From NCBI GenBank assembly GCA_963920765.1, contig OY987244.1, positions 25,648,358 to 25,712,357 of the forward strand: a stretch of 64,000 nucleotides of DNA, given 5' to 3'. A program made the translations under genes and the position numbers. Shown here one piece after another: positions 1 through 64,000 of the stretch. Each line of letters starts with the position of its first letter. Positions within the stretch are counted from its first letter, which is position 1. The notes beneath the pieces are model-generated. The model worked only from the letters and a program-made list of their open reading frames with translations. It was not told the origin of the DNA and ran no database searches. The DNA comes from Ulota crispa. Its lineage: Eukaryota > Streptophyta > Bryopsida > Orthotrichales > Orthotrichaceae.

Positions 1-65
1 CTTTACATGAAATATCTTAGATATTTGCTACCTCTGCTAGCCATAAAATTTTGCCCTAACCTTGG

Positions 66-992
66 TTAACCCCTAAAGGACCATGGCCTTTATTTTGTCA
101 AATGACACTCAAAACTGCCACCTCTATGGCAAAGAGTAAAAAAGTTTGAAAATCGGTCTTTGCATATCTAACCATAGGATCCTGTACTAGATTACTATAA
201 AAATGTATCATACAAAACTCAAGAACTTTGACCATACAAGTTGGAAGATATTTGCAATTAAGAAATAAAAAACAACTTTTTTTGCACCTTGCATGACTAG
301 ATTATTTAACTATGAACTTTTTTAACTTAAAATTTTTGCACCACAGAGTTTGGAATTCTATTTTTGCATGATGGAAAGTTGAGTTGGTAATCTTGGGAAA
401 AACAAAAAATAAAAAATAAAAAATTTTCATTCTTATAAAAAACATTAGGCATAAGAAGGTACGAGATTGAACAAAAACTTAAATTGCTAATAACTTTACA
501 ATGGAATTGAAATGCAATGATCCCAATGGTGATATTGTTCTAGAAAGCAAACTTCACCCTTTCCAACAATTTCTTTTGAAAAAATGTTAAAATTGCTTAA
601 AAAAATGAGGTTTATAAGTTATTTTTTCAAGAAGATGCTTGAATTGCCTAAAAAACAAGATTGGCCATAACTTTCTCATAACTAGTCCAAAATGGAATGA
701 ATCAAAGCTTCAGATGTAAACAAAGATATAATCTATGAGAAAAAAAAATTAATTTTTTTTCAAATTTTTGTAAGAATTTTTTTTGCTGCCCAGAGTTCCC
801 AAATTTGTGCTTATTTGGGCATAACTTTTGCTCCCTAGCATCAATTGGAATAAAAATTAGATGCCCATGCAGATCTTTGAATTCCCATCTTCAATAAAAG
901 TTTCAAAAAATCATGCAAAGTAGTTTGGCCATAGGTACATGCCCAAAATCCCATTTGTCCGTTGAACAGACAGTTGGTCCTTTAAGGGTTAA
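66..992 (+). mobile_element. TTAA element A1 (piggyBac-like MITE, about 0.93 kb)
   Basis: The element is bounded by TTAA on both sides. The left end reads TTAACCCCTAAAGGACCA and the right end TGGTCCTTTAAGGGTTAA. Its interior matches A2, A3 and A4 almost throughout, from the TTTATTTTGTCAAATGACAC stretch at the left to the CCCAAAATCCCATTTGTCC stretch at the right. It has no coding capacity. The TTAA target and CCC ends fit the piggyBac superfamily; that class is inferred because no transposase is present. Confidence 0.85.
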
Positions 993-1314
993 GAGCATCT
1001 CCAGTGGTGACTCAAACACACATAGTGAATGAAAAGTGTTGCGGGCTCTTTCAAAACCCTCTCAAGATATAGTGTCCTTTTGTTTCTAGTCTGTGTCTAG
1101 CAAGGGCCTTTCAGGATACTATTCATCACTATTCATCCTACTTTTGGTGAACTTTGTTCTCTACTTCCCTTGATAAGTGGCCAATTGGTTATTTATAAGA
1201 TGTGTTGAAGTGTAAAGCCACCTTATGGAAGAGCATGGGTGAAGATCAAGGAGCTTGATGTCCTTCCAAAATAGATGAAAACCTTTGAATGTGCCCAAAT
1301 TGGTGGAGATGCTG
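993..1314 (+). mobile_element. Tourist-like MITE Q1
   Basis: It begins GAGCATCTCCAGTGG and ends GGTGGAGATGCTG, flanked on both sides by TAA, the 3-bp duplication typical of PIF/Harbinger elements. Its interior (TGAAAAGTGTT, CCCTCTCAA, GATAAGTGGCCAATTG) matches Q2 and Q3. It starts directly on the terminal TTAA of A1. Confidence 0.75.
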
Positions 1315-1341
1315 TAAGCCCATATGTTATGGCTCAATTCA

Positions 1342-1608
1342 TTGCACATACATCAAGGTGGGGCCAGGGTAGAAAAGCATTGTTTTTTCACTTGCCATGA
1401 AATGTAAGGGTTTGGATATTTACCATTGAAAGATTGAATTTGGAAACTTTGGATTCATATTTGGATTTAAATACCATGTTTAAGTCTGTGACCCTGGAAG
1501 AGGATACAATGGAACAACAACAAAATAAGGGGCAAATTATTACTAATACCCTTGTTTGGAAAAACATCTAAGCTCTTTTGCCTTGGCCCCACATCAATGT
1601 ATGTGCAG
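1342..1608. mobile_element. Palindromic MITE M2
   Basis: The ends are inverted copies: TTGCACATACATCAAGGTGG at the left and the complement of CCACATCAATGTATGTGCA at the right. The interior shares the GGATTTA...ACCATG...TTT stretch with M1, M3 and M4. No transposase is present and the family is unknown. Confidence 0.6.
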
Positions 1609-1684
1609 TAAAGTGAGCCAAGTGTTATTGGATGTGGGTTACAATTACATGTTGGTTTTTGTTCATTGACAAATTGCATGTGAC

Positions 1685-2354
1685 TTAACCCCTAAAGGAC
1701 CATGGCCTTTATTTTGTCAAATGACACTCAAAATTGCCACTTCTATGGCAAAGAGTAAAAAAGTTTTATAACTGGTCTTTCTGCATATCTAACCATAGGA
1801 TCTTGTACTAGACTAGTATAAAAATGTGTCATACAAAACTCAATAACTTTGACCGCAAAAATTGGAAGATATTTGCATTCAAAGTGTAAAAAACAAGGTT
1901 TTTTGCACCTTGCATGATTGGATTATTTAACTATGAACTTTTTTAACTTAAAATTTTTACACCATGGAGATTGGAACGTAATTTTTTTGTGGTAGGAAAT
2001 TGAGTTGGGAATTTTGGGAAAAAAACTAAAACAAGAAATACTTGATTTTCATTCTTAAAAAAAACTTTAGGTAGAAGAAGGTATAAAATTGAACAAAAAC
2101 TAATTTTTTTATAACCATGCAATGGAATAAAAACCCAATAATCCCAACTGCAAGATTGTTCTAGAAAGCAAACTTCACCCTTTCCAACCTTTTTTTTTTT
2201 GAAAAAATGTTAAACTTGCATTGAACAATGAAGTTTATAAGTTATTTTTTCAAGAAGATGCTTGAATAGCCCAAAAAACAAGATTGTCCATAACTTTCTT
2301 ATAACTAGTCCAAATGGAATGAATCAAAGCTTTAGATGTAGACAAAGATATAAT

Positions 2355-2403
<49 letters not shown>

Positions 2404-2630
2404 AAGTTTTTGTAAAAAAAATTGTTGCCTAAGCTCCCCAAATTTGTGCTTATCCGGGCATAACTTTTGCTCCCTAGCATTGATTGGAATAAAAATTATA
2501 TTCTCCAAAAGCTTATGTGTTTTCCTATCTTAAAAAAAAAATCAAAAAACCAGGACAAAAATTGAGGCTATAGGTACCTCCCCAAAACCCCATTTGTCCC
2601 TCGTAGGGATTATGGTCCTTTAGGAGCTAA
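1685..2630 (+). mobile_element. TTAA element A2 (piggyBac-like MITE)
   Basis: This is the second + strand copy of family A, from TTAACCCCTAAAGGACCATG to GGTCCTTTAGGAGCTAA. The right-hand TTAA has decayed to CTAA. It differs from A1 mainly by an internal TA microsatellite at about 2356-2397. Confidence 0.85.
2356..2397. repeat. (TA)n microsatellite inside A2
   Basis: About twenty TA repeats sit where A1 and A3 have a short A-rich tract, so the tract grew after A2 inserted. Confidence 0.95.
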
Positions 2631-2909
2631 GGTAGACGTACCAATTCTCAAGCGATACTCACTTCCGCACCTTACTTTTGAGGTGGTCACCGTCCACTCT
2701 TGAATCCAAAGTGGAGCATTGTGCACTACTTGCACAAGCAAATTTTGCTACATGTCAGTTGCTAAGTTGCTTTAAGAGGGTTGGGATTGGGACCATCAAG
2801 TGCCATTATAGCAACACATCCAAATAGTTTTAAGGTTAGTTTAGAGTTGCTAATAGGGACCCTATGAGCTATAAATTTACCCTTTAATATAAAATATTCT
2901 ACAATACAT

Positions 2910-3100
2910 CACTAGTAGAAAGCTGGACCCACCATTTTATATAAGGTAGTTCTTGTTAAGTTCCTTATTTCCAATGTAGAATTTTGCTAAACAATGCAAA
3001 ATTTTACGTCGTCCGACAAAATTATGAGTTGGAAACAAAAAAACTCAACAAGAACTACCTTGTATAAAATGGTGGGTTCTAATACAGTTTTCTACTAGTG
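2910..3100. mobile_element. Short palindromic MITE with CACTAGTAGAAA ends
   Basis: It runs from CACTAGTAGAAAGCTGGACC to the inverted end TTTTCTACTAGTG. The arms include CACCATTTTATATAAGGTAG and its complement around 3055-3075. The terminal CACTA suggests a CACTA-type element, but no clear 3-bp duplication is seen. Confidence 0.65.
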
Positions 3101-3718
3101 TTTTTTTCTGCAAACATGACGTTTCATAATAGCTTATTAAAAGACTAACCCTACAAAAAAAAAATATTCTGAATTTTCCAAGACCTTGCAATTCCCTAAG
3201 CTCTTAAACACTCAAACACTCAGGAATGGATATGTCTACCTTAGTGGTGAAGTTTGTTTTCATTAGCCCAAGCATTCTTCTAATCAAAGTGTTTTTTTTC
3301 GGCCAAATTTTTTCCAAAGTTGATATATTTGGACCAATGTCGGCAAGTCCCTCCAAATGTTATCCAATGAAATGTGTACAACAACGGGATTGTCATTATA
3401 AAAAATAAACAAACATTACTGCTTATCCTATAAGTAAGTGGATCTAAGAGTGGATAAGGTCTAAATTTTTTACTAATGCCATCTTTATTATAAGGCGAGT
3501 ATCTATCTATCACAAAAAACTCAAAATTCTCTATTAACATTAGAAATTAGATTTTTTTTTGTTGTAAAGCATCAAGAGCCAAGCGTTGGGTGTCTTCATG
3601 TCACTAAAATTTTGAAATTCAATGAGGGGGAGGGAGAAAAAAAATACAAGGAAAGGGAGGGTGAAAGTTACAAGTAATTAAAGAGACGGTGCAAATTGCA
3701 TTTCAGGGATAGTAGTAT
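3101..3718. other. Unassigned AT-rich stretch
   Basis: The open frames (for example 3226-3408) are short, biased by T/A runs and overlap on both strands without any recognisable domain. No repeat family from elsewhere in the window is seen. Confidence 0.5.
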
Positions 3719-4667
3719 TTAATTCCTAAAGGACCAAGGGGTTTTTTTGAAGAAACATTGTTAAAAATTGCGTTTTTTTTGGTATGTTGATCAAAAATGA
3801 AAACTAAAACGTTTTATTGTAACTTCAACTGCATGAAACTATAATAAAATACTAATCTAATGTGTGGTAAAAATTTCAGCCCATTTGACAGCGCGGAGTG
3901 TAAGATTATAATGTTTAAAGTGAGAAAAACAATTTTTTTTTCATTCCTATAAAACAAAGTCAGCATACTTTGAGCCCTTTTGGAGTGAATTTTTTGCTCT
4001 ACACAAAAATGAGCTTTTTGACCATTCACAAGTATATGATGTTAGGATCACTCATGAAAAATTTCAGAAGCAAATATAGAATCTAGCTTTCTATAAATTC
4101 CCGTGTAGTGCAAGGAGGTTTAGTGAATTGGCCATACACTAGTCATTTTTTCATGATTTCTTGTGCAATGAGAAATTTTTATTTGGAATCTGAACTACAA
4201 AAGGTAGGGACAAACATTTGAAATGTGTGGAATTTTTTTCAAGAACTTAGAACTTATAATTGGAAGATAATAGGGCCTAAAGTTAGAAGAAAATATTTTT
4301 TCTTGAAATTGCATAGACAATTAATAAAGTTTGACTCCTCTTAGAATGTGATTTGAGAGCTAACTTTTTTTACAATTGTATGCCATATTTTATTAGTTAC
4401 ATGCATGCCAAATTTCAAAAATTGATGAGATTTCTAACATAAGATTCTCCAAAGATGCCCAAATTGCTTGAGCTGCCTAATTCATTTTGGGTAGCATAGC
4501 TTTTCAATCAAGCATTTGATGGGGAAGAAATCAAATTTCCACTTGGGGAATACCTCTTTACACCTTGTGTAACAATTATGAGAACATCCAATAAAACCTG
4601 ACTTTGTATGACCCTACCCAAATTTTCAAGTGTTTGTTGAATGGAAACTTGGTCCTTTAAGGACTAA
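3719..4667 (+). mobile_element. TTAA element B1
   Basis: The left end is TTAATTCCTAAAGGACCAAG and the right end CTTGGTCCTTTAAGGACTAA, slightly decayed. The interior matches B2 and B3 in reverse orientation, including GAGCTTTTTGACCATTCACA and the CTAAACCTCC/TTGCAATGCAAGG region. It is non-coding, about 0.95 kb. Confidence 0.8.
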
Positions 4668-4675
4668 CTAATAGG

Positions 4676-4986
4676 GAAGATTTCATGAATACCTGTTAAG
4701 TTTGCAATATTTGCATAGATATCCTTGCTTTTTCAGAAATTATACAAATATCCTTAAACCAAAAATTTAGGTGTTTATTTTGTTGTACATATCACTTTCC
4801 TTCTTCCTTTGTGCACATGTTGCTTCTTTTTTGTTTCATTCACATTCCTTTCTTCAACAGTGGTCATGAATTAAGTACAAGCACAACAAATAAATGCCTA
4901 AAATTTATTGTCCAAAGGTATTTGTGCAATTTCTGAAAGAAAATGGGTATCTACTGCAAACTTCATGAGTATCCATGAAATTTTCC
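4676..4986. mobile_element. Fold-back MITE R1
   Basis: The two halves are inverted copies. The left reads CATGAATACC...TTTGCAATATTTGCATAGAT, and the right reads GGTATCTACTGCAAACTTCATGAGTATCC. R2 (45049-45376) and R3 (60763-61113) share the layout. The central part carries TTGTTGTACAT and TTCTTCC motifs common to all three. It is non-coding. Confidence 0.65.
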
Positions 4987-5377
4987 GGTAGCTGAAAGTC
5001 TAGATATAAGAACCATTTTTATAAATTTGGTAATATATGCAAAACATCTAGAGATCACTTGATGTTTTGCTTATGTACTTGCAAATGTTTCGACATTTAC
5101 CAAAAAAAAGAGATCTTCCAAAGTTTTGCTAGCCCAAAATTAGATGAAATTTCCAAAAGTCGAGGTTTACATGAATAGTTAAGATTAGATAAATGTGGCA
5201 TACTAATAAGGATGCAAACAATAATATGTCTGTATTTCGTAGTTAGTTGTTTTTATCTCTTTTCAATATTTACTATCTATTTATGGTCTAATTTCAGGTC
5301 TTCAAATCCAAAGAGAAGTTTGAAGCTTCTAGATTCTATAATATAGTGGTAACTTTCTAAACCCCTATATTTCTCTT

Positions 5378-5750
5378 GGGAATTACTAGGGGGACACCCC
5401 AATTGCTACGTGGACACCTCTCATAGCTCAACTTACTAAACTTGAGATTATTTATAAGTTGAAATATGAAATAAAATCAAAATAATATTTTAGCACACAT
5501 TTACAACTACAAGCATTGCATGGTCAAGGGTTAAACCGGACGCTCCCTTCATTTATAAGTTTAACTCTTGATCATGTCACAAATGAAATATATTTGTTGT
5601 ATGTTTACAATGCTTGTAAACGCAAATGTGCGTTAAAATATTGTTTTGATTTTCTTTCATATTTCAATGTGATAATAATCTCAAATTTAGTAGGTTGGAC
5701 TATAGGGGGTGTCCATGTAGCAACTAGGGGGTGTTCCCCTAATCATTCCC
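5378..5750. mobile_element. Long-TIR MITE S2
   Basis: The left end GGGAATTACTAGGGGGACAC is mirrored at the right by GGGTGTTCCCCTAATCATTC. Inside, CAATTGCTACGTGGACACC mirrors GGTGTCCATGTAGCAAC. It is the same family as S1 (13283-13693). The flanks TTTCTCTT and TTTTTCTT may be a decayed target duplication of 8-9 bp, as in Mutator-like elements. Confidence 0.65.
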
Positions 5751-5858
5751 TTTTTCTTTATTCGCAAGCTTGTGTTTCTCCACCTTGGATCTACATATTG
5801 GTATGAGTATTATACCAAGCCACCATCTCACTGCAATCAATGTGTGGGATCATAGAGA

Positions 5859-6112
5859 GGAATGCTATTTTGTGAGCAAGGATATGTGAGGCGCAAACTG
5901 TGAGCCTAGATCTTTTGTCAAAATACTCAATTTCACTTATAATTATATATGTAGGATCCTATAATTGTGCATGTTAAACTTTGATTTTATTAAAAAAAAC
6001 TTTTTTTATGAAATTTTCATTGATTTGATTTCAAAATTGATTTGTGCTCACCAAATCTTGGCTCACTGCTCATAGGCTCACCATTTTACACTCTCAAAAT
6101 AGTGTTGTCCCC
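5859..6112. mobile_element. Putative small inverted-repeat element
   Basis: The left segment AATGCTATTTTGTGAGCAAG is mirrored near 6090-6112 by CTCTCAAAATAGTGTTG. Repeated GTGAGCC and GGCTCAC words lie between. The ends are imperfect and no second copy is present in the window. Confidence 0.35.
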
Positions 6113-6113
6113 A

Positions 6114-6370
6114 TGCTCTTCAAAAAGGCTCGCAAAAAGGTGGCCTTACATTCCAACATACCCCATAAATAATCTCTTGACCACTTATCAAGGAAAGTAG
6201 AGAATAAAGTTCACTCAACTTAAGATGAATAGTGATGAAAAGTGTTTTGAAGGGCCCTTATTAGACACAGGCTAGAAACAGTAGGATACAGTCTCTTGAG
6301 AGGGTTTTGAGAGGGCATGCAACACTTTTCATCCACTTTGAGCATGTTTGAGTCATTGGTGGAAATGCTC
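6114..6370 (-). mobile_element. Tourist-like MITE Q2, reverse orientation, one end missing or unclear
   Basis: It matches Q1 and Q3 in reverse complement (CCACTTATCAAGGAAAG, GATGAATAGTGATGAAAAGTG) and ends GGTGGAAATGCTC followed by TTA. The other end cannot be located exactly. Confidence 0.65.
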
Positions 6371-6373
6371 TTA

Positions 6374-6791
6374 GAGCATCATCAACCTGTACACCGAGTT
6401 TGGGAATGGGAATTGGATGCTCCTTCACCGCTTCTCATCCCATAATTTTGTAATTTCTTTCACCGTACAGATCCTCCTACTCTTTTTGCAACTCCAGTTG
6501 CAGATTTAGGCACATGGAAGACACTTGCAAGCACTTGTGATTTGTTACTAAGAAATTGCGAGCTACTGCAAGAAATGTGTCATTCCAACAATCATTACAG
6601 TGGAAATCATAGGGCATTGGAAAACAAACAAAGTTGTCATCTAAACAGATTATTTTAACGGGACTGTCTCTTGATTATGTGTTGCCGTGGTTGCGTTGGA
6701 ACCCTAAAAACACCTCATTCTCCCACACAACTGACCCCATCAACAGAAATGAAGTTACAGTCCTATTCCACGTCTTCGGATGATGATGCTC
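6374..6791. mobile_element. Tourist-like MITE Q6 (418 bp), abutting Q2
   Basis: It starts GAGCATCATCAACC directly after the TTA that ends Q2. It ends GGATGATGATGCTC followed by TTA. The 418-bp length equals that of the GC-rich element at 20818-21235, though the interiors look different. A short open frame inside (6671-6874) has no recognisable domain. Confidence 0.6.
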
Positions 6792-7465
6792 TTAAAGAGA
6801 GTACTTCAACCTCCTGTTCATGGCCATGGCTTGCTTTGTTTTTCCAAACATCTTGTGCTTTTCAAAGGGTTTAGTGTTCCCTGACCGTTACTATTATGGT
6901 TACAATGTCATTTTCCGTGACTACAGTAGCATTTGGTGTTAGTTCAGTGCTAGTCATGTAAGGGGTAAAATTTCCTTGATTTGTAGAACTGCGTGCAGGA
7001 CACCGACTATGATGTTACTGTGTTTATAGTGTTATTTACTCTATCAATCAACAATTGATGTTCATGGTCACAATTATTGTTGATGTTGGATGTTGTTTTA
7101 ATGCAAGCCAAATTATCAGGGTATTGATTTTAAAATTATGATGAAAATTTAATTGACAAATAGAGTTCATGTTGACATTTAGTGTTGATAACACTAATAA
7201 TGATATTGAGATGTTATAATTTGTAATTAATGTTGTTAACACTAAACATCATTACTAGTGTTAGTGCTCTTAATGTGCTCTTTCTTTAATTATCTAAAAA
7301 TGTGATAAATGTGCAAACATTTCAAATTATAGATAACTATAAGCACATAGTTTTTTAGCAATGAAATTTTAGGTAGAAGTGTTGTTGAATTTAACTGCTT
7401 ATGTGAATGACTATGTGTAGGATAAATCACTTCATTCATGCAGTTTTATCAATGTAATGTATTTA
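6792..7465. other. Unassigned stretch
   Basis: This is AT-rich sequence with many GTGTTA/TAACAC words near 7150-7260 but no clear repeat unit, gene or RNA. Confidence 0.5.
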
Positions 7466-7686
7466 AGGTAGGAGCACCCAATTCCAACATTGTACCTAAT
7501 GGAGTCAATCTCTACACGTGGTGGCCATTCTAGAACTTGGATTTTAGATATATCATAGATAGCTTATTGCTATTGACCAAGATGATAAGCTATTTATGGT
7601 GTATTTAGATTTAAGTTATAAAATGACCACCTTGTGTAGAGAGTGACACTATTAAGTACATTGTTGGTATTGGGTGCTCTTATATT
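7466..7686 (+). mobile_element. TA-flanked MITE G1a
   Basis: It begins AGGTAGGAGCACCCAATTCC after TA and ends GGGTGCTCTTATATTA. It is about 72-75% similar by eye to G1b (45394-45612), including GTACCTAATGG and GACCACCTTGTGTAGAGAG. The interior is itself near-palindromic. Confidence 0.75.
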
Positions 7687-8544
7687 ATATGAGATGGTTG
7701 ATATGAGATGACAAATTTATCCTACAAATAGGTCAAAGACATCAAAGCTTGGGACATTTATAACCAAATTTTCAGCCAACATGGCCTCAAGAATTGCTAC
7801 AAAAATGTAACCAAGCACTTCTTATAATAAGACTACAACAAGGGTCTTTTGTTTGATTTCTAAATAACTATTGGCCACAAATTTTAGGACATGATACAAG
7901 CCTAAAATACCCTTGAAGAAATAGAATGAAGAACAGGATCAAGTAGGGTCATTGAGATTCTAGTCCTATCCTAAGAACTTTATTTTATTCTAAAACAATA
8001 ATACCCTTAAAAATATCTCAAAAAAATATCTCTAAAGTTACAAATTAGCTTCAATATTTGTAGGTGGAGCTGCATCAAAACTTGAATTTAAAGGGTTGCG
8101 TAGTTGCGTTGTGCTTCAAAAAAATCCAACTTTGACCTTAAAATAAGGACTTTTTGTGCTCATTTTAGAAATTCTACTATTTTGGAAAGGCTAGGAACTT
8201 GAGACCTTCTTGGGCCCCAAATCAACATCAGTTCTTTATACAAAAGCAACCCTACGCATCAATACCAACTGCTTCAATGGTTGTACACTTGCAAGGTCAT
8301 AACATTCATTTACTTATCTTATAAAAAGAATTGAAAAAGTTGAAAAAGTTGGTCCATTTGGTACCCTAGTCTTTATTTACCTCAGCTTTCAAATATATGC
8401 GGTGACTTATGTTCCGCTTTATGTTCCCATCACTTTTGTGAATGAAGTTATGCATAGAAAACATCCCTTGAAATATTCAATATTTGGAGTTCTTAAGCCT
8501 AGGGTCTAAGAAGGAAAAACAACGTAGGTGCCCAACCCCAACTC
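7687..8544. other. Unassigned stretch with an old repeat shared with 29.5 kb
   Basis: The part around 7740-7800 (AAGCTTGGGACATT, CATGGCCTCAAGAAT) resembles 29490-29540, so an old dispersed repeat is present. No gene is seen. Confidence 0.4.
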
Positions 8545-9197
8545 TTAACCCTTAAATGCCCAAGGCACCCAATTTGGGTGTTTGCAAAATTTTGAAGACA
8601 AATAAAATCTTATCAAATCACTATTTTTGGTATTTTCTTTTGAACATTAGTTTGTTTTGAAGTCTATTTTTAACATCAAAAATCTGATTTTGAAAATGAT
8701 TGTCCATGATTTTTCTATTCAATATTTTGTACAACGGTGTCCACTGCAATCTTGAGTTTTTTAGCGTTGGAAGATTTTGAAAATGAGCCTCAAATACACT
8801 AGAGCTTGGAGAAAAATTTGCATTAGAAATCCATTTAAAAAAAATACAAGAGTAGATTTTGAAAGCCGTAAATTAGTTGAGGTTAAACATGCAATGACCT
8901 AAAACCTCGTATTTTTTTGATGACCAAATTTTTAGATTTGACATGTGAAATGAGGATTAGAAAACTTGAAGTCACTTCTGCAATTTTAACACTCTCATGT
9001 TCAAACATTATAATCTTTCAAACTATAAGTGATATTGTTGTGTTTTCCTTTTCCATGTAATCTCTAACATGTCAAGTTTAAATTTATACAATTACAATTT
9101 AAAAGAACTTGATGAGATTTATGAAAAGGTTGGTTGATTGTTCACTTTCCTGAAAATGCCAAGAAGTTCAAAAAGCCCTTGGGCATTTAGGGGTTAA
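8545..9197 (+). mobile_element. TTAA element C1 (653 bp)
   Basis: The left end is TTAACCCTTAAATGCCCAAG and the right end CCTTGGGCATTTAGGGGTTAA, written here as inverted ends of about 20 bp. C2 shares the end sequence. No coding region is present. Confidence 0.8.
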
Positions 9198-9702
9198 GGC
9201 CCATTCTCACATGGTGCTTAGTAGAAGCGGTTTTAAAGTATAAAAGTATTCACTGTTCACGGAAAAGCAGGGTTGAGAGTGGATGACACAAGAAAACAAT
9301 GGAGACAAAATAGGGTTTGCTCATAAGAATGAGGAGTTCACACGTGCTGGATCGTTAAATACTTTTTGCTGTCTAATCTGCCAGCACGACAGAAAAAATC
9401 ATTGCAAAGACTTGGGGGGATCGTTAAGGCCCATTTTATGTAATCGACCTTCCAAATCCCCATTACGAAATACCGCCCTTATCGTCCCGCCTTCTTCTCA
9501 CATCTTCATTTCTGTGAGGATTTGATGTTACGAAAAACAAGGAAATAATGTCGTGAATCACGGAATGTTATCTATTGCCCTTTCTAAAACTTGCAATTCC
9601 ATACCTGCCAGCGCAAAGGCCACCTAGGCTTGGGGTGTAAAACCGTACCCCAATGCGAACATGCACATTCGTAAGTACCGAGCACCGAGCAGGCGCTCGT
9701 TC

Positions 9703-11519
9703 TTAACCCCTAAATGTCCAAGGCACCAGATTTTGGTGTCTAAAAAATATCAGGAAATTTTGAAACCCTGTTGTAGGCACAGATTTTGTTGTTTTGAGGT
9801 TTTTTTTTGGAAAAATTGCAAGCTAAAGATAGTTTTAGTGTTCAAATTCAACTTTCTTCATATCTTATTTCATTTGTTTTTGGTGGAAGATTAACTACAA
9901 GCATACATTTTTCTGTCATGAATAATGTTGTGAATAGTGTTGTGAATAGTGTCACAGAGCTTATGAGAAGTTGTCACATTGAAAAGACGGGCATCAAGTT
10001 GAGCAAAAGGTGAAGATTTCCCTTGGGCACTCCTTTGGACAATAAGGGCCTTTTTACTGAAATTTTGACATTTAACAAAATCTACAAGTGCTTTTGGACT
10101 AATTTCACTTGGAATGTCTTTGTTATCAAAATTAGAATCTATTCACCATTGAAAATTCTTTTATTCATAATGATTTTTGGTCAATAATTGAAGTTGAAAT
10201 TTCTTTATATTGAATGGTTGCATTTTTATAATTGCAATGCATGCTCATTTGTGAAATTGTGGTCATGGATTTGAAAGAGGGGCCATTGATTTTGAAGTAA
10301 CAACAATAAACACTAAAGCATCCTAAGTGGTTGTTTCCCAAATTTGTATCCAAAAGTTGCCAATTTGCATTAGAAGTTTCGAACAGCTCCAAAAATCACA
10401 AATATCTTAACCCCTAAAGGACTGAGCCATTTTTTCAGTGAAAATCACTCAAAATTGCCACTTTTGGGGGGTCAATAAGAAGGTTTTTTTTTTTTTTAAT
10501 TTGGGAAATCTAACCGTAAGATCTTGCCCTAGACTGGATTAGGTCCTTGTGGAAAACAAATCAGGTCATTCCAAAAGGACATGAGTGAGATATTTACATT
10601 TAAAGTGAAAAGAAAAGTTTTTTTCCATGCTACCCCAAAATTTCAGAAGCCTTTGACCACTCTTATAACAAAAAAGTTGCTCTACGCAACTTTGCACTTT
10701 ATTTTTCCCATGTAGGAGATCAAGTTAGCTATGTGTCGGAGATTTTTCAAATCAATTGGAACTATACAGCACATGGGAAAAAATAGTAAGTAAAAAGATG
10801 TAAAGAATGAGTCAAAACACTAAATTGTTCAAAATATAATTATGGAAATGAACAATGCAAATCCCAATGGTGATAATGTTGTGATAAAAAATCTACTTCC
10901 TTGGGTTTAATTATCTTTCCAAAATATTGAAAATTGAGTAAAATATAGGACTTCAAAGTTTATTTTAGAGTAGAGAATCCATAATTGCCCGCAAACAAAA
11001 ACTCCTCATAAATTTCATCTCATTGATTGAAATGGAATGATTCAAAGCTTCTCACCTCTTAAAAAATATAAAGAACCGATTTCAAATTTTAATTAAAAAA
11101 TATATAACTTTTAAAGAAGTTTTTGGGCTGCCCAGGCAGGCAGTCCTCCCCAAATTTTCAGAAATTCTTGCATAACTTTTTCAATAATTGTCGGAATGAG
11201 GAAAAAATAAGATGCCCACTTAGATCTTTGAATTCCACATCTTCAATAAAAGTTTCAAAAAATTACTTAAAGTAGCTTATCCAAAGGTACATGCTCAAAC
11301 TCCCACCTGTCCCCCAAAGGGACAATGGTCCTTTAGGGGTTAAAATTGGTGCAACCATTTTGGATTCTTTTTAGGTAATGCCATTTAGACACCTTGAAGT
11401 TCAAGATTCAACAGTTACAATTTTGTTTTGATGTTTAATAATGATCTTAAACACCATTCAAAAACTTCAAATCTACCTTTTGAAAACGAGAAAAACACCC
11501 TTGGACATTTAGGGGTTAA
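9703..11519 (+). mobile_element. TTAA element C2, split by D1
   Basis: The left end is TTAACCCCTAAATGTCCAAG and the right end CTTGGACATTTAGGGGTTAA. Its two halves are 9703-10406 and 11344-11519, with the complete D1 element sitting in an internal TTAA. This places D1 later than C2. Confidence 0.8.
10407..11343 (+). mobile_element. TTAA element D1 nested in C2
   Basis: The left end is TTAACCCCTAAAGGACTGAG and the right end GACAATGGTCCTTTAGGGGTTAA, given here only as its 20-bp core. The interior matches D2-D5. Near the right end CCTGTCCCCCAAAGGGACAA forms a small subterminal hairpin. It has no transposase. Confidence 0.85.
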
Positions 11520-11546
11520 AAGCAAACAACAAGTGAGAATGGGCCT

Positions 11547-11803
11547 TTAGGGTATGTTTACACTTGATATTTCAAAGAATATTTGAGGAATATGGGAGTT
11601 TTTGAAAAAGTGGGTCGTCTAGGTCCTGGGCTCCTGGCTACAGTATGGCTGCCACGTCATTTCCAAAATTAGTACGTAATTGACTATTATGGATTGTAGG
11701 GCAAGTAAGCAGAGCGAGTCAAAACACCAGAGGGATGCGTGGACGCAACCCGCTTCTCAATGGAAAGAGTGTGAGCTCAAAGGACCTTGAGAAAAACTCG
11801 CAG
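11547..11803. other. Short unassigned stretch between D1/X and D2
   Basis: GGGTATGTTTACACTTGAT at 11551 resembles one end of the small T element at 61503. No matching second end was found. Confidence 0.4.
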
Positions 11804-12732
11804 GTAACCGTAAAGCACCATTGTCGCTTGGGGGACACGTTGGACTTTGGGCATGTATCTATGGCTAAATTTTGTGTGATTTTCTGAAACTTTTATTGAA
11901 TGTGGGGAATTCAATATCTATGTGGGCATTTATTTTTTTCTTCATTCCGACGTTCGATGAAGAAGTTATGCATGAGTTTATGAAAATGTGGGGAGGGCTG
12001 CCCGTCTGAGCAGCCCAAAAACTTTTTAAAAATTATATATTTTTTAAACAAACATTGGAAATTGGTTCTTTAGATATTTTATACATGGGAAGCTTTGAAT
12101 CATTCCATTTCAATCAATGAGATGAAAGTTATGAGGAGTCTTTGTTTGTGGGCAATTATGAATTCTCTACTTTAAAAAATACTTCGAAGTCCTTTATTTT
12201 ACTTGATTTTCAATATTTTGGAAAAAAAAATTAAACCAAAGGAAGTAGATTTTTTATCACAATAGTATAACCATTGGGATTTGCATTTATCATTTCAATA
12301 ATTAAATTCTTAACAATTTAGTGTTTTGACTCATTCTCTACTTCTTTTTACTTACTATTTTTTTCCCATGTGTTGTATAGTTCCAATTGATTTGAAAATT
12401 CTCCCACACGTACCTAATTTGATCTACATGGAAAAATAAAGGGCAATTTTGGGTAGAGCAATTTTTTTGTTACAAGAGTGGTCAAAGACTTTTGAAATTT
12501 TTGGGCAGCATGGAAAAAACTTCCTTTTTTCACTTTAGATGTAAATATCTCCCTACTTTCCAACTAGAATGAGCTGATTTTTTCCCCACAAGTACCTCTT
12601 CTAGTCTAGAGCAAGATCCTACAATTAGATTTCCCAAAAACAAAACCTAAATTTCCTTTTTACTAAACCTCTTTGAAGTGGCAGTTTTTAGTGATTTTCA
12701 TAAAATAAAGGGCTTGGTCCTTTAGGGGCTAA
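11804..12732 (-). mobile_element. TTAA element D2, inverted relative to D1
   Basis: The left end is decayed (GTAACCGTAAAGCACCATTG) and the right end reads GGTCCTTTAGGGGCTAA. The interior is a reverse-complement match to D1 over most of its length, so D1 and D2 form an inverted pair about 460 bases apart. Confidence 0.8.
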
Positions 12733-13282
12733 CTTTGTGCATTGTTAGTGGGTGAAAAATGCCAAAAAATAGTGGCATTTTGAAAGAACATGATAAAATA
12801 CTGTTAGATTTTTTAAAACATATTTAATTATAGTTTAGAAATAGAAAATGTGGGTCTAACCGTTTTTTCCAAATTCTAGCTGTCCACCCTCCACTGGGTA
12901 ATAAAAGGAGGGACGGGCGCACATTTGTCCAAATTTCTTAGAATCTATAAGAAGTGTGGCTAGTCTGGTTCCATTTTGCCAAGAAAAAGGCCCCAGTCAC
13001 TAGTAGGAATTTAATTTATGGGATTAAGTTTTTAGATCCAGACTTGGTCTAACTAATCATTTTATGATGAGTTAGACCAAGTGTGGGTGTCTATGTGGAA
13101 TATGTTTCTAATATTATATCTTGGGTGGGCAGGTAAAAGTATTGGTTGAGCATGAAAAATGACTGACATTAGGTGGTGAAGCTCTATACTTTTCCCAAAC
13201 ATTGCTAGGAACATGTATTGAATAATCCACTAAGAGACACATAACAACCAATGTCCACAATATGGCCATGTATATATATATA
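12733..13282. other. Unassigned stretch
   Basis: No gene, RNA or repeat from elsewhere in the window is recognisable. It ends in a short TA run that flanks S1. Confidence 0.5.
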
Positions 13283-13690
13283 GGGAATTATTATAGCGAC
13301 ACCCTAAATTGCTAACGGGACACCCCCTCTGAGCATGAAAATGTGATTTTTAATGTTGATTTTGCTAATTTTTTAATTTGGATCAAAAGGTTTATTTCTC
13401 CTTTATCATTCTAAGGTTTTACTATAAAAAAAAGGTGTGCTTAAATTTCAAACTAAAAATATAGGACATTTGAGTTACCTAAAGCAAAAATATATCAAAA
13501 AATAGTATTGGTGCAATAATATTTCAATTTTTTTTTTTTTGTATTTATCATGTTTTCTTTCAAGGAGGCAATAATGTTGTGATTGAATGAATGATGGACC
13601 ACTTAATAAATAAAAAATAGCACTAAATTATCAATTTTCATGCTCAGAGGGGGTGTCCAGTTAGCAATTTAGGGTGTTGATTTAGTAATT

Positions 13691-13693
<3 letters not shown>
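13283..13693. mobile_element. Long-TIR MITE S1
   Basis: The left end GGGAATTATTATAGCGACAC mirrors the right end GTGTTGATTTAGTAATTCCC. Inside, ACCCCCTCTGAGCATGAAAA mirrors TTTTCATGCTCAGAGGGGGT. It is flanked by TA repeats on both sides, so the exact duplication length cannot be read. Confidence 0.8.
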
Positions 13694-13739
<46 letters not shown>

Positions 13740-13752
13740 TATATATATATAT
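13694..13752. repeat. (TA)n microsatellite beside S1
   Basis: A long TA tract interrupted by ACACA follows S1. The short TA run before S1 suggests S1 inserted into this tract. Confidence 0.9.
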
Positions 13753-13928
13753 ACATCTCATGTTCTTTTTTATTACTCCACAAAATGTGAATAGCATATT
13801 GTCAAATTTGAGTTTTTAGTACCTTAAGAAATGTTTTTAGTACTTTTAGAAAGAAAAAAAAAGCTATTCAAGCTGATTAAGAAAATCGTGTTTAAGGTCA
13901 CTATACTAGCTAGTTGGTCATTGGCTAT

Positions 13929-14166
13929 ACAATAGAACTCCTCTAAGCTGATATGGTTGGGGCTCCAAGAATTAGATTAGTTTAAGTAAGTTATTAGTTA
14001 GTTACCTTGAGGTTAGTGCCAAGATAGCATCAAGGAGTATTACTACTATTACATTAATTGCTTTAGTTTATGACTAACGTATGGTTTGACATTGAGATTT
14101 GTGTTATATATTAGATCATAGAGGATATCAATTTAGAGGATATCAATTTAGAGGAATTCTACTGTA
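13929..14166. mobile_element. Small inverted-repeat MITE (238 bp)
   Basis: The left end TACAATAGAACTCCTCTAAG is matched in inverted orientation by TTAGAGGAATTCTACTGTA. Inside the right end the 16-mer GATATCAATTTAGAGG occurs twice in tandem (about 14124-14155). A decayed relative may lie at 28735-28985. Confidence 0.6.
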
Positions 14167-14609
14167 ACCATATGCATCCAACTTAATCCCCAGCTATGGA
14201 TTTGAGCCAAGGATTTATGATCCAAGAACTTGTACAACTCATGATATTTGCAATAAATAAACTCAGAAAATATGGCTAAGGCTCCCATATATGGTCAATT
14301 TTGATTGAGAGCAAACAAAACAAGGATTGGATAATGCTTGTATACATGGAAGGGTGACTACAAGAGAAAAAAAATACAAAACCTTGCAAAATTTTGAAGC
14401 ATGATACAAGGATGAAGTTCAAGAATTTGCATTCACTAAGAACTTAGTCAATCTAAGTTAGTAACTAGATTTTACTTGCAAGAAGGTCATCATCATATTG
14501 AGACTTGCTGCGATGGAAGTACCCATATCAGATAAATTAAGCAATTCCGCAACAAACAACCAAGAGTTTCAAGCAACAATTTTTTTTTCTTAGTGTAGGA
14601 AGTTAAGAT
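14167..14609. other. Unassigned stretch
   Basis: AT-rich sequence without a recognisable gene or repeat. Confidence 0.5.
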
Positions 14610-14923
14610 AAGTTAGGAACATCCATAAGTGCTAGTGTCCCCATATCTGTCACCTCTGAAATCTTGGAAAATTTGTGGAAGTGAATAGATGTAATGACAA
14701 GGATGTACAACTTGTGAACATGAATTTTAAAAGTGGTTATGGGTGCAATAGCAGTTTGCTTTTTAAAAATTCACAACTTATTCTCCTATTATCCAAATAA
14801 TACATTCAAAAATGTAAACTCTTTTTTTTTTGTTCCTAATAGGATCCTATAATTTGCTAGTTGTTTATAAATAGTCATCATGTTCAAAACCCTTAGTTTT
14901 GACGTTTATGGGTGCTCCTACCT
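14610..14923 (+). mobile_element. TA-flanked MITE G2a
   Basis: It is very similar to G2b (53132-53443), including CACCTCTGAAATCTTGG, TGGTTATGGGTGCAATAG and GTTTATGGGTGCTCCTACCT. The left end is decayed (AGTTAGGAACATCC). The inverted ends read AGGTAGGAGCACCCATAA in intact copies. Confidence 0.75.
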
Positions 14924-15104
14924 TACATTGGGATTGCAAACTTTTCATAATTTTATTTGCAAAAATAAACTTACATTGAATTTGGGAGTCAAAAAGTGCT
15001 TTGGTGACCCATTGCCAACCTCTTGACTTGAGTAATGTTGATAAGAACCAAATACTTTTTGCTCAAAGTTACTTCCTATTTCTCTTTGGCACATGTGGCA
15101 TGAC

Positions 15105-15986
15105 TTAACCCCTAAAGCCCAGTGTCCCTATGAGGGAGAAAAGGGATCTTGGGCATGCTTTTCTATTAATTGTTTATCAAATTACTTGAATTTTATTCTT
15201 GAGATAGAGTTTTGCAAGGGCTACATGAGAGTACAATTTTATTCAAATTGGATTCATGATTCAAAATATATGGATGTTCTATGTGTTTTTTTTGTTCAAG
15301 GTGCAAGCTGAGCATGTCAAATTTTGTTAACTTCTCTCAAGGGCCACCAATGAAGGCTTGACCTTTCACTAGAATATTCCAAAAGCTATTAGATAAATTC
15401 ATTTTTGCATTTGACAAAAATAGTAACGTTTAAATTGCAGTAGTTATTAGGGGTTTGATTTTTCAAAAAAAAAAAGGAGGTTGTCAATAAAGTTAAACTC
15501 TTTCAATCTATTGTTTGGGTCTTTTAATTTTCAAATTATCCCTCATAAATTTAGTTTGCAAAGAATCCTAGTGTTATGAAAATTTCAAACACATGCTTGC
15601 AATGCAAGGCCATGTAGGGTGTGTTCTATGTCTTCAATGACCTTGAAAATTGGTGGAAATATGCCTAACAAACTAGAGCATATTAGTCAACTATCTACAA
15701 CACCCCTATTGCAAAAATATTTATCACATGCAGTCAAAGGGACTTGAAATTTTTGGGTAAAAGTCAAAAAAAAATTTTTACACCAACTTCAAATGCTCAT
15801 ACCTCTCAATCCATACAATCAAACCTCATGAAATTTTTCATTATGCCTACTTGCATAAGTCATATGCAAGACCCTTTGGTTAAACTTGTAGAATTTTGAA
15901 AAAAAATAATCTTAGGGTCAAAACACTGAAAATGGTAATTTTCAAGATCTTTCCAGAAAAATTGGGCTTGGACTTTTAGGGGTTAA
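15105..15986 (+). mobile_element. TTAA element E1
   Basis: The left end is TTAACCCCTAAAGCCCAGTG and the right end TTGGACTTTTAGGGGTTAA. At 0.88 kb it is the only clear E copy in the window. An internal stretch about CATGAAATTT resembles K elements. The frame at 15093-15311 crosses the element end and is not a gene. Confidence 0.75.
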
Positions 15987-17347
15987 GTAGTCCCAATCTT
16001 GAAAAGGACAAAAAAATGCATTCCAAAACACTTATCTCTAATGAGATTGAAAATAGTGCACCTTATTGATTGGGAATGAAGTGTTGTTGACTATAGGTAT
16101 TTTCCACCTTATAATTACTACCTTTTTAGTTCTCAAGAAACTTTTTGTAAGATTATTAGAAAGTTATGGTTGAGAACTTGTGAATTGTGTATTGTGCATC
16201 CAATTTGGATTGTAAAAGAAGAAACCTCACACCATGTAATTTGGTTAGAGAACTTATATTGGCATCACGCTTTAAACCTTTACATGTTTTAGATTTCTTT
16301 GACAACAAGACCATCTTGGCCATGTGCCCCCGCTTGATTTCTCTATACCAATGAGTGATCTTTAAACTGGCTAAATTTCAAGATTGCTACCAGAAATTAT
16401 ATGAAACTCATTTTTTTATATGAAACTCATTTTTTTGAACTATACAATATTAAATTTGAAAGTTTTAGTTTTTAGCAGTGTTTTTAACCACTTGAGCTAA
16501 AAAAACAAAAACCATATTTGGGATCACTGCTACCAATAATATGCAAATGATGGGCCAAACTTATGATCATCAATATGGAGAATACACTTTACCAATTCTG
16601 ATAAACGTCTTGTATCTTTTATCAACTTTGCTAGCACATGAAAGTAGACCCTCATCCTTGAGATTCTGTCCAACCAGATAGTGCCATTTCAGCAAGGCCC
16701 CTTTTGTAGCCGGTTACATAAGCAGTTCCTGGATAGAAGGGACTTTGGGAAAAGGCTTTCCTTGAAGGGACTGGCCAATGAGAAATTGACAATTGATGAG
16801 GCATGGGGGTTGGGCCCAAGCATGTGCTGCCAAAAATGAACTGAGTGTTGTTGTGATTGGCTCTGAACCCAAAAACATCAAGCAAGTTTACATCAGGGGC
16901 AATCACACCTTTTTCACCTCATTCTCAATGTTCAAAGAATGGGGGGTGTGACATTCTCTTCTTGATATGTGGAGGGCACATTTTTTGAAGATTGAGAAGT
17001 TTTTTTTTCCACTTCCAAAGGAGAAGAATGGGCGTGGAGAAGTTTTTGCACCTAAAGTTTTTATTGATGCCTGTCTCTTTTTCATCTTGCTCTTCTTGTT
17101 TTCACTCTCCTTGTAGTTGGAGCTCTTAGTTGAGTGTGTGAATGCAACTTGCTTTACTACCGCATCACCGTTTCTAAGTAAACTCATTCTCTATTCTCCA
17201 TCACTCACAAAATGGGAATTATATCTCAATCATGAAGAAGTGCTCCCTTTGACACCTATTTTCTCTACAAAACTTCTCATTCTTCATAAAAAAATTGTTC
17301 TTGGAGGAGGTGTGACTACCCCTAACGTAAATTTAGGCTTCATTTAT
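15987..17347. other. Unassigned stretch with a locally GC-richer patch
   Basis: 16640-17120 is richer in GC than its surroundings and is open on the minus strand in two short overlapping frames (16652-16906 and 16903-17187). Neither has a recognisable domain, and neither has a partner copy in the window. It could be a decayed gene or element fragment, but there is not enough to call one. Confidence 0.4.
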
Positions 17348-17640
17348 TACACATATGTGCTTGTGGGGGACATGATGAAAAATTTGGAAAAAAACTTTAA
17401 TTTTTCACTGGCCAAAAAATGAAAGAATTTGAATGTTTACCATCAAAGAACTGAATTTAGAAATTTTTAATTCACATTTGGATTTAGAGACCCTAGTTTT
17501 GTATAGAGCCACATACGAAGGTGAAATTGGCCAACTCCAAAGCAAAGGGAAAATTACTACTTTTACATTTATTTGTAAAAAAGAGTGAGCATTTCGACCC
17601 AAGCCCCACAAACACGCAAGTGCGGTACATTGAGTTGTAA
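17348..17640. mobile_element. Palindromic MITE M3
   Basis: The left end carries ACATATGTGCTTGTGGGGGA. The right end carries the inverted AAGCCCCACAAACACGCAAG. The interior shares ATTTGGATTTAGAGACC with M1, M2 and M4. Confidence 0.55.
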
Positions 17641-17652
17641 ATTTGTTGAGTA

Positions 17653-17984
17653 AGGTAGGAGGTTCTAAAATTGTGCAAGCTCTAAAATGATGCACCTTTT
17701 TAAATGTGTTTTGTTTGTATATGTTATTTTTCATAATCCTTCAACGATGTATATGTAATGTACATTTGAGGAGGTGCACCATTTTAGAGCAATATGGCCT
17801 TTCCAATTCAAATTTTCTTAACTAATTCCAAAAAGCTCCAAAAAATATGAAACAATTTGGGATAGATGCCAATTCCTCTTGTCTTCCAAGGAAAAATTAC
17901 TGAGAAATAATTCAAGAAGTTTCACCTCCCCAAAAATTCAGTTTTAGCACTTAAATGCTCCATTTATGAGCCTCCTAGCTACTT
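17653..17984 (+). mobile_element. TA-flanked MITE P1
   Basis: It starts AGGTAGGAGGTTCTAAAAT after TA and ends GCCTCCTAGCTACTT. The interior shares CAAGAAGTTTCACCTCCCC and GCCAATTCCTCTTGTCTTCC with P2 and P3. Confidence 0.7.
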
Positions 17985-18051
17985 TATTACCCTTCCTAAT
18001 TAGCATGAAATATTGCTTTGAGGTAGGAGGCTCAAAACAATTTGAGCTCTA

Positions 18052-18378
18052 AGGTAAGAGGCTCAAACTTTGTTAGGGCAGTAATACCGCTCACCTCCCC
18101 AAATGAACTCCACTGGTACATGTCCTTATTCATACCCTTATAGAAATGTACATCTTGCGTACATTTGATGAAGTGATCCATTTTAGATCCCTATAACCTT
18201 TCCACTTCATAATTTCATAACTAATTCCACATTGCTCTAAAAAATACAAAAAAACTTGAATTAGATGCCAATTCCTTTTGTCTTTTAAGGAAAATTTACT
18301 GAAAATTATTTCAAGAAATTTCACCTCCCCAAAATTTAGTTTCAGCTCTTAGATGGTCGGTTTATGAGCCTCTTACCT
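18052..18378 (+). mobile_element. TA-flanked MITE P2
   Basis: It runs from AGGTAAGAGGCTCAAACTT to ATGAGCCTCTTACCT, flanked by TA. A second left-end-like sequence (GAGGTAGGAGGCTC, 18020-18033) stands just before it, the remnant of a neighbouring copy. Confidence 0.7.
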
Positions 18379-18899
18379 TAGAAGCCTTCACTGACACAAA
18401 GGTACATACTCAATCACAAGTGTACTATACTGTACATGTTGGATTTTTCAATGCGGTGATAACAAAAACTTCATGATTTGGACGCTTTTAGAGCTTCTAC
18501 CAATCCAACTTGAGAAATTCATAACTAACCCCACAAGATTGCAAAAAACGTGAAATCGACTATGTAATTCTTTTTATCTTCAAATATTTCAAGGAGTCTA
18601 GCTCCTCCAGGAGTGCAAATCACTTAGCAAAGGGTTAACGCGATATTTATTAATTTGGAAAAAGCCCCAATTTTGGGGAAATTTTGAATGTTTGAATTTT
18701 AAAGAATTTTCAGGTGATTAAAGTGAATTTTATGATGATTTGTTCAAGGCCTTATATCAATGATGAAATATTGTGAAGGAATTATAAAAAAACTCACTTT
18801 AAATCATGAAAATATTGTCGTAAATGTAAAATTTAGTATCTCCAAAACCAAATTTTAAAAGGTGTTTTTCCCAAGTTAGCATATATTGTGTTGGTTGCT
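18379..18899. other. Unassigned stretch
   Basis: No gene is seen. A GGTTAACGCGATA motif at 18633 echoes the CTCAACGCGCAGGG end of the short TTAA element at 18900 and may be one end of an older relative. Confidence 0.4.
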
Positions 18900-18980
18900 T
18901 TAACTCCTCAACGCGCAGGGTATAGCGAAATACACTGAAAATGGGGCGACGTTTGCACTCCTGGGGCATTGAGGGGTTAA
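18900..18980. mobile_element. Very short TTAA element (81 bp)
   Basis: The left end is TTAACTCCTCAACGCGCAGG and the right end CTGGGGCATTGAGGGGTTAA. The ends are only partly complementary. It may be a deletion derivative of a larger element. Confidence 0.5.
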
Positions 18981-19316
18981 GGACCTCCTACCTTAAATCC
19001 AGTACTGGATTTTAAACCATGACCCATCAAACTTTAGAATTGCTAATATGGTTTCAGATTTTCGAACATACTGACTTTAGTCAAGCCATGCATCTACCAC
19101 ATTTCAAAACTAAAACTCCTTGTTTATGTCATTTCATAAAAATGATCTTATGGACACTAAATACATTGCCCAAAGGACAAGTAGGGTGGAACATAAAATG
19201 AAGCAAAGCTGTATTATATCCTCCAAAAAATAAATTTAAGACAACAACTACAAAGTAGATGCAACTTATCAGTAGCAAGTTGGAAGGAGCTGCCTTGCTC
19301 CATGAAGCTCCATACG

Positions 19317-20295
19317 TTGACCCCTAAAGGACCAAGTGGCTATTCAACAACCACTTGAGAACTCGGGTAGGGTCATATGAAGTTAATTTTTATTGGATGT
19401 TCTCAAAATTGTTACACAAGGTACAAATATGTATCCCATAAGTGCAGATGTAATTTTTTCCCCAATCAAATGCCCGGTTCAAAAGTTATGTTACCTGAAA
19501 GCATTTGGATAGCTCGGGTAGCTTGGGCATTTTTGGAGAATATTATGCTAAAACTCTCATCAACTTTTGAGATTTCATAAGTATGTAACTAAAAAAACAT
19601 AATGTACAATTGTCAAAAACAAACAAAAAAACAAAAAAAAACAAAAAAAAACTCTCACATCACATTTAGAAGGGAGTCAAACTTTGTTAATTACGTTTGG
19701 GTAGTTTCAAGAAAAAAAAACTCCTCTAACTTCAAGCTCTATTATCTTTCAATCTATAAATCCAAAACTCTTGAAACATTTTTCACATATTCCAAATGAT
19801 TGTCTCTAAATTTCACCATTCAGATTTCAAATTAAAAACTTCCTCATTGCACTAGAAATCATGAAAGAATGACTAATGTATAGCCAATTCACTAAATCTC
19901 CTTGCATTGCAAGGTGATTTAGAATAAGCAAGATTCTATATTTGCATTTGAAAATTTTCATGAGTGAACCCAACATCATATACTTGTGAATGGTCAAAAA
20001 GCTCAAATTTATGTAGAGCAAAAATTTTACTCTAGGAAGGCTCAAAGTCTGCTGACCTTGTTTTGCAAGAATGAAAAAAAGCTATTTTCTCACTTCAAAC
20101 ATTACAATCTTACAATCCACGCTGTCAAATGGGCTGATTTTTTTTTGCACACATTAACTTATCTGTTTGACACACTTTTTGTACAGTTGGAATTGAGAAA
20201 AAAGGTTTTTATTTTCAATTTTGGGCAATGCATTAAAAGTTGGCAGTTTCTGAGTTTTTTTCTCAAAAAGCACCCTTGGTCCTTTTGGGGGATAA
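19317..20295 (-). mobile_element. TTAA element B2
   Basis: The left end is TTGACCCCTAAAGGACCAAG and the right end CCTTGGTCCTTTTGGGGGATAA, read here as its first 20 bases. The interior is the reverse complement of B1. It contains several short open frames that are A/T-run artefacts. Confidence 0.8.
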
Positions 20296-20817
20296 TGGTA
20301 GCTTGGTGAACAAATCGACTTGGGTGGACGGATAACATGGACAAGAAAAAAATTCACTCAAACAAATCACATGAAACCATGTACTCGTATATTGGGCAAT
20401 ATAAAAATTCTTAAGGTATTTACTTTTGCAAACCATATAAGAATTTGTATGGAATGATTTACGTATTTAAGCTTATATAAAACATAGTTTGAATTCAAAC
20501 TAAATACAAACTATCAAAGTTTGAAATTCCTTTCTAAAGCAACATTTGAAACATGTAGCTCATGTATAAAGGCTCCTTTATACTAGGAATTGAGGCCATT
20601 CTGGAGCTTAATAAGCTTCCAATCTCTTCTTCTCATTGATTCGACTCTTCAAATCAACATGAAGGTTTTGACATCTAGAATCTATTCAAGAATTTTGAAA
20701 AATCTTTTGATTAGGACAAAATTTGATATGGTTTTAGCTTTAAGATCGGATTCACCAAGAATTAAAGGCCGTTCTTTTTTTTTTGTCTTGAAGCTGTTGT
20801 CAATTTTTATGAAATTA
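20296..20817. other. Unassigned stretch
   Basis: AT-rich DNA with no supported gene. The frames here end inside the GC-rich Q element that follows. Confidence 0.5.
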
Positions 20818-21235
20818 GAGCATCTCCATCGGCTGACTCCAGCTCGGGGGTGGCCGAGGGGGGGTGGAGAGGCCGGAAGGCAGTTTTTCAAAATCTGATC
20901 GCCACCGGTGCCAAGCAGGGTCCGGGACGCGGAGCTCCTGGGGTTGATAACTTTCTTAGCAAGCTGGGATTCCGGGGGTCTTGCAAAGTATGTTCTATTT
21001 TGTATCTTTGATCATGTCTCAAGGTCCATAATCATAATTCAGCTCTTAATTCAGCTAGCTGCTGCAGGTCTTAGTGCCTGCGTGCCATGACATCAACGTT
21101 CTTCAAAATCCCAGACCCCCGGCTAGTGTAGCACCGGTGGGGATGGAGGCGCAGGGCCGGCCTAGGAGCACTCCCCAGGCCTTGGCAACGAGAGCTCTCT
21201 GGAGCTGGAATTTGCCCGGTCCGGTGAAGATGCTC
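20818..21235. mobile_element. GC-rich Tourist-like MITE (418 bp)
   Basis: It begins GAGCATCTCCATCGG and ends CCGGTGAAGATGCTC, with TTA on both sides. It is far richer in GC (GGGGGTGGCCGAGG, CGGCCTAGGAGC) than its AT-rich surroundings. The ends match the Q family; the interior is not shared with Q1-Q3. Confidence 0.75.
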
Positions 21236-21551
21236 TTATGATCATTTTCAAGAAATCAAAGTTTTTTTTGGAAGATAGTTAACATTGTAAGATAGAACCA
21301 AAATTCAATAGCTCTACTGTAGTTGTGGCTTCAATTTTTTAGCTTCAATGTCCTTGAATATGAGTAAACAGGCCTTGAAAATAATGTTATAACGATGAAT
21401 GCTTGAGACCATCCTCAAAGTCATATAGACTAAAACCCCAGTTCAAGCAAGCCCAAGTTTTTGTTGGCCTTCTCTACATGCCGATTTATCCTTTGAGTTG
21501 GGGCCATGAACAGTTGGAGCTATTTCAATCAACATTTCAGCCCAAGTGGCT

Positions 21552-21785
21552 TTAACCCTTAAATGACTGAAAGGCCCTTTGCAATTAGTACAATATAGGG
21601 TAGTTTTTTTGTATTTGGAATGGATCCACACCTCTACTACATTTGAGACCAACAAAGAAGTTGGAGAATAGATTAATGCGGTTCTAGTGAGTTACTTGAG
21701 ATCTCAAATTAAAATTTCTTATTAGTAGCAAATGAAAATTACACATCCGCATATATACTATGTTCTATGGTCATTTAAGGGTTAA
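21552..21785 (+). mobile_element. TTAA element F1 (234 bp)
   Basis: The left end is TTAACCCTTAAATGACTGAA and the right end TATGGTCATTTAAGGGTTAA. Each end contains a second TTAA just inside the first. The interior matches F2 and F3 (TGGATCCACACCTCTACTA, GTTCTAGTGAGTTACTTGAG). It is the intact reference for the split F3. Confidence 0.8.
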
Positions 21786-21806
21786 GAAAGGGTCCAAGTT
21801 TCTATC

Positions 21807-22762
21807 TTAACTCCTAAATCACAAAAGTTCATTCAACAGTTAGTTGAAAGTTTGGGTAAGTTCCCCTATGAAGTCAATTTTTGGTGGATGTTTCTAAAAT
21901 TTGGAGACAAAGGTGCACATAATGAATACCTTTGTATAAAATCTAAAAAAAAAACTTTGATTGGATGCTTGAGTAAAAAGTTATGTTACCTAAAAGAATT
22001 TGGGCACCTTGGGCCAATTTGGCATCTGGAGAATCTTATGCCAAAACTCTCACTAACTTCTAAAACTTGGCATGTATGTAACTAATAAAATATGGTATAC
22101 AATTGTCAAAAAAAAGTTGAGCTCATAAATCACAATCTAAAAGGAGTCAAACTTTGTTAACTATGTCCGGGTATTTTCAAGAAAAAATATTTTCTTCTAA
22201 CTTCAAGCCCTATTGTCTTGCATTCCATAAATTTGAAGTTCTTGAAACTTTTTTTAAATATTCAAAATGTTTGCCTCTAAATTTTCACCATTTGTATTAC
22301 AAATGTAAGACTTCCTCATTGCACAAGAAACCATGAAAGAATGACTAATGTATTGTCAATTCACTAAATCTCCTTGCAATGTAGGGTGATGTAGACTAAG
22401 CTAGATTCTATATTTGCTTCTAAAAATTTTCATGAGTGAACCTAACATCAAATACTTGTGAATGGTCAAAAATCTTGTTTAGAGCAAAAAAATCCCTTTA
22501 GGAGGGCTCAAAGTTTGCTGACCTTGTTTTGCAAGAGTGAAAAATAATTGTTTCTTGCACTTCAAACATTATAACCTTACAATCTACGTGGTCAAATGGG
22601 CTAATTTTTTTTCCAAACATTGCCTTACTTATGTGTTACACTTTTGTACGGTTGAATTTTTATTATTTCAAAGTTTTTATTTTGAACTTTAAATATGTCA
22701 TTAAAAAATGGCAGTTTTGGTCTTGTTTTTCTTTGCAACACCCTTTGGGCTTTAGGGGTTAA
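21807..22762 (-). mobile_element. TTAA element B3
   Basis: The left end is TTAACTCCTAAATCACAAAA and the right end CACCCTTTGGGCTTTAGGGG then TTAA. It is a reverse-complement match to B1 and parallel to B2, for example in AAACCATGAAAGAATGACTA. Confidence 0.8.
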
Positions 22763-22791
22763 TAAGAGTAAAGAGCCAATTTCTTAGTGTG

Positions 22792-23029
22792 TTAACCCTT
22801 AAGCGCCCCAGCAACAGGATCTTGTCGTTGGGGCCCACAACTTTATCTCACTTTTTCTCTTAATTTGTACGGTGAAAATAGTCATGGTTGGTCCCCATCA
22901 ACAGAGAAGGTAGTCCTTTTTCAAATCTTGTGGTCACTTTTTTTGGATATAATTTTCCAAGCTGTGGTGGCCATTAAACCCCTTGTTTTCTCCTATATCC
23001 TAAAATAACTATGGGCGCTCAGGGGTTAA
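22792..23029. mobile_element. TTAA element H1 (238 bp)
   Basis: The left end is TTAACCCTTAAGCGCCCCAG and the right end ATGGGCGCTCAGGGGTTAA. The central part is GC-richer than its flanks. No second full copy is seen. Confidence 0.65.
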
Positions 23030-23417
23030 GGTCTTAGGGTCCAAAGAAGTCAAGGCCATTAGTGTAATCTTTAAAAATTCTAAATAAAGAGGATCTAATA
23101 AACAAATTTAATTTAATACATGCATTGAGATATTTATTCCATCCTATTGTTGACCACCTCAATATATATACAAAGTTGTAAACATTATTTCAACACAATT
23201 TGACAATGGCCCCTAGGAAAAAAGTGGCCTCCCATTTTCAAAAGGTTCAATTTTTGGAATTAGGGTGGTGTCAAATCTTGTTTTTTTTAATTATGAAAAT
23301 GGGTTTAACATTTGACCTTGTTTCCTAGTAATAAGGCCCCTCAAACCATTTTTCAAACAACCAACCAAAATAAGACCATAATGAGGAGTTGCAAACCTTT
23401 CAAAATGACCTCAATTC

Positions 23418-23508
23418 TTAACCCTTAAGCACCAGGGTCACCGTGGGTATATGGGATCCCGTGTATTTGCGGGGACAAAAATTGTCCCCTTCAGTGTTTA
23501 AGGGTTAA
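23418..23508. mobile_element. Miniature TTAA element (91 bp)
   Basis: The left end is TTAACCCTTAAGCACCAGGG and the right end CAGTGTTTAAGGGTTAA. It includes GGGGACAAAAATTGTCCCC, a perfect hairpin with a short loop. Confidence 0.65.
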
Positions 23509-24359
23509 CATAAAATTATCCTACATTGTAAATCAACTTTTAAATAATTTATAGAGAATTACCTACATGACACAAACTTCCTTTTCCATTAGGCAGTTTC
23601 ATATATCTCAAAAAAATAATGAACTAATGGTCAAGAACAAGTTTTTGTGCACCAGTGAATACGTTATGACGACCTCGCAGAGGTCGTCATGGCTCATTTA
23701 CAGAGTGACTTACCTAAGCTTTCAAAAATGTGATGCACGTAGACGAAATTGCTTGTGAACGGCATATTTGAAACCCCTTATTAAATCAATTCAGCTTAGA
23801 TGTACATCTATGACTACCTTCCATCAAAGGAGAAACGGGGTTATGACTTTTGACTCTTCTTTTCTTTTCCAGGGACTGCATTTGTAGCAACAAACATAGC
23901 AAAAGAAGGTTGTGAAAAACAAAGAAGTTGAGACGTTTCGTTCTAACTATGTGTATGGATAGAAACATTCTAAATTGTGTTTTGTTGTCAGTGCATGCTA
24001 TGCAATGTACTTTTAAAAGATTCTAGTTGCCTAAAGATATCATGTCAATACTAAATCACAAACAAACAAATTAAGAATTTCAAAGTATTGAATGTAATAT
24101 ATTCAAATGTGTCTCTAGGCATTTGTAGGTGTGCATTTTATGCAAGAATCTAAATGGTTTGATTTTACAAAAGATTCCCCCAAGTCACACGTACTTGTCT
24201 TAAATTCTGAATACCATGTGATTTTAACTCTCATGTACAACATACATTACGTACAAAACAACTAAGATATTCAAATAATAAAGGGCTCTCAAAGCATCCA
24301 TGCCTTGGATTATTTCCTGCTAAAGTGTCAGTTCCTTTCATCGATTGAAAAATGAGCAT
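23509..24359. other. Unassigned stretch containing a 25-bp palindrome
   Basis: Short open frames on both strands have no recognisable domain. The notable item is the hairpin at 23666-23690. Confidence 0.5.
23666..23690. repeat. Perfect 11-bp inverted repeat with 3-bp loop
   Basis: ATGACGACCTC and its exact complement are separated by GCA. The GC content is higher than that of the surrounding DNA. No function can be assigned. Confidence 0.85.
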
Positions 24360-25298
24360 TTAACTCCTAAAGGCCCAAGCCCTTTTTCTGTAAAAATTAC
24401 TGAAAACTGTCATTTTTGGAGGAATGAGTAGAAAAATAGGAAAACAAATTTGTTTTGGAAATTCAATTGTAGGATCATGTTCTAGATTATGAGAGGTACT
24501 TGTTAAATAAAAATCAGCTCAATTTAGATGTAGAGGAGTGAGATATTGACATCTGAAGTGCGAAAATAAGTTTTTTTCCCTGCTACCCAAAATTTCAGAA
24601 GCCTTTGACCACTCCTATATCAAAAAAGTTGCTCTACGCAAAGTTGAGGTTTATTTTTCCCATGTAGGAGACCAAGTTAGGTAAGTGTGGGAGAATTTTC
24701 AAATGAATTGGAGGTGTGGATCATAATTTGTAAAATATTGCAGTGCCATAAGGCCATGAAATTTGCATATACACTAGGCAAAATTGGAGGATTTATGTAA
24801 AATTGAGAAATCTAAATTACTTTGATCCAAACGGTGAAATCCAAGGAATCTTAGTCTACTCCAACTTGGAAAAAAAAAAGTAAAAAAAAAATCAAAGCAC
24901 AAAATTTTGCAAGGGTAAAAAGAAATGGAGATTTGGGAATCCAATACCTATCCGCAAACTAAAACTTCTCACTCATTAATCAAAATTGAATGATTCAAAG
25001 CTTTCTACATATATAATAATAAAAAGAACCATATCATTTTTTTTAAATTAAAAAATTCAATTTTTAAAGAATTTTTTTGGCCTGCCCGGATTGCTTGCCC
25101 TCCCTTGTTGTTCAAAAGTTCATGCACAACTTCTTCAATAATTGTCAAAATGAAGAAAAAATTGGATGTGCACGTACATCTTTGATTTTCCCACTATCCA
25201 CAAAAATTTCAAAAAAATTATAAAAACTAGTTTAGTCATAGGTACATGCCCAAGGTCCATTTGTCCCTCAAGGGGACACTTGAGCCTTTAGGGGTTAA
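24360..25298 (+). mobile_element. TTAA element D3
   Basis: The left end is TTAACTCCTAAAGGCCCAAG and the right end TTGAGCCTTTAGGGGTTAA. It has the same orientation as D1 and matches it across the element, including TTTCAGAAGCCTTTGACCAC. Confidence 0.85.
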
Positions 25299-25323
25299 AA
25301 AAAATCCAAAATGGTGAGTAGTA

Positions 25324-25665
25324 AAGTAGGAGGCTCATCTAAGGGCTGAAACTGAATTTTGGGGAGGTGAAACTGAATTTTGGGGAGGTGAAACTTCTTG
25401 AAATATTTCTTGGTAAATTGTCCTCAAAAGACAAGAGGCATTTGCATCTATCTCAAGTTGTTTCATGTTTTTTGGAGTTTTGCGGAATTTGCTATGAAAT
25501 TTGAAGTGAAAAAATCATTGGGTTCTAAAATGGTGCACCTTCTCAAATATATAGATACATTACATGTACATTGTTGAAGGATTATGAAAAACAACACATA
25601 CAAACAAAATACATTTAAGAGGGTAATCCATTTTAGAGCCTGAACCAAATTAGAGCCTCTTACCT
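25324..25665 (-). mobile_element. TA-flanked MITE P3
   Basis: It is a reverse-orientation copy of P1/P2, from AAGTAGGAGGCTCATCTAAG to AGAGCCTCTTACCT with TA flanks. A 21-bp block (CTGAATTTTGGGGAGGTGAA and one base) is tandemly doubled at 25351-25392. Confidence 0.7.
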
Positions 25666-26568
25666 TAGAATGTGAGCAACAGTGTGAAATTGGTGCCCAA
25701 TTTTGGTAGAGAGTAAATAAATTCTTCACAATGCCAATGAACCAACTTTGTTGGAGATGGATTTTGTTAAGGTTTCTTTTCTGTCTCTTGTTTAAACATT
25801 GATGTGGTATTAGTGATATGATTATATCTTGTTGTGTGGACTTAATGGATTTTGGATTCACCTAAACTATGCTTGTTCGTACCTTCCTAGGACACTTTCT
25901 ATGAAATTTACAACCAATCCATTGTACCTCCAAAAATTTCCCAACCACTTGCGTTTTGCATTTCTTTTACCTTAATTTAATTTATGTGTCCTTGTTTCTC
26001 ATTAACTTTATTTTATTGCATTAAACTGACGGAATATTGTTGTAAACAAAATCAATAGAAAGCGACATACAAAACTTATGGTACTCATTACAAACTGTTA
26101 CACTGGAATTACTTTGAACGCATCTCAGTCAAATAATTCTTCCCTAGAGTCATATTTCCAAATTACGTTTTGAATTCAGTTTCCTCATAAATTGCTGACA
26201 ATTAGCTATACAGCTCGTATTTTTCCCTTTGCTTATTTTACATACATCCATACCCCTATAAAAACAAAATAAATTTCAGAAAACTTCAATTTAGGTTTTG
26301 GGCTTCACTAGGTCCCCATTAACTGTTGGAAATTTCTTTTATAATTTCTAATGCAAAAAATCCCAAATCCAAGGGAACAATGATCCTCAAAAAAACATAA
26401 CATTGTTGTTCACAAATCAATTACACATGAAAGATAAGGTTGCTAGAAATTTTCATAATACATACAGTAATAATTCAAAATTTTAATTTTCTATGAATCA
26501 ACAAAAGAAAAGTTCACAACCCTAATTTCTTTAAAGAAAACCAAGTACCATATCATGGTTAAAAACCC
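25666..26568. other. Unassigned stretch
   Basis: A minus-strand open frame of 132 codons (25463-25861) starts here and runs into P3. It shows no recognisable domain and crosses a repeat boundary, so it is not called. Nothing else is recognised. Confidence 0.5.
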
Positions 26569-27460
26569 TTAGCCTCTAAAGGACCGTTGTCCCTTTGGGG
26601 GACAAATGGGATTTCGGGCATGTACCTATGGCTAAACTACTTTGCATGATTTTTTGAAACTTTTATTGAAGGTGAGGAATTCAAATATCTACATGGGAAT
26701 GTAATTTTTTCTTCATTTTGACATTTATTGAAGAAGTTATGCATGAATAATTGAAAAACATGGGACTATTGGGCAGCCAAAAAAAATGAAATTTTTTCAA
26801 GTTTTTTTTTGAAATTGGTTCTTGAGATTTTTATGTATTTGGGAAGCTTTGAAACATTCAATTTTGATAGATGAGATGAAAGTTATGAGAAGTTTTAGTT
26901 TGCGGGTAGGTATGGGACTCCCAAACCTCCATTCCTTTTCCCCCTTGTAAAACTTTTTACTTTACTTTTTTGAGCTCTTTGTGTATTTGTTTTTTTAATT
27001 TTTCTTTTTCCAAGTTGTAGTAGACTAAGATTCCTTGGTTTTCACCTTTTGGATCAAAGTAATTCAGATTTCTAAATTTTACATAAATCCTCCAATTTTG
27101 CCTAGTGTATTTGTAAAATTCTAGACCTTCTAGCATTGCAAGATTTTACAAAGTATGATCCACATGTCCAATTCATCTGAAAATTCTCCCACACATACCT
27201 AACTTGGTTTTGGACATGATAAAAAAAAATCCTCAACTTTGCGTAGAGTATTTTTTTTGGGTTATCAATGGTCAAAGGCTTCTGAAAATTTTGGGCAGTA
27301 AAGAAAAAAACTTTTTTCTTCACTTTGGATGTAAATATCTCACTCCTCAACATTTAGATTGAGCTTATTTTTTCCCAAGAAGTACCTCTACTCACTCTCC
27401 CAAAAGTGGCAATTTTACATTGAAATTCATAGAAATAGGCCACGGTCCTTTAGGGGTTAA
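26569..27460 (-). mobile_element. TTAA element D4
   Basis: The left end TTAGCCTCTAAAGGACCGTT is slightly decayed and the right end is CACGGTCCTTTAGGGGTTAA. It carries the hairpin GTCCCTTTGGGGGAC just inside the left end. It is a reverse-complement match to D3. Confidence 0.85.
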
Positions 27461-27661
27461 TACTTGCCATTCATTATGGCAAGATTTTCTCAATAATTTA
27501 GCATCCTTGTAGCATTTCCTCATTTTGAATTCCACATGCTTCACAAAAAAAAAAAGCATATATGTTGAAGGCATCAAACACCATTTATCTTTATCAATAT
27601 ACCAAAATTATCTTATCACTGCATTGAAATTGGTAACGTTTTTTAGGAAATAGTACCTCTT

Positions 27662-28612
27662 TTAACCCTTAAAGGACCATTGTCCCTTTGGGGGATAGGT
27701 TGGACTTTTGGCATGTACTTACAGCTAAACTACTTTGTGTGATTTTTTGAAACTTTTGTGGAAGGCGGGGAATTCAAAGATCTATGTGGGCATTTAATTT
27801 TTTCTTCATTTTGACATTCAATGAAGAAGTTATGCATGAATTTATGAAAATTTGGGGAGGACTGCCCACTTGAGCAGCCCAAAAACTCTTTAAAATTTAC
27901 ATTTTTAAAAATAAAAATTTGAAATTGATTCTTCAGATTTTTCTACAAGCAAGAAGCTTTGAATCATTCAATTTCAATCAATGACATGAAAGATATGAGG
28001 AGTTTTTGTTTATGAGCAATTATGGATTCTCTACTCTAAAATAAACTTTGAAGTCCTTTAATTTACTCAATTTTTGTTATTTTGGAAAACATTTAAACTA
28101 AAGGAAGTAGATTGTTTATCTCAACATTATGACCGTTGGGATTTGCATTTTTCATTTCAAATATTAAATTCTTAATAATTTAGTGATTTGACTCATTCTT
28201 TACTTCTTTTTACTTACTGATTTTTCCCATGTGTTGTATAGTTCCAATTGATTTGAAAACTCTCCTACACATAGCTAAGTTGATCTCCTACATGGAAAAA
28301 AAGGGCAACTTTGGGTAGAGCAATTTTTTTGCTATGTGAGTGGTCAAAGGCTTCTGAAATTTTTGAGGAGCATGGAAAAAACTTTTTTTTCCGCTTTAAA
28401 TTTAAATATCTCACTCCTCTCTGTTTGGAATGAGCTAATTTTTTTCCCATAAGTACCTCTCTTAGTCTAGGGCAAGATCCTATGGTTGGAATTCTCAAAA
28501 ACAAAACCCAAATTTCCTTTTTACTAAACCTCTTCAAAGTGGCAGATTTTAGTGATTTTCACAGAATAAAGGGCTTGGTCCTTTAATAAAGGGCTTGGTC
28601 CTTTACGGGTGA
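27662..28612 (-). mobile_element. TTAA element D5 with a doubled right end
   Basis: The left end is TTAACCCTTAAAGGACCATT. At the right end AAAGGGCTTGGTCCTTTA occurs twice in tandem (about 28567-28605) before the decayed terminus CGGGTGAA. It is otherwise parallel to D4. Confidence 0.85.
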
Positions 28613-29464
28613 AGACAATGTGATAAGTAACCGTAGAATATATCAATTATGGGAAGTTTTCAAATTAAGGAGAAACAAGATTATACATAACATATCCATC
28701 TTAAAGTTCATCTAATCCTCCAAAGTTTCGAGCATGACGTTAGTAACTCCAAATTTGAGCATTCTACTCAAAACAATTGGCTTTTGTAATGTGTATTGCT
28801 CAATATTTATCGACTTTGGTACAAAATGTTACCTTTGTAGCCCAACAGTTTATGTATGGGATATTGAATATTATAGTTTTGAATTAATGATATGTAGACG
28901 TAGAATCAATTTGGTAGATAGGGGTGATATTAGATTACAAAGGATATCGAGTTACAAGGATCAACTTAGAGAAGTCCTAATGTTTAAGAAAAAAAATAAA
29001 GATAAGATCTAAACCTCATATTGCTCTTTTCTCATAGTATTTTATGATAGTAATCATATTAATAAATGTGGTTGAAATTTAATGTTCCACCTCCACTTGG
29101 CTCCTATTTTCAAGATATGCAATTGTTTTCAAATCTCTCTCAATCATCATTACAAATTTTCCTTACAAAAAAATTGAAACCTATGAAAATTCTCACATGC
29201 TAAAATGTTTAGTTTACTCATTTTGCAAGCATATTGTAACAAATCAAGACATTTTATAGTCTAAAGACAAATTTGGTCAAGATTCAACATGATGTCTTAG
29301 AATTACTTAACAACTTGGCTCTAAAATTTACTAAAACAAAGTAATTAAATTGTTATTCATAAGTTTTCATGACAAGGAAATTAGAATTCTAACTTATTCC
29401 TTCTATACATCAATCAAACTTTTAGTTTCATCACAGTAAATATGTCTTAATTTTTGTACCACGA
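28613..29464. other. Unassigned stretch
   Basis: 28735-28985 resembles a decayed copy of the 13929 MITE (TTAGATTACAAAGGATATC, GATCAACTTAGAGAAGTCCT). No gene is seen. Confidence 0.4.
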
Positions 29465-30120
29465 TTTAGGGCCACTTTACACTTGGATTTGAGGTTATCA
29501 AAACTTGGGCCCCAAAAACAACATTTGAGCACACATGGCCTCAAGAATGCCATCACATTCATAAAAGTAAGCATATATTGGGAGCCATATATCCTCTAAC
29601 TAAAAATGTCAAGGCCAAAAGGTTGAGGCCATTTCTTAAAAGTATCCAAAGGAGAAAAGAAAGAAACGAAATAAAGCTATTGAGATTTCCATTCCATTCA
29701 ACAATCATTAGCAAAATTATGAACCCCTAACAAGGCCCTTAAGAAGTCTCAAAAAGGATTAAAAAGGACCCCAAGACAAGTACTTATTGCAACAAACAAA
29801 TCAATAATCCCCTATTTCTGCCCACCCTTTGAGTTCAATGAGTGAAGTACTTGGATAGTGACTAGTGAGTGCATCTACATATTTTATCAATGCAATGCTT
29901 TTTTGTATTATTTAGATTGTGCATGTGGATAAGGTCATTCATACAAGGGCTAGATTATCAATTTCTATTTATGGTTTTTGTGATGTACAATAGGAAAGTC
30001 ATACAAGGTAGAGCCACTTCACACACTTTCTAATGTACCTGGCATAGGCTCAATAAATGTTAAGAGTGTCAAATCTTAAGGACCTTGTTGGGGGTTCATA
30101 ATTTTGCTAGAGGTTGATTA
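29465..30120. repeat. Old dispersed repeat with inverted segments
   Basis: AGCAAAATTATGAACCCCTA at about 29710 is mirrored by GTTCATAATTTTGCTAGAG at about 30098. The left part resembles 7740-7800. It is probably an old palindromic element whose ends can no longer be read. Confidence 0.45.
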
Positions 30121-30164
30121 ATATAAGAAAAACTATAAAAAATAAAAAACAAAAAACCTACTAA

Positions 30165-30368
30165 GGTGGACACACCTATACCCGACCCTTTAACAAAGCC
30201 TCCCCAATTCCAACCCTTTAACAAGACCTCCTCAATTCCAACCCTTTAACAAGGCCTCCCCAATTCTGACCATATGTACCGAGGGTGTACATTTCAGAAT
30301 TGAAATGTACACTTTGGATACATTGATGGTTGGCCAAGAAGAGGGGTTGGTTTTGGGTGTGTCTACCT
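30165..30368 (+). mobile_element. TA-flanked MITE N with a 28-bp internal triplication
   Basis: It begins AGGTGGACACACCTATACCC and ends GGGTGTGTCTACCT, with TA on both sides, so it belongs with the G/P group by its ends. Three 28-bp units (CCCTTTAACAA-GCCTCCCCAATTC type) fill 30186-30269. Confidence 0.65.
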
Positions 30369-30828
30369 TACCAAACAATTGCCTAACCAAACTTGACAAT
30401 TGCCTCAAGGTTCATGTTTTGCGTTCTATTTAAGATGGTACTAAGAACTATCCTGTGGGGATTATTGATTTGTATTGAACATCAAAACACATTTCTAATT
30501 TCAGCTTTGCCTTCCGTTAATATACCTTTCAAATTATTTCAAATTATTCAACCAATGAGAAGCAAAGATTGAGACCTTCTAGAGTCCAAAACGGTCTCTA
30601 CTCATTGTGTATGGTGGCCATATATGCTTAAAGTTGTCTGCAATTCTTTTTATTAAACTATCTTAGTATTTTACAATTTCCAAAAGTTTGATAATTGTAG
30701 TTTATATGTATTTAAAAAACTGTTGCATGTAAGAGTTGAGCAGCACATGAATACCACTGCGAAAGCAATGGCACTGCCAAAAGAGCCAACTACCGTTTAA
30801 TGTAACTGACAAAGGACTACCATTACGC

Positions 30829-31008
30829 TACCAGGGCTGCTACCAGGGCTGCGACCGGGGCTGATACCAGGGCTGCGACCAGGGCTGCGACCAGGGCTGC
30901 GACCGGGGCTGATACCAGGGCTGCGACCAGGGCTGATACCAGGGCTGCGACCAGGGCTGCGACCAGGGCTGATACCAGGGCTGCGACCAGGGCTGCGACC
31001 AGGGCTGC
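30829..31008. repeat. 12-bp minisatellite, 15 units
   Basis: Fifteen units of (T/G)A(C)CAGGGCTG(C/A) pattern, for example GACCAGGGCTGC, run without a gap for 180 bp. Units ending in TGA are always followed by TAC, which shows a higher-order order of variants. On the minus strand it reads in one frame as repeated A-L-V-(A/S), open from 31095 to 30823. With no homologue or splice support this is not called as a gene. Confidence 0.9.
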
Positions 31009-32244
31009 AGTGAGTGGGGTCATGAATGCACCCAGCTGCATCAGGGGTGGCAAAGAAAGAGGCTCATCATGATTTTCATTGTTGCCAGTTATCATGATTA
31101 GTAACTTAACTCACGATGGTAACTTAAGCTGAGTAGTCTGGGCCTCTGGGGGTTGTACTCACTACGCCTATTCAATTTTAAATCCTAATTTTATTGGGTT
31201 CTAGAGGGCAAACGACAAAATATGTTTCTTGATATTTTATGCATGTTTTTTTGGAGACTTAGTTCTCAAACTAATTTTTGAAAGTTAGATCCAATTCTAT
31301 CACTGAAGTTCCATTTTGTTGGTGCCAAAACTTCCAAAAAAGTGTGGCAATGTTAGCATTTTTCTTAAAGAACCTAAGCTCAAGATTTGATATGTGATGT
31401 GTAGAGACAATTCAAATATTTCAAGTCATAAGTCCCAAGTTGTAGGGCCCATTAAATTCTCAAAAATTGGATTGATAAAGAGGTTTCAAAATTAAGAACT
31501 ACTATTGTCACAATGTAATCAAACCTCTCAATTTCTAATCCACTTAGAAATGTCATTCATGAAAGCGCTTTTTGAAAGAGCCATGCCAAGTAAACAAAAC
31601 TTCACTCATCTCCACTCTCTGTGACATTATCACATAAGGTAGGCACACTCATAAGTGTGGAAATAAGGGTTTTGGAGTAGGTAAAACAATTGACTAACTT
31701 TGAAAAAAATACTGTAAGTTAGGAAATGGAAACCAAATATATTGGCATCAATTTCAAGGTTCCAACTGCAAGCATTTGTTCACAAAGATTTTTCAATGTC
31801 CAAAATCACTAAAATTGTAGGAACCATGCATAAGAGATGCTCAAAACAAGGCTTGTTGGTTCTTAAATACTGAGAAGGGTACTCAAAATAGTCATGCCAT
31901 TCACCCGCAACCATCACTTTGCCACCCATAACTATCACTTAAGTACCCATAACCATTTGCTTTTCCATTTATCACTCCTTGACTTTGTTAGTGACACCCA
32001 TGGGGACATGGCGCCTAGATACAGTTTGAAGACTCATTGAATTTTTTGTTTTTTATTCTATCTAACTTTTGAAAATCTTAATAAAATTCTAATGGTGAAT
32101 GCATAGTGTAACAAGCGCCAACAGCTAGTATATCCCCTAAGAATTAAAAAAAACAAAACATGAAGCTGAATTGAGAATTTGTAAAGCTAGGATGTGGGTC
32201 ATGGTGCCAATAGCCCCCTTAACCAAAGTATGAAGCCCCTTTAA
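31009..32244. other. Unassigned stretch
   Basis: A lone AGGTAGGCACACTCATAAG at 31638 resembles a G/N-type end without a partner. No gene is recognised. Confidence 0.45.
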
Positions 32245-32547
32245 GGGCATCTCCACTAGTGGCTCAAACATGCTCAAAATGGATGAAAAGTGTTGAGGTC
32301 CCTCTCAAAACCCTCTCAAAACACTTTGTCCTACCGTGTCTAGCAAGGGCCCTTCAAGACACTATTCATCTTAAGTTTAATGAACTTTATCCTTTGCTTT
32401 CCTTGATAAGTGGTCAATTGAATATTTATGGAGCGTGCTAGAATGCAAGGCCACATTTTTGAAAAGCATGGGTGGAAGTCAAGGGGCTTGAAGGCTAGCC
32501 AAAACAAATGAAATCCTTTGAAAGAGCTCGGACTAGTGGAGATGCTC
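32245..32547 (+). mobile_element. Tourist-like MITE Q3 (303 bp)
   Basis: It runs from GGGCATCTCCACTAGTGG to CTAGTGGAGATGCTC with TAA on both sides. It is strongly similar to Q1. Confidence 0.8.
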
Positions 32548-32550
32548 TAA

Positions 32551-32936
32551 GAGCATTTTCACCCGTTGGCCATTTTGAGAACTTACCACATGTATATTCC
32601 AGAGGCCCCGGATTGGCAATTGTGGCCGGGCAAGCATTGGGATCCCCACCCATACCTCTGCCTTTGACGCGCCATAGGATCTGAAGGGCTAAAACGGGAT
32701 GCAATTCATGGGCAGCCAATTTTTCTCCGCTCTGCTGGCTCGTGGGCCCTCGGATATGTCAGACGTGGAGGGTGTAATCTCAATCGTCACAATCTGAAAA
32801 TAAACCAACTCTCAAAATAGACAAAAAATTTAACACACTAAGAATAAAAGTATCTTGTCAGCTCATTGTTCCCAAACCCCTATTTGTTGAGGGTACTCAA
32901 AAAATTTCCCTCAAAGTGTCACTGGTGGAGATTGAG
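32551..32936. mobile_element. Tourist-like MITE Q5, abutting Q3
   Basis: It starts GAGCATTTTCACCCG right after the TAA that ends Q3. A less perfect inverted end (CACTGGTGGAGATTG) lies at about 32920-32934. The middle is GC-rich, like the element at 20818. Confidence 0.5.
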
Positions 32937-33276
32937 GGGCGGTTCAGACTACGTCCCACGTCCCATGTGATGAAGTCCCATGGGAATGCGAAATCCCATC
33001 TTTGTGGGCCAAAAAAGATGGGAAAAGATGGGACTTGGGCTAAAAGATGTGTCTACCAAAATGCTCAACTCAATCTTGGAGTGAAGTCCCACTTTTTTTG
33101 GCGCCAAAACTTGGAAAAGTGCTGCCATGTAGGCTCCATATAAGCAAGTGGGATATGGGATTTGAGGCATAGTTTGAAACGCCAAGTCCCATCTTTTGCC
33201 TCTCTGCCAATTAGATTCTCAGATTTCATCAAATTTAAGTGGGACTTGGGAAATGGGACATAATTTGAATCACCCT
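32936..33276. mobile_element. Inverted-repeat MITE U1
   Basis: GGGCGGTTCAGACTACGTCC at the left mirrors GGGACATAATTTGAATCACC at the right. GTCCCATCTTT-type words recur in both orientations inside. A diverged relative is U2 (41757-42120). Confidence 0.6.
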
Positions 33277-35420
33277 TGAGATTGTGAATAGTAGCCCATG
33301 GCACCTTAAAAGTGGAAATTTATTAATAGATGCCACTTTTACCACATTTAAGACTAGTCATTTCTCACTTTTAAGGGTCACTTGGGACGCATCCTTGGGG
33401 GGTCACTCTCCAATTTTTAGTAAACTACGTGAGATAAAAATTAGGGTCAAATTTATTCATTGGAGATAAATTTTATATCTTTTTTAGATTTACCATAGCA
33501 TTGGAAAAACATGTCTTGCTTTGTTATATGTAAAATAGAGTGGTGTATAGTCCTCCATTTTAGAAAACTGTAGAAAAAAAAAGGGTGGGAATTATAGGAT
33601 TATCTTAAAAGAGTTTAGTAGGATGAGTGTAGGGTTTAGAGTTCATGAGCAATATGGATGAAAAATGGTTTTTGCTATTTAGGTTTTAGGTTGTAACGGT
33701 TTAAGGTTTAGCAACAAGCTGTAGGGTAATTGAAGAAGGGTCAGGCGTGTTGGCAAAGGCTGGCATTGTTGTAGATTCTCAAGAGTAGGGTTTGTACTGG
33801 CAAGCACATTGGATTCTTTACACGCTAGCTTCTTCACACACTGTTATGCTAAGCTTACCATTGCTCTTGCTGGCACTTAGGATTCTCAGATTTGAGATTG
33901 CTTTCTTGTTGTTTGCCATTTTTTTCTCCCCGAATTATCAAAGCTTTGAAAGTGGCAACAAGGGTGTTGTGCAATTGAAGCTTCTCATCCTCCTGACAAA
34001 ATTTTCTTCACAACACTGTACCTGCAAGCGTAGGAGTGTGAGCTTAGTAGGGTTTGCGTTCAGGGTTGGATTTGTTTTCTTTGTTGACGCGTTTAGGGTT
34101 GGATTTCTTATCTTCTTCTGCCAACGACGATGATGGACGTCGGCGTTACCACTCAATTCTTTCTGTAGTTCTCGACAGTAAAAGCTCGGATTCACGCTCA
34201 GACTTACCTACTGTCCACTGCCCGGTTTTCTTATTTTTCTATTTTCTTCTCCATTTTAGGGTTCAGTGCTTCAAAGCTTGTTGTTTGCCATTTTGTGAGT
34301 ATGCATGTGGTTAAGGGCACGGTTGAGGGTAATCTGAATTTTTAAAAAAGGGTTAGGGTTTAGGAAGGCTACTTCGTAAGTATGGTTTGAGGGACTTGCT
34401 ATGTGTTAAATTCTTACGCTATTTTCTTGCAGGCCAAAATCTTCTATAAACCCATTGTATAAACATAATTTTTTTTAATGATAGTTTTGTGTTTGTAAAA
34501 AAATTGGGTCTGAAAAATTAGGTCTGAAAAATTAGGTCTGAAAAATTAGGTCATATGACCATTTAGAAATAAGTATAGGGTACCCTAAAATACACTAAAG
34601 TAGCTTTTATCTAAAGAAAGGGAGGACAAATTTACCTTAAAGAATCTAAATACCCCCCATTTAATTACCCCATTATCGCAAGTGGTATCCAATCGTAAAA
34701 GGGTGTGACCCCCCGAGGACGCATCAATGGGAGGGAAGTTAGTGAAGTCAGGGAATGATATGATTGATATGTCATTCATGACTTGTGGCTGAGGTTCTTT
34801 GCTGCGTGACATACCATTCTCCATTCTACTATTATCCAGTTTTTTGAAGATCATTTTCACAAACCATTCTCTAGTCTATCAGTCTCCAACTTTTTGTAGA
34901 TTTTTTTAGTTGCAAATGACATTGCCAAACGATCTTGTGCTAGATTTATGCCTAGCCATGCTCTCCATGTTGGTCAGCAATTTGAATTGCTACGTGATTG
35001 GGCAAGAGGTGTTGCCACATTGTTTCCAAATATTGCATCTGTGGAGATTGACTTCTGCATCCTTGGATGGGAGAAAAACTAATACCGTGTGTCCATTACC
35101 AAATTGTCCTTGGAAAGTGTTGTGGATTCTGTCTTCTCCATCTTTGGATGGGAGAGACTAATATCGCAAGTCTATTACCAATGTGTCCTTGGAAGGTGTT
35201 TTGCAGTCAAAGCAATTTGTGCTTTTGACTCAAATAGGCTTATAGACACCAAAAAAATGGATAAAATGATTAAAAGTGGATATGAGCACTTTTAACTCTC
35301 TCCACATACCACTTTTGAGCTAGTTTTGGATAAAAGTGAATTTACCACTTTTGAGGTGGCTTGTAGTAGCCTCAAGACATGCTATTTTCCTGTTTGGAGT
35401 TAATGTGTGGAGATGCTCTA
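33277..35420. other. Unassigned, GC-richer stretch with telo-box-like motifs and small tandem repeats
   Basis: TAGGGTTT (the reverse of the plant telo-box AAACCCTA) occurs at 33630, 33786, 34048 and 34354. Three 14-bp units of GGTCTGAAAAATTA lie at 34507-34548. An 81-bp imperfect tandem duplication lies at 35058-35202. Open frames such as 33792-34133 have no recognisable domain. It may be a decayed promoter/leader or gene fragment. Confidence 0.4.
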
Positions 35421-36342
35421 GAACGGGGATTAGTGTAGTGGTAGCCAGTTGAAACTCCAAAAAACCTGGTTGAAACTTGAAACCATTGGCTAAAAAATTG
35501 GTCCATTTTCCAAAAAATCTAAATATAGTACTTTTACAATAGAAAGTTAGAAGCTTTACAGAAAATTAACCGGTCTATGTTAGTGAAAATTTGGCTGAAA
35601 CTGGACAGTGCCGGATTTCAACCGGTGAGGCTAAAATTTCTCCCCGAACCCTGCTCTAGAGGCACAAAGAAGAAGGGGGACTTTAGCCAAAGGACTGAAG
35701 ACATGAATACACCCTTGGATCTGACACGTGGATGGAGAGGTAGGCGGTAGGAATACGGATATCAATCTTTGATACTCTGGTGCAAGTATGGTCCTCATGC
35801 CCTGCTTAATTAACCACCTCCGTCTCATCATGATACCCCCCAATTGATGGCTCTTGTTGCACAAATTATTTAACCCCCCACCCCACCTCCGCAAGCTTTG
35901 TTCGTGACTCTTGGCTTGCTCTCATTACTTTGCTAAGTGGGAAAATTGAAAGCCTCCTCTCCAAGGACGTCCTTGAACATTAAAATAGAATGATCAAGTA
36001 TTTAATAACATATGTCCGCCCATTTGTGATTATACTATTAAAATTATAGCGATCTCTATAATATCACATTTGCACCTTCGTAATATCATATATCCAATCT
36101 TTGTGATATTATCACATTGATATTATTTGAAAATTGATTGAAATTTTTACTTTGCATTCTATCTAACATAAGAATCTTAATAAAATTCTAATGGTGAATA
36201 TGTAGCATAGCAAGCGCCAAATGTTAATATTATTTTTAAAACAAAAACCAAAATAATTGTTGTGTATTTGTGCTTGACATTTTGATATGCACATGATCTT
36301 GTTGAATTGAAGCCATCTAGTGGGATGCTAGTTTGACGCTTA
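35421..36342. other. Unassigned stretch
   Basis: No gene or family member is recognised. Confidence 0.5.
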
Positions 36343-36638
36343 AGGTAGCCACACCCATAACCATCACCTCTAAAATGTTGGAAAATCTGTGGAATTAAAT
36401 AGATGTAATTATAAGGATGTACAACATGTGAACATGTAACACTAGTGTTGGTTATGGGTGCAATGGCAGTTTGCTCTTTAAAAATTCACAACTTATTCTT
36501 AGAGTATCCAAATAATACATTTGAAAGTGCAAACTTATTATTTTTCTGTTGCCAATAAGATCCTATAATTTGCTAGATGTTTATTAATAATCATCATGTT
36601 CAAAACCCTTAGTTTGACGGTTATGGGTGTGGCTACCT
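36343..36638 (+). mobile_element. TA-flanked MITE G3
   Basis: It begins AGGTAGCCACACCCATAACC and ends GGTTATGGGTGTGGCTACCT with TA on both sides. The interior matches G2a and G2b. Its ends carry CCACAC in place of GAGCAC at both termini, so the two ends changed together. Confidence 0.8.
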
Positions 36639-38195
36639 TATAGGCAATAAAATTATTTGGTGGTATTGCATGCTTCTTGGGATCATAGATCCCATGCAAA
36701 TCCACATCCAAGGGTTTAATCCCTCATGGTTCATTGGACATACTCTATCCAAGCCAAAAATAAATATATCATGTGTGCATTTGTAACAGAACTTGAGGTA
36801 AACTACGTAATTATTGACATTTTTAATTAGGATTTTTGGGTGTGTGAGAGAAAACAAAATCTCAAATTCACATGAAGATTTTGTGGTTTGCACAACAAGA
36901 TAGCCTTTTGTATATTGCAGAGAGAAAATGCCATATTAAAAGGGATTTTAGGGTGAGCAGCATTGTGTAGGTAGACAAAGATAATGATGGGATACTTTAG
37001 GGGAAATTATATTTTGACATGGAGGCTCTTGCTTGGATGTGCCTTCAACGATATTAGCTATTTAGGATAGATAAAGTCATTGAGTACACCATTTTCTCAT
37101 ATTTTGGGTTGTTTGTTGCATTTAGAGAGAGTATTCAATTTTGCGAATTATGGTGTCAAAAAGAATTGTGAAATTCACTCATGTTGTGCAATAGAGGTGT
37201 TATTGCTATATTATAAAAACAGTTACATTGATTATAGTTTTTGAGCTTTGTATGGAAATTATTGCACTTGAACTCCATTTCCTGTGGCAAGAAGCAAAAT
37301 ATATGGTAGACCCCTTATGAGTTTATGTTGGGTGTAGTTGGTTATGGCAAATACTTGCTACCAAGTAACTCTAAGCAACTCAACTACTTTGAAGGCACAT
37401 AAGAATAGTTTTACAAACATTATGGAGAATAGATTATCCTTAAAAAGTATCCATAACATGGGGTTTATAACCTCTATTTTACAAGATGAGAGGATAATTA
37501 TCCAATAATAATTTCTTTTGGTCAAAATTTTAAATACAAGACCAAATGCAAACTATTACTTAAAAGAGGCAATGTATTAAGTTTAGTCCCAAGTTTGCAA
37601 GGCCTGAATTGGCAAGTAGGCACCCTTTTGTGAAGGACATAACCTTGGCACCTCCTTTTCATCATACAAATTCTATTATAACTACTTTTAGTTATTCTAA
37701 AAAGGAAAAAAGCACAAGATGACAATAGGTGCAAAACAAATTTAAAAATCAAGACAATTCTAATGCATATACTTTTATGCTTCATTTTCAAGCTACAAAA
37801 ACCTAACTAGGTAGCCATGAACTCTTACATATTTTTCACAATTATCTCAAGTGACTTAAAATTTTAGAGTGTGTTAAAATTGTTTTGAGATGGACTCCAC
37901 ATACTAATAATATTGGTACAAGTTTTAAAAGGAGTGAAGTTATTGAATTTTTATGCCATAGAAAAGAAGAGAGCTTGTCTTGTTTTGGTGTGGCCATTAT
38001 TTGACCCTCTTTTATTCTTGTTTTAGATTGCATTTGATATTTTACTATTATGTATTATTTGAAGGTATAGTTGTATGCTATTTAATCATAATGAGTTGAT
38101 TGCCACAGAAATGCTAATAGAGTTGACAATCAGTGTATTTCTACTTTACATAAATATTTGTGATAAAATTTCATTGCTCTTCAATATCTTTGTAT
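36639..38195. other. Unassigned stretch
   Basis: AT-rich, with short open frames on the minus strand that have no recognisable domain. No repeat shared with the rest of the window is seen. Confidence 0.5.
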
Positions 38196-38668
38196 AGTGG
38201 GGTAGAATAAGTTTTAGTCCACCCTATTCTACTATTCAAAGGACTTAGCATTTTATAGAATGCAATTGGATTTTTTTGTATCTTGTATCACTAATCTTAA
38301 TTCTTACATAATCCCAATCAAGCATACCATATTTGAGTTCCAAAAAACCAAAATTCTAATTTTGGTGAATTATTTTAGATAAAATTCAAGGATTTATATG
38401 ATAATTGGTTAAAAAACATTGGTGATGAATTTTTGAGATTTGATTGCATGGGTATGTAGAAAATATCCATATGCACATTTGTCCTTCAAACAAAAACCCC
38501 CAAAAAGTCTCAAAATTCCCCTTATAGAGATTTCAATGTTGAAGTGATCAGAACCAAATTTAGTAAAATAGATATTTCTTTATGGTAATTAGATTTTGCT
38601 AATTGACTCATACATTATGATTAAGTTTGTAGCTTTGAGCATGATGATATGATTATTTTGCCAAAAGC

Positions 38669-38747
<79 letters not shown>

Positions 38748-39119
38748 TACTAAATTTGGTCATGATCACCAACATTAAAATCTCTATAGAAGGAAATTTG
38801 AAACTTTTTAAAGATGCTTGTTAAAAAGAGAGATGTGCTTATGGATGTTTAGTATATACCCATGCAATCAAATCTCAAAAACTCATCACCAATGTTATTT
38901 AATTAATTATCATATAAATCCATGAATTTAATCTAAAATAGTTCACTAAATATAGGGTTTTGATTTTTTGGAACCCAAATTTGGTATGTTTGACTAAGAT
39001 TGTGTAGGAATTAAAGCTTAGTGATACAAGATACAAAAAAGCTAATTGCATTCTATAAAATGCTAACTCCTTTGTACAATAGAATGAGGTGGACTAAAAC
39101 TTATTCTATCCCACTATAC
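38196..39119. mobile_element. Fold-back element J1 with a TA-repeat loop
   Basis: The left arm begins GTATAGTGGGGTAGAATAAG and the right arm ends CTTATTCTATCCCACTATAC. The arms of about 400 bp stay complementary inward to the TA tract at 38675-38742. J2 shares part of the arm sequence. It has no coding capacity. Confidence 0.8.
38675..38742. repeat. (TA)n microsatellite at the centre of J1
   Basis: About 33 TA repeats occupy the symmetry centre of the fold-back. Confidence 0.95.
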
Positions 39120-40372
39120 AACATCTTGGAGTTGTACCAAGATTTCTAAAATGTAGCTCATTTTACCAAAATTTTAAAATTTCTTGGATATTATGACAAA
39201 ACATTATGTAAACTAATGTCTCTTTCTAAAATTTCAAAATTGTTATGGCTACCAAGAAATACATTCTCCTCATCAACACTTTCAAATTGGAAAAAATTAC
39301 AATGTTATTTTGGCATGTTCATTAAATCAAAAAGGAAAACGCATGCACGTACAAGAAGAACCATGTTTTGCTAAACTTCAAAGATAGTATAGGAACATTG
39401 CCTTGTTTATAAGGGCATATATATATTTTTAAGTTACACTATTTGACAAAACTAGTTGGCATTGTTTTTATCTTAAGAATTAAGATTTTGTCATTGTTTC
39501 AACGTGGACACCTCTCTGACATGATCAAAAACTGAGAATTGGCCTCAAAACCAATGGTCTAATCACAATACAAATCACATTCCTTAATCTTTCGAAGGAC
39601 CAATACCTCGTGCTTCTAATGTGACCCTCTGATTGATTGTTTTAAAAAATGTAACGTAAGATGAAAATGATAGATACTACTAGAATTAGTGAAGAAAATC
39701 ACATTTTAGTCAAGCGATAAAAATGAGTTGATAAAAAAATGTATACATTGGCATTCAAAACAGAATGCCAAGATGAGAAACATATAAAAACTAACAATTC
39801 TTTTCAATTAGGAATCAAAGTTTGGAAATTGGTTAGGAGAATATAAGCCGCCCCCTCAAAAGCAGCAAATTGCACGATTGCACAAAACCACCGTTAGGCA
39901 AAAAATAAAGTTGCATCAATCAATCAAATAATTTCATAATCGTATATTAGGGACAAAGTAGTATTACAATGGGTTTACCTGAAATTTACAAAAGTAAGCG
40001 TTTCATTTATATGAAATTTAAAATGTGAACAATATGGAGAACAACTTTGGACACCACCCTTTTGTAATATTATAAACTGTAGAAGATATCTGTAGAATTG
40101 GAATTTTGGATTTTTTTAAACTTGCGGATAGAGTGTTGGAGAACTTTTGTTATTTTCTTCTAAGCTTCGATTAACCGTAAAAATTGTCTCATACAACATC
40201 TCTCGTTTTCTAGTTTCAACTTCTAGTTCCTCACGCACATGTGCATGTACACATATATACATATATGAACTCTCTAAGAAAGATAGGAATAGACAAAAAT
40301 AGAAATTCTAAGACATGTGAATTTGCTTGTCAAGGGTAAGTAGATTTCCTGAAAATGCAAGTAATTACTCTA
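39120..40372. other. Unassigned stretch
   Basis: AT-rich sequence without a recognised gene, RNA or repeat. Confidence 0.5.
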
Positions 40373-40704
40373 TTAACCCCTTAACGCTCAAGGGGAATTT
40401 TTTTAAGTTAATTTTCATTTAATTTTTTTCAGAAGTGATCATAAACACATGGTTCAGCATGGAAGGCAAAAAAAATATCACCAAACGTACTCATATTTTT
40501 AGGTAACCTAAATTGTGAGAAGATTCACATCCACTGCCCTTATTGCAATTTTCATGAGGGCGTCATAACTGTCATGTACTATTGACTTCTGAAACTTTTG
40601 GAAACAATATTATAATTGGTGGGCACTTACCACACCATTCTAAAGAACTCTAGAGGTATTGTAAAGAAGCAATGAGGGTGACTAGCCAAACATTTAGGGG
40701 TTAA
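40373..40704. mobile_element. TTAA element (332 bp), single copy in window
   Basis: The left end is TTAACCCCTTAACGCTCAAG and the right end CCAAACATTTAGGGGTTAA. The ends agree only in the outer part. It carries another TTAA just inside the left terminus, as F1 does. Confidence 0.55.
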
Positions 40705-40855
40705 AGAGTTAAATTGATTTTAAGTAAAATTTGATCAAATTAAATAAAAGTTAACAAACATGCAATTCAAATACTCCACAATTAAATTTTGCATTACATT
40801 AATTGTCATTAGTTACAGCAGATCCCTCCTTTTGTTAGTGTGTCATTATAGGAAC

Positions 40856-41082
40856 TTAACCCCTAAAGGATGTTGCCTACCAAAAGTGTTGTATGTATTT
40901 GTAGAAGAACCGTTTAGTATTTGAAAAAAAACTTTACAACAAATGTCAAAAATTCCCCAAAAAATCCTAGTTGACCAGTATTATGTTTCTGACTTGGCTT
41001 GAAATTTACAACTCCAAAGGGATTCATGTGCTATCCAAATACCCTATCCGTATACAAAACAGCAACATCCTTTAGGGGTTAA
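40856..41082 (+). mobile_element. TTAA element I1 (227 bp)
   Basis: The left end is TTAACCCCTAAAGGATGTTG and the right end CAACATCCTTTAGGGGTTAA, a perfect inverted repeat of 20 bp. It matches I2 in reverse orientation. Confidence 0.85.
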
Positions 41083-41756
41083 CTCTTTAATCCTGAGAAG
41101 GCCAATATCCACTATGCGAATGATGAATATACACTTTTAAAACAATGTTGCTTTCATTAAGCTTACTGTAGGTTGGGAGTAGGTTCGGCAAGTCTCTGCC
41201 AAATTGATTATTTTTTGAGAAAAACCCAATTAGGCATCTAATTTCATAATTAAACAAGATCAGGCACTTTCAAAAAAAGTTATTATTTGGCATTCAACCA
41301 ATTTTTTAGTAGAGTTAAGCCTTTTTCTAAGCATTTTCCATTTTTTAAAATTAGCCCTTGGTATAAAATTTGTGGTAGATTGAGCCCTCTTGGAATCAAC
41401 CTTAACCTTCCATAGTTAGTAAGCTTATTGACTTTATAATATTTAACATTTCAATTTTTTGATTTGTTTGACATAGGGCACTTTTGGAAAATAATTTATA
41501 GAATAATTAGGCAAAATTTTGGGGAAGTATTTTATGCCGAATTTGCTATCAACCTACAGTACATGAAATGAGGTTTGTTCATTGTACTCTTAAACAAAAA
41601 TGACCTAAACGTGCTTGCATCCCTGTCATTTTTTTGTAACAATTGTTACACTTTTGTAATATATATGCCTTACCAGTGCCATTCCTACAATGCCCCTTGC
41701 CATTCTTGAGGGCTAACAAAATCACCCCCAAAGCCCTTTGCTTGTTACTGGGGATC
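41083..41756. other. Unassigned stretch
   Basis: No gene or shared repeat is seen. Confidence 0.5.
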
Positions 41757-42120
41757 ATTTAACTACGTTCCAAATCTCATATCTCACCAAAATCTGAGAA
41801 TTTAATTGGTGTAAATTCAAAAGTTGGGATTTGGTTCTTTACACTATGTCCCAAGTTTTATGTCTTGATTTATTGCATTTTGCTAATTTGGTAATATTTT
41901 TGAAAGTTTTGGTGTCAAAGAAGATGAGATTTCTCTCAAGATTGGGTAGACCATTTTACTAGACCCAACTTTCAACCCAAATCCCACCAGTATTTTTGGA
42001 TAAAATATTCATAACTCTCTTTAGAACTCATTTTTGCCCATGTTAACCCAACAAAGTGAGGACCTCAAGTTGAGATGGGACTTGCAAAGATGGGACATGG
42101 GAGACATAGTGTGAACTATT
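41757..42120. mobile_element. Diverged inverted-repeat MITE U2
   Basis: AACTACGTTCCAAATCTCAT at the left mirrors GGGAGACATAGTGTGAACTA at the right. GAGATGGGACTTGCAAAGAT resembles the right half of U1. The ends are imperfect. Confidence 0.45.
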
Positions 42121-42546
42121 CTATAAAAAACTCCAAACGATTCTGGCAGCCTTTAATTTTTTGGCAATTATTTGTCAAAAATTTATTTCAATTTGTCATT
42201 AGCTATCACAACACTAGAAAAATTGGGTGGAAAAATGGATGATTTTTCCAAATCCCTCCCCAAACAAACATTAAGTTTGCCAAAACTTGAATATTATTTA
42301 CTATTTTTAACAAAAAATTATTACATTTTATGGATGAATGTGTACATGTCATTGATTCTATCTAATTCTATCTAGTTTTTCCTTACCTGCTTGCATTGTT
42401 GGGTGCTTGTAGCTCTACCTCCAGTAAAACGTAAGTTAAAGGCTGTTTTATGGTCCCCATGGTTTGTAATGTTGAATAATTTGTGGATTTGTTTGTTCCC
42501 CAGTTTATGGAACACATGACACACTATTATTATTATTTCCTGTCTT

Positions 42547-43742
42547 TTAACCCCTAAAGGATGTTGATATATTGTACATGGTCTCTTGTGTTGTATATGG
42601 AAGGGGTACTTGGACAGCGCATGAATCCCATTGAAACTGTACATTTTAACCCCTAAAGGATCATGGCCTTTATTTTGTCAAAAGACACTCAAAACTGCCA
42701 CCTCTAAGGCAAAGAGTAAAAAAGTTTGAAAATCAGGCATTTTGCATATCTAGCCGTAGGATCTTGTGCTAGACTATCATAAGAATGTGTCATACAAAAC
42801 TCAAGAACTTTGACCAAACAGATTGGAAGATATTTGCATTTATAGTGTAAAAAAGAACTTTTTTTGCACCTTGCTTGACTAGATTATTTAACTTTGAACA
42901 TTTTTAACTTAAAATATTTGCACCATAGAGTTTGGAATTCTATTTTTGCATGGTGGGAATTTGAGTTGGGAATCTTGGGAAAAATTTCAAAAAAAAAAAC
43001 TTAATTTTCATTCTTTAAAAAAACATTAGGTAGAGGAAGGTATGAGATTGAACAAAATCTTAAGTTGCTAATAACCTTGCAATGGAATTGAAACGCAATA
43101 ATTCCAATGGCGGTATTGTTCTAGAAAGCAAACTTCACACTCTCCAACAATTCTTTTTGAAAAAATGTTAAGTCTGCATTCAAAAGTGAAGTTTATAAGT
43201 TATTTTTTCAAAAAGATGCTTGAGTTGCCCAAAAAACAAGATTGTCCATAACTTTCTCATAACTAGTCCAAATGGAATGAATCAAAGCTCCAGAAGTAGA
43301 TGAAGATATAATCTATGAGAAAAACAAATTAAATTTTTTTTTTCAAATTTTTATAAGAATTTTTTTTGCTGCCCCTAATCCCCAAATTTGTGCTTATTTG
43401 GGCATAACTTTTGCTCCCTAGCATCAATTGGAATAAAAGTTATATTCCCCAAAAGCTAATGTATTTTTCTATTTTCAAAAAAAGTTTCAAAAAATTAAGA
43501 CAAAAATTGAGGCCGTAGGTACCTGCCCGAAATCCCATTTGTCCCCTGAAGGGACAATGGTCCTTTAGGGGTTAAGCCCATTGAAACTATAAATTTTAAG
43601 CCAATCACAAACATGCTAGCAATAACTTAAGACTTTTTGAAATTTTTTTGGCAAATGTCATAAAGCCATGTTTTCTAATACTAAACGGTACTTATATGAA
43701 TACAGCCAACATTTTTGGTAGGCAATATCCTTTAGGGGTTTT
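42547..43742 (-). mobile_element. TTAA element I2, split by A3
   Basis: The left end is TTAACCCCTAAAGGATGTTG. The right end is GGCAATATCCTTTAGGGG followed by TTTT, a decayed TTAA. It matches I1 in reverse, with the complete A3 inserted inside. The sequence next to A3 is present on both sides (see Part 2). Confidence 0.75.
42646..43575 (+). mobile_element. TTAA element A3 nested in I2
   Basis: TTAACCCCTAAAGGATCATG to GACAATGGTCCTTTAGGGG plus TTAA. It is a close match to A1, and its well-kept ends suggest it is one of the younger A copies. Confidence 0.85.
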
Positions 43743-44114
43743 CAAGGAATAAGGGTTTATGGAATTTGAAGTTTGAATGCACCTCGTAAATAACGAAGGA
43801 GGTCAAAATGGGTATGAGTGTGTATGTTTATAATAATGGAATGTGCAGTCAAAGTGTCAAACTGAAGGATTGAAAAATTATCCTGCATAGATGAACTAAT
43901 TTATGGCTCTACTCTCTAGTACCTGACTGTACCCCCATTGAAGCGGAAAAAGACAAAAACTTCTTTCAATTCTCCAAACCCAGTAACTTAATTGACCTAA
44001 GCTTACTTTTTGGCTTTTTGCTCTTATTTCCGTTTCCCCCCCGCCCCCCCCTCAGGTGGGTTGCAATCAACACATGCTTTTTGTATTTGCAATTCCATGT
44101 CCAGAGCTAAATTA
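43743..44114. other. Unassigned stretch with a poly-C tract
   Basis: A C-rich run (about 44036-44053) broken by one G is the only feature of note. Confidence 0.5.
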
Positions 44115-44846
44115 AGGTAGGAGCACCCATAAACGTCAAACTAAGGGTTTTGAACATGATGACTATTAATAAACAGCTAGCCAATTGTAGGATCCTACTA
44201 GGAATAGAAAAAAAAAGTTTACACTTTTGAATGTATTATTTGGATACTGTGAGAATAAGTTGTGAATTTTTAAGAGAATTGATATGTGCACACGGAGGGT
44301 TGATATTTGCACACCCCCCTGCTAGTTAAATTATAGATTTCAACTACCAAAAAGTTAAATTTGAGAAATTGGAATTCAGATTTGGACTTAGAGACCATGA
44401 TTTAATCTAGAACCGCAAAAAAAGTTGCAATTCATCAACACCCAATGAAAAAACTTATATTTTTTTACAAACAAATGTAAAAGTAACACTTTTCTCCTTA
44501 GCTAAACTTTTTAGGTGAGTGTTGTTTAATTGCAACTTTTTTTTATGGTTCTAGACTAAATCATGGTCTCTTTGTCCAAATCTGAATTCAAATTCCTCAA
44601 ATTCAGCTTTTTGGTAGTTGAAATCTATAATTTACCTCCCAGGGGGTGTGCAAATATCAACCTCGGTGTGCACATATCAATTCCCATTTTTAAAAAGCAA
44701 ACTGCCATTGCACCCATAACCACTTTTAAGATTTCATGTTCACATGTTATACATCCTTGTCATTACATTTATCCACTTCCACAGATTTTCCAAGACTTTA
44801 AAGGTGACGGTTATGAAGACAATGACGCTTATGAGTGCTCCTACCT
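44115..44846 (-). mobile_element. TA-flanked MITE G2c, split by M1
   Basis: It starts AGGTAGGAGCACCCATAAAC and ends GCTTATGAGTGCTCCTACCT with TA outside. The two halves match G2a/G2b in reverse, joined at GTGAATTTTTAA on the left and AAAAAGCAAACTGCC on the right of the insert. Confidence 0.8.
44274..44688. mobile_element. Palindromic MITE M1 nested in G2c
   Basis: AATTGATATGTGCACACGGA at the left is mirrored by GGTGTGCACATATCAATT at the right. The arms remain complementary inward (GGACTTAGAGACCATGATTT against AATCATGGTCTCTTTGTCC), leaving a loop near 44470-44510. Confidence 0.75.
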
Positions 44847-45048
44847 TACACCTATTGTCCTTGGGACCTCCTTGAGGGTTGGCTGACCTAACTGCAACAT
44901 ATCTACAACATATCTAAGATTCTTGTTCACTTTCCTTACATCATGCAACTATTATCATACTTTTTGGTATAATTAGATTAAAAAATCAATTAGGAATCCG
45001 TATTTTAAGTTAGGTAAAGAGGTTGCAATTACAATAGACGTTCTTTCT

Positions 45049-45376
45049 GGGGAAAAATTTATTGGATATCCTTGAAGCTTGCCATATTTGTATAGATAAC
45101 CTTGTTTTTTCAGAAATTGCACAAATACTTTAGGAACATAAATTTCAGGCATTTGTTTTGTTGTGCATGATACTTTCTTAATACCAAATTTGAAACCAGG
45201 AGTGCTAGCTATAGAATAAAAGAGAAGCAACGTGCACACAAAGGGAAAAAGAAGTGGCATGCACAAAAGAATAAACCCCTAAAAATTATGGTCCAAGGGT
45301 ATTTGTGCAATTTCTGAAAAAATGTGGGTATCTATACAAATATGGCAAGCTTCATGGGTATTCATAAAAGTTTCCT
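45049..45376. mobile_element. Fold-back MITE R2
   Basis: The left half has GGATATCCTTGAAGCTTGCC, mirrored by GGCAAGCTTCATGGGTATTC. AGAAATTGCACAAATAC is mirrored by GTATTTGTGCAATTTCT. It is the same family as R1 and R3. Confidence 0.7.
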
Positions 45377-45393
45377 TTCTTTTTATGGTATTA

Positions 45394-45612
45394 AGGTAGG
45401 AGCACCCAATACCAACGGTGTACCTAATGGCATCACTCTCTTCATGAGGTGGTTATTTTAGAACTCAAATCTAAGTTTATTGTAAATAGCTTATCATTTT
45501 GGTTAATTGCAATAAGCTATCCATGATCTACCTATACTTAAGTTCAAAAATGACCATCTTGTGTAGAGAATGACGCCATTAGGTACACTGTTGGTTTTAG
45601 GTGCTCCTACCT
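45394..45612 (+). mobile_element. TA-flanked MITE G1b (219 bp)
   Basis: It begins AGGTAGGAGCACCCAATACC and ends GGTTTTAGGTGCTCCTACCT with TA on both sides. It has the same length class and orientation as G1a. Confidence 0.85.
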
Positions 45613-46049
45613 TAGCTTGATCTTTTAACTAGGATTTGAGTCAAATTTTGTTGCAAGTAACTTTCGTCAATACAAAGCCTATTTTCTTGTGGTTTACCAC
45701 CAATAGGTAATCCATAGTAAACTCTAAGGGGGCAACAAGCATAATGTTTGTAGACTTGTGCAAAGTCAACGTGGGGTTAGGCATGTCACATCTGATAAGT
45801 GTTTTCATCATGTTTTATTGGATTTTGACAAGTGCGTAGGGTGGATGGTTAAGAGTATTGTGTCTTGCTAAAAATTGCGTTTAAGAAAGTTTGAAAAGGG
45901 TCTTATTTGAAATGTGAGATAATGCTACAAGGACATTCTTTTATTACTTTATTTAATTACTCAAGTTTGATATAAGACCAAATGGAACACAATAATAGTT
46001 TTGCACAGAGTTGAATAAGGGTTGTTATGTGCATGATGGAATTGTGATA

Positions 46050-46307
46050 TTAACCCCTAAACGTCTGAGCGTGCCGCTCCAATCAGTACAATATGGGGTA
46101 TTTTTCTTGTATTTGGAATGGATCAACACCTCTACTATAGTTGGGATCAACACCTCTACTATAGTTGAGATCAACAAAGAAGTTGGAGAATAAATCAATG
46201 CGGTTCTAGTGAGCTACTTGAGATCCCAAATTAAAATTTCTTATTGGTAATAAATGACAATTACACGTTAGCGTATATACTATGCCCTATGGACTTTTAA
46301 GGGTTAA
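46050..46307 (+). mobile_element. TTAA element F2 (258 bp)
   Basis: The left end is TTAACCCCTAAACGTCTGAG and the right end GGACTTTTAAGGGTTAA. A 24-bp internal block (GATCAACACCTCTACTATAG and four bases) is doubled at 46119-46166, which accounts for its extra length over F1. Confidence 0.8.
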
Positions 46308-47455
46308 TGTTTTACCTATTAGTTTTATTGCATTTGCAAGTTGAGATTCTATATCCTAAAGCACTCTCGCATGAAATGAAATTATATGAATTGTGAACAT
46401 ATTCAAAGTTTGGTGACTAAATGGCATAAATATATATATTTTTTTAATACATATAAATTATATAATCTTGATGTCTTTAGTTGTCAAGTTCCAACTCAAT
46501 TAGCTACTCAATTAGAAATTCCAACATTGACTAGCAACTTTACCACAAAAAGCTTTGTTCCTATGACATTGGCTACCTTTTCAGATAAGGCCCTTTCCAA
46601 ATTTCTTCACGTGAAGCAATTGTCAATGTAAAGCCTCAGTTTAAATAATCAATAGATAATTCAAAGCCAAACATGGAAAAGTCAGTGAGCAACATGTTTC
46701 TAGATTTGGCCAAAGTCAATGTAAGATAAGGCATGTCATATCTTGAATGCTTTTATCTTGTTTTTGGAATTTGAGCAAGAAAAAAAGAATTAGTGTTTTG
46801 ACAAAATCCAGATTTGAATAATTTGAAAACAACTATATTTTAAATCGTGAGCTGGTGCTACTAGGACATAATCTTTTCTAAATTTAAAACTATAATTTGA
46901 TACAAGACAAGATAGAACACCACAATTAGTTGTAAAGAACTGAGTAGAAAACTATTATAAGAATGACTAAACTACAAGAAAGTCATTTGAGGTTATAGCC
47001 TTATAGGTACCCAAATAGATAACAATTTGTATACAAACTAATTCTCACAAAGGTATTAATATTATGGTTGTTTTCTTGATTGAAATGTCAAATAGTAAAA
47101 CAAAAACTTGTATGTCTAATCCATATCAAAGTATCAAATATAACCATAGACTATAAAAGTTCAGATATAAAACATCGTGCCTAGTATTTACATTGTTGAA
47201 TTTTAAAAAATACAAAATTTTATAACATTTTTTTTGAACCTCCTCAAACTTTATAAATACATATAAATTCCTTTTTTGTTTTATTTGATTCCAATGAGCT
47301 ACATCCACACAAAGTAGAACATAAGGCACTAGTCTAGCTTTGCTTGGACCTTGTTATGTATGGCCTCCAACAACCATATCTTGATAAACCCCACTTGCTT
47401 ATCACACCCGTTTCTCCAAATAAACTAACACAATAATTCCTCATTCTTCAAAAAA
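46308..47455. other. Unassigned stretch
   Basis: 45640-46010 and 46470-46960 share weak blocks (CTTTCGTCAATACAAAGCC and TTGTCAATGTAAAGCC; GGCATGTCA), which suggests an old duplication. No gene is seen. Confidence 0.4.
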
Positions 47456-47532
47456 TTAACCCCTCAACTCTTACAGGGCTGAATTCAGCTCATTTTTAGT
47501 GTAATTTGAAATTCTTTGACATTGAGGATTAA
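47456..47532. mobile_element. Miniature TTAA element (77 bp)
   Basis: The left end is TTAACCCCTCAACTCTTACA and the right end TTTGACATTGAGGATTAA. It shares its right TTAA with the next element. Confidence 0.5.
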
Positions 47533-48103
47533 CCCCTAAGCGTCCCTGCGGATGTTTTCTGGACGTTGGTCAATTCGAATCCTCCTTTAAATCTCATTTA
47601 ATGCATGGATGGAAGTTACTATAATTTCTAGAGATATTGTATGAAGTTGTGGTCATATCCAAGGATTGGGTCTGGTGTTACTTAAGTACATATTTTTCTA
47701 AAATCACAAGTGTGGGCATATATCAAGCTGAAAATTGCATTGATTTTAGTTCAAAAGTGGCCTTGCAAAAATGAGGTTATAGATTTAAAGAACCAAAAGA
47801 TTTCAAAAAATCACCATGTCAAAAAAATCTCATTTCAAATCCATTCTAACAACTTTTACTCAAAAAATGTTAATATTGTGCTTGTAATTGAATTTAGAAA
47901 GACTTTGATTTTTTTACTTTCAAAATTTATACTAAAATGTTAATGACAACATTAGTGAATCTAACCATAGAGATGGAATCTAAAATTCAAAATCTACAAT
48001 TTTCATTTATGCTTCAATTGCAAAATATTCTTCCTAATAATAATTTATGACAAATTCTCACAAGCTGTTAGATATGGAGACCTCCTGGACACTTGGAGGT
48101 TAA
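47529..48103. mobile_element. TTAA element (575 bp), single copy in window
   Basis: The left end is TTAACCCCTAAGCGTCCCTG and the right end CTGGACACTTGGAGGTTAA. The ends are imperfectly complementary. The frame at 47710-47943 is A/T-biased and not a gene. Confidence 0.55.
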
Positions 48104-48473
48104 GAAGAGAAAGTAAGGGGGATGCTAATTACAAAACCACATTTGACAAGATGAATACTTATTGATGATTAGTTTTGAGAAGCCATAACACACACTGAAA
48201 ATTCTGTAATCTAAAACATATAATTAAAATTTTGTAATCTGATTTTTCTCCTATACATATACAGGGACTCCCAAAATTGTCTCAATGTTTGCTTAGATGT
48301 CAAGTTTTTTTCAATATCTCCACTATATTTCAGTGGCATATTATCCTCAGATTTCTTGTATGTGATCCTCGTGCAATCATGATCAAGCATACCAAATTTT
48401 AGTTACTAAAAACTAAAATTCTAATTTTGGTAAATTGTTTTGTGTCAAAATCAAGAAAGTTGATTAACCCATG

Positions 48474-48704
48474 AAGGGCCCTTGGGCTCTAGAGCTACGA
48501 TACCAAATACAGTTGCAACCAATATTCAAAAGTTTGAATCAGTTGGAAATTAAGTGTTACAACCATACATATTGAAGGGTTGTATGCTAATGGCCATTGG
48601 TGGGTGCATAATTGTTTTTGAAAAGTCCTCATAGTAGCTCAAATACGTCTATACATACGATCATACATACGGCCGCAAAGGGCGTTTGGGCCCTCCGGGG
48701 TTAC
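48474..48704. mobile_element. TTAA element nested in the left arm of J2 (231 bp)
   Basis: The left end is TTAACCCATGAAGGGCCCTT and the right end TTGGGCCCTCCGGGGTTAC. It is GC-richer than J2. The opposite J2 arm (about 50010-50025) shows the same site without it. Confidence 0.7.
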
Positions 48705-48982
48705 AAAACATTGGTGATGAATTTTTGAGACTTGATTGCATAGGTATGTTGGAGATATCCATACGCACATCTTTGCTTCAAACAAATATTTCCAAAAAAA
48801 TCTAAAAGCATTCTAATTTGAGACCAATTTTAGTAAAATTAATAATTCTTCATGGAATCTATTTTTGGCAAAGTAAACATATCATTGTGTTTAGAGGTAC
48901 AAACTTAATCACAATTTTTGTTTATTTTGCCAAAAAATAGATTCCATGAAGAATGATCAATTTTACTTAATTTGGTACAAAT

Positions 48983-49888
48983 TCAATCCCTAAAAGACTA
49001 GACCTTCTTTTTTAGAAACATAGCAATTTTGGGCAGGTACCTATGGTTGGAGCTTTTCATATTTTAGGCTAAAATTTTAATTGAATGTGGGGACAAGGTT
49101 TGTCTTTCATACGCACTAAATTTCATGACATTTGGAGTTATGAGTAAACAGTTATGGCCTAATATGTTGTTTTTTATGTTCATTGGGTAGCCTGGGCAGA
49201 TTTTTAAAAATCACTTTTTTCAAAATTTGTTTAGGAGATTTATGTGAATGTAGGAAGCTTTGAATCATTTTGTTTTGATCAACAAGATGAAAGTTATGAG
49301 AATTTTTAGTTTGCGGGTAGTTATGGATTCACTACTCTAAAATAAACTCTAAAGTTTTTTATTTTACTCAATTTTCATTATTTTGAAAAAAAAAAAAACC
49401 AAAGGATGTAGATTGCTTATTACAACATTGCAACCATTGGGATTGCAAATTTTCATTTACATAATTAAATTCTTAACAGTTTTGTGTCTTGATCATTCTC
49501 TACTTCTTTTTACTTACTAATTTTTTTTCCATATGTTATACAATTCCAAATGATTTGAAACTTTTTTGGCATGTACTTTACTTAAGTGGAGAAAGAAATT
49601 TAGAGAAGCACCACCCACATGGTTTTTTTCCTCAGGAATTTCACCTTCCCAAGAGTAGCTGCCCAGTTTTTCACATGACGTTATTGAATATTCAAACCAT
49701 TCTAACGTCCAATCCACACGACAAAAAACTCTGAAGTTTTTTCCACATCTTCTAAAACTATTCTTCTACAAGATCCTACAGTCACATATGCATAAAAATG
49801 TTTTTGTTTTCAAATTTAGTTGATGCTCTAAAAATAGCAGTTTTGGAGAGTTTTTGGTGAAAGCTTTACTTGGACCTTTAGGGGTTAA
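48983..49888 (+). mobile_element. TTAA element K1 nested in the right arm of J2
   Basis: The left end TTCAATCCCTAAAAGACTAG is decayed and the right end is TTGGACCTTTAGGGGTTAA. It matches K2 throughout, including TTTTTTAGAAACATAGCAAT and CAGTTTTTCACA. Confidence 0.8.
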
Positions 49889-50211
49889 AACATTTTTAGA
49901 ATAATTTTAGAATATTTGTGGAAATATTTGTTTGAAGCAAAGATGTGCGTATGGATGTCTCCAACATATCCATGCAATCAAATCTCAAAAATTCATCACC
50001 AATGTTTTATAATCAACTTTCTTGATCTTAACACAAAACAATTTACCAAAAATAGGATTTTGATTTTTAGTAATTAAAATTTGGTATGCTTGATCATGAT
50101 TGCACAAGGATCACACACAAAAAATCTGAGGATAAAATGCCACTTAAATATAGTGGAGATATTGAAAAAAACTTGGCGTCTAAGCAAATATTAAGACAAT
50201 TTTGGGAGTCA

Positions 50212-51121
50212 CTATAAATAGAAGTTTTAAATGGAAAAGGAAAATTTTTATGATTTTTATTAAATATGAAACTACTCCGTCTAACATTAATGTAAAAATA
50301 ACTTGATCTTACAAAAAGCAATAAAAATCAACAAAATAACAGGATTATTCTTTTTATATCAAGACATTTCCAATTTCCAAAATAATTAGTATAAATTATT
50401 TTTTCTGGCATTTTTTCAAAAAGAAAGTTATTGGAACTAAATTGCTTTAGCATGATGCTTTACGTTCAACTTATGTTTGGTAGGAAAAGAAGTAAAGTCT
50501 TTCTTTTTGTTGAATTACAAAAAAATTGGAAGACAAATAAAAAGCCACCAATCAAACTTGGTTCAAGTGCCAGAAATAAGAGGCCATCGATCAATGACGG
50601 CGGGGAACGGGGAACGGGGCACCCGACTCCCCCCATCTGTACTTTTATACCGGTATTCATGGAGTACACAATACTCACTCTACTCGAGGGTCCAGATATA
50701 GCTTACCAATTTTGTGGACCCAAGTTGGAAAAAGCCCAGCTTTTTCACCTGCGGGGAAGTACAAATGTATGAACTTAGAAATTTACCACTGAAAGATCCA
50801 ACTTTTGGGAATTTTAAATCCATGCATAACATTGTTGAGCAGGGTGTATTCCTCCCCCGGCCCTTGAGGAATATCCCTCCCTATATGCCTGGGGAGGGTT
50901 TAGTTAAAGATTTTGAAAGTTGATTGGGCCTTGGTTTGGATCTAACAAATGGTATTAACTGGGGATCCTCATATTTGGGGAGCAAGAGGGACCCCAGTGA
51001 AGGTTAACAATGTTATGCATTTGGACCCAATTATCTTTTCTGGTCAACGAGTGTGAAAGAACATAAAATTGATCAGCCCCAAAATAGGAACAATGTTTTA
51101 CATTATATCCTCATTTTGTAA
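50212..51121. other. Unassigned stretch with a GC-richer core
   Basis: 50580-50910 is GC-rich, with doubled GGGGAAC words and a GGGAGG/CCTCCC-rich segment. The overlapping open frames (for example 50431-50772) show no recognisable domain. Confidence 0.45.
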
Positions 51122-51124
51122 CAC

Positions 51125-51490
51125 TAGTAAAAATGTGATTTAGGTATTTACCATAAACAAGTTGAATTTGGAAAAAATTGAATTTAGATTAGGATTTGTA
51201 AACCTTGCTTTAGTTCAGAACCACAAAGGAGATTACAATTGAACAACACCAAGTGAAAAAACTTAGTTTTTTTTACAAACAAGGGTAAAAGTAATAATTT
51301 GCTCCTTAGCTATCTACGCTTTTCCATAAGGTGTTGTTCAATTGTAACCTCCTTTGTGATTCATGACTAAACCAAGGTCTCTAAATCCAAATTTGAATTC
51401 AAACTTTCCAAATTCAACTTGTTAATGGTAAATGTCTAAAATTTACCCCACTATGTACATATAACAAACCCCCGGTGTGCCTATATCAAT
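51125..51490. mobile_element. Palindromic MITE M4
   Basis: ACAAGTTGAATTTGG near 51162 is mirrored by CCAAATTCAACTTGT near 51408. CCACAAAGGAGATTACAATT is mirrored by AATTGTAACCTCCTTTGTG. It shares M1's right-hand ATATCAATTCCC end. The outer left border is unclear. Confidence 0.6.
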
Positions 51491-52001
51491 TCCCTATTTA
51501 TATCTCCTTCCATGGCATTACACTAAGTGAGGGTCACTAGATACATCAAAATTTTGTCTTTATGAAGGTCAAACTCAAAAATCTAATGTTTTGTGCCAGA
51601 CGAAAAAACTTATATTTTTCCACCCTGGACCCACAAATACGTGTGTACAGTAGATCAAGACGTGACTTGATTCCAAAGACCACTGTTTCTACTAAGATAG
51701 TGTGAAGAAGTTGAGCTTTTTACGTGAGGGTTCACAACCTGGTGTGTTCAGAATACCTAGCCCACCCACACACGCATACACAGAGGGGCGTTGATAGAAA
51801 TACTCATCGGCAGATAAACAAAAGAAACCTGCACAAAATCAAAGAACCTTGCACCGAATCAAAGCAGCCTGCACGGAAACAAAGAGAAGGAAACTCAAAC
51901 CACAGATCTGCAGACGAAGTAGAATTCCAGCATTAGCAGCTGCAACAGTAAAACATCACGGTCAGTATTCATTCACATATGTGGTTACACTTAGCAAAAC
52001 T
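51491..52001. other. Unassigned stretch with three 20-bp repeats
   Basis: CCTGCACAAAATCAAAG, CTTGCACCGAATCAAAG and CCTGCACGGAAACAAAG follow one another at about 51828-51886. The surrounding segment is less AT-rich than its neighbours. It could be part of an untranslated transcript, but there is no evidence of one. Confidence 0.4.
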
Positions 52002-52008
52002 TTAACCC

Positions 52009-52936
52009 TTAACCCCTAAAGGACCATTGTCCCTTTGGGGATAAATGGGATTTTGGGCAGGTACCTACGGCCTCAATTTTTGTCTTAATTTTTTGAAACT
52101 TTTTTTGAAAATAGAAAAACACATTAGTTTTTGGGGAATATCATTTTTATTCCAATTGATGCTAGGGAGCAAAAGTTATGCCCAAATAAGCACAAATTTG
52201 GGGACTAGGGGCAGCAAAAAAAATTCTTATAAAAACTTGAAAAAAAATTTTAATTTTCTTTTCTTATAAATTATATCTTTGTCTACATCTGAAGCTTTGA
52301 TTCATTCCATTTGGACTAGTTATGAGAAAGTTATGGACAATCTTGTTTTTCAGGCAACTCAAGCATCTTCTTGAAAAAATAACTTGTAAACTTCATTTTT
52401 GAATGCAGTTCTAACATTTTTTCAAAAAAAACTATTGGAGAGGGTGAAGTTTGCTTTCTAGAACAATACCGCCATTGGAATTATTGCATTTCAATTCCAG
52501 TTTAGGGTTGTTAACAATTTAAGTTTTTGTTCAATCTCATACCTTCTTCTACCTAATGTTTTTTTAAAGAATGAAAATTAAGTTTTTTTTTTTGAAATTT
52601 TTCCCAAGATTCCCAACTCAAATTCCCACCATGCAAAAATGGAATTCCAAACTCTATAGTGCAAAAATTTTAAGTTAAAAATGTTCAAAAATAAAAAATC
52701 TAGTCAAGCAAGGTGCAAAAAAAGTTCTTTTTTACACTATAAATGCACATATCTTCCAATTTGTGTGGTTAAAGTTATTGAGTTTTGTACGACACATTCT
52801 TATAGTAGTCTAGTACAAGATCCTTTGGTCAGATATGCAAAATGCCTGATTTTCAAACTTTTTTACTCTTTGCCATAGAGGTGGCAGTTTTGAGTGTCTT
52901 TTGACAGAATAAAGGCCATGGTCCTTTAGGGGTTAA
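52009..52936 (-). mobile_element. TTAA element A4 in the left end of F3
   Basis: TTAACCCCTAAAGGACCATT to CCATGGTCCTTTAGGGG plus TTAA, 928 bp. It is a near-complete reverse match to A3. Both ends are well preserved. Confidence 0.85.
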
Positions 52937-53131
52937 ACGATCGAAAGGTCCTTTGCTACCAATACAATAGAGGATATTTTGCTTGTATTTGGAATGGATC
53001 CACACCTCTACTACATTTGAGATCAACAAAGAAGTTGGAGAATAGATCAATGCGATTTTGGTGAGCTACCTAAGATCCCAAATTAAAATTTCTTATTGGT
53101 AACAAATGACAAATATACTTCAATGTATATA

Positions 53132-53443
53132 AGGTAAGAACACCCATAAGCGTCAGTGTCCCCATAACCGTCACCTCTGAAATCTTGGAAAATTTGTGGA
53201 AGTGAATAGATGTAATGACAAGGATGTACAACTTATGAAAATGAAAGCTTAAATGTGGTTATGGGTGCAATGCAGTTTGCTCTTTAAAAATTCACAACTT
53301 ATTCTCATAGTATCCAAATAATACATTCGAAAGTGCAAACTCATTTTTTTCTATTCCTAATTGGATTCTATAATTTGCTAGTTGTTTATTAATAGTCATC
53401 ATGTTCAAAACCCTTAGTTTGACATTTATGGGTGCTCTTACCT
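53132..53443 (+). mobile_element. TA-flanked MITE G2b in F3
   Basis: It begins AGGTAAGAACACCCATAAGC and ends TATGGGTGCTCTTACCT. It is flanked by TA on both sides, whereas F2 has GTATATACTATGCC with a single TA at this spot. This fixes a 2-bp TA duplication for family G. Confidence 0.85.
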
Positions 53444-53462
53444 TACTATGCCCTATGGTTGT

Positions 53463-55101
53463 TTAACCCCTAAAGGACCAAACCCTCTTTTTTAGAAACA
53501 TAGCAATTTTGGGCAAGTACATGTGGTTGGAGCTTTTCATATTTTAAGCTGAAATTTTAACAGAATGTGGGGACAAGGTTTATCTTTCATATGCACTAAA
53601 TTTCATGACATTTGGAGTTATGAGTAAAAAGTTATGGCCTAATATGTTGTTTTTTACATTCATTGGGCAGCCCGGGCAAATTTTTAAAAATCACTTTTTT
53701 CAAAAACAACTTTTTAAAATTGGTTGAGGAGATTTATGTGAATGTAAGAAGCTTTGAAATGTTCCATTTTGAACAGCAAGATGAAAGTTATGAGGATTTT
53801 TAGTTTGTGGGCAACTATGGATTCACTACTCTAAAAGAAACTTTGAAGTCCTTTATTTTACTCAGTTTTCATTATTTTGGAAAAAAAAACAAAACCAAAG
53901 GATGTAGATTGTTTATTACAACATTGCAACCATTGGGATTGGAAATTTTCATTTCCATAATTAAATTCTTAACAATTTTGTGTTTTGATCATTCTCTACT
54001 TCGTTTTACTTACTATGTTTTTTCCATATGTTAACCCCTAAAGGACCAAAGTCCCCTTGGGGGACTTTTGGGATTTTGGGCATGTACTTATGGCTAAACA
54101 ACTTTGTGTGATTTTTTGAAACTGTTATGGATGATGGGGAATTCAAAAATATGTGTGGGCATCTACTTTTTTCCTCATTCCGACATTTATTGAAGAAGTT
54201 AAAAATGAATTTATGAGAATTTTAGTTGAGTGGGTAGCCCAAAAACTTCTTTAAAATTTGCGTTTTTTAAAAATAAAAATTTGAGGTTAGTTCTTTAGAC
54301 ACACGTATATGTGGGAAGCTTTGAATCATTCAATTCTAATTGATGAGATGAAAGTTATGAGAAGTTTTAGTTTGTGGGTAGGTGTGGAGAATCTCAAAAC
54401 AATGCTTACATGCAAACTAAAATTTCTCATAACTTTCATCTCATCAATTAGAATTGAATGATTCAAAGCTTCCCACATATACGTGTGTCTAAAGAACTAA
54501 CCTCAAAATTTTTATTTTAAAAAAAATGCAATTTTTAAAAAAGTTTTTGGGCTGTCCACTGAACTAAAATAAACTCATTTTTAACTTCAATAAATGTTGG
54601 AATGAGGAAAAAATTAGATGCCCTCACAGATCTTTGAATTCCCCATCTCCCGTAAAATTTTCAAAAAATCACGCAAAGTAGTTTAGCCATAGGTATGTGC
54701 CCAAAATCCCATTTGTCCCCGAAAAGGGGGCCTGGTCTTTTAGGAGTTAAACAAATCCAAATGATTTGAAACTTTTTTGACATGTACTTTACTTAGATGG
54801 AATAAGGAATTTACAGAAGTACCGCCGACATGTCCTTTTTTCCTTAGGAATTTCACCTTTTAAAGGGTAGCTGCCCAGTTTTTCACAAGATGTTTTTTGA
54901 ATATTCAAACCATTCTATCTTCCAATCCACGCGATGAAAGACTCTAAATGTTTTTGATATCTTTTGAAAACAATTCTTCTACAAGATCCTACGGTCACAT
55001 ATGCATAAAAATGTTTTTGTTTTCAAATTTGGTTGATGCTCTAAAAATGGCAGTTTTAAAGAGTTTTTGGTGGAAACGTTGCTTGGACCTTTAGGGGTTA
55101 A
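53463..55101 (+). mobile_element. TTAA element K2 in the right end of F3, split by L
   Basis: The left end is TTAACCCCTAAAGGACCAAA and the right end TTGGACCTTTAGGGGTTAA. It matches K1 on both sides of L. Without L it would be about 0.92 kb. Confidence 0.8.
54031..54750. mobile_element. Hairpin TTAA element L nested in K2
   Basis: TTAACCCCTAAAGGACCAAA to CTGGTCTTTTAGGAGTTAA. Both halves are copies of the same D-like half in opposite orientation. GATGAGATGAAAGTTATGAG near 54342 is mirrored by CTCATAACTTTCATCTCATC near 54426, and the centre is near 54393. The arms are about 340 bp and stay complementary over most of their length. Confidence 0.85.
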
Positions 55102-56315
55102 AAGGTTAAACCTCACCCCTTCTTTTGAATCCAAAATTGTGAATTTGATAGCCCAGGACGCGAAGTTTCACCACGTTCGTTACTGATAATAGTATTTAAT
55201 ATTTTGGCCCACGAGAACTAATTCTGATAAAAAACAAGAGATGGGATCAGTGACTGACCACAGTGCATGATGGGGCGGCACACTCACTGAGAACCTCAAT
55301 CAATGCCATTCGTGGCAGCCTTGCTCGTCTGCCCAATGCCCACCACCCCACCCCCTCCCCCCCTGCTAATGAAAAGACGGTAGTTGCAAATGTTGATTGG
55401 CCGCCAACGCACGCCTCAACCTAGCTCTGCCAGACCGGGTCTAGACCGGGCACAGGGTGCGGTGTGACTCCTGGCCCGGCCCATCCTCGTTGCCCTCCTT
55501 CCCTCCTCCTTCCTCTCACAGTCCCAGCCACCACCACCTATTCCCCCCAGGGGGTTCCTATCACAAACTCCTTGCTTTTTCGCCAGATTCTTCAGTGATG
55601 AGCGGAAAATCATAGCCTAGCATCAGAGGAATCAGCGCTCAAACTGTTTTTGTGTATGTTCTTCTTCTTCTTGCTCTGACCAGTCAATGCCTGCAATTAC
55701 TGAACCCCACTCCCTCTGGCAGGCCTACTAGCTAAGCTTAACTTAGTCCTCTCCCCTCCCTCCCCACTCCACCCCTCCCACTTATTCGTTTTCAATTCTT
55801 CATGCTTCTGTGCGCCACTGTATGGTGGCAGCGTCTCCGGGGGCAGTGGGCCGGATCTTGCGAAGATCTTCTGAATTGCGGATCAAAGCGGGCAGCTTGG
55901 GTGCAAGAGCGGCCGGAGGACGACGTTGACCGGGCCCCATTTGATCTGGTCGTCTGCTTCTTTTCTTTTCAGGTTGCTTCGATCAGGTTTGTAGGAAGAG
56001 TGAGATGGTGTGGAGAGCTCAGTGGAGGAGGCATTTCTGTGAGGAGAGGGGCCCGCCGGTGTGTGTGAGAGAATTGTAGCACACTCTAGCAGGCTCTTAC
56101 TCGACGACGACGGCGAAGATAGAAGAAGAAGAAGAAGTCGCAGCTTAGGTTAACCACCACTGACGCGTACTTGTGCGTACTTGCGTCGGTGAGAGCTTCA
56201 ATCGCCTTTTCCTTGAACCCTCCACTCCGCTGTCACCTCTTGTTCGTTACACGCTTTTTGTAGTTTTTCTCGAGTTTTTACGAAACGGGTGTCACTATCT
56301 TGACTCCTGACCCAA

Positions 56316-56366
56316 ATGCGCTACGTCTCTCCAGGAATGAAAGCTTTTCAGCTTGGCGGGTCTTGA
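56316..56366 (+). promoter_or_regulatory. Upstream ORF 1 in the ncARF leader (16 codons)
   Basis: An ATG at 56316 opens a 16-codon frame (MRYVSPGMKAFQLGGS) that ends in TGA about 360 bases before the main start. Upstream ORFs are known to repress translation of ARF genes such as ETTIN and MONOPTEROS. Whether the transcript includes this ATG depends on the unknown start site. Confidence 0.35.
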
Positions 56367-56494
56367 AACCAGAGTTTGAGGTGACGGGCTAAGATCACAG
56401 AGCTAGCTAGCCAGCCAGCCAGCCATTGAACGAGTCCAACTACAGTGGTTTTGCGCCGTCTTCAACGAAAGCGACGGTGCTTGGTGCAGTGAGG

Positions 56495-56584
56495 ATGAGG
56501 TGTGGCGAGACTTGGAGCGAGCAAGCTCCTCTTTTTCCAGTGAAGAGCTCTGAGAATACAGTGGTCTTTCTAAATTTATCTTGA
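56495..56584 (+). promoter_or_regulatory. Upstream ORF 2 in the ncARF leader (29 codons)
   Basis: The ATG at 56495 follows GAGG and opens 29 codons (beginning MRCGETWSEQAP) that end in TGA at 56582. It lies 145 bases upstream of the main ATG and would be met first by scanning ribosomes if transcription begins further upstream. It has no recognised peptide family. Confidence 0.35.
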
Positions 56585-56677
56585 TCGGGAGAGAGAGTTC
56601 CGTATCTTGATTACACGGAGTTTGTGTTTCTTCAAAGCTTCGGTTGCTGCGAATATGGCTTAAGTTCTGGTTTTGCC

Positions 56678-56728
56678 ATGTTCTTAAGCCGAGCTGGGAG
56701 TTGCTGTTGCTGTTGCTGCTGCTGCTAA
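56678..56728 (+). promoter_or_regulatory. Poly-cysteine upstream ORF ending one base before the main ATG
   Basis: The ATG at 56678 opens a 16-codon frame reading MFLSRAGS and then eight cysteines (TGC/TGT codons). Its TAA occupies 56726-56728 and the main ATG begins at 56730. Termination this close to the main start would favour reinitiation or block it, so it could set protein output. A short ATG-GCT-TAA frame lies just upstream near 56655. Confidence 0.45.
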
Positions 56729-56729
56729 G

Positions 56730-57425
56730 ATGGACAATGGGTTGTCGAATCTCGTTGCAGTGAGTTTCTTCTTTGCTCCTCCTCCGTTACCGAGTCTTGT
56801 TTTCTGTTGGGAAGAGGGGGTACGTCAAGGTGTGTGAGAACCGCAATAAATGGGAGAGGAGTGCCATTGAAATTATGAAAGAGCAGCAATGGCAATGAAT
56901 AGTATTGTGGAATGATTGAGCGCGTAGGTACTGGTGATTACCGAGTTTAACGTGTGTAGCTTGTTTTTCCTGATCCTGTAGAACAGTACAATTACCGCTC
57001 TGTCAGTGTCCCTGGCGTTAGGGCAGTTGTCAGTGTACGAGCAGTTCGGGACATGGGAAATGTGTTTGCTTATTCTCACTGGTGGCTGCGTGCAATAGGG
57101 GAAGAGGCGAAGGGACGGGTATGCCAATGACAACGAGGATGTGAAGGATGTGAAAGCTTCGAGACAGTGGTATGCGGCGCAGAGAGGTGACAAGGAACAA
57201 GCGCCGCCGCCGCCGCAGCAGCAGCAGCATCAGAGCAATGGCCACTATAAAGGCGTCTCTATGGAGAATCATATTCGAATGCAACAACAACAACAACAAA
57301 AACAGCATTTGAACGACGCGAGTACCTCCACACCTGCCGTTGCATCTTTGAACATGGAGCAGCGCGTTATGGCCGCTGCCGCTTTGCAGGTAACGCGCTC
57401 GTCGTAACACCCACCCCCACACACA

Positions 57426-57463
<38 letters not shown>

Positions 57464-60121
57464 TCCTCCTTTTCTTTTTAAGAGCCTTCACTTTCGAAGC
57501 TTATTGTTTTTATTCTCTCTTCAGGATCTGCGAGGCATTTCGGAATCATCAAAAGCATTTTACCAATCGCAGTCGCATCAACAACAGCAACAACATCCGA
57601 AATATGGTGTTGTTCAGCAACAGGCGCTTCCTCAGCTGTTGAATTCGGACACCATCACACTAGGAGAGCCGGTGTCCAATGGTCAAGCTCCTCAAACAGC
57701 ACCTCTGCCGCTACCGCCGCTTCCGTATATCAGAACGCCTCCGTTGCATTCTGAAGCGGACACTCACAACGGTTCCCCTTCTTCCTCTTCGTCGGGACCG
57801 TATCCCAGCTTGCCCAATACTATGCCGGCAGGCCAGTATGGCTTGTCGCATCGGAGTAATGCACCCATTCAACAGCAGCAGCAACAACAGCTCCCAGAGC
57901 TTGAGAGCGAGAGCTCGTACTCTAGCTTGATGCATCCCTCTCAAAGTAATCTTTTAGCACAGTCACAAAGCGGAATAACTCAACAGCAACAGCAACAGCT
58001 ACAACAACCTGATCGAGAGCCTGTCATGCATTCCAGTGGACCGCTAACCTCCTACCAGAGAGAAGACTTTCCTCATGGCCAAGTTGTGCAAAGTTTAGGG
58101 TTACCACAGAACGGAAATGTGCACCAGCTGAACGGTTATCCGCCGCGCACTCTTGTACAGAACGGAGCAACCTTTCACCACGCATTACCGGCGAATGCGT
58201 TTCAGAATGCGACGCAAAACGGAAGCGTTCAGCAGCCTGGCGCGCAAGTGTTGCCCAATGTGACGTCCACCGGGAATCAGCTGCCACAAGGTGAACTTCT
58301 CTATGCAAAATAGCTGGTCTTAGTATCTATGAATTGTAGCATCACTGAAAAAGAAAACAACATTCCTTACTAAACCTCTTACTTTATTCTCTCCAACGGC
58401 ATTTTGTAATATTTTGCAACACTTGGCACAAACTTGTTATATATTATCAGACTTGTGATCATTTTGTGTGGTCTTGCATTATTAACTGTGATTTTTTCTC
58501 TGTTATGTGTGTGTGTAGGTGATTCTCAACGGTTAGGAGGTAGTGTATTGCATCAACAAGGAAGGCATGCAATGGCAAGCAGCGCACATCAACATCATCA
58601 ACAAGCGGTGCATGCTTCGCAGATGGGGCTGCAAAGTGGGGTGATGCATCAGCAGGGTGCTCACCGCATGCAGGACGGTATGGTCCCATACCAGAGTGCG
58701 CAGATGTCACAGAGCAACCTGACTTCTCAACAACCTGGTCACGGTAGTTCCAATGGAGCTTCTGCTGCTGCGCATCCATCAGTGCAGGGTTGCTCCAGTA
58801 GTTTCCAACACCAGGAAGCGGGCTTTTCTCCCCTGCACGGTGATTTTCACGTTAAGTCTCTTATTTGTGCCAAATTGTTCCCGCATTTCCTGCTTTCCGT
58901 GCTTTCTGATACACCCGCTTAGCATTGATCTACCAGTTATCTTTACATGCCGTGTAATTGACTATTACAGATAAGGACCTTGCTTTTTTGTTTTGCCAAA
59001 GAGGAATTCTGTGTTTACCTTCGGAGATCGATACAGTTTTGTAACAGTTGTTTCTGGCATTGTGAATTCTGCAGCAAGTTCCAAATTCTTGGTACCCGTC
59101 CATGCGCGACTCGTCCGCAATCTCCGAGACGCAGCCCAGCGTGAGCACGTCAAGGTTGCTGTTGCCGCCCTCTGCTCCTGATCTCGGGAATCAACGAGCG
59201 CTGAGCTTGCCAGCCTTGTCACAACTCACTCAACTTCAAGGTAATGGTGGTGCTGGTGGCCTCGGAGACGCACTTCCAGAGCAAGATCATTCCAGTTCCT
59301 CTGCGGTCCTTACTAACGGAGGCTTGGATGACCCTGCGCTTCTTCAAAGAGCTTTGATGCGTCCACCGCCGCGGCTCACTCGGAGGAGCTACACTAAGGT
59401 ACATTCTCAGGACACTCTTACACACTATACTGCTCCTGCATCTTCGTGCGACCAAAGTTTGAATGCCGCACTTCAGAAGCACTCAGCTATGTGCGTGCTT
59501 ATTTGCTTTCACTCCATCACTTAGGGTTTGACATCTTCACTGAAAACCTGACTGTCCAGGTTTACAAACTCGGCTCAATAACAAGAGCGGTCGACGTGAA
59601 CCGATTCAAAGATTACACGGAGCTACGGTGCGGATTGGCGCACATGTTTAACCTGGACGGTCAACTAGACCAGAAGCTCGGATGGCAACTAATTTTCACC
59701 GACAACGAAGACGACCTCCTCCTCGTCGGAGACGGCCCTTACGAGTAATTCATCTTACCTAATCATTCAATTTCACTCTCCTAACTCTTGCTTTTGCTCA
59801 CATTTTCTTTTCAACTAGGATTTCTAGCGAGTGCGATCCTCCTAATTACTAACAGTCCTTTCTCTCCACGAGTAATTCTTCTCACCTAGTCATTCAATCT
59901 GACTCTCCTAACTCTTGCTTTTGCTCACATTTTCCTTTCAACTATGTTTTCTTGCGCCTAATTAACAGTCCTTCTCTCCACAATTTTCCAGGGCGTTCGT
60001 GCGTAACGTTAGAGCGATGCGCATCTTGACACCTGCGGAAGTGTTCTACTACACTAACGAAGATAAGTGGACGGCTGCTACATACAACTCCAACGGCGGC
60101 AGCACTCCGAAACTTTTGTAA
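56730..60121 (+). CDS. ncARF: Non-canonical auxin response factor (PB1 domain, no B3 DNA-binding domain), 7 exons
   Basis: Exons: 56730-56759, 57099-57389, 57525-58290, 58519-58850, 59075-59398, 59560-59744 and 59992-60121. They total 2058 nt, giving 685 residues plus TAA. All introns are GT-AG and the phases agree at every junction. Residues 1-107 hold a basic KRRR patch (12-15) and poly-Q. Residues 108-581 are a Q/S/P-rich middle region like that of activating ARFs. Residues 582-685 are a PB1 domain: the basic face is kept (K584, R590), and so is the acidic OPCA loop (D629, E631, D632, D633, D639, in the order DNEDDLLLVGDGPY). ARF PB1 domains mediate oligomerisation and Aux/IAA binding. The RRSYTK|VYKLGS junction matches the usual ARF exon join. 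There is no B3 or dimerisation domain, and none lies in the GC-rich 1.6 kb upstream. Known ncARFs have this form; the role here is inferred. The ten-codon first exon is the least certain part. Confidence 0.85.
57409..57460. repeat. (CA)n microsatellite in ncARF intron 2
   Basis: A nearly pure CA tract starts about 20 bases after the donor at 57390, in the 135-base intron between exons 2 and 3. The length of a CA tract in so short an intron may vary between individuals and can affect splicing. The long cysteine/valine-rich frames read from the other strand here are artefacts of the repeat. Confidence 0.9.
59741..59979 (+). repeat. Tandem duplication spanning the exon 6 donor and intron 6
   Basis: Copy 1 is 59741-59867 and copy 2 is 59868-59979. 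They share the start ACGAGTAATTC, the CTCTCCTAACTCTTGCTTTT core and the CAGTCC-TTCTCTCC end, with scattered differences. The repeat carries the exon 6 splice donor (GTAATTC), so a second donor-like site sits at 59872. Using that site would add an in-frame TAA straight after the shared glutamate codon and remove the C-terminal part of the PB1 domain. Confidence 0.85.
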
Positions 60122-60520
60122 AGAGCGTAGTGAAATCTGTGTAATTACTCTGTAATTTTACTTCCTCCCTTGATGATGATGATTCGGCTCTTTGCATTTT
60201 CCTCCGTCTTTCATAAACAATCTCTCTCTCTTTTTTGCTTCAACAATCGAGAATCTCAAAAGTCGAAGCTCGAGAATCCAAGCTCGAAAGCATAAGCTCG
60301 AGAATCAAAGCTCGAGAATCGGAGCTCGAGAATCAAAGCTTCGGATCGAGAGAGGAGAAGAAAGAGTAGTAAGTTACTGGTGACTTAGGGTTTTCTCGGG
60401 AGAAACGCGCGCCTTTTTCAAACCCCCTGTTCACACTGGAGCTGCTGAACCAGATTTTTGTCTACAAAAAGTTGTTTTTTTAGAAATAATTTTAGTGACG
60501 TGGAAATTCAGTGTTATCGT
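60122..60520 (+). other. 3' UTR and downstream flank of ncARF
   Basis: After the TAA the sequence becomes AT-rich, with TGTAATT and CATAAACAATC motifs that could serve as near-upstream poly(A) elements. The cleavage site cannot be fixed. It contains a short tandem repeat (60245-60347). No other gene is seen. Confidence 0.45.
60245..60347. repeat. Minisatellite of about 15 bp with CTCGAG cores
   Basis: Six to seven imperfect units follow the pattern AAGCTCGAGAATCAA, each built around the palindrome CTCGAG or a one-base variant. The frame through it gives a charged K/R/E/S repeat with no recognised homology and is not called as a gene. It lies about 125 bases after the ncARF stop and may be part of its 3' UTR. 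Confidence 0.8.
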
Positions 60521-60549
60521 GGATTTTTTTTTTTTTTTTTTTTTTTTTT
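60519..60549. repeat. Poly(T) tract
   Basis: A run of about 30 T residues is followed by CCCGCAGCGGC. It could be the reverse-strand tail of a retroposed sequence, but no SINE or LINE body is recognisable beside it. Confidence 0.8.
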
Positions 60550-60762
60550 CCCGCAGCGGCACATTCTTTCTGATTCTAGTTGGTGTCTGGAGTGAGTGTT
60601 TCTCTCTTTTTCTCTTTTTTTCTTTTCCTTTTCACGCCTTAATCAAGGCTTGTAATTCAGAGCATTTTATATAAAAACCAAAAGAGACAGGTGAATCCTA
60701 TTGGAAGGTCGTTGATTTGTTATTACCCAAATGTGTGCGTGTGTATGCATATATATACTCAA

Positions 60763-61113
60763 GGGACATTTTCATGGATACCCTTGGAGTTTGCAACATT
60801 TGCATTTTCATGGATATCCTTGGAGTTCGCAATATTTGCATAGATGTCCCTGTTTTTTTTTCAGAAATTGCATAAATATATTTTTTGAACCATATTTTTT
60901 TTAGATATTTATTTGTTGTGTTTGTATTTTCTTCAGGAATGTAATGAAACAAGAAAGAAGCAATGTGCATACAAAATAAGAAGGGAAGTGGCATGCATAA
61001 CAAAAATGGCATGCACAACAAAACAAATGCCTGTCCGGGGTGTTTGAGTAGTTTTTGAAAAAGCAAGGGTATGTATGGAAATATTGCAAACTTCAGGTGT
61101 ATCCATAATATTT
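60763..61113. mobile_element. Fold-back MITE R3
   Basis: TTTTCATGGATACCCTTGGA at the left is mirrored by TTCAGGTGTATCCATAATAT at the right. A left-end block of about 35 bp is tandemly doubled (60769-60838). It lies about 640 bases downstream of ncARF. Confidence 0.7.
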
Positions 61114-62489
61114 TTTCTATATTCATAGTGGGCGTGACCTTTATTGTAGGAAGATAGTTGGCTCAATTATTCTTCCGCACTTTGAAAACCATTGTATTAG
61201 TGAGTCGGTGCTTGGGAAGAATCGTCAGTTAGTCTGTTGTATTCTTCGCCGATGGAAAGGAGAAAAAAGAAGTTGAATTGTGAAATCAGATGAAGAAGAA
61301 CCATTCATAATTTCCAAAGACATTTATAGTATAAGCAGTAGGGAATATCTGGAATTGATTTGTAAAAATGTGTTGAATGTAGAAAGTGGCCTATGGAAAA
61401 TGACCGATATTAGCCAGCAAAACTCAAAAACGTCCCAAACACTAATTGGTATACCATGGAGTAATGATCTCAACACTAACTTTCATTAGTAGCTTGAGTG
61501 GCGGGTATGTTCACTCTTGATGTTAGGAGGGGTATTAGGAACATGAATGCATTCTAAAGGTGTGTTCAAATGCATCTAATTTTCCTTTGCTACTATCTCT
61601 CAAGATCAAGTGTGAACATACCCTAGGAACATTGCTAAATGTGCTAAAATTTCAAAGTTTCCAAATTGTGTTCTCACCTTATTTTTGTTGTTGTTGTAGC
61701 TAACAGAGAACAAAATCTTCTTGTTTTCTACGGGACTTACTAATTAGGGTGCCAAAACCACAACATAATTATTAAGAAAGGGCAAAGTTTGAAACAAATT
61801 ACAAATAGGAATACAATTACAATATCATTCATTACTTATATGTAAAGATTGAAGGTCAACAACTCAAGGCTCCTCACCAAGGAAATGGGCCCCTTCTTGT
61901 CAAACTTTCTACATAGCATTTGATAGCCTACTATATCTTTTTGAGAAGCTTCATATGCATATGTTTGCTTGGGTACATATGCAAATCCAAAGAATAATAT
62001 GACAACATTGATGAAGGGATTGTGCCCCTTTAACATTCAAGGATAATTTTTGACTTCACTTGCTAAATTTGGCATTTTCTTTTTTCAACTAGTTTTTCAC
62101 TAGATAAAAAATGCTATTTTCTATATTTTATTGTCAATTTATTGTCAACTATTACAATTAGGTTTCATTTAACAATTTGACCAATTTTTAGCTTTAGGTT
62201 TCAAATTCATCTGACTTTTTTGCAATTTGAACCAATTGACAATACATTAAATGCCTGTTCTCCCCGGGCATTGGCACCCACTGAACCGTGCCCCTATAAG
62301 TAGTGATCATTTTGTGATTTTGGGGCTCTACTTGTAAATTCTAGCTATATAAATAGTTTTGGTTAAACTAAACTCTGCTACGAAGATTTGGATGATCATG
62401 TTTGGAGAATACTTGGTCAAGTGTTCTACAGTGAGCAAAGAAAGGTGGATTTTTTTTATTGAAAACTTAAGGCAGGAAAGAAGAGGGGG
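61114..62489. other. Stretch with one tiny MITE and no gene
   Basis: GGGTATGTTCACTCTTGATG at 61503 and the inverted ATCAAGTGTGAACATACCC ending near 61623 delimit a 121-bp inverted-repeat element (T). The remainder has only short A/T-biased frames. Confidence 0.5.
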
Positions 62490-64000
62490 TGTTACGAACT
62501 AATTCGTAATGACGGTTACGTTGGTTAGAGGTTGGTTACCCTTCCTCTTTCCTTCTTAAATTAAGTGAGGAGGTTTGTTCCTCACTTGACATTTTGCTTA
62601 ATACAATGGAATACTTTCAATGTCACCTTTGCGTCTCTTAGTGTTTGTTTCTATATTAGGTTATGATCTCAAAATAAGAAAGGAATGTTGACTCTTAATC
62701 TTGTATAGTAACATAATGTTAAGTCCTTGAGAGTCCATATTCAGATGAGGAGGCAACCGAGTAGGGATGTATTTGGTTTTGACAAATGTGAGATGTTGCC
62801 TTTTGGGAAATTATTGTGAAATAAATAGGCTCGAGAGTTCTTGCAAATTTTCTATGGTGGTAGGAGTAGCAAACAATTTGTGCGGTTTTCTTTTTCCAAA
62901 ATTTTGGCATGTTCTACTCAATGTTTCAATGCGTTCTTGGGGTTGCTTGTTGATTCTATCGAGGAGGTGATTTTAGGTTTTGATGCATTCATTGTGGTTG
63001 GTAAGTAGGATAACGGCCAATTAATTGGTAGTGATTAGGAAGGAAAGAAGAGTAAAGGCATAAATGAAATAAGATTAGGGTTAGGAAATACTTGCATCAA
63101 GTAAATCATGTTGCAAGTCTCAACAATGCTTGTCTACAATGGCAAGATTGTGGTGGGTGAAGAAGGTTGGAGAAGTCATGTTGTGAAGTTAGGTTGAACT
63201 ACCATGGATCGTGAGCACGTAGCCGGAGATCCGCGGGGGCTTACAATGCTGGAAGGGGTAAGGTCGGAGTTGGCCTCATTCATACAACAACAAATTCAAA
63301 ATGTGTTTCAAACGGTGATCCCCCACTTGGTGCAAGAACTTTTAGAGCGTGCGACGTTGGGGCCAGGACTAGTAGCGTCATCCACATCCGGGGAAGAAAA
63401 GCAAGCACCAAGAAGAATGGAAGAGCCTCGAGGTGATGGATTTCATATCAAGGAATCAAAAGTAGCGGAACCGGATAAGTTTTCCGGAAAGAAGGGTAAC
63501 GAGGTATGCTGGTGGCTTGCACAATTGCGTTTGGTATTCCGAGGTAAGCCACGCATTTATAATTCTGATGCCGATAAAGTTGCTTATGCTCTTTCATATA
63601 TGACAGGGGCTGCACAAAATTGGGCGATGCCACTTTTGCAAGCCCTTGATGAAAGACGTGATCATGAGCTGTTGACAGACTATGATACTTTTCGGAAATC
63701 CACTATTGAGGTTTACGATGACTTGGATAGACAAGGTAACGCAGAAGATCGTTTAGGTCAGCTTAGGCAAACCGGTTCGGCGGCATCATGTATTTCTACA
63801 TTTAATGAATATGCCGCTCAAGTCGAATGGAATGAAGCTAGCTTGGTGGCTCGGTTTTGAGGAGGACTCAAAGATGAGATCTTGAGTTCTATAGCCACCG
63901 CAGAGACCCAACCACAAAGACTTCAAGATTGGATGGCAATGGTGTCCCGAATTGATGAGAGGCTATAGGACCGACGGCAAAATCGGCGGGTACAATCCAA
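62490..64000 (+). mobile_element. 5' part of a Ty3/gypsy-like LTR retrotransposon (fossil), running off the window
   Basis: From about 63204 the + strand encodes a Gag-like protein of the plant Ty3/gypsy type. An N-terminal helical region is followed by a retrotransposon-gag domain with a KFSGK...WWLAQLRLVFR segment and an ALSYMTGAAQNWA segment. The visible part of gag is broken, with at least two interruptions. Protease, reverse transcriptase and integrase would lie beyond 64000. A TGTTACGAAC start near 62490 is a plausible left end of the 5' LTR, but the LTR's inner edge and primer-binding site could not be fixed. The sequence is still clearly readable, so the copy looks fairly young. Confidence 0.7.

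Follow-up and report, generated by a model that had tools for sequence, protein, structure and literature searches.

Short elements lying between copies of TTAA, with ends that begin CCC, crowd a 64,000-nucleotide stretch (hereafter the window) of the 274.8-Mb genome of the moss Ulota crispa, and raise the question of which superfamily they belong to, what target they duplicate and which enzymes moved them. A sequence-only reading had proposed piggyBac, which, to our knowledge, has been found chiefly in animals, with few descriptions from land plants.

Element ends and inventory of the window

Counting both strands of the window, the heptamer TTAACCC occurs 45 times, whereas 30 simulated Markov sequences of first order averaged 11.9 copies and 30 of second order 8.6. 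The longer form TTAACCC[CT]TAAA was seen 32 times with 0.1 expected, TTAA preceding 32 of the 40 copies of CCC[CT]TAAA. The ends first noticed in the sequence are real. Around 38 copies of CCC[CT]TAAAGG from the window and 20 loci, the flanking bases were T in 36, T in 33, A in 36 and A in 35, and the fifth base outward showed no conservation. Across the genome, TTAACCCCTAAAGGACC is present in 8,154 copies and its reversed control in none, and 38,725 ends lie within two mismatches of one single end class. A start in CCC[CT], which the element ends have, is a feature of piggyBac members.

We delineated 24 elements, 18 with TTAA at each border (two of them tentative) and six with at least one changed border; the elements first read from the sequence thus exist, at a lower number than the roughly 28 TTAA-bordered copies counted then. 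They are as follows (window positions, unstranded):

66..992: family A (CCCCTAAAGGACC) non-coding piggyBac element, about 927 bp; TTAA at each border
1685..2630: family A element; left TTAA, right TTAG (read from its own end)
3719..4667: element; left TTAA(TTCC), right TTAG; related to 19317-20294 and 21807-22762
8545..9197: element whose CCC[CT]TAAATGCC ends are of the class that belongs to the L021 transposase lineage; TTAA at each border
9703..11519: element with CCCCTAAATGTCC ends, host of nested 10407-11343; TTAA at each border
10407..11343: nested element with CCCCTAAAGG ends; TTAA at each border; each end matches L032
11808..12732: element; left border decayed, right TTAG (from its own end); each end matches L032
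15105..15986: element with CCCCTAAAGCCC/CCCCTAAAAGTCC ends; TTAA at each border
19317..20294: element; both borders decayed (TTGA/TATC)
21552..21785: 234-bp element; TTAA at each border; 78% to its relative 46050-46307
21807..22762: element; TTAA at each border
22792..23029: 238-bp element with ...AGCGCC ends like the L010/L017/L026 lineage; TTAA at each border
23418..23508: tentative 91-bp element; TTAA at each border
24360..25298: element; TTAA at each border; matches L032 over 530 bp on the left and 150 bp on the right
26569..27460: element; TTAG on the left, TTAA on the right; L032 matches parts of each end region
27662..28613: element; left TTAA, right decayed (TTCA); each end region matches L032
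40373..40704: 332-bp element; TTAA at each border
40856..41082: 227-bp element; terminal bases 16/16 identical; TTAA at each border
42646..43575: family A element; TTAA at each border; 93% identity with 52009-52936
46050..46307: 258-bp element; TTAA at each border
47529..48103: tentative 575-bp element; TTAA at each border
52009..52936: family A element; TTAA at each border
53463..55101: element, host of nested 54031-54750; TTAA at each border; relatives L051 and L052
54031..54750: nested foldback element with two right-end-type termini; TTAA at each border

No partner was found in the window for several single ends, for example those at 5534, 18638, 18980, 42547, 47456, 48464 and 49888. A candidate spanning 48464-49888 was dropped, because each of its ends resembles one elsewhere: the right end of 53463-55101 in the case of 49888, and an end in L022 in that of 48464.

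The interiors of these elements differ, and several have only their ends in common, as had been suspected. With alignments of at least 40 bases, 24360-25298 and 52009-52936 align over 87 and 114 terminal bases and nowhere else, while 1685-2630 and 10407-11343 share 58 and 59 terminal bases and internal stretches of 41 and 44. The full-length relatives of 66-992 are 42646-43575 and 52009-52936 (86%). The word "burst", used in the sequence-only reading, fits the very high copy number; because the closest full-length pair among the 24 copies compared is only 93% identical, its recency is not demonstrated. Both nested insertions have unoccupied counterparts at paralogous sites, a single TTAA in L012 and L021 for 10407-11343, and for 54031-54750 one TTAT in L052 and in window 49455-49619 and one TTGT in L051.

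A four-base target

Conservation of the outer T and A had been taken to favor a TTAA target over TA. The conservation is real and, on its own, insufficient to decide the matter, since the elements could also be Stowaway-like MITEs of the Tc1/mariner kind that duplicate TA, run from ACCCC to GGGGT and owe the outer T and A to target preference. At TTAA sites the sequences expected from that explanation and from a TTAA target are identical, so ordinary copies, by their flanks and their empty sites, fit either. Empty sites were for this reason discarded as proof, and insertions outside TTAA were used instead. On chromosomes 1 and 2, which the searches for variants at all four sites covered, 20 element pairs have both borders off TTAA, and 11 of the 20 (11 of 17 without site-3 variants) carry identical four-base repeats, nine CTAA/TTAG and two TTAT; resampling of the labels gave a mean of 2.6 and a maximum of 10 in 10,000 trials. 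Sequences were retrieved for ten of the 11 matched pairs (all but C2:21424130), and all ten are exact four-base duplications, of TTAG in L033, L034, L037, L040 and L042, of CTAA in L035, L036 and L038, and of TTAT in L039 and L041. At TTAG, a Tc1/mariner element would give TTAACCCC...GGGGTTAG, whereas TTAGCCCC...GGGGTTAG was seen; the CTAA and TTAT repeats contradict a TA target likewise, as does L038, inserted into a CTAA within another element's TTAACCCCTAAAGGACC end and showing CTAA on each side. Duplication of TA only, which would have spoken against piggyBac, is thus excluded.

Genome-wide, copies differing from TTAACCCCTAAAGGACC TTAA at sites 1, 2, 3 and 4 numbered 325, 319, 186 and 286 against 8,154 exact copies. 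The outer T is therefore no freer to change than the second T (325 versus 319), again contrary to a TA target with a merely preferred neighbor. Taken with the transposase found within matching ends, which is of the PF13843 family (below), these results make a Tc1/mariner origin extremely unlikely.

Plants commonly carry short MITEs in this size range, and the three-base targets TTA and TAA of PIF/Harbinger (Tourist-like) elements are both contained in TTAA. Such an origin has a negligible probability here, given that duplication extends to the fourth base (TTAG/TTAG, TTAT/TTAT, CTAA/CTAA) and that the elements are symmetric (CCCC...GGGG) inside TTAA.

The four-base duplications agree instead with piggyBac: insect piggyBac uses rare non-TTAA sites that are mainly CTAA/TTAG and ATAA/TTAT, according to an excerpt of PMC6651600, and all 11 matched repeats are of these kinds. 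The remaining nine of the 20 off-TTAA pairs lack matching repeats, one of them having its left end in common with a matched pair. Two further observations were made on these sites. In L043, an unmatched pair, TTAG and CTAA are inverted relative to each other. Site 3 of TTAA varies least (186), which we count against the piggyBac explanation.

PiggyBac transposases in the same genome

The genome contains at least 120 matches to PF13843 (DDE_Tnp_1_7), with a best E value of 1.3e-73; this is a lower bound, as 116 of 528 candidates were scored, and some copies give two matches. No PF13843 match was found in 14 control genomes. The 476-aa open frame of L011 covers positions 2-340 of the 349 in the profile (E 8e-60) and matches the solved structures of piggyBac (6x67, 4e-20) and piggyBat (9c0f, 6e-17). 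Equivalents of the catalytic D268, D346 and D447, as numbered for piggyBac in the accessible text of PMC7351741, were located by alignment to 6x67 (the first two) and 9c0f, and fall in the motifs TVDE, DN[FY]F and G[VI]DxxDQ across copies; L011 itself has N at the third position. TVDE, DN[FY]F and GV[DN]xxDQ, together with a C-terminal Cys motif, were found repeatedly in a set of 28 loci, in which four entries duplicate places already present, and many of the 28 have them. The CxxC...C..C motifs, present in many copies, were identified by pattern, and some are perhaps due to chance. Open frames of 354-453 aa upstream of the transposase had no Pfam match. Transposase-bearing elements L019, L020, L021 and L032 measure 5.2-5.7 kb, and no transposase remnant was detected in the window with 13 query pieces from 10 loci at E 0.01.

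The sequence-only reading had proposed a search for a PF13843 transposase between ends of the window's kind, and L032 732-5886 provides one, with TTAACCCCTAAAGGACC at each end, the transposase within and subterminal regions common to window elements. Five of the 24 window elements match both of its end regions and four more the right end only. In family A, which has more full-length copies in the window than any other type, likeness to L032 is confined to the right end; the left end aligns with clade relatives of L032 (L029-L031) over 54-135 bases. In seven of seven loci of one transposase clade, L032 among them, an end of the CCCCTAAA type seen in the window lies 1.6-1.9 kb downstream. L012 and the transposase-bearing L021 1967-7712 have end regions and stretches of the interior in common with element 9703-11519. 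Homology between L016 and L019 (89-93%) runs exactly from TTAACCC to the opposite TTAA, the sole full-length exact case. The L032 transposase is broken by two TGA and five TAG codons, and no intact transposase of its clade was present among the copies examined, so that the demonstrated partner is a dead one.

Counting end pairs around transposases, with at least 12 of 16 end bases alike, was set aside as proof, because 10 of 20 transposase loci passed, but so did 32 of 108 overlapping arbitrary window placements. The evidence used in its place was the points at which copies cease to be homologous, shared subterminal sequence, and the match between end class and transposase clade.

These data also bear on Kolobok, a superfamily that likewise duplicates TTAA and might mobilize part of the pool, leaving only some elements to piggyBac. 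Its room lies in the small elements (227-332 bp), which are not linked to a transposase by subterminal sequence. The pool's CCC[CT]T ends resemble those of piggyBac, and ends and subterminal sequence link the CCCCTAAAGG and CCCCTAAATG families to PF13843 copies, so that a Kolobok contribution is very unlikely.

With PF13843 copies, the ends of L032 and the four-base duplication in agreement, the proposed identity is supported, and the elements are members of the known superfamily piggyBac. The window almost certainly holds about 24 non-coding, MITE-like cut-and-paste piggyBac elements, and their longer relatives code, or once coded, for DDD transposases bearing, by pattern, a C-terminal cysteine motif. 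A Ulota piggyBac transposase would act on TTAACCCCTAAAGG ends, recognizing its cognate termini (CCC[CT]..., in many cases followed by a palindrome some 24-25 bp inward), its cysteine-rich domain presumably binding the palindrome. The element would be excised through TTAA hairpins and inserted at TTAA, which would be duplicated. Derivatives keeping roughly 50-500 bp per end would be mobilized in trans, their interiors diverging or being exchanged.

Lineages, end classes and palindromes

In a tree of 21 transposases (without support values), end class follows clade, with CCCCTAAA(A/G)G in six of six, CCCCTAAATGCC in two of two and CCCCTTGAGG in two of two members, the nearer end being taken where two lay within 1.2-2.6 kb. 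The tree took 21 of 24 long loci, leaving out L013, L014 and L028, whose matches fall in two pieces or frames; three of the 21 (L009, L015 and L022) have no end within 1.2-2.6 kb. End class and tree together point to at least five diverged transposase lineages, each with its own ends, rather than the one or few related enzymes first supposed.

A palindrome often lies at bp 24-25 of the ends, near the site of the insect piggyBac zinc domain. Of 86 ends, 21 had arms of at least 7 and 32 had arms of at least 6, compared with 6 and 25 of 430 shuffles; in each of the two segments that follow, arms of at least 6 occurred in 3 of 86. Because related copies were counted, the ends cannot be treated as independent. 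The 43 elements sampled were 19 from the window (all but those starting at 23418, 47529, 3719, 11808 and 19317), 20 further elements and four transposase-bearing ones. Among the latter the palindrome is in register in L019, L020 and L032 and lies further inward in L021.

We give even chances to a wider proposal: that piggyBac radiated deeply here into at least five lineages with their own terminal codes, that the transposase zinc domain repeatedly co-evolved within one genome with a palindrome that several lineages hold in place at bp 24-25 while its sequence changes, and that non-coding derivatives make piggyBac a leading source of MITEs in this moss, perhaps in other mosses.

Significance and comparison with known systems

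With transposase matches numbering at least 120 and ends in the thousands, this moss offers a natural experiment in the joint evolution of ends, target choice and palindrome, and its off-TTAA copies preserve, on an evolutionary time scale, the mistakes made by piggyBac in choosing targets (CTAA/TTAG, TTAT). MITEs flanked by TTAA may be wrongly filed under Stowaway or Tourist when plant repeats are annotated. PiggyBac serves as a tool in animals, and a coral MITE paper (PMC2872659) reportedly treats piggyBac and TTAA, for non-coding elements in an animal host.

We found no account of piggyBac from a moss among the open-access papers examined on plant piggyBac or Ulota crispa; a match for Niphotrichum was to the word "piggybacking" and was rejected as a piggyBac record. 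The superfamily is indeed rarely described in land plants, as the sequence-only reading held, yet it was already listed there: a 2015 survey table, in the portion accessible, places piggyBac among the superfamilies in all groups, land plants included (PMC4438587), and a table for the fern Ceratopteris, likewise from an excerpt, gives 1,230 PiggyBac copies and 0.00% of the genome (PMC6890710). These tables have the superfamily name alone in common with our elements, the excerpts describing no ends, transposases or MITEs.

PiggyBat (Myotis lucifugus, 9c0f), a mammalian system, has a transposase homologous over about 390 residues of the 476-aa L011 frame. Compared with piggyBac of Trichoplusia ni (6x67/6x68), the elements described here differ in their moss host, in the 5.2-5.7 kb length of L019, L020, L021 and L032, in upstream frames of 354-453 aa without a Pfam match and in a palindrome whose sequence varies by family. 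The two are alike in the DDD catalytic domain, TTAA duplication, CCC-starting ends and perhaps, to judge by pattern in the moss, a C-terminal Cys motif. They also share the rare CTAA/TTAG and ATAA/TTAT sites (accessible text of PMC6651600), and the insect palindrome at bp 17-33 (accessible text of PMC7351741) spans the bp 24-25 on which the palindromes of many moss ends are centered.

Termini and elements of the window

The 64-kb window (C3:25648358–25712357), with a GC content of 35% by base counts, contains TTAACCC 45 times on both strands against 8.6–11.9 expected and TTAACCC[CT]TAAA 32 times against 0.1 expected, so the TTAA-bounded ends starting with CCC that the sequence-only reading described are real. 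All four TTAA positions are kept, and conservation is lost from the fifth base outward. Pairing of ends by similarity, length and homology delineated 24 elements with a combined span of about 17 kb (sum of coordinates), 18 with TTAA at both borders (2 tentative) and 6 with an altered border; many such elements are thus present, in smaller number than the roughly 28 with TTAA at both borders counted earlier. As also proposed, interiors are unlike between elements, and in some families the 50–115 terminal bases are the sole common part. Element 9703–11519 has end regions and inner stretches in common with L021 and L012, two transposase loci elsewhere in the genome.

Other features observed in the window
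54031–54750: foldback with two right-end-type termini, nested inside 53463–55101
57408–59748: open frames with a visual resemblance to an auxin response factor gene
63198–63860: 220-aa open frame, by eye like retrotransposon gag
44264–44692 and 51139–51503: separate repeat family, inverted copies, also in transposase loci L010, L013, L021, L029 and L030
31635–31972: repeat with 87–89% identity to stretches of transposase loci L011 and L032

Across the genome (274,817,297 bases, 157 contigs), the exact 17-mer TTAACCCCTAAAGGACC occurs 8,154 times (4,072 + 4,082; reversed control, 0 and 0), and with up to two mismatches 38,725 times (control, 40). Among 24 compared copies, 22 have a full-length relative within the set at 79.5–93% identity and 2 have none. 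The suggested burst holds for copy number, which is very high; these identities do not establish that it was recent.

Transposases and their cognate ends

A genome-wide profile search for the piggyBac transposase domain PF13843 gave at least 120 matches at E <= 0.001, a lower bound as 116 of 528 candidates were scored, with a few copies yielding two matches; 14 control genomes gave zero matches at that threshold. We fetched 10 kb around 20 matches and 6.8 kb around 4 more. L011 has a stop-free 476-aa frame that spans the domain and can be aligned to T. ni piggyBac and piggyBat. The aspartate motifs are repeated across transposase copies, with N replacing the third D in L011. The elements belong to the piggyBac superfamily. 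In four loci, open frames of 354–453 aa precede the transposase frame (L011 2429–3490, L012 2717–4075, L027 2249–3340, L021 6002–7291); these have no Pfam match and little mutual likeness, and are either N-terminal exons or separate genes.

Since the genome is so dense in ends, matching end pairs alone are no proof of a link: pairs with at least 12 of 16 end bases alike were found at 10 of 20 transposase loci versus 32 of 108 overlapping arbitrary window placements. Comparisons between copies tie transposases to ends. L016 and L019 are 89–93% alike exactly from TTAACCC to the opposite TTAA, with the transposase within. In the clade of L024, L025 and L028–L032, a CCCCTAAA-type end lies 1.56–1.94 kb downstream of the domain in 7/7 loci, and homology between copies ends there (e.g., L029 5985 / L032 731; L030 6055 / L031 357). 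L032 has its second end 2.4 kb upstream of the domain, giving a 5,155-bp element (732–5886 of that locus) with TTAACCCCTAAAGGACC at both ends; a transposase flanked by window-type ends, as the sequence-only reading had suggested looking for, is thus present, carrying stops. Both L032 end regions are matched by 5 of the 24 window elements (10407–11343, 11808–12732, 24360–25298, 26569–27460, 27662–28613), the match extending over up to 350–530 bp at the left end and some 150 bp at the right. Its right end only is matched by 66–992, 42646–43575, 52009–52936 and 54031–54750, and the left ends of the first three match those of other members of the clade over 54–135 bases. Because stop-free frames across the domain occur in lineages other than that of L032, transposases there may be active.

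End class tracks clade in a tree of 21 transposases, which points to at least five lineages in the genome rather than the one or a few related enzymes first supposed.

End classes in the tree of 21 transposases
CCCCTAAA(A/G)G: 6/6 transposases of the clade
CCCCTAAATGCC: 2/2 of the clade
CCCCTTGAGG: 2/2 of the clade
AATG: L018, L020
AGCGCC: L010, L017, L026

At L014 (C1:1176400–1186300), a transposase is flanked by TTAACCCTTGCACG and TTAACCCTTGCATG ends 7.5 kb apart, perhaps another end class.

A four-base target

Copies one base off TTAA, compared with the 8,154 exact ones, number 325, 319, 186 and 286 genome-wide for sites 1 to 4, counted from the outermost T; the outer T does not vary more freely than its neighbour, and site 3 is altered in the fewest copies. 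Chromosomes 1 and 2 hold 346 such ends, which form 20 pairs with ends 0.2–3 kb apart. A TA target would leave TTAA on one side and TTAG, for example, on the other; instead, the same four bases stand on both sides in 11 of the 20 pairs (CTAA 3, TTAG 6, TTAT 2), where 10,000 label resamplings averaged 2.6 such pairs and never exceeded 10, and therefore the target is not TA. The repeats are exact in 10/10 fetched pairs of the 11, one of which, L038, is inserted in CTAA within another element's own end. Paralogous empty sites have a single TTAA for 10407–11343 (L012, L021) and, for 54031–54750, a single TTAT (window 49455–49619 and L052, a locus elsewhere) or TTGT (L051, another). The duplicated target is four bases, not two, as first read from the conserved flanks, and duplication of only TA was looked for and not seen. 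One further copy, L043 (C1:16651856–16652887), has TTAG at its left border and CTAA at the other, and thus no duplication.

Comparison with known piggyBac elements

PiggyBac is already listed for land plants in passages of PMC6890710 and PMC4438587, and the words "transposable" and "repeat" are absent from the main text of the Ulota crispa genome note (PMC11803377). As far as the open-access literature was searched, the documentation of moss piggyBac with several lineages and cognate ends is new. Insect piggyBac is reported to use the same kinds of non-TTAA site as were found here, CTAA, TTAG and TTAT (Li et al. 2013, as recounted in a passage of PMC6651600).

Of 86 ends, drawn from 43 elements, 32 have a palindrome with arms of at least 6 within bp 11–46, while the two 36-base segments that follow have 3 each; these counts are not independent because the copies are related. 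The centre is at bp 24–25 in 23 of these 32, again among related copies, and the sequence varies among ends.

Palindromes near the ends
L032 and window elements: GTCCC...GGGAC
L019: TGAGGACACATCGTGTCCTCA
L020: TGGGGACATAATGTGTCCCCA
L049, a further locus: CAAGTGGTTGTTCAACAACCACTTG
Window 8545–9197: CACCCAATTTGGGTG

The L021 palindrome sits further in. According to a passage of PMC7351741, the cysteine-rich domain of T. ni piggyBac binds a palindrome at bp 17–33. The palindromes centred at bp 24–25 (several window families, L019, L020 and L032) are in register with this insect zinc-domain site, and by analogy the moss palindromes are putative binding sites of the cysteine-rich domain.
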